From the IMG/VR virus record IMGVR_UViG_3300000101_000104, positions 1-29,055 of that record: a DNA stretch of 29,055 nt; one strand, written 5' to 3'. The notes beneath the pieces are model-generated. The model worked only from the letters and a program-made list of their open reading frames with translations. It ran no database searches and was not told where the DNA came from. Both the position numbers and the translations under genes were made by a program. This document shows, piece after piece, positions 1 through 29,055 of this stretch (positions are counted from its first letter, which is position 1; each line of letters begins with the position of its first letter). The DNA comes from a virus.

Positions 1-225
1 GTTAATCGAATATTAAAGAGTCGAGGAGATGCTACACGGTATCGATATAAAGATAGGTGGTGTAGACAATCCTCTATACATATGTTTAATATATACTGCT
101 CTCACTATAAGTTAGAGACTCCTGAAGAGAAGGCGAGATGCTGGAATGGTGGTCCAAGAGGTATACGTAAACGATCAACTATCAAGTATTGGAATAAAGT
201 AAAAAACGAATTAGCACGTAACTAA
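1..225 (+). CDS. C-terminal end of a probable lytic transglycosylase / cell-wall hydrolase (5' truncated)
   Basis: An open frame enters from the left edge and ends at TAA 223-225, giving 74 residues with no start in view. The tail contains the stretch ARCWNGGPRGIRKRSTIKYW followed by NKV. This (A-R-x-W-N-G-G-P, then T-x-x-Y-W-x-K-V) resembles the end of phage-encoded lysozyme- or transglycosylase-like proteins, in which it lies in the C-terminal part of the catalytic fold. If so, the product cleaves peptidoglycan at entry or lysis. The catalytic glutamate lies outside the window, so activity cannot be judged. thyX follows 10 bases later, suggesting one transcript. The family call is from motif memory only; the open frame is secure. 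Confidence 0.5.
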   Translation, partial: VNRILKSRGDATRYRYKDRWCRQSSIHMFNIYCSHYKLETPEEKARCWNGGPRGIRKRSTIKYWNKVKNELARN

Positions 226-235
226 TAGGAATTAT

Positions 236-883
236 ATGAAAGTACAATTACAGGCAGTAACACCTAACGCAGAAACTACTATTGTAGAAGTTGCAAGAGT
301 AAGTAGTAGTCGTAAAGATAAATCAGCTAAACCAGAAGGTTTACTTAACTACTTAATTAAGCATAAACACTATTCTCCCTTTGAGCACGCTTATCTAACG
401 CTTGAGATAGAGACAAGTAAAGCAATCGGAATACAATTGATTAGACATAGGTCATTTACGTTTCAGGAATTTAGTCAGAGATATCAGGATGTGAATCAGT
501 TAGATGATATGTTTGAACCTATAGAGTTGCGTAAGCAATGTGAGGATAATAGACAATCATCATCAGAGGTATTTGATCCAAATATAAGGTTCCATGCTAC
601 AACACCTGCAAGTGAGATTATAACTAGTATGTTAGGAGCTATTAAATGCTTGTACACTGAGTTATTAGATGCTGGCGTAGCTAGAGAGCAAGCTAGGATG
701 ATTCTACCTATGACTACTAAGACTAAAATATATATGACTGGTAGTGTTAGAAGCTGGATTCACTTTTTTGATTTAAGAGATGATAGTCACGCGCAGAAAG
801 AGATACAAGATGTTGCAAAAGCAGGTAAGATTATATTCAAAGAGCAATTTCCTATCATAAGTAAAGCGTTAGGATATTCTTAA
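236..883 (+). CDS. thyX: Flavin-dependent thymidylate synthase ThyX
   Basis: The product is 215 residues, a normal ThyX length. It would methylate dUMP to dTMP using methylenetetrahydrofolate, with FAD/NADPH as reductant, supplying dTMP for phage replication in the host cytoplasm. The diagnostic RHRX7S motif is intact: R70-H71-R72 then S80. The upstream block HYSPFEH (45-51) and the C-terminal nucleotide-binding part, with R150-E-Q-A-R154 and later V-R-S-W-x-H-F (171-177), are also present. The ATG at 236 follows AGGAA. It sits ten bases after the hydrolase fragment and before a 134-base gap leading to the minus-strand gene. No inactivating change is visible. ThyX is common in phages; the identification is very secure. 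Confidence 0.97.
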   Translation: MKVQLQAVTPNAETTIVEVARVSSSRKDKSAKPEGLLNYLIKHKHYSPFEHAYLTLEIETSKAIGIQLIRHRSFTFQEFSQRYQDVNQLDDMFEPIELRKQCEDNRQSSSEVFDPNIRFHATTPASEIITSMLGAIKCLYTELLDAGVAREQARMILPMTTKTKIYMTGSVRSWIHFFDLRDDSHAQKEIQDVAKAGKIIFKEQFPIISKALGYS

Positions 884-937
884 TATTATAGTAAACTCGT
901 ATGCAGTATATGATTCAGGTAGATAATATTTATATAC

Positions 938-1021
938 ATGAATAGAAAGAAAATAGAAGTATCAAAATTCCTTTATGTAGGAATAATGATTGCTGTGTTT
1001 ATATTATCAACACTCAATTAA
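938..1021 (+). CDS. Possible 27-residue membrane peptide (doubtful)
   Basis: A short frame starts at ATG 938 and encodes a basic N-terminus (MNRKKIEVSK) followed by one hydrophobic segment (FLYVGIMIAVFIL). Its TAA (1019-1021) overlaps the stop of the convergent minus-strand gene. An ATATTTAT sequence at 926-933 lies only four bases before the ATG, so it could not give a normal leader, and there is no good ribosome binding site. A basic, single-helix peptide near a lysis-type gene could be biologically real, but chance explains a frame this short. Otherwise the 884-1017 gap holds nothing I can recognise. Confidence 0.2.
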   Translation: MNRKKIEVSKFLYVGIMIAVFILSTLN

Positions 1022-1326
1022 AAAGTTATTCGTAGTAAGGTTACACCAGCAGTTGCTCCGATAATATCAGCTCCGAGATCTCCTAACTCAGCAGATCCAC
1101 CTGATATGTCATGTATCTCTTTAAGTACACCTATCGCAACTGCAGTAGTAAAACCATATATTAAAGCTTTATCCTCATCACCTGTTACATGATACACAAA
1201 TGAATATGTTGCTGTTGATATAATAAAGCAAACAGATGCATGCATCACTTTATCACTCGGTGCATATTGAGCAAAGAGTGATGAACTAAAACACAATAAA
1301 CCTATTAATAGTGCAGTGAATCTCAT
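1018..1326 (-). CDS. Secreted YfiM/VanZ-like (DUF2279-type) small membrane protein
   Basis: This is the only convincing minus-strand gene. I choose the ATG whose first base is 1326, because the strong Shine-Dalgarno TAGGAGGG ends six bases before it; the GTG at 1332 would overlap that site. The 102-residue product begins with a signal-peptide-like segment (about 1-20, ending SSSLFAQ). It continues with D25-K-V-M-H29, hydrophobic stretches near 28-47 and 54-68, K69-E70-x-x-D73, and E80-x-x-D83-L-x-A-D87-x-x-G. The H, KE..D and D..AD..GA pattern resembles the YfiM/DUF2279 and VanZ-like families, whose biochemical role is poorly known. A periplasmic or inner-membrane site is likely, and a part in lysis or envelope modification is inference. 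A reversed late-promoter motif lies upstream. Confidence 0.75.
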   Translation of the reverse strand: MRFTALLIGLLCFSSSLFAQYAPSDKVMHASVCFIISTATYSFVYHVTGDEDKALIYGFTTAVAIGVLKEIHDISGGSAELGDLGADIIGATAGVTLLRITF

Positions 1327-1342
1327 TATCACCCTCCTAAAA

Positions 1343-1351
1343 ATAAATATA
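1343..1351 (-). promoter_or_regulatory. Candidate late promoter motif (TATATTTAT) on the minus strand
   Basis: Read on the minus strand the sequence is TATATTTAT, 16 bases before the ATG at 1326 and just ahead of its AGGAGG. The same motif, at similar distances, precedes structural operons on the + strand. Finding it correctly oriented before the only reversed gene supports a real promoter element. Confidence 0.55.
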
Positions 1352-1369
1352 AAATAAACATCGAAACAG

Positions 1370-1398
1370 TTGCTTATTCGAACCTTTCTTCTTATATT
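1370..1398 (+). promoter_or_regulatory. Early sigma70-like promoter, tandem copy 1
   Basis: TTGCTT (1370-1375), a 17-base spacer and TATATT (1393-1398). It shares CGAAyCTTTCTTCT in the spacer with the next copy 92 bases downstream, so the two look like a duplication. It points toward the small-gene cassette at 1520. The 1327-1519 region between divergent genes holds this promoter pair and the reversed late motif. Confidence 0.65.
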
Positions 1399-1461
1399 TA
1401 AGTATTAGAAAAAAGTTATAGGAGTGGGTTCAAATAAAATAAAAAAAAAGTATACAAATAG

Positions 1462-1490
1462 TTGCCTCCCCGAATCTTTCTTCTTATATT
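1462..1490 (+). promoter_or_regulatory. Early sigma70-like promoter, tandem copy 2
   Basis: TTGCCT (1462-1467), a 17-base spacer and TATATT (1485-1490), 29 bases before the ATG at 1520. The element is preceded by AG, as in all five members of this promoter family in the window, and the -10 is preceded by a T (TTATATT). Confidence 0.7.
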
Positions 1491-1519
1491 AAGGTATATT
1501 AATCAAAACAGTTAAAGTC

Positions 1520-1990
1520 ATGTCAAAGACTACCGCAACACCAATCTTCCAATTCGGAATCGAAATCACTAAACCATTTTCATCTGCAATGTACGCTCAT
1601 AACGATAAAGTATCTAATGCTATGAAGATTAGTATTAAGAATGCTGCAACAGAGATTTGGAATAAAAGAGCTTACATTGACTGGGAGTTAGAAGAATGGG
1701 AGACTCTTAAAGAGGATACATTTGAAACATTCACTATTGATAAGTTTCAAAGAACAATCTGTCACTACGGTATTGGTGCAGGCTTTACTGTATTAGATGT
1801 ATTCAATGAGATTCATAAAGCTGTTGAAGATGCAGAAAATTGGAGTATCCACGAGATGTATCAAGAGTTATATGATTTAGGAGCTGTTCCTAAACTGACT
1901 GAAGGTATGGTTGGTTTTTATAAGAAAGGTAGAGAGTCAAAAACTCCTTACTGGAATGATAATGGTTTAGCAAAAAGTATTAACAACTAA
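1520..1990 (+). CDS. Early hypothetical protein, 156 aa
   Basis: I do not recognise a family. The protein is soluble and mildly acidic, with several aromatic-rich segments: IDWELEEWETLKEDTF (about 53-68), a central TICHYGIGAGFTVLDVFNEIHKA, and a C-terminal PYWND. No signal peptide, membrane helix or cysteine cluster is visible. It is the first gene after two tandem early promoters and is followed closely by four further small genes, so it is probably expressed soon after infection. Many such small early phage genes act on host proteins, but nothing here shows a specific role. The ATG lacks a clear Shine-Dalgarno (AGTTAAAGTC upstream). The coding call is strong from length and context. Confidence 0.8.
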   Translation: MSKTTATPIFQFGIEITKPFSSAMYAHNDKVSNAMKISIKNAATEIWNKRAYIDWELEEWETLKEDTFETFTIDKFQRTICHYGIGAGFTVLDVFNEIHKAVEDAENWSIHEMYQELYDLGAVPKLTEGMVGFYKKGRESKTPYWNDNGLAKSINN

Positions 1991-2000
1991 TCTATATATT

Positions 2001-2261
2001 ATGAACGCATCATTAATGATTCGCATCGCGTCGCACCTCCGCGTTATTGAAGTGCCAATGCTACTAATCTTTATTGCATTATTACTACGCATGACAGACA
2101 GCTTATTCTACTCTAACTTAGTAGTACTTTACGCAATCGTTAGACTATTTATTAACATACGTTTTAAGATGAGTAAAGATAAGTTACAGCAAGCAATCTT
2201 AAACCATATTGATGCTATAGTTGAAGATATGGAAGAGGAGGATAAGAATGAGCTTTCTTAA
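2001..2261 (+). CDS. Small membrane protein, 86 aa
   Basis: The N-terminal half is strongly hydrophobic (about 16-52: VIEVPMLLIFIALLLRM, then FYSNLVVLYAIVRLFI), fitting two membrane helices. The C-terminal tail is charged and helical (KMSKDKLQQAI, then DAIVEDMEEEDKNE), probably cytoplasmic. No family recognised. It starts ten bases after the previous stop without a visible ribosome binding site, and its 3' end overlaps the next gene by 14 bases, suggesting translational coupling within the early cassette. An early phage membrane protein could serve in superinfection exclusion or envelope alteration, but that is speculation. Confidence 0.7.
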   Translation: MNASLMIRIASHLRVIEVPMLLIFIALLLRMTDSLFYSNLVVLYAIVRLFINIRFKMSKDKLQQAILNHIDAIVEDMEEEDKNELS

Positions 2262-2466
2262 GCGACACATTAGTAAAGAGCAATTAATAAGTATTTATAT
2301 AGAGTCAGGTATTGAAGGTGTTAAAACGCTTCTAAGAGGGGCAGATGCACTATTCTACGACGACCTATTCAGCGGTACAGTAATTGATATTTATCACGGA
2401 GAAGATATGATGTTTGACACGTGGAGAGATATTGAGCAATTAATAATAAACGAACTACCTAATTAA
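2248..2466 (+). CDS. Early hypothetical protein, 72 aa
   Basis: The start is the ATG at 2248, preceded by GAGGAGGATAAGA, the best Shine-Dalgarno in this cassette; a TTG further upstream in frame (2221) is less likely. The site sits inside the end of the previous gene, so the two are probably coupled. The product (MSFLKRHISKEQLISIYIES, ending IIINELPN-like) is acidic overall and alpha-helical looking, with LLRGADALFYDDLFSGT in the middle. No motif or family recognised, and no membrane segment or cysteine pair. It is the third gene of the early cassette. Confidence 0.7.
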   Translation: MSFLKRHISKEQLISIYIESGIEGVKTLLRGADALFYDDLFSGTVIDIYHGEDMMFDTWRDIEQLIINELPN

Positions 2467-2468
2467 CT

Positions 2469-2699
2469 ATGTATTTAAACGATCGTAAAATGTCATTAGA
2501 GGATCTAGAACGATTCACAGATTCATTAATAGGATGTCTAATAGATAATCTGTACGATACATTAGTTAATGAAGGTGTACAATCAGTGTATCCAGATGAT
2601 GAGTATAATCAAGAAAAGTTACTTAGAAAGATGGAAGAGCACTATGTTAGTACTGAGCAATATGAGAAATGTGCTGTATTAGCAAAACTACGTAAGTAA
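2469..2699 (+). CDS. Early hypothetical protein with a UVR-like C-terminal helix, 76 aa
   Basis: The protein is acidic and helical. Its last 20 or so residues (EEHYVSTEQYEKCAVLAKLR) resemble the UVR motif of UvrB/UvrC, in which a Y-E-x-A-A-x-L-R-D pattern forms a helical hairpin for protein contact. Here the motif is cut short at its end, so the similarity may be superficial. It begins two bases after the previous stop, with no clear ribosome binding site, which suits coupled translation. No catalytic features are seen. It is the fourth gene of the early cassette; function unknown. Confidence 0.65.
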   Translation: MYLNDRKMSLEDLERFTDSLIGCLIDNLYDTLVNEGVQSVYPDDEYNQEKLLRKMEEHYVSTEQYEKCAVLAKLRK

Positions 2700-2736
2700 T
2701 CAATTTAATTTTTATAAACAATAAATCACTTTTATT

Positions 2737-3015
2737 ATGGCTGAAAAAGCACAAAAATTCGAAAACAATCGTTCAAAGTTTAATCCTGCGAAGTATGGAA
2801 GAGTATGGAATTCTATATCATTCAAACATATGTGGAATCGCGTACCTGTAGGTGAAGCAAAGCAACCTATTATTGGTAAATTGCTTATTGCAGGAAAGGA
2901 GGTGGAGTTAACATTTACTGAATGTAGTAAATTAATTGAAACTCTAGAAGATGCTAAGTACTCTTTTAATGTTGGTACACGAATGGGTAGACTAGATAAT
3001 GGGTGGAAGATTTAA
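2737..3015 (+). CDS. Early hypothetical protein, 92 aa
   Basis: A basic protein with a mixed fold: NRSKFNPAKYGRVWN near the start, a probable beta pair (PIIGKLLIAGKEVELTF), then a helical part (ECSKLIETLEDAKYSFNVG). The hydrophobic-polar pattern after residue 47 looks like a small beta-strand-plus-helix domain. No known family is recognised. The stop codon lies within the loop of the terminator that closes the early cassette, so this is its last gene. A short AT-rich spacer (2700-2736) without a strong Shine-Dalgarno separates it from the gene before. Confidence 0.75.
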   Translation: MAEKAQKFENNRSKFNPAKYGRVWNSISFKHMWNRVPVGEAKQPIIGKLLIAGKEVELTFTECSKLIETLEDAKYSFNVGTRMGRLDNGWKI

Positions 3016-3028
3016 TTCCACCCTTTTT
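3001..3028 (+). terminator. Rho-independent terminator closing the early cassette
   Basis: A perfect 8-bp stem, GGGTGGAA (3001-3008) with TTCCACCC (3016-3023), a seven-base loop and a run of five T. The 5' arm is inside the last codons of the preceding gene, so termination is placed immediately after it. The next early promoter starts 24 bases downstream. Confidence 0.9.
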
Positions 3029-3051
3029 CTTTAAATTAATTATGTAAACAG

Positions 3052-3080
3052 TTGATTCTTTGGTAAAAATTTATTATATT
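3052..3080 (+). promoter_or_regulatory. Early sigma70-like promoter
   Basis: TTGATT (3052-3057), a 17-base spacer and TATATT (3075-3080), preceded by CAG as in the other copies. It would give a leader of about 70 bases before the ATG at 3156, containing the hairpin at 3095-3120. Confidence 0.7.
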
Positions 3081-3094
3081 TCAACCTAATTAAA

Positions 3095-3120
3095 ATTGTT
3101 TACAAAGATTGTAAATCAAT
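3095..3120 (+). promoter_or_regulatory. Inverted repeat in the leader of the 3156 gene
   Basis: ATTGTTTACAA (3095-3105) pairs with TTGTAAA (3109-3115) and, after one bulged T, CAAT (3117-3120), around an AGA loop. No T-run follows, so it is not a standard terminator. Placed about 10-35 bases after the predicted transcription start, it could be an operator or an RNA hairpin. Confidence 0.45.
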
Positions 3121-3155
3121 TAATAAAGTATTTAAAATAAATTAGGAAAGAAATT

Positions 3156-3392
3156 ATGGTATTAACAGGGATATTTATACTCGGTGCTATTTTTGGTGCT
3201 ATATTATATAGAATATATACTAACACTCAACGCATTAATAGTAATGTAAGAGAGGTATATTTAAAGAAACATATATCAAAACTGGAAGGTGATGCGAAGC
3301 AAAAAAGAAATAAAACATCTAACAAATCTAAGCGACGATATGTTAAAAAAGGTGGAGCAAGCGGATCAATTAAAGGATCTAGCAAGTCGTAA
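3156..3392 (+). CDS. Single-helix membrane protein with a basic tail, 78 aa
   Basis: The ATG at 3156 follows AGGAAAG. Residues 2-20 (VLTGIFILGAIFGAILYRI) form one membrane helix, with the start outside or buried and a long cytoplasmic tail expected. The tail is very basic (KQKRNKTSNKSKRRYVKKGG) and ends in a Gly/Ser-rich segment. No family recognised. The last 101 bases overlap the next gene in another frame, so the basic tail may partly reflect constraint from that frame. It is the first gene behind its own early promoter and a leader hairpin. Confidence 0.6.
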   Translation: MVLTGIFILGAIFGAILYRIYTNTQRINSNVREVYLKKHISKLEGDAKQKRNKTSNKSKRRYVKKGGASGSIKGSSKS

Positions 3393-3705
3393 TCCTGAAG
3401 AAGCAAGTCGGTTAAATACAATATTAGATACTTTTATGAACCCGGGTTCTAATATTGATAGAAAAGAGAAACTCTATAAAAAGATAAACTCGTTAACTAA
3501 ACTTATATCTAAGAATATCGATACTGTAAAGCGTAGCGGTACATCGCAATTTGATTGGTTAGAGTATCATAGAGATAATAACTTTGTGTTTAGTATAAAA
3601 TCACGTATTGCTTCAACAGGTGTTATAAGAGATTCTGATTTAAATGATATGAATGAATTCTATAAAAAACATATCAGGTTAGATAAACTTTTCAACAGTA
3701 ATTAG
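3292..3705 (+). CDS. Hypothetical helical protein, 137 aa, overlapping its upstream neighbour
   Basis: I take the ATG at 3292 (just after GGAAGGTG); a GTG at 3289 is also possible. The protein is basic and helical: charged segments at 1-30 (KKEIKHLTNLSDDMLKKVEQ) and 55-75 (DRKEKLYKKINSLTKLI), then a C-terminal part with FDWLEYHRDNNFVF. No family recognised. A later in-frame Met in the DDML segment (at about 3340) would shorten the overlap but lies past the Shine-Dalgarno-like GGAAGG. Either this is a true long overlap or one of the starts is wrong. A late-promoter-like ATATTTAT lies right after its stop. Confidence 0.7.
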   Translation: MRSKKEIKHLTNLSDDMLKKVEQADQLKDLASRNPEEASRLNTILDTFMNPGSNIDRKEKLYKKINSLTKLISKNIDTVKRSGTSQFDWLEYHRDNNFVFSIKSRIASTGVIRDSDLNDMNEFYKKHIRLDKLFNSN

Positions 3706-3713
3706 ATATTTAT
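3706..3713 (+). promoter_or_regulatory. Candidate late promoter (ATATTTAT), weaker match
   Basis: GATATTTATTAATGA, lacking the first T of the TATATTTAT consensus, lies 17 bases before the ATG at 3731. Its distance matches the motif before 7279 and that on the minus strand. Confidence 0.35.
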
Positions 3714-3730
3714 TAATGAAGGAATAACTT

Positions 3731-4252
3731 ATGGATACGCAGAGTAATATACAACCGTTTTGTCTTTTAAATGGTAAATTGCAAGAATCGTTATTTGATT
3801 ATAATGAGGATGAGATAGATGCTTTTCATAAAGCTGTTACTCCTGACGTGTTACATGAAGTTTATGATGCTGTAGAAGAAGAGTATAACATTCAGACTTC
3901 ATCAAAGGAAGCGGTAGCGGGAGCAGAAGTTGTTACGAAATATTTAAACACATTATCTTCAGACGAGTTAGAGGTGTTTAGTACATACTTAACTCAAGAA
4001 CTTAACGCATCAGTGACTAGCTCAGTGCAGAATAATACGTTATTAGATACTCATTCTATAGATTATTCATCACCTAGAGTAGATATGCTAGAAGGATATA
4101 TTGCTATTAGCTCGTCAAACCTTCAAGCTTTAGAGAAGTTTAGAAATAAAGTGACTGGATCAGGTAGTATTCAGTGGGAACATAGAATTAAAAAGCATGG
4201 TGATGTAACTATTCATAGCTATGTATTTAATATAAAGGAAGATAGTAAATAA
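3731..4252 (+). CDS. Hypothetical protein, 173 aa
   Basis: The ATG follows GAAGGAATAACTT. The product is acidic in its first two-thirds (EDEIDAFHKAVTPDVLHEVY, EVYDAVEEEYNI) and then ends in a likely beta-hairpin (SIQWEHRIKKHGDVTIHSYV). A Ser/Thr/Asn-rich linker lies near 95-115. No family recognised, and no membrane segment or cysteine motif. A weak late-type motif precedes it, so it may be a minor virion or assembly protein, but this is inference. Its stop codon TAA shares two bases with the first arm of the structured RNA element that follows. Confidence 0.75.
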   Translation: MDTQSNIQPFCLLNGKLQESLFDYNEDEIDAFHKAVTPDVLHEVYDAVEEEYNIQTSSKEAVAGAEVVTKYLNTLSSDELEVFSTYLTQELNASVTSSVQNNTLLDTHSIDYSSPRVDMLEGYIAISSSNLQALEKFRNKVTGSGSIQWEHRIKKHGDVTIHSYVFNIKEDSK

Positions 4253-4333
4253 TACAGGCAGGTTTTTTATCCGGTATCGGATAATTGTTTACCAACCAAG
4301 GTTATAATTAAGTAGTAAAATCCTGTCTGTATT
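4251..4333 (+). ncRNA. Structured intergenic RNA element (long closing stem with internal hairpin)
   Basis: Bases 4251-4262 pair with 4322-4333 over 12 bp including one G-U, then after a bulged T 4263-4266 pair with 4317-4320. Inside is a perfect 7-bp hairpin, TTATCCG (4267-4273) with CGGATAA (4278-4284) and a GTAT loop. The remaining 32 bases (ACCAACCAAGGT and flanks) show only weak pairing. A short T-rich tail (TTATT) follows. It could be an unusual terminator, a processing site, a small RNA or a leader for the next gene. It does not fold as a tRNA. Confidence 0.5.
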
Positions 4334-4357
4334 TTATTAACTGGTATATATATTAAT

Positions 4358-4825
4358 ATGAAGAGTAAGATTCAATATTACACCGAGGTTAAAAATGGTG
4401 TTAGGTTTATGGAGTGTAGATGTTGTGGTACTATGGTAGAAGTTACAAGTAGAACGACATCTATAAAATGTGATGTATGTGTTAGAGAGGATTATGATAA
4501 AGATTTTCCATTCTCACAACTTACAACTTATAAATCCAGTGGACGTCCTCGAGGCTGGGCTTTTATGAAGGAATATGTTGATAAAGATGGAAACGTATTT
4601 CATAAAGGTGAAGAGCAACCCAAGTTAAGAGGTACACTAAAACCTACAGTTATGAAAGTTAAACCTAAGAAGCCTAAACTTAGTAAGGGGCAGAAAGCTC
4701 AACTCTATAATGAGACATTATCAGAGATCCATAAACTTAAAAAGCAGTTACATAAAGCGAAGTTTAAGAAAGATCAAAAACAAATCACATCACAGATTAA
4801 AAAGTTACAGAAAAAAGTGAGATAG
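4358..4825 (+). CDS. Zinc-ribbon protein with a basic coiled-coil tail, 155 aa
   Basis: Cysteines C20, C23 and C38, C41 (ECRCCGTM and KCDVC) form two CxxC knuckles typical of a zinc ribbon, with C22 extra. A SGRPRGWAFMKEYVDKDGNV segment (61-80) follows; GRPRGW resembles a minor-groove-contacting AT-hook-like core, then a beta-hairpin. The C-terminal half is lysine-rich and helical (HKLKKQLHKAKFKKDQKQ), probably a coiled coil. A DNA- or RNA-binding role is likely by composition, but no partner is visible. It starts at ATG 4358 within the AT-rich sequence TATATATATTAATATG and has no clear Shine-Dalgarno. The next early promoter overlaps its stop region. Confidence 0.75.
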   Translation: MKSKIQYYTEVKNGVRFMECRCCGTMVEVTSRTTSIKCDVCVREDYDKDFPFSQLTTYKSSGRPRGWAFMKEYVDKDGNVFHKGEEQPKLRGTLKPTVMKVKPKKPKLSKGQKAQLYNETLSEIHKLKKQLHKAKFKKDQKQITSQIKKLQKKVR

Positions 4826-4854
4826 TTGCTTGTATTAAATTTATTTCTTATATT
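4826..4854 (+). promoter_or_regulatory. Early sigma70-like promoter of the late-sigma operon
   Basis: TTGCTT (4826-4831), a 17-base spacer and TATATT (4849-4854), starting right after the stop of the zinc-ribbon gene. It is 27 bases before the ATG at 4882, which has TAGGAGAAGTA. It is the only promoter I see before the gp55-like gene. Confidence 0.7.
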
Positions 4855-4881
4855 GTAAGAATAAATAAGATAGGAGAAGTA

Positions 4882-5109
4882 ATGAATAAACTTATTTTTG
4901 AGAGATGTAATACTGTAGAGTCACGAACAGTAAAAGAGCCTACTCGAATAGTATTTGAACTCGAGCCGAGTTTAACTATAGAGGAGTTCAAGATTGCATG
5001 TAAGCGTTTAGCTCACGCTATGGGATATAGTGATAGTAGTATAAAGAAAGAATTCGGTGTTGATACAGAGAAAGGTAATCCAGCACAATTAAATTTATTA
5101 TTTGGTTAA
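4882..5109 (+). CDS. Hypothetical protein, 75 aa
   Basis: The start has a good Shine-Dalgarno (TAGGAGAAGTA). The product has an initial beta-like part (LIFERCNTVESRTVKEPTRI, then VFELEPSLT) and a helix (IEEFKIACKRLAHAMGYSDS), ending with IKKEFGVD and a hydrophobic LNLLFG. The middle-to-end resembles a small ferredoxin-like or helix-turn fold, but no known family is recognised. It leads the operon that contains the HD hydrolase and the late sigma factor; its stop is one base before the next ATG, so the pair is tightly coupled. Confidence 0.75.
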   Translation: MNKLIFERCNTVESRTVKEPTRIVFELEPSLTIEEFKIACKRLAHAMGYSDSSIKKEFGVDTEKGNPAQLNLLFG

Positions 5110-5110
5110 T

Positions 5111-5866
5111 ATGTTAGACGAAAAAGATATAGCCCTTAATTGGGAAAAGTTAGTAGGAGTTATTAATACTGAATTTACTGGTGAGCGAAAAGACTCTCTA
5201 TTAAAGATGTATGACTTCTTTCAAGATAGAATGATATTGATGCCTGCATCTAGTTTTGAGCATTATCATAACTGTTTTGCTGGTGGGTATGTAGATCACG
5301 TGTTACGAGTTATTGAATGCGCAGATAGTGTATACACTAATTGGCAAGCACTTGGATCAACATGTACAGGATATACACGAGAAGAGTTAATGTTCGCTGC
5401 TCTTAACCATGATTTAGGTAAGACGGGTACTCAAGAGTTTGAGATGTATAGACCTAATCCATCAGATTGGCATAGAAAGAATCAAGGTAAGATATATGAG
5501 ATAAACCCTGATATACCATTTATGTCTGTACCAGATAGATCATTATTACTATTGCAAGAGTTTGGAATCAAGTTCACGCAAAATGAAATGATGGGCATTA
5601 AGCTTCATGATGGTATGTATGATGATGCGAATAAGCCATACTTCGTAGCATTTAGACCAGAGTCTAGAATGCGTACTAATTTACCTATAATACTACATCA
5701 CGCAGATCATATGGCGTCACAGATTGAGTATGAGCGATGGAAGGAATCTAGTAACACTATTGTTACAGAAACTAAACGTGCATCACGAAAAGTTAGTAGT
5801 AAAACGGTAACTAACTCATCAGAATCAGCAACCGATCTATTTAAAGATTTATTTGGAGATTCATGA
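5111..5866 (+). CDS. HD-domain metal-dependent phosphohydrolase, 251 aa
   Basis: I use ATG 5111, since the upstream TTG (5102) overlaps the previous gene. HD-superfamily metal ligands are visible: H63 in GGYVDHVLRV, the paired H100-D101 in LNHDLGK, H166-D167 (KLHDGMYDD), and H196-H197/D199 (HHADHM). Enzymes of this kind hydrolyse phosphomonoesters or phosphodiesters of nucleotides, including dNTP/dNMP substrates and cyclic nucleotides; the substrate here cannot be told from sequence. HD phosphohydrolases are found in other marine T4-like phages and are often linked with nucleotide salvage, which would fit with ThyX. The C-terminus (about 215-251) is Ser/Thr/Lys-rich and probably disordered. 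It overlaps the next gene by four bases (ATGA). Confidence 0.85.
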   Translation: MLDEKDIALNWEKLVGVINTEFTGERKDSLLKMYDFFQDRMILMPASSFEHYHNCFAGGYVDHVLRVIECADSVYTNWQALGSTCTGYTREELMFAALNHDLGKTGTQEFEMYRPNPSDWHRKNQGKIYEINPDIPFMSVPDRSLLLLQEFGIKFTQNEMMGIKLHDGMYDDANKPYFVAFRPESRMRTNLPIILHHADHMASQIEYERWKESSNTIVTETKRASRKVSSKTVTNSSESATDLFKDLFGDS

Positions 5867-6144
5867 ATTACGTGATAGGTATACTTATAGGTTTATTAGT
5901 AATAGGTGTCTACGCTATTATTAATTTAATGCGTAAGATTGATAGAGTTGAAGATGCTTATATTGATGCATCTAATATTAATGAAACATTATACGGAGCT
6001 TTACGCGAGATGGTTGTAAAGTTAAGAGAGATAGATGATAAAGGGTCTTTCGAGTCTGATGATGAAGTAGGTGCAACATTTAAACAATTATATGAAACAG
6101 TTAAAGCAGTCGATGAAGTGTTCATCACTAAAAACGAAAAATAG
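5863..6144 (+). CDS. Membrane-anchored helical protein, 93 aa
   Basis: Starts in the ATGA overlap with the HD gene. Residues 3-22 (YVIGILIGLLVIGVYAIINL) make an N-terminal membrane anchor; the rest is charged and helical (MRKIDRVEDAYIDASN, LREMVVKLREID), probably a cytoplasmic coiled coil. No family recognised. It lies directly before the late sigma factor gene, with only one base between its stop and the chosen sigma start. It might tether a complex to the membrane, but there is no direct evidence. Confidence 0.75.
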   Translation: MNYVIGILIGLLVIGVYAIINLMRKIDRVEDAYIDASNINETLYGALREMVVKLREIDDKGSFESDDEVGATFKQLYETVKAVDEVFITKNEK

Positions 6145-6145
6145 T

Positions 6146-6919
6146 ATGTCTCCAGTAGAGCAATTTTATAAAGTTATCGAGCAGAGGCGTGAAGATGAGA
6201 TTAAGCAAAAGCTTATCGAGCAAGTTGAAGGTGTAAAGAAGAAGCGCGGTCGACCTAGAAAAAATAAAATGTACTTCACGCAAGATACAGAAGATGCGAT
6301 TATTGCATATAATAATGAATCAAGTAATGCACTGCGTAATAAAGTGTTTAATGATTTTATATATAAGCCATTATTTAAGATGGCAGAGAATCTAATTCAT
6401 AGATATAAATTTTACCACTTTGACGCACCGACTGTTGATGTTCAATATGAAGTCATCGCTTTTATACTTGAAAAGCTTCCTAAGTATACTCAAGAGAAAG
6501 GTAAAGCATTTTCTTACTTTAGTATTGTAGCTAAGAATTACTTGATACAGAATAACTACAAGCACTATAATCGTAAAAAAGCAAAAGCTCCTGTGTTAGA
6601 GATAGATACTAATAGAAGTGTTGTTAATGAAGTAGTGCGTGAAGAAGTATTATCTGAGACGCAAGACTTCTTTCATTTATTTATAACACATTGTACAGAT
6701 AATATTGATACAATTATTAAGTATAAGAGAGATGTACCAGTAGCGTATGCATTATTAGAGATATTTACAAATTGTCATAACATAGAGACGTATAATAAAA
6801 AAGCTTTATATATTATGGTTCGGGAAATGGTTGATGTGAAAACACAGTATATAACCCGGGTTGTTAATATATTAAAAGACGAGTATAGTCGACTATATTC
6901 GTTATATAGAAGTAGATAG
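6146..6919 (+). CDS. 55: gp55-like late-transcription sigma factor with an AT-hook
   Basis: I start at ATG 6146 (257 residues), as the frame upstream to 6071 lies inside the previous gene. Residues about 96-150 (QYEVIAFILEKLPKY, then AFSYFSIVAKNYLIQNNYKH and YNRKKA) match the sigma region-2 core of T4 gp55 (E-x-I-A-x-x-x, aromatic-rich helix, N-x-x-x-x-x-K-K). Such proteins bind core RNA polymerase and read the late promoter -10 element; in T4 they work with gp33 and the sliding clamp. Unlike T4 gp55 (185 residues), this one has an N-terminal extension with KKKRGRPRK (31-39), an AT-hook core. The C-terminal 100 residues are unassigned. It is expressed from the early promoter at 4826. Confidence 0.75.
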   Translation: MSPVEQFYKVIEQRREDEIKQKLIEQVEGVKKKRGRPRKNKMYFTQDTEDAIIAYNNESSNALRNKVFNDFIYKPLFKMAENLIHRYKFYHFDAPTVDVQYEVIAFILEKLPKYTQEKGKAFSYFSIVAKNYLIQNNYKHYNRKKAKAPVLEIDTNRSVVNEVVREEVLSETQDFFHLFITHCTDNIDTIIKYKRDVPVAYALLEIFTNCHNIETYNKKALYIMVREMVDVKTQYITRVVNILKDEYSRLYSLYRSR

Positions 6920-6935
6920 TGCACGATTTACTTCA

Positions 6936-6949
6936 TGGCAATATTGCCA
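6936..6949. repeat. 14-bp perfect palindrome between gp55 and a membrane-protein gene
   Basis: TGGCAATATTGCCA is fully self-complementary without a loop, so it suits a dimeric DNA-binding protein better than an RNA hairpin. It is located 28 bases before the ATG at 6978. No promoter hexamers are obvious around it. Confidence 0.4.
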
Positions 6950-6977
6950 CTTAATAATTAACTAAAAGGAGATAATT

Positions 6978-7202
6978 ATGGATTCAGTAATTAAGCAAGT
7001 CTCAGGATTTTTCACAGGTTTAACAGCATTATTTTTAGCAGTTATACCAGTATTAGTTCTTTGGACGATCTTAACTGGTGGTGCTGTATTCGGAATGGAT
7101 GTAGCAGCTAACTTAACAACTTTCATTACACGATTAGGTGATAGTGGATTTGTAGGTTTAGTGGTACTAGTATTACTAGCATCATTCTTTACGAAGAAGT
7201 AG
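6978..7202 (+). CDS. Small two-helix membrane protein, 74 aa (holin-like candidate)
   Basis: The ATG has AAAAGGAGATAATT, the best ribosome binding site in the region, which suggests high expression. Two hydrophobic segments (about 11-38: FFTGLTALFLAVIPVLVLW, then ILTGGAVFG; and 57-71: GFVGLVVLVLLASFF) are joined by a short polar loop (DVAANLTTFITRLGDS), ending in a FTKK tail. Size and layout fit a class II holin, which would form membrane lesions to start lysis. Small two-helix proteins of this kind also occur as minor virion or unknown proteins in T4-like marine phages. No lysin gene is adjacent (the hydrolase fragment is about 7 kb away). A strong terminator follows its stop. Confidence 0.75.
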   Translation: MDSVIKQVSGFFTGLTALFLAVIPVLVLWTILTGGAVFGMDVAANLTTFITRLGDSGFVGLVVLVLLASFFTKK

Positions 7203-7222
7203 TTTTTGAATTACAATAAAGG

Positions 7223-7249
7223 AAAAGCGCTTTTATAGCGCTTTTTTTT
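7223..7249 (+). terminator. Rho-independent terminator before the baseplate block
   Basis: A perfect 9-bp stem AAAAGCGCT (7223-7231) with AGCGCTTTT (7237-7245), TTTAT loop, then T to 7249. It separates the sigma-factor operon from the late block. The late-promoter motif starts six bases further on. Confidence 0.93.
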
Positions 7250-7254
7250 ATTTG

Positions 7255-7263
7255 TATATTTAT
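7255..7263 (+). promoter_or_regulatory. Candidate late promoter TATATTTAT (baseplate block)
   Basis: TATATTTAT, followed by ATATAAGG, which leads directly into the AAGGAG Shine-Dalgarno of the ATG at 7279. The motif ends 15 bases before the start codon. It is placed between a terminator and a run of structural genes. Confidence 0.6.
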
Positions 7264-7278
7264 ATATAAGGAGTAATT

Positions 7279-7632
7279 ATGAGTGAAGAGTCAGAAGAGG
7301 TATTTAGTGGTAAGTCGTTTAAAAACTTGCTAGAAGATATATATAACAATTCTAAGAAGAAGGAAGCGCAAATCCAAATTCTTATTACTGAACTTAAACC
7401 TATGATTAAGAATATCGGTGATGCGATAATTATCGTTCCATTAATAAAGGATTATATGGAGATAGCAGTAAAGAATGATGAAGCATTAATTAAGATGGCT
7501 GCTATAGTTCAGAAAGCACAGAGTAGAGTTAGTAGTGGAGGTAGCGATGGCTTACTATTAACTGAGCAAGAGAAGCGTCAATTAATGGAAGAAGTTGAAA
7601 AGGTAGGTGAGAGTGTCGAGGTACGGAAGTAA
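7279..7632 (+). CDS. Hypothetical helical protein, 117 aa, first gene of the late block
   Basis: Strong AAGGAG site. The protein is almost all helix: KSFKNLLEDIYNNSKKKEAQ (about 12-31), QILITELKPMIKNIGDAII, then a C-terminal acidic segment after SSGGSDG. It has no membrane segment or cysteine motif. Its position at the head of the baseplate operon suggests a small virion or assembly protein, as is common for T4-like phages before the gp5-type gene, but I do not recognise a family. Its last codons overlap the start of the next gene by about 20-26 bases. Confidence 0.75.
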   Translation: MSEESEEVFSGKSFKNLLEDIYNNSKKKEAQIQILITELKPMIKNIGDAIIIVPLIKDYMEIAVKNDEALIKMAAIVQKAQSRVSSGGSDGLLLTEQEKRQLMEEVEKVGESVEVRK

Positions 7633-8638
7633 TTATAAATCAAAATCTGTATTTGAGCGTAATCAATCTACAATATCAGATACACCTATTACTACACCTC
7701 TTACTGTAGGATCTGTAATTGATGTAGTGTCACAAAATAATAAGAGTATAGGTGATATACTAGTAACTATAAAAAAAGAAGATGGTACTTTTAAGAATGA
7801 AGTAGCATCTCCTATGTCACCTCACTTTATATCACTACCGCTACCAAACGAACGCGTTACATTAATGCAAGATACATTATCTAGTAAATGGTATTATTTA
7901 ACATCTATACGAAATGGTGGATATGTGAATCATATGGGTAATGCTATTAAGAGGGTATTTGAGAGAGATACATCTACGCTATATACAGGTAAAACATTTG
8001 CACCTAACCCGTCACTGCGAACATTAAATTTGTATGAAGGAGATACAATCCTGCAAGGTAGGACTGGTCAAAGTATACGGTTTGGTAATAAGCAAGAAAG
8101 TACACAGACTCCATGGAGTATAGATGGTGAAGAAGGTACACCTATAATTACTATTAGATCAGGTGTAACACAAATTGAAGATCTAAATACAGATTTTTCT
8201 TCAATATATTTAACAGCTGGTCAATCATTACCAATAATATTAAAGAGCGCATTACCAGTAGAGTACACTAGACCAGATTTATACGATAATAATCAAATTA
8301 TAATAACTAGTGATAGGTTGACAATGTACACACGAGAAGATGATATAGTATTATCAAGTGCTACTAATATAGGATTATCTACATCTAAATGGGCAATTGA
8401 TATATCTACATTATTAGATCAAATCGCGTTATTATGTGATCACGTTATTACATTATCAAAGCATATAAGTGATCAAGGCCTATATTCTGCAACATCTACT
8501 ATGATATCGAGTGCACCTGGATCACCTACAAGCCCATCGAATAATGCACCGCAATTTAACACGATATTTAATGAAGCAGCATCTGTTAGGAGCCAATTGC
8601 AGCAGATAAAAAATAATATAGATAATATGAAACAGTAA
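7607..8638 (+). CDS. gp5-like baseplate hub / OB-fold protein
   Basis: No ATG is available near the start; GTG 7607 or GTG 7613 are the options, both inside the previous gene and near AGGTAGGTGA. The N-terminal half looks like an OB-fold of the gp5/spike type: the segment VGSVIDVVS, then PLPNERVTLMQDT, then a switch to GDTILQGRTGQSIRFG (around 145-160), the turn-rich part seen in gp5-like hub proteins. Later residues (IIITSDRLTMYTREDDIVLS) continue as beta strands, and the end (LQQIKNNIDNMKQ) is helical. No lysozyme domain is visible, unlike T4 gp5. It sits before gp25 and gp6, the expected gene order. Role: central baseplate spike hub, by inference. Confidence 0.55.
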   Translation: MRVSRYGSNYKSKSVFERNQSTISDTPITTPLTVGSVIDVVSQNNKSIGDILVTIKKEDGTFKNEVASPMSPHFISLPLPNERVTLMQDTLSSKWYYLTSIRNGGYVNHMGNAIKRVFERDTSTLYTGKTFAPNPSLRTLNLYEGDTILQGRTGQSIRFGNKQESTQTPWSIDGEEGTPIITIRSGVTQIEDLNTDFSSIYLTAGQSLPIILKSALPVEYTRPDLYDNNQIIITSDRLTMYTREDDIVLSSATNIGLSTSKWAIDISTLLDQIALLCDHVITLSKHISDQGLYSATSTMISSAPGSPTSPSNNAPQFNTIFNEAASVRSQLQQIKNNIDNMKQ

Positions 8639-8649
8639 TACAAGTAGCG

Positions 8650-8658
8650 TATATTTAT
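8650..8658 (+). promoter_or_regulatory. Candidate late promoter TATATTTAT (gp25-gp6 operon)
   Basis: GTATATTTATTATATGA begins 12 bases after the previous stop. The motif ends 29 bases before the ATG at 8688, which has ATAGGAGATTAT. A motif in a clean intergenic gap, ahead of the gp25/gp6 run, supports it. Confidence 0.6.
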
Positions 8659-8687
8659 TATATGATAGTATTATTATAGGAGATTAT

Positions 8688-9107
8688 ATGAAATCAAAAC
8701 AAATTGCACAGCTAATTCGTAAGATAGTTAAAGAAGAAGTGCAGAAAGAAGTACGTAATATGTTGTTAGAGCAAGCATCGCGTCAAGTAGCACATGTAGA
8801 TACGTTACCGAATACGCAAGAAGTTCAACCAGTCGTACATGAACATAAGCAGTACACATCTAACTCTGCACTAAATGATATACTTAATGAGACAGTAGAG
8901 TCAACAAGTTATGAGACATTAAAAACATTTAATTCAGATGATGCGAGAGCTGGATTTGCATCGATGCAACCTTCTATGAACGCAGCACACGTAAATCCTA
9001 TACCTAATAAAGATGTAAATGGTGCACCTATTAACCCTAATAAAGTAACACCAGATGTAATGAAAGCATTAACACGAAATTACTCGGAACTTGTAAAACG
9101 ATTTTAA
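8688..9107 (+). CDS. Hypothetical structural-operon protein, 139 aa
   Basis: The start has a strong TAGGAG. A charged helix (KQIAQLIRKIVKEEVQKEVR, about 4-23) and a polar middle are followed by a Pro/Asn-rich part (HVNPIPNKDVNGAPINPNKV). The helix-then-low-complexity layout suggests an adaptor that is ordered only when bound. The helix resembles that of small proteins found in the same place (just before gp25) in T4-like marine phages, but I do not recognise a defined family. It is followed 12 bases later by gp25. Probably a virion or baseplate-assembly component. Confidence 0.75.
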   Translation: MKSKQIAQLIRKIVKEEVQKEVRNMLLEQASRQVAHVDTLPNTQEVQPVVHEHKQYTSNSALNDILNETVESTSYETLKTFNSDDARAGFASMQPSMNAAHVNPIPNKDVNGAPINPNKVTPDVMKALTRNYSELVKRF

Positions 9108-9119
9108 TAAAAGTACTAT

Positions 9120-9524
9120 ATGCCTAATAAAAAGATAAATCCATTAGATTTTAAAAACGATGTAGCGATCGGAGTAGGATTACCTATGAATTCAAGTGTA
9201 GGAGGATTCAAATTAAACTACTTAACAAGTGATCAAATACATACAAATCTTAAGAATTTAATCTTGACTATAAAAGGTGAAAGATTAATGCATCCAACAT
9301 TTGGATCTGTTTTATATGATATATTATACGAACCTGCAATTCAGGGCGATATATCTTCATTAGCATTACAAGGTATCCGAGAATCTGTACAAGAGTGGAT
9401 GCCATATATCACTATAGATGATGTAGATGTACGAATTAACGATAATACAGCTAGTATTACGGTTAGTTATAAAGTTAAAGAGTTAGATATTGCAGAAATT
9501 TTAGATGTAAGTGTTAGGATGTAA
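9120..9524 (+). CDS. 25: Baseplate wedge protein gp25 (lysozyme-fold family)
   Basis: The length (134 residues) matches T4 gp25 (132). The signature stretch GERLMHPTFGSVLYDILYEP (53-72) matches the conserved R-G-E-R-x-x-x-x-x-x-G-S-x-x-x-x-x-L-Y-E-P block of the family. In T4 the protein joins the gp6 ring of the wedge and forms the first layer of the sheath polymerisation platform; the lysozyme-like fold has no enzyme role there. The C-terminal half (DDVDVRINDNTASITVSYK) is the expected beta sheet. Located directly before gp6, with a two-base gap, matching the T4-like order. No frameshift or missing signature residue. Confidence 0.92.
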   Translation: MPNKKINPLDFKNDVAIGVGLPMNSSVGGFKLNYLTSDQIHTNLKNLILTIKGERLMHPTFGSVLYDILYEPAIQGDISSLALQGIRESVQEWMPYITIDDVDVRINDNTASITVSYKVKELDIAEILDVSVRM

Positions 9525-9526
9525 TT

Positions 9527-11407
9527 ATGGCAGAAGTTAAAAAAGATGTAAAATATATTAATAAAGATTTCTCTGAATTTAGAGGTAATCTTGTTGAGTT
9601 TGCGAAGAATTATTTTCCTAAAACATATAATGACTTTAATGAAGCATCGCCAGGTATGATGTTTATTGAAATGGCATCTTACGTAGGAGATGTATTATCA
9701 TATTATACAGATTATGCGATGAAAGAAACGATGTTGAATCATGCGCAAGAGAAGAAGAATATATATAATATAGCACAGACTTTCGGGTACAAACCTAAAA
9801 TAGCTTCAGCAGCAAACGCAACAGTAGATGTATTTCAGTTAATACCTAGTATAGGGTCAGGTATTGATTCGCAACCTAATTTTGATTACGCATTCACATT
9901 AGAGTCAGGTGCACAACTATCAACACCTTCTAATATTGTTTTCAGAACAACTACTCCAGTAAATTTTGCGCACTCTAGCTCTAACTCACCTACTGATGTT
10001 TCAGTATATCAAATCAATAGCAGCACAGGTCAACCAGAGCAATATTTATTAAAAAAATCTATACCTGTAATTAGCGGTGAGGTTAAAACTAAAACTATAA
10101 CTGTAGGTTCAGCTGAACCATATTTAAAGGTATTAGTAGATGATGAGAATATTTTATCAATAGAATCTGTCACTGATAGTGATGGTAATCCGTGGTATGA
10201 AGTACCTTACTTAGCACAAGATACTATATTCGCAGAATCAGTTAACTCAGCAGCACAAGATCCTGTAATGAATCAAGACTCTACAGATGCACCGTATATT
10301 TTAAAATTAAAAAAGACAGCACGTCGATTTATAACACGTGTAACAGCAGACGATAAAATAGAAATACAATTCGGATCAGGTATATCATCAAATCCAGATG
10401 AAGAGATAATACCGAACCCTGAAAACGTAGGATCTCCCTTACCTGGTAATACTAATAATTTAGATACATCCTTTGACCCTGCCAACTTCCTTTACACAAA
10501 TACATATGGTCAATCACCGTATAATACTACATTAACTATTACGTATATTGTTGGATATGGATTAGATGCAAATGTATCGAGTAAGAGTATAACAACAGTA
10601 AAATCTAAGACTATATCATTTGATGGCAGTAAAACATTGCAGAGCGGATTAAAAACTACAGCAGAGGGATCTCTACAAGTCAGTAATCCATCACCAGCTA
10701 CAGGTGGTACAAGTATTGAATCGTTAGATGATGTAAAAAATAATGCACTTGCTAACTTTAGTACGCAAAATAGGATGGTAACTAAGGAAGATTATATTGT
10801 ACGTGCCCTATCATTACCTAGTAAATTCGGTAATATAACTAAAGCGTTTATTGCATCAGACGAGCAATTAATTAGTCAGAATAAGAGTTTAGTTACAACT
10901 AATAATCCTTTAGCAATTAATATGTATGTTTTAGGATACGATCAAAATAAAAATCTAGCAGTAGCTAATACTGCGACTAAGCGTAATATTAAAACGTATT
11001 TATCACAGTATAGAATGCTGACAGACGCTATAAATATTAAAGATGGATACATTGTTAATTTTGGTGTTGATTTTGAAATAACAGTATTAGCAAATCAAAA
11101 TTCGCAAGCTGTACTACTGAAATGTGTTCAAGCTTTAAAAGATAAATTTAATATAGATAAAATATCTTTCAGTACACCTATAATATTGAAAGATATATAT
11201 ATTGCGTTAGCAAATGTAGATGGAGTGCAATCTGTAGTTGATGTTAAAGTTGTTAACTATTATAATACATCTCAAGGTTATTCTGGTAATAGGTATTCAT
11301 TTGAATCTGCAACACATAAAGGGGTAGTATACCCGTCACTTGATCCTTCTGTATTTGAGATAAAGTATCCAGATACAGATATTAGAGGTCGAGTCGTAAC
11401 ATATTAA
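9527..11407 (+). CDS. 6: Baseplate wedge protein gp6 (J-like)
   Basis: 626 residues, close to T4 gp6 (660). The beginning (NKDFSEFRGNLVEFAKNYFP, 14-33, then FNEASPGMMFIEMASYVGDV and LSYYTDYAMKE) is the conserved N-terminal part of T4-like gp6; the ending regions with KEDYIVRALSLPSKFGNITK (about 422-441) and DGYIVNFGVDFEITVLANQN (about 505-524) match the baseplate J-like core. gp6 forms the wedge ring that binds gp25, gp53 and gp7. The ATG follows AGGATGTAATT. It is directly downstream of gp25. No odd feature apart from the smaller size. Confidence 0.93.
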   Translation: MAEVKKDVKYINKDFSEFRGNLVEFAKNYFPKTYNDFNEASPGMMFIEMASYVGDVLSYYTDYAMKETMLNHAQEKKNIYNIAQTFGYKPKIASAANATVDVFQLIPSIGSGIDSQPNFDYAFTLESGAQLSTPSNIVFRTTTPVNFAHSSSNSPTDVSVYQINSSTGQPEQYLLKKSIPVISGEVKTKTITVGSAEPYLKVLVDDENILSIESVTDSDGNPWYEVPYLAQDTIFAESVNSAAQDPVMNQDSTDAPYILKLKKTARRFITRVTADDKIEIQFGSGISSNPDEEIIPNPENVGSPLPGNTNNLDTSFDPANFLYTNTYGQSPYNTTLTITYIVGYGLDANVSSKSITTVKSKTISFDGSKTLQSGLKTTAEGSLQVSNPSPATGGTSIESLDDVKNNALANFSTQNRMVTKEDYIVRALSLPSKFGNITKAFIASDEQLISQNKSLVTTNNPLAINMYVLGYDQNKNLAVANTATKRNIKTYLSQYRMLTDAINIKDGYIVNFGVDFEITVLANQNSQAVLLKCVQALKDKFNIDKISFSTPIILKDIYIALANVDGVQSVVDVKVVNYYNTSQGYSGNRYSFESATHKGVVYPSLDPSVFEIKYPDTDIRGRVVTY

Positions 11408-11418
11408 GGTAATGTGAT

Positions 11419-12498
11419 ATGATTTATTCAATTTTTCCATCGAGAGATGCAACTATATATGAGAATTCAGATAAAACTAACACGGGTATAGATGAAATAC
11501 TAGAGTTAACAAAAATTGTATCCTCATCGCTACAGCCTGGTATATCAAATACTAGAGTACTTATTGATTTTGATACTACAGCAATATCACAATCAATTGT
11601 ATCAGGAGAGATAAGCGGATCAGATGGTAATGATCCAAAATACTTCTTAAAAATATATAATTCAACGCAGGATGAGATACCTTATACATACACATTATCT
11701 GTTGCTCCTATATCACAATCGTGGGATATGGGTATAGGTAAATCAACTTATCTACCGCTTACTCAAGAGGGAGTTAGTTGGAAGTATAGAGATGGTATAA
11801 CGGTAGGTAGCGAATGGGTCACTCCAGGATGTACAACAGTAACAGAGTCTGGGTATATAGTATCACAAACGTTTAATAATACAACGTATGATATTGAGAT
11901 GGATATATCAAATATTATAACTAGCTCTTGGGTGACAGGACCACTAGCATATCAAAATAACGGTATACTACTTCAAAGAACAGGATCAGAAGAAACTAAC
12001 GGTACTAGATATGGTTCATTAAAATATTTCTCTAAAGAAACACATACTATATTTTCACCTCGATTAGAAGTAAGATGGGATGATAGTGAGTTTAGTACAG
12101 GATCACTAAATAGTTTATCACAAGATCATATTGGCGTATTTACAACTAACTTACGTAGTGAGTATAAAGAAGATGAAAAAGCGAGAATACGATTAGATGG
12201 TAGAGAGCTTTACCCGGTTAAAACGTATGGTACAACAGCAACTACACCTTCTCCTAAATATATTCCTTCATCATCTTACTACTCTATAGTAGATGTATCT
12301 ACTAATGAAACTATAATACCATTCGATACATCATATACTAAAATTAGCTTAGATACCTCTGGTAATTACTTTAATTTATGGATGAATAGCTTACTACCAG
12401 AGCGATTATACAGGATTGATATTCGAATCGATCATCGACAGTATACTAATCAACGTGAATATTACTCATGTAACACAGTATTTAAAGTTGTGAGGTAG
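11419..12498 (+). CDS. DNRLRE-like beta-sandwich structural protein, 359 aa
   Basis: The first 120 residues show a DNRLRE-type pattern: YSIFPSRDATIYENSDKTNT, a Gly before the second strand, a run ending in the segment TRVLIDFDTTAI, and a later DPKYFLKIYNST. The family is a secreted beta-sandwich domain found on surface proteins and on virions, thought to bind carbohydrate or protein. A second part (about 230-359) has ARIRLDGRELYPVKT, an RLYRIDIRID ending and a short CNTVFKVV tail, again beta-rich. In context (between gp6 and a large wedge-type gene) it should be a baseplate or short-fibre part. No catalytic residues recognised; exact role unknown. Confidence 0.65.
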   Translation: MIYSIFPSRDATIYENSDKTNTGIDEILELTKIVSSSLQPGISNTRVLIDFDTTAISQSIVSGEISGSDGNDPKYFLKIYNSTQDEIPYTYTLSVAPISQSWDMGIGKSTYLPLTQEGVSWKYRDGITVGSEWVTPGCTTVTESGYIVSQTFNNTTYDIEMDISNIITSSWVTGPLAYQNNGILLQRTGSEETNGTRYGSLKYFSKETHTIFSPRLEVRWDDSEFSTGSLNSLSQDHIGVFTTNLRSEYKEDEKARIRLDGRELYPVKTYGTTATTPSPKYIPSSSYYSIVDVSTNETIIPFDTSYTKISLDTSGNYFNLWMNSLLPERLYRIDIRIDHRQYTNQREYYSCNTVFKVVR

Positions 12499-12500
12499 AT

Positions 12501-13946
12501 ATGGCTTATTCGTTTGATTATGAAGCGTTTGTAAAAAGATTGAAATCCAACCCTGAAGCTCAAAAGAAACTTAATAGTAACATGTTTACTGTATCTGCTA
12601 TGCCTATGCCTGGTGATACACCAGAATCTGTAGCAGCTAAGACAGCAAAGATGGTTGAAGAGCAGAAAATGCTTAAAGCAACTCCGAAACCTTCAAAAAC
12701 ACAAAATGTAGAAGATTATAAAAAAGAGATAGAACGAGAAAGTAGGTTATCAGCATTACAGTTGGTAAGAGCCCGTGGAGTTGATATATCTCAAGACATA
12801 TTATTAGTTAATGATAGATTTATGATCACTAATGAACTTGAGGATGGTAATCCAAGATATCCAAGACCTGCTCAAGGTCGAGGATTAGATTATGAAGATC
12901 TACAAGAGCTGCTTGATGATACTATATATGAATTATTACCTATACCAACATCTTTACAATTACCTGTAGATCCACCAGTAAGTGGTAACCCTGCAATCAA
13001 CAAAATATATATAGCGAACTGGGGCATGTTAGCAGATTTCGGAGGCTCTACAGATGCCACTAAAGATATATCTGATAAACTCGTTAGACGCGATAATCAC
13101 TACTGGCCAGCTATATATGGTATAAATCCTGTATATAGATTCTTCACCGGTGACAATCCGCTATTCTATGTTTATAATCCTGTTAGTTACATCCACCCTG
13201 AAACGCAAGAAGCTGTTCCAACTGATGATATCATATGGAAGATAGATGGTCAAGAAGTTCGTAGAGGTAGATATTTTCAAATGTATGAAGTATCACCCAC
13301 AGCTGCGAGGAAAGCGTTAACAGTTGAAATACGTAACGAGGTAGGTGTTAAGACAGAAACTATATTCTATGAAATTGCAAATTCTGATGATTTTTCTGAT
13401 GTAGAAGGATTCTCAAGTACGTATAAAGGGAGTTTTGTATATAATCCAGATGGTAATAGTGGTCAAGGAATGGCTGAGTTTGAAGAAGGAGCTACAGTTG
13501 TTCAAACAGTTACAGATCCTGTTACAGGTGAAATAACAGAAAAGGTGACACAAGTTAACGACGCGTATGAGCCAAGATGGGTTAAATTTAAAGTTAAATG
13601 GAATGATTACGGTAATGGTAGAAATAAAAAGAGAAAGTTTAGAAAAAGCACTCCTAGCGTGAAAATTGACGGTGTAGAGTATAATAACGGTAAGCTATAT
13701 AAGAATATTACAGGAGCAAAGTACGGTAAACATAACGGTCAGAATATGCAAGATACAACGTATTACGTACAAAAACCACCTGGACCATTTAAATTAGATG
13801 TACGTACGCATTTTGATTATAAACGAAAACGTAAACGTCAATTTAGTATTACACTTGATTACAATATTAAATTACAAGATCCTGCAGGTACCATTATAGA
13901 TTTAGGTACATTAAATGTAGGTAAGAAAGATTTTGGGAAACGGTAA
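12501..13946 (+). CDS. Large baseplate-region structural protein, 481 aa
   Basis: Starts two bases after the DNRLRE stop and ends in a TAATG overlap with the next ATG. The N-terminal 95 residues are charged and helical with an SKTQNVEDYKKEIERESRLS stretch, followed by a globular part with aromatic-rich segments (RRDNHYWPAIYGINPVYRFF, residues about 195-214) and later basic beta segments (WNDYGNGRNKKRKFRKSTP and RTHFDYKRKRKRQFSITLDY). Family not recognised. Its basic patches may bind DNA or sheath/partner surfaces. Size and place fit a wedge or baseplate-fibre linker; this is inferred from context only. Confidence 0.7.
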   Translation: MAYSFDYEAFVKRLKSNPEAQKKLNSNMFTVSAMPMPGDTPESVAAKTAKMVEEQKMLKATPKPSKTQNVEDYKKEIERESRLSALQLVRARGVDISQDILLVNDRFMITNELEDGNPRYPRPAQGRGLDYEDLQELLDDTIYELLPIPTSLQLPVDPPVSGNPAINKIYIANWGMLADFGGSTDATKDISDKLVRRDNHYWPAIYGINPVYRFFTGDNPLFYVYNPVSYIHPETQEAVPTDDIIWKIDGQEVRRGRYFQMYEVSPTAARKALTVEIRNEVGVKTETIFYEIANSDDFSDVEGFSSTYKGSFVYNPDGNSGQGMAEFEEGATVVQTVTDPVTGEITEKVTQVNDAYEPRWVKFKVKWNDYGNGRNKKRKFRKSTPSVKIDGVEYNNGKLYKNITGAKYGKHNGQNMQDTTYYVQKPPGPFKLDVRTHFDYKRKRKRQFSITLDYNIKLQDPAGTIIDLGTLNVGKKDFGKR

Positions 13947-16900
13947 TGGCTAGACGAGGTAGAGGAAGAGGTAGTTCAAGTAGTAGTCGTAGAGGATCTG
14001 GACGAGGTAGAGGAAGAGGTAGAAGCTCAAATACTGCAGCGAGTAGATCAACACGTGGTATGAGTAGAGCTCAAAGACGAGAAGCAGCAGCAGCAGCTCG
14101 TGAAGCATCAAACGCATTACGTGATAATACAGTAAATGATAGCATACAAGCTAATCAACCTATCATATTAGATACACCTGATGTTGTAGAACAGCAAGCT
14201 CTACAGTATGAAGAGCGAGTACGTCAAGTAGTAGCTGCAACTCCACCTCCACCTAGATCTATTCCGGATGAAGAAAAGGAAGGCGCATTTATTGATAGTA
14301 ATACTGTTATATACTTGAATGATGAAATGCATAGTGAAATGCAATATGCACCACTATACATTCCTGTAAATGAAAGTATAGATTATGCTGCTATAGCAGT
14401 GTATAGTGGAGAGACAGAAGTAGCTTCTACCAACTTAAGTATTACAGATGATATAATTAGTATAAATAATTCACTAGCAACAATAGATGTATTACGACTT
14501 GTACGTGATAAACTAGGACTTGGTAACGGTCAATACGATATAGAGGTATGTTTATATAGAAATTATATATACAATCAAGAAGATTCAACTGATATCGGTG
14601 AAGTGCAGATAGAAGAAGTATCACCTACACGTCGTGAAATTAGAGTAAAGACATCACTTCCGAAATATTATAACACTGTTGAAGAGTGGGGTAAAACTCC
14701 ACGACTACGCAGTGAATTTGAATATCAAGTAATTTGGCCAGCTATATTAAAAGATAACACGCGCCGAATTAACATATTATCTACAAACTGGGTACCTCTA
14801 AATCTAGAAGGTGAAGTGGAAGATCATATTATATTCCGATTAGTTGATCCTTTACCGCGTAATGTTAAAGTAGGTGATCAATTTCAAATCACTCGCGATA
14901 TTGTTACACCATACGTAATACCTGTAACTGTAGATCTTGAGAATATAGTAACAGAAGAGTTCAACGAATTACGAGGTCCTAACTATAAGGCAATTAATTT
15001 AAAAGATAAGCCTGGTAAGTCGTCTGATTTTGAAACATGGAATACTATACTTGGTACAGACGCAACAACTAAACAAACAGTATTAGATACATACATAAGT
15101 AGTTCAGATAACGTAGAGTTAAATATCGATTATCGTAGATACGATAACTTTATACACTTTAGTTCTGCAGAAGAGAGATTAAAAAACTTTAAATATAAAT
15201 TAGATCTTATCGAGCATTATACCTCGCAATCAACTATTGTATCAACAGGTCAAGCAGGTAAAGGTCAATCTGCAGCTACAGGATCTGCAGAATTTTTGCA
15301 AAATAAAGCGATGTACGAGACTAAGCGTGCTAACGTTATAAGTGGTTTTGATGGGTACGAAAAGTACTTGTATTATGAATCGCATTCAACAGAAACAACA
15401 TCGTATGGAGTATTCCCTGCTGCAACTTGGCCAAAAGGTACTACTAGTAAGCCATACACATTATTACACACTACTAGCTCAGAAGGTAAAGTATGGTATG
15501 CATCACAATTATCATCTGCTTCTATTTACGATAGTACAAATGATAACATACTACGCAATACTGTACCTCAACATATACAGCAAGATACTAATAGTAGCAA
15601 CTACGTGCTATTTACAGATATGGTCGGTCAACATTTTGATAAAGTATTTAATCATATTGATCAGATAACTAATATAGTTGATAGAGAAGAATCTGTATAT
15701 GATGGATTAAGTAAAGATTTAATATATGATGCTGCAAAATCATTCGGATGGACTTTACAACCTGGATTTGATAGTAGTAAGTTATGGGAATATGCACTTG
15801 GTACGGATGCAGTAGGTAGTTATGCTTCAGGCTCAACAACAGCAGTAAGAGATGAATCGTATTCACATCAAGATATTGAGAAGCAGACATGGAAGCGTAT
15901 ATTAAATAATATACCGTATTTACTAAAAACTAAAGGTACATCTAGAGGTATAAAAGCACTACTTAATACGTACGGTATACCTAACACTATATTGCGAGTG
16001 CAAGAGTACGGTGGACCTGCTCCAACTAGACCATTAAGTACACGGAGAGAGATTGAAAAATTCTCATACGCACTTGATTTTTCTGGTTCTAGTCATATTA
16101 GTACAGTGCATAGTAAATTAGATGCAGATAACGATGCTTTCAGCTTTACTACTAACACAGACCGATTTACATCAATGTATGAGTTTAGATTTGATACCGC
16201 TACTACACAAAGTATGCATATAGTATCAACAGATGAAACCTCTAGTCTTGGCGTTAGTAAGTTCGAAGTCATTTTAGAACACTCTAGCTCAGCTGCATAT
16301 GATTCAGATTATAGAAAGTATGGTAGATTATTATTTAAAATAACATCTGGTAGCGCTAATAGCGGATTTACTACAATGTCAACTGACTATGCACCATTCT
16401 ATGATAATGATTGGTGGAATGTATCATTTGGTACACAAGAATATATAACAGGTCCAAGTACTAGTCAACCTACTTTTGAGATTAGATACGCAAAGATTGG
16501 TGAACATGCAGACGATATAACGCATAGTGGATCTACAACATTTACACCTGCTGATGTATCTGCAACTAAACAAGCATTTAATGAAATGTGGGGTAATAAT
16601 CAGAATATGCTATGGGGAGGTACAGGCTCTGGACTATCTACTGCGATGTATAATGCATTCTCTGGATCTATGCAAGAGATTAGAGGGTGGGCTGAGCATA
16701 TTAGTGATAATGCTTTTTATCAACACGCACTATCACCGATCTCGATAACTGGTGACACAATTGAAATGGCATATAATGATTTAATAATGAGATATCCGCT
16801 AGGTACAAATACCAAGAAGTATAATCACTCTACAGTTACTACTCTCAGCGCTACAAGCTCAATACCTAATACATTATACGCAACTCCTTTCATCGCATCT

Positions 16901-17875
16901 GTCAATACAAACGCTACCTTTATAGGGTGGCCTGATACTATATCATATAGTAATAAATCAGAAACATATTATGTTGATGTACCTAACACAGTAGGCTCAA
17001 CTGCTAATGATAGTAAAATACGTATAGAGGATAATTCGCTTCGAACAAATCAATTAGCGTGGGATAAGAAATTTGAAGTGTCACCGAACGATACAAATCC
17101 TTTAGATTCTGACGAAGTATCTATTGCATTCTCACCTCAAGATCAAATCGATACAGATATAGCTATGCAATTCGGTGGATTTTCATTGGATGATTACGTA
17201 GGTGATCCTCGCGATAAGTTCAATAATAGATATAAAGGGTTAGAGAATACTCGAAATTTATATTTTAAAAAATATGATGATAAATACAATATCTGGGCAT
17301 TTATACGAATGTTGAAGTATATAAATACAGGATTCTGGAAGCAGTTAGAAAACTTACTTCCAGCACGTGCAGATGCAACAGTAGGTATTATAATACGCCC
17401 TAATATATTAGAGCGACATAAAGTTAAAGATGTAGGTTCTGTATCTATTACAGATAACGCATATCACGCACAAATTACTATGCCAGATCTTGCAACTGTA
17501 GCAGGTGAAATACCTTACCAGCGAGTTAATAATACAGATTTCGGGATATACACTGCAACACTTAACGTTGTTAAAACATTAACACCGCAATCACATACTA
17601 GTACAATTGGATTAGATAATATAAATAATTCGCAAGGTAATAGTTCTACAGGTTACCATCGTCTTACAAGAATAGGCTCCAAAGTCTCTTCTACAGCATT
17701 CAATACACCTTCAGAAGATACAGTTGATGGAGCTCCTGTTGTTGAGTTCATGCTAACAAATCCTAATAAATTATATGCAGGTGAAAATTCAGCACTGAAT
17801 ATAGTTGAAGAGAGATACGGATCAGGTCAACCTAGAGGTGGAAGAACAGAAATGGGAGACCTAACAGTAGAATAA
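13946..17875 (+). CDS. Giant baseplate/tail protein with RG-rich N-terminus, gpI-like segment and LamG-like domain, 1309 aa
   Basis: Residues 1-35 are a low-complexity Arg/Gly/Ser tract (GSSSSSRRGSGRGRGRGR), then a helix with alanine/arginine repeats. A long beta-rich part follows. At about 651-692 the segments RILNNIPYLLKTKGTSRGIK and ALLNTYGIPNTILRVQEYGG form a pattern seen in phage baseplate proteins, resembling tail protein I. From about 700 to 950 a concanavalin/LamG-like jelly roll is suggested by YALDFSGSSHIST, the MYEFRF strand, DNDWWNVSFGT and SMQEIRGWAEHIS. Late segments include IRMLKYINTGFWKQLENLLP. It is probably a wedge-to-fibre protein linking the baseplate to a carbohydrate-binding adhesin, by inference. 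It starts by a one-base overlap with the previous stop. Confidence 0.65.
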   Translation: MARRGRGRGSSSSSRRGSGRGRGRGRSSNTAASRSTRGMSRAQRREAAAAAREASNALRDNTVNDSIQANQPIILDTPDVVEQQALQYEERVRQVVAATPPPPRSIPDEEKEGAFIDSNTVIYLNDEMHSEMQYAPLYIPVNESIDYAAIAVYSGETEVASTNLSITDDIISINNSLATIDVLRLVRDKLGLGNGQYDIEVCLYRNYIYNQEDSTDIGEVQIEEVSPTRREIRVKTSLPKYYNTVEEWGKTPRLRSEFEYQVIWPAILKDNTRRINILSTNWVPLNLEGEVEDHIIFRLVDPLPRNVKVGDQFQITRDIVTPYVIPVTVDLENIVTEEFNELRGPNYKAINLKDKPGKSSDFETWNTILGTDATTKQTVLDTYISSSDNVELNIDYRRYDNFIHFSSAEERLKNFKYKLDLIEHYTSQSTIVSTGQAGKGQSAATGSAEFLQNKAMYETKRANVISGFDGYEKYLYYESHSTETTSYGVFPAATWPKGTTSKPYTLLHTTSSEGKVWYASQLSSASIYDSTNDNILRNTVPQHIQQDTNSSNYVLFTDMVGQHFDKVFNHIDQITNIVDREESVYDGLSKDLIYDAAKSFGWTLQPGFDSSKLWEYALGTDAVGSYASGSTTAVRDESYSHQDIEKQTWKRILNNIPYLLKTKGTSRGIKALLNTYGIPNTILRVQEYGGPAPTRPLSTRREIEKFSYALDFSGSSHISTVHSKLDADNDAFSFTTNTDRFTSMYEFRFDTATTQSMHIVSTDETSSLGVSKFEVILEHSSSAAYDSDYRKYGRLLFKITSGSANSGFTTMSTDYAPFYDNDWWNVSFGTQEYITGPSTSQPTFEIRYAKIGEHADDITHSGSTTFTPADVSATKQAFNEMWGNNQNMLWGGTGSGLSTAMYNAFSGSMQEIRGWAEHISDNAFYQHALSPISITGDTIEMAYNDLIMRYPLGTNTKKYNHSTVTTLSATSSIPNTLYATPFIASVNTNATFIGWPDTISYSNKSETYYVDVPNTVGSTANDSKIRIEDNSLRTNQLAWDKKFEVSPNDTNPLDSDEVSIAFSPQDQIDTDIAMQFGGFSLDDYVGDPRDKFNNRYKGLENTRNLYFKKYDDKYNIWAFIRMLKYINTGFWKQLENLLPARADATVGIIIRPNILERHKVKDVGSVSITDNAYHAQITMPDLATVAGEIPYQRVNNTDFGIYTATLNVVKTLTPQSHTSTIGLDNINNSQGNSSTGYHRLTRIGSKVSSTAFNTPSEDTVDGAPVVEFMLTNPNKLYAGENSALNIVEERYGSGQPRGGRTEMGDLTVE
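13953..14022 (+). repeat. 22-bp direct repeat coding RG-rich tract
   Basis: GACGAGGTAGAGGAAGAGGT plus AG occurs at 13953-13974 and again, identical, at 14001-14022. The 48-base spacing keeps the frame. It encodes the Arg-Gly repeats at the N-terminus of the 1309-residue protein. Confidence 0.85.
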
Positions 17876-17897
17876 CAGTTGATTATTTTAAAAGATG

Positions 17898-17906
17898 TAT
17901 ATTTAT
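17898..17906 (+). promoter_or_regulatory. Candidate late promoter TATATTTAT (tail-adhesin operon)
   Basis: GTATATTTATAATATA ends 31 bases before the ATG at 17938, in the 62-base gap after the giant gene. AACAGTTGATT (TTGATT at 17879-17884) resembles the early -35 element, but 17 bases further there is TTTATA rather than TATATT. Confidence 0.6.
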
Positions 17907-17937
17907 AATATATAACAAAACATGGAGTTGATATAAA

Positions 17938-18591
17938 ATGGGATATTTAGATAACAGTAGCGTAACAGTTGATGCAGTATTAACTAAACGTGGAAGAGAA
18001 TTATTAGCTAAAGGTGAATTTAATATAACACACTTTGCATTAGGCGATGATGAGGTTGATTACTCGCTATGGGATGTTGGACATGATAGTGGGACAAACT
18101 ATTATGGAGAAGCAATAGAGAACTTACCTATGCTAGAGGCGTTTAGTAATGATCCGCAAGCACTTAAGTATAAGCTTATATCTCTCCCAAAAAATACACA
18201 AGTATTACCTGTAATAACACTACAGCAGTCTAGTATTGTATTGACATTACCTGGACAATCTAGTGTAATTGCACCGCAAACAGCTAATGTCACTGACGGT
18301 AATAGATCACTAGGATATACATACACTATAGCAAACGCAGACATACTAACTCTAGCTGCAGATCAATTGCAAGGTCAATCGAATTTAGCTAGAAATAATC
18401 AAGCACATACACCTGATGGTAATCAATCATCACACACTATCACTGCTTTATCTGCTAGATTAACTGCTAGATCAATAGCAACAACAACGTCTACAACATT
18501 AACAATCACTGCTAACGAAACCGGTGGTACAATCACTGTACCTGTTACTGTTAATGCAGATACTAATCTTACTGCTGGTCAAATCAGTTAA
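17938..18591 (+). CDS. Virion structural protein with conserved GYLDNSSVTVDAVLT N-terminus, 217 aa
   Basis: The first 48 residues (GYLDNSSVTVDAVLTKRGRE, then LLAKGEFNITHFALGDDEVD, YSLW) look like a module found in tail or fibre-attachment proteins of T4-like marine phages: a D-x-x-L-T-x-x-G-R-x-x-L-A-x-G core, then F-A-x-x-D-D-E-x-D-Y. The second half is Thr/Asn/Gln-rich, beta-forming and Ig-like (TSTTLTITANETGGTITVPV). No membrane segments or catalytic motifs. ATG 17938 lies after GGAGTTGATATAAA. It begins a run of three structural genes; a role as adaptor between baseplate and adhesin is plausible, but not demonstrated. Confidence 0.7.
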   Translation: MGYLDNSSVTVDAVLTKRGRELLAKGEFNITHFALGDDEVDYSLWDVGHDSGTNYYGEAIENLPMLEAFSNDPQALKYKLISLPKNTQVLPVITLQQSSIVLTLPGQSSVIAPQTANVTDGNRSLGYTYTIANADILTLAADQLQGQSNLARNNQAHTPDGNQSSHTITALSARLTARSIATTTSTTLTITANETGGTITVPVTVNADTNLTAGQIS

Positions 18592-18607
18592 TAATAAGGG
18601 ATAGCAA

Positions 18608-19663
18608 ATGTCAACATTTACACAATTCGATTCAGGTGATATAGTACAAGGTAATGTATCTAAAAATATAACATCAGGTTTATTTAGCGACGGTGCTGGT
18701 AGCATGACATCATTCTTTACATCATCTACGCAAACATCATCAGCAGCAGGTACAAATTACTACTGGGATGTATATCATCAAGATCCAAACGTAGCAGCTA
18801 CAAGCGCTACAGCAACTGTACAATTCCAAATCGCGTATGGTCACTATGCAGGATCCGGATCCTATTCTGCAAATAGCACTACAGGGTTTTATCCTTCAAG
18901 AGCTGTATATAGTCAATTTAGAAACTTACTCCTAGATTCACCAACTCCAACTACTAAGTTTAAATTAGCAGATAATACTACTGTCAATAACGCTGTATTT
19001 ATAACATTAGAGAGATCTAGATTTAAAGAACAAATTGATAAAGGAGATTGGCATATTCAATTCTCTGGAAGTGGAGATATAAAGCATACTGTTGTAGATG
19101 ATAGCTCTGTAGCAGCTGCTACTACAGAAAACGGACATATTGTATATAATGTTATAAGCGGTTCATCAACCGGTCCAACACTATACCAATCTGGTAGTGA
19201 TTATGTGTATTGGGGTAAAGTATACCCTGAATTAGGTGTTATAATGTTAGATGGTGAGCGTATGGTAGGTAATAGTATTCCTGTAGCATCTGGACTTAGT
19301 TTAGGTACTGCATTAAGCATATCTGATTTCGGTGATTCAGCTGCAGCTAATGATGTTGTACATTCAAAAGTATTTAACTCATTAGTAAACTTCACAGGTA
19401 GAGCAGATGAAGATATCTCATCTACATTCTATTTTGTAAGAGCTAAAAACAGTGAGTATAATTTTTCTACAAACGAAACATTTACAACTGGTGATGCAGG
19501 TCGAATACGTCACACAACTATGATTGGTGATCCTCAAGTATATATATCAACAGTAGGATTATACAATGCACAACGAGAGTTATTAGCAGTTGCAAAACTT
19601 AGTAAACCATTGCTCAAGAACTACGAACGAGAAGCTACTATACGAATTAAACTAGATTACTAA
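18608..19663 (+). CDS. Virion structural protein with a C-terminal module shared with the next gene, 351 aa
   Basis: The ATG follows AAGGGATAGCAA. The protein is beta-rich and Ser/Thr-rich: FSDGAGSMTSFFTSSTQTSS (about 26-45), then the segment TNYYWDVYHQDPNV, then a YPSRAVYSQFRNLLLDSPTP portion. A middle part with YWGKVYPELGVIMLDGERM leads to a 42-residue end (310-351: YISTVGLYN, ELLAVAKLSKP). That end aligns without gaps to the last 42 residues of the next gene product, with 16 identical positions. The module probably docks a fibre to a common partner. It is likely a tail-adhesin component; no enzyme motif. Confidence 0.7.
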   Translation: MSTFTQFDSGDIVQGNVSKNITSGLFSDGAGSMTSFFTSSTQTSSAAGTNYYWDVYHQDPNVAATSATATVQFQIAYGHYAGSGSYSANSTTGFYPSRAVYSQFRNLLLDSPTPTTKFKLADNTTVNNAVFITLERSRFKEQIDKGDWHIQFSGSGDIKHTVVDDSSVAAATTENGHIVYNVISGSSTGPTLYQSGSDYVYWGKVYPELGVIMLDGERMVGNSIPVASGLSLGTALSISDFGDSAAANDVVHSKVFNSLVNFTGRADEDISSTFYFVRAKNSEYNFSTNETFTTGDAGRIRHTTMIGDPQVYISTVGLYNAQRELLAVAKLSKPLLKNYEREATIRIKLDY

Positions 19664-19671
19664 AGGACAAT

Positions 19672-21462
19672 ATGTCTAGGCTTACCTATAAAGCACTTGA
19701 TCCTAAAAGATCATCTGTAATAGATTACACCGCGCATAAATCGTGGACTATTACGGATGAAACAGCAGCGAGTTTTGGTGTGAAAGTATTATCTGGATCA
19801 TACTCATCTGGTGAATTTAATGCTGCAACTGATCCTAAAACAGATGGATTCTACCAAACAGCTATATTCAACTCAATACAACATCTTTATTATAGTGATC
19901 CTAACAATACCACTATATCAAGCGATAGCGAATTCTTAAGCACACAAGAACGTGAATTATTATCATACGTTCAAGTATGGAGTATACCATCTGAGATATA
20001 TGGAAAGCGCATTAAACCTGGTAGTGTATATATTAATGCAGCAGAAGATTATTGGGATGATGGAGAAGGTAACTTATTTACTGAAACAGTATATGATAAA
20101 TCTGATTATAAAGATATTATACCTCCTCTACCTAAAAACTCGTATGTATATTTATCTTTTGATGAAGAGAGAGAGATCGCTGTTGGTAGTGAGATAGCTG
20201 ACAAATATAAGTTAAAATATCGTAGCTCTGTTCCTAAAAATGTTGAAGTTCGTAATGGTGTAATGGATTACGGTAGAAAGACAGGAACGCAAATTTATGC
20301 ACATCCATTTGAATATCGAGCTATTAAACTAAACGGTTCAGCATCATTAAGTTCAGGCTCAGAGAGTATTATTGAGTTAGTTGGTAGCAGGAATCCTTAC
20401 TCAAGTGATTGGGATAATGATTTCTGCATTAACATGTGGGTAAATATACCTCCATCACAGAGTGTATCTCAAAGCTATACAGGGCATTATAAAGGAAGTG
20501 ATAATATTAGAGGATTAGAAGCTCATACTGAAAACGTTATTGCATCTAGTCGAGGATTTATAAATAATCCGCAAGATGATAATATTACACCTTGGGAAAT
20601 ATCTATTGTAAATCATAGTGGTGATGCATCTGAAATTGGAAAGATATATGCTAGAAGGGGTAGATATGATAACATGCTATTGCTTTCATCAAGTAATGCA
20701 CAAAATATTGGCGGTGATGTATGGACTCATGTAATTTTTCAAAAAACAGGATCTAATATACAATTGATGGTTGGTAGCGGCTCTACAGATATATCTTCAC
20801 CTCCACAGAAAACATGGTCTACAGACACTATAACAGGTAGTATTATCTCAGCTATAGATCCTTTATTAAAATATGATACTAATACCAATGTAGATGTATG
20901 TATTGGAGCTAGGAGATCAGGGTTCAAGCAATGGAAGAGAGGAAGTAGTTATTACGATACTGTACCGTTCAATCCTGCATACACCTTACCGTTTTCTGGA
21001 TCAATCGATGAATTTGTAATATACAATAAAGCATTAGATACTGGTACTACTCAAACTATTGATAAAATTCATAATGACTCTACTAACCCAATTGTTGGGA
21101 ATATATTCTATAAACACGGTATAATAACTCTAACCAGCCCTTTTAAAGAAGGTACTACAGAAGCAACTGATAATTTTACTCTGACATTTTCTGGTTCACA
21201 TGATATTACAGCTCATTCTTATAGATGCGTTATTGAAGATGGTGAGTTTAATATGACGTTAAATCCAACAGCGCGTGAAGGATATAGTTTAAATAACCCT
21301 CATGCGCAATCATTTACAACTGGTTCTGATTTTTCACCCTACATTACTACAATTGGATTATATAATAATATGAAAGAACTTTTAGCTATAGGGAAGTTAG
21401 CACAGCCAGTAAAGAGTCCGCAAGATTTTGATATAACATTTGTAGTACAATTCGATACATAA
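19672..21462 (+). CDS. Virion structural protein with LamG/concanavalin-like domain, 596 aa
   Basis: The ATG has AAAGGACAAT. Residues about 215-460 look like a LamG-type jelly roll: YRAIKLNGSASLSSGSESII, then DFCINMWVNIPPSQ, VWTHVIFQKTGSNIQLMVG, and FSGSIDEFVIYNKALDTGTT. This is the typical set of strands with the final D-E-x-x-I-Y-N-x-A-L. Such domains bind polysaccharides or proteins, so this may be an adhesin for host surface glycans. The C-terminal 42 residues (555-596: YITTIGLYN, ELLAIGKLAQP) match the end of the previous protein. The next gene follows four bases later. Receptor binding is an inference. Confidence 0.75.
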   Translation: MSRLTYKALDPKRSSVIDYTAHKSWTITDETAASFGVKVLSGSYSSGEFNAATDPKTDGFYQTAIFNSIQHLYYSDPNNTTISSDSEFLSTQERELLSYVQVWSIPSEIYGKRIKPGSVYINAAEDYWDDGEGNLFTETVYDKSDYKDIIPPLPKNSYVYLSFDEEREIAVGSEIADKYKLKYRSSVPKNVEVRNGVMDYGRKTGTQIYAHPFEYRAIKLNGSASLSSGSESIIELVGSRNPYSSDWDNDFCINMWVNIPPSQSVSQSYTGHYKGSDNIRGLEAHTENVIASSRGFINNPQDDNITPWEISIVNHSGDASEIGKIYARRGRYDNMLLLSSSNAQNIGGDVWTHVIFQKTGSNIQLMVGSGSTDISSPPQKTWSTDTITGSIISAIDPLLKYDTNTNVDVCIGARRSGFKQWKRGSSYYDTVPFNPAYTLPFSGSIDEFVIYNKALDTGTTQTIDKIHNDSTNPIVGNIFYKHGIITLTSPFKEGTTEATDNFTLTFSGSHDITAHSYRCVIEDGEFNMTLNPTAREGYSLNNPHAQSFTTGSDFSPYITTIGLYNNMKELLAIGKLAQPVKSPQDFDITFVVQFDT

Positions 21463-21465
21463 TAT

Positions 21466-21906
21466 ATGAGTCATTGGTTATATAAAGGTGAAGCGTTTAC
21501 AGACGCACCAAACGAATATTTCGGTTTTGTTTATCTAATAAAAAACAAGAAAACAGGTAAGAAATACATCGGTCGAAAATATTTCGGTACAACTCGTCGT
21601 GTAAAAGTTAAAGGTAAAAAGCGTCGTAAGGTGATACGTAAAGAGTCAGATTGGGCTACATATCAAGGATCATCTAAATCACTGCAACAAGATATTAGTA
21701 GAATAGGTAAGAGGAATTTCGAGTTCACCATATTAATAATGGGAGAAACAAAAGGTCAAGTTAATTATCTTGAAGAAAACATCCACCATCGTTTCCACGT
21801 ATCTGCTAGCGATGATTTCTATAATGATTGTATTGGCCCAAGGAGATTTGCTAAGGTACGCTTTGATGAAAATGTAGCTAAAAAAATTAATGATATAGTT
21901 GTGTAA
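21466..21906 (+). CDS. GIY-YIG endonuclease-like protein, 146 aa
   Basis: A GIY-YIG core is visible in variant form: GFVYLI (20-25, standing for GIYxI), KKYIGRK (32-38, for YIG), an LQQDISRIGKRNFEF helix and strand (73-87), E103 (NYLEE; candidate metal-binding glutamate) and N120 (FYNDC). A very basic insert (VKVKGKKRRKVIRKESDW, 46-63) between strands probably contacts DNA. The family includes T4 endonuclease II (DenA, host-DNA degradation) and Seg-type homing nucleases; a free-standing single-domain protein of 146 residues is near DenA size (136). Which one applies is not resolved. It lies between the late structural genes and the primase. The primase's early promoter overlaps its last codons. 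Confidence 0.8.
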   Translation: MSHWLYKGEAFTDAPNEYFGFVYLIKNKKTGKKYIGRKYFGTTRRVKVKGKKRRKVIRKESDWATYQGSSKSLQQDISRIGKRNFEFTILIMGETKGQVNYLEENIHHRFHVSASDDFYNDCIGPRRFAKVRFDENVAKKINDIVV

Positions 21907-21927
21907 TCTTTAATTTTATCTTATATT
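21899..21927 (+). promoter_or_regulatory. Early sigma70-like promoter of the primase operon
   Basis: TTGTGT (21899-21904), a 17-base spacer and TATATT (21922-21927). It starts inside the last codons of the GIY-YIG gene. Only five bases separate the -10 from the primase ATG, so the transcript would start at or near the start codon. Confidence 0.6.
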
Positions 21928-21932
21928 AAGGC

Positions 21933-22844
21933 ATGGGATTATTAAGTATACTAGAGACCGTATTAGGTAGATCTAAAAAAACGTCAGGTAATAATGTTTC
22001 GTTCAAGTGCCCTTGCTGCAATCATTATAAACCTAAATTAGAGATTGATTTATCAACTCAATTCTGGCATTGCTGGGTTTGCAATGCTAAAGGACGTAAG
22101 TTATATACTCTATTCAAAAGAGCTAATGCATCTAAATCACAAATTGATGACTTGAATACAGAAGTAGGTAACTACGTACCTGTACGTGAAAAAGCTAATA
22201 CTCAATCAGTAGCACTACCGCCAGAGTTTCAATTAATACTTAACGGTAATAAGAATAATCCTGAATTTAGAAATGCGTTACACTACTTGAAAGGTAGAGG
22301 AATAACTAGAGAGGATATAGTTCGTTATAATATAGGTTACTGCGAAACTGGTGAATATAGTGGTATGATTATAATACCTAGCTATAATGATAATGGTATA
22401 CTAAATTTCTTCACCGGTAGATCGTATTATAAAGATGCAACCTTCAAGCATAAGAATCCTAAAGTTAGTAAAGATATTATAGGGTTTGAGTTATTGATAA
22501 ATTGGAATGAACCTATAACTATTGTTGAAGGAGCATTCGATGCTATAGCTGCTAAACGGAATGCTATACCATTATTTGGTAAAATAATATTAGATAAATT
22601 AAAATCTGCTTTAATAAGCAATAACGTTAAAACAATATATATAGCACTAGATACAGATGCAAGGAAAAAAGCTTTAGATATATGTCAATACTTAATCGAT
22701 AACGGTGTAGCAGTACATTTAATAGAGTTACAAGATAGCGATCCTAGTGATCTAGGGTATTCAGAATTTACAAAAATATATAATACAACTGGCCCATTAA
22801 CAGGTAGTGGGTTATTATTAAAACAAATGGGAATGATAATTTGA
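21933..22844 (+). CDS. 61: DNA primase (gp61-like), zinc-binding and TOPRIM domains
   Basis: 303 residues, near the size of T4 gp61 (342). An N-terminal zinc site is seen: C26-x2-C29 (KCPCC) and C47-x2-C50 (HCWVC). The TOPRIM domain contains IVEGAFDAIA with E199 and D203, then ALDTDARKKA with D240 and D242, the standard metal-binding acidic set, and DSDPSD near 268-273. The protein should make RNA primers for lagging-strand synthesis together with a gp41-type helicase not in the window. No other in-frame Met precedes the zinc site, so ATG 21933 must be used, or a downstream non-ATG. No Shine-Dalgarno is visible, in keeping with leaderless or coupled translation. The stop overlaps the next start (TTGA). 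Confidence 0.9.
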   Translation: MGLLSILETVLGRSKKTSGNNVSFKCPCCNHYKPKLEIDLSTQFWHCWVCNAKGRKLYTLFKRANASKSQIDDLNTEVGNYVPVREKANTQSVALPPEFQLILNGNKNNPEFRNALHYLKGRGITREDIVRYNIGYCETGEYSGMIIIPSYNDNGILNFFTGRSYYKDATFKHKNPKVSKDIIGFELLINWNEPITIVEGAFDAIAAKRNAIPLFGKIILDKLKSALISNNVKTIYIALDTDARKKALDICQYLIDNGVAVHLIELQDSDPSDLGYSEFTKIYNTTGPLTGSGLLLKQMGMII

Positions 22845-25800
22845 AAATACATAATATCAATGTCGGATTCGATAATCTTGATAAAATACTTCATGTCGCA
22901 GATATACATATACGAAACTATCAACGGCACGCTGAATATAAAGCTGTGTTTAAAGAGTTATATAAAGGTGTAGATACTCTACCAGAGAACGCTATTGTAT
23001 ATGTTGCAGGAGATATTGTACACAATAAAACAGATATATCACCAGAATTAATATCATTAACATCTGACTTTTTAAAGAATCTAGCAGATAGACGTCATAC
23101 GATAGTTATTACAGGTAATCATGATACCAACCTCAATAATACGAGTAGGTTAGATGCATTAACACCTATTATACAGAACTTAAACCATCCTAAATTACAT
23201 TACTTAAAAGATTCTGGTGTATACACTATAGCAAACGTACATTTTACTGTATTTAGTATATTTGATCCTCCATCCGAATTTATTAAAGCTAGTAGTTTTG
23301 ATGCACCTACTAAAATTGCATTATTTCATGGACCAGTACAATCCTCTAAAACAGATATAGGGTATGAGGTTACAGGTGAAGAGTATACCGCTAACCTGTT
23401 TAATGGATATGACTTATCACTATTAGGTGATATACATAAACGACAATACGTCGATAAAGCAAAAACTATATGCTACCCAGGATCACTTATACAACAGAAT
23501 TTCGGTGAAGCATTCAAACATCACGGATATGCTATATGGGATGTTGCAAAGCGTACTCCAATATATATAGATATATCAAACAAGTATGGATTCTACACAA
23601 TCGATGTTAAAGATGGTATATTACCTAACATTGATGATATACCAAAGCAACCTCGACTTCGTATCAGAACAACTAATACAACTGAAGCAGAGCTCAAGAG
23701 TATTATTAAAGATATAAAAAAGAAATGTCGTGCAAACGATATAATCACTATCAAGCAAGATAAAATAAAAGGTATAGCTACTACATCTAGAACCTTAACA
23801 CGCGATGTTAGAGATATAAATTATCAAAATAAGTTACTGCAAGATTATATTGAAAAGAATCACGATGTAGATACTACACTAATGCGCCAAGTTAAATCTA
23901 TTAATAAAACGCTCAACGATTCGTTACTTAATGAGAATATCACTAGAAACGTTACGTGGAAGATGAAGTCATTTGAGTTCTCTAATATGTTTAGTTACGG
24001 TGAAGGTAATACGATAAATTTTAGTAAAGCTAAAGATGTGATCGGATTATTTGCTCCTAACCATGCAGGTAAATCCGCTATACTCGATTCACTAGCGTTC
24101 TGTATATTTGATAGATGTAGTAGAGGTAAATCAGCTGCAGATATAATGAATAATACTAAAAATACATTTCACTGTAAACTTGAGTTAGAGATCGATGGTG
24201 TCGATTATTTTATAGAGAGAAAAGCAAAGCGTATACTAAAAGGGTGGCAGAAAGGTAAAGTACGTGTAGATGTAGATTTTTGGTATATGGATGAGGAAGG
24301 TGAAAAGATATCATTAAATGGAGAGCAGCGTCGAGATACTGATAAATCGATTCAAAGTTATTTAGGTGAGTACGACGACTTTATACTTACAGCATTATCT
24401 GTTCAAAACAATAATACAGGATTCATTGATAAGTCGCAGTTTGAAAAAAAAGATTTACTATCACAATTCCTAGATATTACAGTATTCGAACAATTGTACG
24501 CGCTAGCTAATGAAGAGATACGAGATGTGCAAGCTTTGTTAAAAGATTTCGGAAACACAGATTACTCTCAAGATATAATAGATAAAGAGAATGAGCTTGA
24601 AAAAAGCGAGCTCCAATATAAAATCCTTCAACAAGAGAAGGATCAAGTAGAGTTAGATATAAAGGTATGTAGTAAGGAAATACTCGATCTAACTAAGTCT
24701 TTACATAAGAAGATACCTTTAGATAATCTAGATGAGCTAGAGCGAGAGACACGATCTAACGAGTTGAAGATTCATGATATAGATAATAGATTACAATCAG
24801 ACGAAGATATTGCAAAACAAAATAAGCAAGCAGTTATAAAGTCAGAACAAATCGTATCGCAATATGAGTCGAGTGATTTAGAAGATCGATATGATGAGTA
24901 TAAAACATGTTCACGTAAATTACAATCTCTACATCAAACAAAAGAGATGTTAAAGAAAGACGTATTGCATAAACAGGAAAAGTTAGATGCAATAGGTCAA
25001 TTCGATCCTAACTGCTCATTCTGTAAAAACAATGATTTTGTTAAAACAGCTCATGAAACTAGAGATAGTTTAGAGCAAGATAAAGTCAAGGCTCGTGAAT
25101 TGATAGCATCTATAACTGAAAGTAAAGCACAGTTAGATAGCTATGCAGGTATAGAAGATGATATTATTAACCTTAATAATCAGAGAAATACTCTTGCAAA
25201 AATACAACGTGAGCGAGACGCAGGTAGAATAGCTTACTACCAAGCGAAAGAAGTTCGTGATAAGATAATTACACGCAATATAGAGTTACAAGTACTGATT
25301 GATAAGTACCATAGTAATGTACAAGCTATTGAAGAGAATAAAAGTATAAATAATGAAATCACTCTAAAAGAGCAAGAGCAAGAATCTTTAAAACACCTCC
25401 TTTCTACAATTGATGATAAGCGTCAATTATGTTATAGCGATATTAATGTATATAAGACAGATATTAAAAGTATACATAATCATATAGAGAAAGCACATAG
25501 CTTAGAAATTAAATTAAAAGCCTATGAATATTATTTAGATGCTATAAAAAGAGACGGTATACCATATGAGATTATATCAGACACCCTACCGTATATTCAA
25601 GAAGAAGTTAATAATATATTATCACAAGTTGTTGATTTCGAATTAGAGTTTGATGTAGATGGTAAGAATATACTGACGTATATAAAGTATAATAATCAAA
25701 CATGGTCGTTAGAGATGACGTCTGGTATGGAGAAGTTTATATCATCACTAGCTATTAGAGTTGCATTAATAAATATATCTAACCTACCTAGACCAACCTT

Positions 25801-25990
25801 CTTAGCAATTGATGAAGGATTTGGTAATTTAGATGCTAACAATATCAACTCTATGTCAATGTTATTTGATTACTTGAAAACGGAATTTGATTTTATATTA
25901 ATTATATCACATATTGATGTTATGAGAGATATGGTAGATGATGCTATCGAAATATCTAAACAACACAGTCTAAGTAATGTTATTTATTAG
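22841..25990 (+). CDS. 46/47: Fused gp47-gp46 (Mre11-Rad50/SbcDC) recombination nuclease-ATPase
   Basis: One 1049-residue polypeptide holds both T4 subunits. The N-terminal calcineurin-type nuclease (1-about 340) has D21-x-H23, G57-D58, G92-N-H-D95, H163 and G196-D-x-H199. The ATPase follows: Walker A APNHAGKS (405-412), long coiled coils (about 575-905) around a zinc-hook CxxC (C725, C728), a TSGME signature (960-964; canonical is LSGGE), Walker B and catalytic E992 (FLAIDEGFGNLD), and H1024. In T4 these act as separate proteins in double-strand end resection and host DNA degradation. The start is TTG 22841: no in-frame ATG precedes the first nuclease motif, and it overlaps the primase stop. 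Walker A has Ala where Gly is usual. Confidence 0.93.
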   Translation: MKIHNINVGFDNLDKILHVADIHIRNYQRHAEYKAVFKELYKGVDTLPENAIVYVAGDIVHNKTDISPELISLTSDFLKNLADRRHTIVITGNHDTNLNNTSRLDALTPIIQNLNHPKLHYLKDSGVYTIANVHFTVFSIFDPPSEFIKASSFDAPTKIALFHGPVQSSKTDIGYEVTGEEYTANLFNGYDLSLLGDIHKRQYVDKAKTICYPGSLIQQNFGEAFKHHGYAIWDVAKRTPIYIDISNKYGFYTIDVKDGILPNIDDIPKQPRLRIRTTNTTEAELKSIIKDIKKKCRANDIITIKQDKIKGIATTSRTLTRDVRDINYQNKLLQDYIEKNHDVDTTLMRQVKSINKTLNDSLLNENITRNVTWKMKSFEFSNMFSYGEGNTINFSKAKDVIGLFAPNHAGKSAILDSLAFCIFDRCSRGKSAADIMNNTKNTFHCKLELEIDGVDYFIERKAKRILKGWQKGKVRVDVDFWYMDEEGEKISLNGEQRRDTDKSIQSYLGEYDDFILTALSVQNNNTGFIDKSQFEKKDLLSQFLDITVFEQLYALANEEIRDVQALLKDFGNTDYSQDIIDKENELEKSELQYKILQQEKDQVELDIKVCSKEILDLTKSLHKKIPLDNLDELERETRSNELKIHDIDNRLQSDEDIAKQNKQAVIKSEQIVSQYESSDLEDRYDEYKTCSRKLQSLHQTKEMLKKDVLHKQEKLDAIGQFDPNCSFCKNNDFVKTAHETRDSLEQDKVKARELIASITESKAQLDSYAGIEDDIINLNNQRNTLAKIQRERDAGRIAYYQAKEVRDKIITRNIELQVLIDKYHSNVQAIEENKSINNEITLKEQEQESLKHLLSTIDDKRQLCYSDINVYKTDIKSIHNHIEKAHSLEIKLKAYEYYLDAIKRDGIPYEIISDTLPYIQEEVNNILSQVVDFELEFDVDGKNILTYIKYNNQTWSLEMTSGMEKFISSLAIRVALINISNLPRPTFLAIDEGFGNLDANNINSMSMLFDYLKTEFDFILIISHIDVMRDMVDDAIEISKQHSLSNVIY

Positions 25991-25996
25991 CAATCA

Positions 25997-26005
25997 TATA
26001 TTTAT
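25997..26005 (+). promoter_or_regulatory. Candidate late promoter TATATTTAT (fibre operon)
   Basis: ATCATATATTTATATAAGA lies just after the fused nuclease stop and ends 42 bases before ATG 26048, which has AGAGGTAAAT. It matches the switch from replication genes back to structural ones. Confidence 0.6.
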
Positions 26006-26047
26006 ATAAGATACTTGAAGTGAATTCTAGTAGATACAGAGGTAAAT

Positions 26048-28312
26048 ATGATTCAAAGGCAAAATACATATGTAGGATTGCATAAGCAACCTATATTAAT
26101 AGTCGATAATACTGATTATTCAGATTACTTTAGAATTGACGAATTTCCATCAGAATTAACCTCTGGTAAAAATATGTTTAAGATATATGGTAATGATGAT
26201 CTTTTAGAGAAAGGGTCTGAGATACTTATAGAGGTTATAGATGAAACAGGTAAACCTGTATATCATCAAGTAAATAAATACCGCGACATTTCTGGTCACC
26301 GGGTTATTAGTATTTTTGTTTATGATACTGCGTTAGCTGGTATCTGTAGAGTAACTATATTAGGTGTAGCTACAAGGCGACCAAATGGTAGACGAGTACC
26401 GAGAAACTGGGAAGGACGACATAATGTCAGGTGGAGTAGATTCGTTGCATTAAATCCAGATAAACCAAACCTATCACGTATTATCTTCGAAAACGCGCCC
26501 TCGATTAAGGTTGAAGAGATAAATCGTGAATACATGTATTACGATTTTAAGATAGGTGATAAAGCTTTTCAATCACTAACGCAAGGTACAATAACATCAT
26601 ATGCTCCTGAACCTAAGATTACATACACAGGATACCACAGCTCTGCCACAGCAGTTATAAAATTTGCAGATCACGTACCAGTAGAATCTGGGGGTGGCTT
26701 TAACCCTGACATGCGGGAAGTGCTATTACGAGTAGGTGGATTAACTACCGCACACTTTGATGCGCATGCTAGAAAACGATATGGTAATGACGCTGAAATA
26801 ACATATCTTGATCCCCTAGCTTGGGCTAAGAAAGGTATGTTAGACTCTGGTAGATACGGTCACATTAAACCTTTATATATGGATACGGAAGGAACATATC
26901 CAGATTGGCAACCTGTTGTTCTTGAAGTTAAAGATGATAATACATTACTTGTTGATGCCTTGATTGTACCTGTTCAAGTTAGATACCCTGCAGGTGGTAT
27001 ATTGACAGAAGCAATGGCGCCAGACTTTCTTATAGATTATCCTAATCATACTAACTTTACAACAAGTTATCATCAAGTAGGTACTGACACAGCTGGTAAA
27101 AGTAATATACAATCATTTGCTAGAATGACGGTGAAAAATTTAGAACCTGTATCTGGTGATGTATATAAAATTAAAACATATATGAGAAGTCAAGGATTCG
27201 GACCTTATACTATGATAGGTGAAGAAGAAGTTGAAGATAATAATCTTATGAATGATGTTAATGCATCTACTCCGTATAGAGGAGCTGGATATTTTGCTAA
27301 TCAAAATATAGTTGATAATTTATGGTCTACAACAGCTACATGGGGCTCAGTTAATGCTACACAATCTAATTCCCCTATAATGGGTGGTGTTATGATTACT
27401 GGTAGTGGTAATAAGCCTGGTGATCTAAATCCTCGATACAGTAAACCTTGGTCCACACAAGGTATAGTGTTTAAGAGTAATGTGACTATCGATGTATATG
27501 CTGGTAATACTTATAGTATAACATTTGAAGCAGCTGCTGAAAAAGAAGTAGGTCAAACTGAGCCGAGTACTCTAGAGATGTGGATATCTGGATCTAATGT
27601 TGAGGAGAGTGATGAAGTTGCAGCAGGGTATTTTGGATATTTAGCTGCAAACCCAAGTGGTACAGGTTTAGGTAATATTAGAGCTGCAGTTCTAAGATCT
27701 AAATTAGATTCAGCTAATAGAGAGCAGTTAGATCTTTTAGGTAGTAATACTATCGCTAATCAATATGCTAAAAAGATGACAAATGAATGGATTGCAGCAA
27801 AAGGACCAGGTGGAGCTCTGAGATTTGTTCAACAGAATGCTCTTGCTAACGCTCATATACCTAGCTCTAGAACTCAGAATAGATATAAACTTACTCTACC
27901 TAGCAAATTCACACCTAACGAGCAGCAAGTTGTACCTGGTATTGTTACCAAGCAACTTGTACAATATGCTTACACACCTACAGAGGATGGTAATATTAAT
28001 ATTAGATTTAACACGTATGCAGGTAGGTGGTTTATAGGTAATGTAGAAGTACGTGGTGAGCGACAAACAGGATTTACACCTAACCACACTTTTTTAGAAT
28101 TTCCTATACCTACCGCACAGCAAGATGATGTATTAGATTTTAAGTTTGAATTTTACAACCGTAATATGGAAGAATCTAATTTAGCTCTAACAGTTAATAG
28201 TGTTGACTTTTCTGGGAGTAATTTATATATAGATGGTGCAAATAATGAACTACCCGGAACCTTAAAAATTGGTGACGGTTTTGTTATGGAAGGATTCGAC
28301 GGGACAGTATAA
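26048..28312 (+). CDS. Large virion structural / adhesin protein, 754 aa
   Basis: The N-terminal part (ILIVDNTDYSDYFRIDEFPS, then MFKIYGNDDLLEKGSEILIE and VIDETGKPVYHQVNKYRDIS) looks like a small beta sandwich. The middle contains GYHSSATAVIKFADHV and LRVGGLTTAHFDAHARKRYG, then DPLAWAKKGMLDSGRYGHIK. From about 470 a carbohydrate-binding-type jelly roll is hinted by VTIDVYAGNTYSITFEAAAE, followed by further beta segments up to the C-terminus. I do not recognise a single family. It follows a late motif and precedes a fibre gene, so a tail fibre or neck/baseplate-attached protein is most likely. No enzyme motif is visible. Confidence 0.65.
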   Translation: MIQRQNTYVGLHKQPILIVDNTDYSDYFRIDEFPSELTSGKNMFKIYGNDDLLEKGSEILIEVIDETGKPVYHQVNKYRDISGHRVISIFVYDTALAGICRVTILGVATRRPNGRRVPRNWEGRHNVRWSRFVALNPDKPNLSRIIFENAPSIKVEEINREYMYYDFKIGDKAFQSLTQGTITSYAPEPKITYTGYHSSATAVIKFADHVPVESGGGFNPDMREVLLRVGGLTTAHFDAHARKRYGNDAEITYLDPLAWAKKGMLDSGRYGHIKPLYMDTEGTYPDWQPVVLEVKDDNTLLVDALIVPVQVRYPAGGILTEAMAPDFLIDYPNHTNFTTSYHQVGTDTAGKSNIQSFARMTVKNLEPVSGDVYKIKTYMRSQGFGPYTMIGEEEVEDNNLMNDVNASTPYRGAGYFANQNIVDNLWSTTATWGSVNATQSNSPIMGGVMITGSGNKPGDLNPRYSKPWSTQGIVFKSNVTIDVYAGNTYSITFEAAAEKEVGQTEPSTLEMWISGSNVEESDEVAAGYFGYLAANPSGTGLGNIRAAVLRSKLDSANREQLDLLGSNTIANQYAKKMTNEWIAAKGPGGALRFVQQNALANAHIPSSRTQNRYKLTLPSKFTPNEQQVVPGIVTKQLVQYAYTPTEDGNINIRFNTYAGRWFIGNVEVRGERQTGFTPNHTFLEFPIPTAQQDDVLDFKFEFYNRNMEESNLALTVNSVDFSGSNLYIDGANNELPGTLKIGDGFVMEGFDGTV

Positions 28313-28314
28313 CT

Positions 28315-29055
28315 ATGGCAAATTTAAGAACAGGAGATTATAAAGGATTTAATTACGCGACTAGCTCTCAAGATGGCATCGGCTCTGGATTAATGCTTTG
28401 GTCTGGATCAATGATATTAAATAGTGCAGCAGCTTACACAAGCTATTCTGGTGTTGGTTTAGAGCTAATCGGTAATAGTGAATCATATCTACGGTTCGCT
28501 ACTTCAACATCTACACAGACAAGTGAGATAGATATACGAGCACAAAAATTCTTCGTAGGTACACCTACCACTCAATTTATATCTGGATCAGGTGATAATA
28601 TAGAGATTAGTTCTTCTAACTTCCATCTAACACCTAGTGGTGATATAACTATGTCTGGTACTATAACAGCAGATGCAGGTAACATAGGTGCTTGGAAGAT
28701 TATAGATGGTAAATTAAGTGGTTCTAATGCAACTCTAGATGCTGTCGGAGCTGCACTATACCATACAACTAAAGGTCCTGGTACAGATACAGGAGCTGCT
28801 TTCGATCAAGTTAGAGATGAATATTATATTGATTTTACTCCTGATGAAGGTCCTACAGCTACCGCAGGTAAATATTATGTAAAATTTGGACCTAACTTTG
28901 CTGTAAGTGAAAGTGGTCAGTTATTTGCTAGTGGTGCAGTTTTTGAAGGTACGATAACCGCTTCAGCTGGTAAGATAGGTGGCTATAATATTGGTGACAA
29001 TACTCTTACAACTACAGGGTTTGAAATAGGTGATTCAACGCAAACGTATGCATTA
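28315..29055 (+). CDS. Tail-fibre-type protein, N-terminal part (cut by window end)
   Basis: A frame from ATG 28315 runs to the right edge without a stop (247 codons), starting two bases after the previous stop. It contains two copies of a fibre-type repeat: GTITADAGNIGAWKI and later GTITASAGKIGGYNI, each followed by a G-x-N/K-L segment. This G-x-I-x-A-x-x-G-x-I-G-x-[WY]-x-I pattern is common in phage tail fibres and host-specificity proteins, forming a beta-helical or trimeric shaft. The start (MANLRTGDYKGFNYATSSQD) is probably the virion-attachment end. The receptor-binding tip would lie beyond the window. Confidence 0.75.
   Translation, partial: MANLRTGDYKGFNYATSSQDGIGSGLMLWSGSMILNSAAAYTSYSGVGLELIGNSESYLRFATSTSTQTSEIDIRAQKFFVGTPTTQFISGSGDNIEISSSNFHLTPSGDITMSGTITADAGNIGAWKIIDGKLSGSNATLDAVGAALYHTTKGPGTDTGAAFDQVRDEYYIDFTPDEGPTATAGKYYVKFGPNFAVSESGQLFASGAVFEGTITASAGKIGGYNIGDNTLTTTGFEIGDSTQTYAL

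Follow-up and report, generated by a model that had tools for sequence, protein, structure and literature searches.

A conserved ATATTTAT octamer as the probable single-element late promoter of a phage clade distantly related to T4

Late transcription in phage T4 depends on the gp55/gp33/gp45 system (reviewed in PMC2988020), and the sigma-A promoters of Bacteroidota have the form TTG ... TAnnTTTG (PMC9723704). In the Far-T4 phages, no core genes of T4 transcription regulation were detected (PMC4360716). Here, we analyzed a 29,055-base IMG/VR fragment of viral DNA (hereafter, the window) together with relatives found via its baseplate, SbcC/D-like, and 6146 proteins, whose public members are Flavobacterium phage immuto (NC_055915), "Microcystis" phage Mel-JY01 (PP395634), and the 484-kb LR756508. 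The cultured relatives share T4-type terminase, portal, and capsid genes with the Far-T4 phages (PMC4360716), and the first-listed terminase match outside the clade is Rhodothermus phage RM378, the Far-T4 reference, with cyanophages close behind, in what is a match list rather than a tree. The element described below has in common with T4 late promoters a single -10-type octamer, the lack of -35 conservation, an AT-rich downstream stretch, and virion genes as the next genes, whereas the octamer itself is ATATTTAT here and TATAAATA in T4. Because the test of the octamer, which is the defining feature, showed a different sequence, we do not class the element as a T4 late promoter proper. In the open-access literature, our coverage of which is incomplete, we found no published phage late promoter with ATATTTAT.

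An initial annotation of the window had proposed a late promoter motif on the basis of six sites, and all six are present at the positions and in the orientation it gave. On the plus strand, TATATTTAT occurs at 7255-7263, directly 3' of a terminator-like GCGC hairpin with a T run that is seen in the sequence, 15 nt ahead of the gene at 7279; at 8650-8658, 29 nt ahead of gene 8688, the first of the gp25/gp6 baseplate operon; at 17898-17906, 31 nt ahead of gene 17938; and at 25997-26005, 42 nt ahead of gene 26048. The minus-strand copy (1343-1351) lies 16 nt ahead of the sole minus-strand gene (1018-1326), which encodes a small predicted periplasmic protein or lipoprotein with a DUF2279-like match under the Pfam cut-off. 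The sixth site, at 3706-3713 on the plus strand, reads GATATTTAT and carries the octamer ATATTTAT 17 nt ahead of gene 3731, so that the previously reported motif-to-start distances of 15 to 42 bases hold throughout. The true core of the motif is this octamer, usually preceded by T or G in the window's subclade. One further gap site, absent from the earlier list, is ATATTTAT at 926-933 (plus strand), 4 nt upstream of a 27-codon open reading frame (ORF; 938-1021) that resembles a single membrane span. A similar small ORF follows ATATTTAT at the identical 4-nt spacing in three relatives (L009, L106, and L111).

Counted over the whole window, TATATTTAT is a weak signal by itself, since its seven copies (five in gaps and two within genes, at 20147 on the plus and 25769 on the minus strand) compare with 3.6 expected from shuffling and 6 of 100 shuffles reach 7. 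The signal is placement, which the initial annotation had called hard to explain by chance: the 1,006 noncoding bases hold five copies in the sense orientation, compared with a mean of 0.23 after shuffling, and none of 2,000 shuffles reached five, while coding sequence holds one sense and one antisense copy with about one expected, so that after correction for composition the 9-mer is enriched in gaps and shows no excess in genes. For ATATTTAT, seven sense copies in the window's gaps compare with 0.58 in shuffled gaps. We then extended the count to related loci, with expectations for 8-mers taken from second-order Markov or dinucleotide models built from the same gaps; genes in unannotated relatives were called mechanically by script, which will have misplaced some starts. 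Pooled over 84 related IMG/VR loci, ATATTTAT occurs 98 times in the sense orientation in gaps (8.1 expected) and 12 times in antisense, and in coding sequence it shows no excess (109 copies versus 137 expected). Among 78 more distant loci, no gap 8-mer is more strongly over-represented (78 versus 8.5 expected, 7 antisense). The T4 octamer TATAAATA shows no sense excess in the gaps of the 84 loci (11 versus 9.7), and the departure from the T4 sequence noted in the initial annotation is common to the whole clade. As a control, the same gap-word method returned TATAAATA as the top word both in T4 (75-125 kb) and in cyanophage P-SSM4; in Tenacibaculum phage pT24, it returned TATATTTG. In 100 kb of the huge phage LR756508, gap words gave no clear motif and ATATTTAT is not clearly used, though a relative of the sigma candidate described below is present. 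Separately, the gaps of RM378 (L187, 30-80 kb) are enriched in TTATTTAA (10 versus 0.3), possibly a further late-promoter variant.

The orthologue map, in which ATATTTAT was scored gene by gene within 75 nt upstream, shows that the motif is bound to particular genes. For the six window genes that bear it, 52-100% of orthologues, and thus not all, have retained the motif: 42/52 for gene 7279, 48/67 for 8688, 22/28 for 17938, 3/3 for 26048, 11/21 for 3731, and 4/5 for the minus-strand gene. In the closest relatives, the same gaps hold the motif, including the one ahead of the minus-strand lipoprotein gene of L009. By comparison, operon-internal genes carry it in about 1% of cases (gp25, 1/91; gp6, 1/92) or in none (11419, 0/88; 5111, 0/42; 5863, 0/42; 18608, 0/24), and some relatives have it before other genes (1520, 4/10; 19672, 3/10). 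Immuto sites precede virion genes, namely those for terminase, tail sheath, tube, and baseplate hub, and Mel-JY01 sites lie at the tail tube gene and in the portal region. Judged by these gene functions, the motif-bearing genes are probably expressed late. Where orthologous sites lack ATATTTAT, ATAATTAT, which is its own reverse complement, often stands at the same place; in a 197-kb relative (G001, which contains locus L045), ATAATTAT occurs 19 times against 3.9 expected and ATATTTAT 11 times against 4.3.

A profile built from 137 nonidentical sites shows one element, with almost no information around -35. Bases 10-15 nt upstream of the octamer and directly downstream of it are A+T rich (AT fraction, 0.80-0.94 at +8 to +13 counted from the octamer start), and 6 nt past the octamer, 90% of sites have a purine (A, 77%; G, 13%). 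Placed at -13 to -6, by analogy with T4, the octamer would make this purine the likely +1. The distance from octamer to start codon is variable, with a peak at 15-20 nt, and at some sites an ATG comes within 0-5 nt of the octamer, which leaves no room for a +1 six bases past it. At 926-933, such a +1 would land in the ATG of the small ORF, which may therefore be leaderless or start slightly earlier. In three loci (L119 at 4145, L126 at 3402, and L090 at 21660), ATATTTAT touches or nearly touches the ATG with which longer ORFs (158 and 493 amino acids) begin, which suggests either leaderless late messages or misplaced starts.

The same genomes contain a second promoter class. In immuto, gap sites of the form TTG-N20-TAnnTT show a sharp peak at a spacing of 20 (50 sites versus 2-7 at other spacings), and the class is also enriched in Mel-JY01 and in the window, with the consensus AAATAGTTG-N20-TATATT in the window's subclade. 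The window's TTG-N20-TATATT sites, all on the plus strand, lie at 1370-1398, at 1462-1490 ahead of gene 1520, at 3052-3080 ahead of gene 3156, at 4826-4854 ahead of gene 4882, and at 21899-21927 ahead of the primase-like gene 21933. Their form is that of Bacteroidota sigma-A promoters, and we read them on this basis as putative host-sigma, early-type promoters. Mel-JY01 is listed with the cyanobacterium Microcystis elabens as its host, yet its TTG-N20 sites carry TATATTTG, which is the -7 box of Bacteroidota; a member of the Bacteroidota growing in the same culture may be the real host. In the 197-kb relative (G001, comprising L196-L205), a second gap motif, CTTATCTTTAAGTATAATA, stands out strongly and is probably the early promoter, with CTTATCTTTA found 18 times against 0.1 expected. 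The fraction of Shine-Dalgarno-like starts is 0.44 in the window's subclade and 0.28 in Mel-JY01 compared with 0.02-0.04 in immuto, L045, and LR756508, so that the hosts may be very different, even with a late octamer that is for the most part common to all.

TATATTTA is common to the late octamer and the -7 box, and one might ask whether the motif is merely this box in ordinary host sigma-A promoters that operate without any phage sigma. The likeness of TATATTTA to TAnnTTTG (PMC9723704) and the occurrence of TATATTTG in the gaps of pT24 and Mel-JY01 speak for this explanation, as do the few immuto ATATTTAT sites (2 of 17) that have both elements. However, only 3 of 95 ATATTTAT sites in the relatives have TTG at N20, yet TTG-N20 sites form a class of their own in these genomes; the corresponding comparison list for the window leaves out the site at 25998, apparently masked by a short spurious ORF that the lower ORF length limit of this comparison let in. 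Moreover, in register with the host box, the late element is TATATTTA without the final G, which is replaced by A-T, and without the upstream TTG, the profile showing no upstream element. We therefore consider the host sigma-A explanation distinctly unlikely. Still less probable, in our judgment very much so, is a nonpromoter signal (the site of a phage DNA-binding protein, or an RNA processing or translation signal) that stands before operons by coincidence: the motif is A+T rich, an AT-binding protein of T4 acts at some late promoters (PMC2988020), and a few sites adjoin start codons, but the strict orientation, the restriction to operon heads, the variable distance to the start codon, and the T4 and cyanophage controls all suit a promoter better. 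The idea that the sites are T4-type TATAAATA promoters on the opposite strand draws on antisense TATAAATA at 7257, 17900, and 25999; these are limited to sites with A as the next base, and the T-followed sites (8650, 3706, and the minus-strand site) lack them, the relatives conserve ATATTTAT with its reverse complement nearly absent upstream of orthologues, and transcription would head away from the genes, so that the antisense pattern and the orthologue map led us to reject this exceedingly improbable reading. Chance in an AT-rich background, with which only the modest whole-window count of 7 versus 3.6 agrees, has a negligible probability and was rejected on the gap shuffles, the coding controls, and the orthologue map.

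The window encodes a candidate sigma factor. The predicted gp55-like late sigma at 6146-6919 (plus strand) has an AT-hook-like RGRPRK stretch in the region of residues 34-39, a predicted sigma region 2 fold at residues 46-147, and a C-terminal helix-turn-helix (HTH)-like domain. Its counterpart in immuto is gp118 (78174-78872). Pfam and PHROGs searches with this protein gave no call, and a PDB sequence search using the sigma profile returned nothing meaningful. An AlphaFold2 model built from an alignment of 33 sequences (A1) has a pLDDT of 89, and its residues 46-147 superpose on region 2 of sigmaE, SigW, and SigK with 2.3-3.1 Å over 85-93 residues. Sigma factors make up nearly the whole list of structural matches; their Z scores of 7-9 are middling for helical folds, so that support for the region 2 fold is moderate. 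Comparison with T4-type gp55 by hhalign gave an E value of 0.024, or 0.0012 with the gp55 of P-SSM4 added, a weak match in which about 100 columns align colinearly. A further feature in common with T4 is the region 2 fold of a phage sigma, here predicted, whereas the window's protein is longer than gp55, with its C-terminal HTH-like domain and, in the window's subclade, the AT-hook-like stretch. The C-terminal 102 residues alone gave only generic helical or HTH matches and no specific sigma region 4 match, with which a sigma region 4 is still compatible. The window's protein has no hydrophobic clamp-binding tail at its C terminus. RGRPRK occurs in the window's subclade and is not found in this exact form in the other lineages, many of whose proteins terminate in short hydrophobic tails that, by sequence, loosely resemble the clamp tail of gp55. 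No sliding clamp (PF02916) scored over the Pfam cut-off in the relatives, a result compatible with a diverged clamp. The late motif is absent upstream of the sigma candidate's orthologues (0/27). In the region 2.4 stretch, almost all sigmas have NN, but those of L045 and L050, which pair with full support, have FI instead; the association of FI with ATAATTAT is a correlation only, as it concerns one lineage. Relatives of the sigma also occur in contigs of metagenome-assembled genomes (L188-L195), three of them in Flavobacteriales-type bins and the rest in archaeal or gammaproteobacterial bins, where they are probably misbinned phage.

Taken together, position, orientation, conservation among orthologues, the lack of a -35/-33 element, the virion genes of immuto, and a gene with a predicted sigma region 2 in the window support, in the main, the late-promoter reading of the initial annotation, and we consider it likely that ATATTTAT is the single-element late promoter of a phage clade distantly related to T4, read most likely by a divergent gp55-like sigma. 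According to this model, the octamer would be the sole recognition element, sitting about where TATAAATA sits in T4 and working with no upstream -35/-33 partner; the AT-rich stretch follows it, and transcription would probably start at the purine 6 nt on. The phage sigma encoded at 6146-6919 most likely takes over the host RNA polymerase and reads the octamer, presumably late in infection, and early-type genes would rely on the two-part TTG-N20-TATATT promoter, read by the main sigma of the host. It is tempting to speculate further that this sigma combines in a single polypeptide the parts that are divided in T4 between gp55 and gp33 (a region 2 core plus the C-terminal HTH-like domain), that in the window's subclade the AT-hook has replaced the clamp-binding tail and late transcription has been uncoupled from the replisome clamp, and that octamer and region 2.4 have shifted together in sister lineages; we regard this fuller scheme as rather unlikely.

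T4-type late promoters are usually sought as TATAAATA, and a different octamer common to a whole clade, together with a candidate sigma, provides a means of mapping the late operons and naming the regulator in many uncultivated phages. As a cultured phage that infects Flavobacterium sp. LMO8, immuto can be studied in the laboratory, and the ATAATTAT lineage, with its change from NN to FI in region 2.4, makes the specificity residues testable. The octamer and the sigma also address the reported absence of recognizable T4 transcription genes in Far-T4 phages (PMC4360716), a gap that they could fill.
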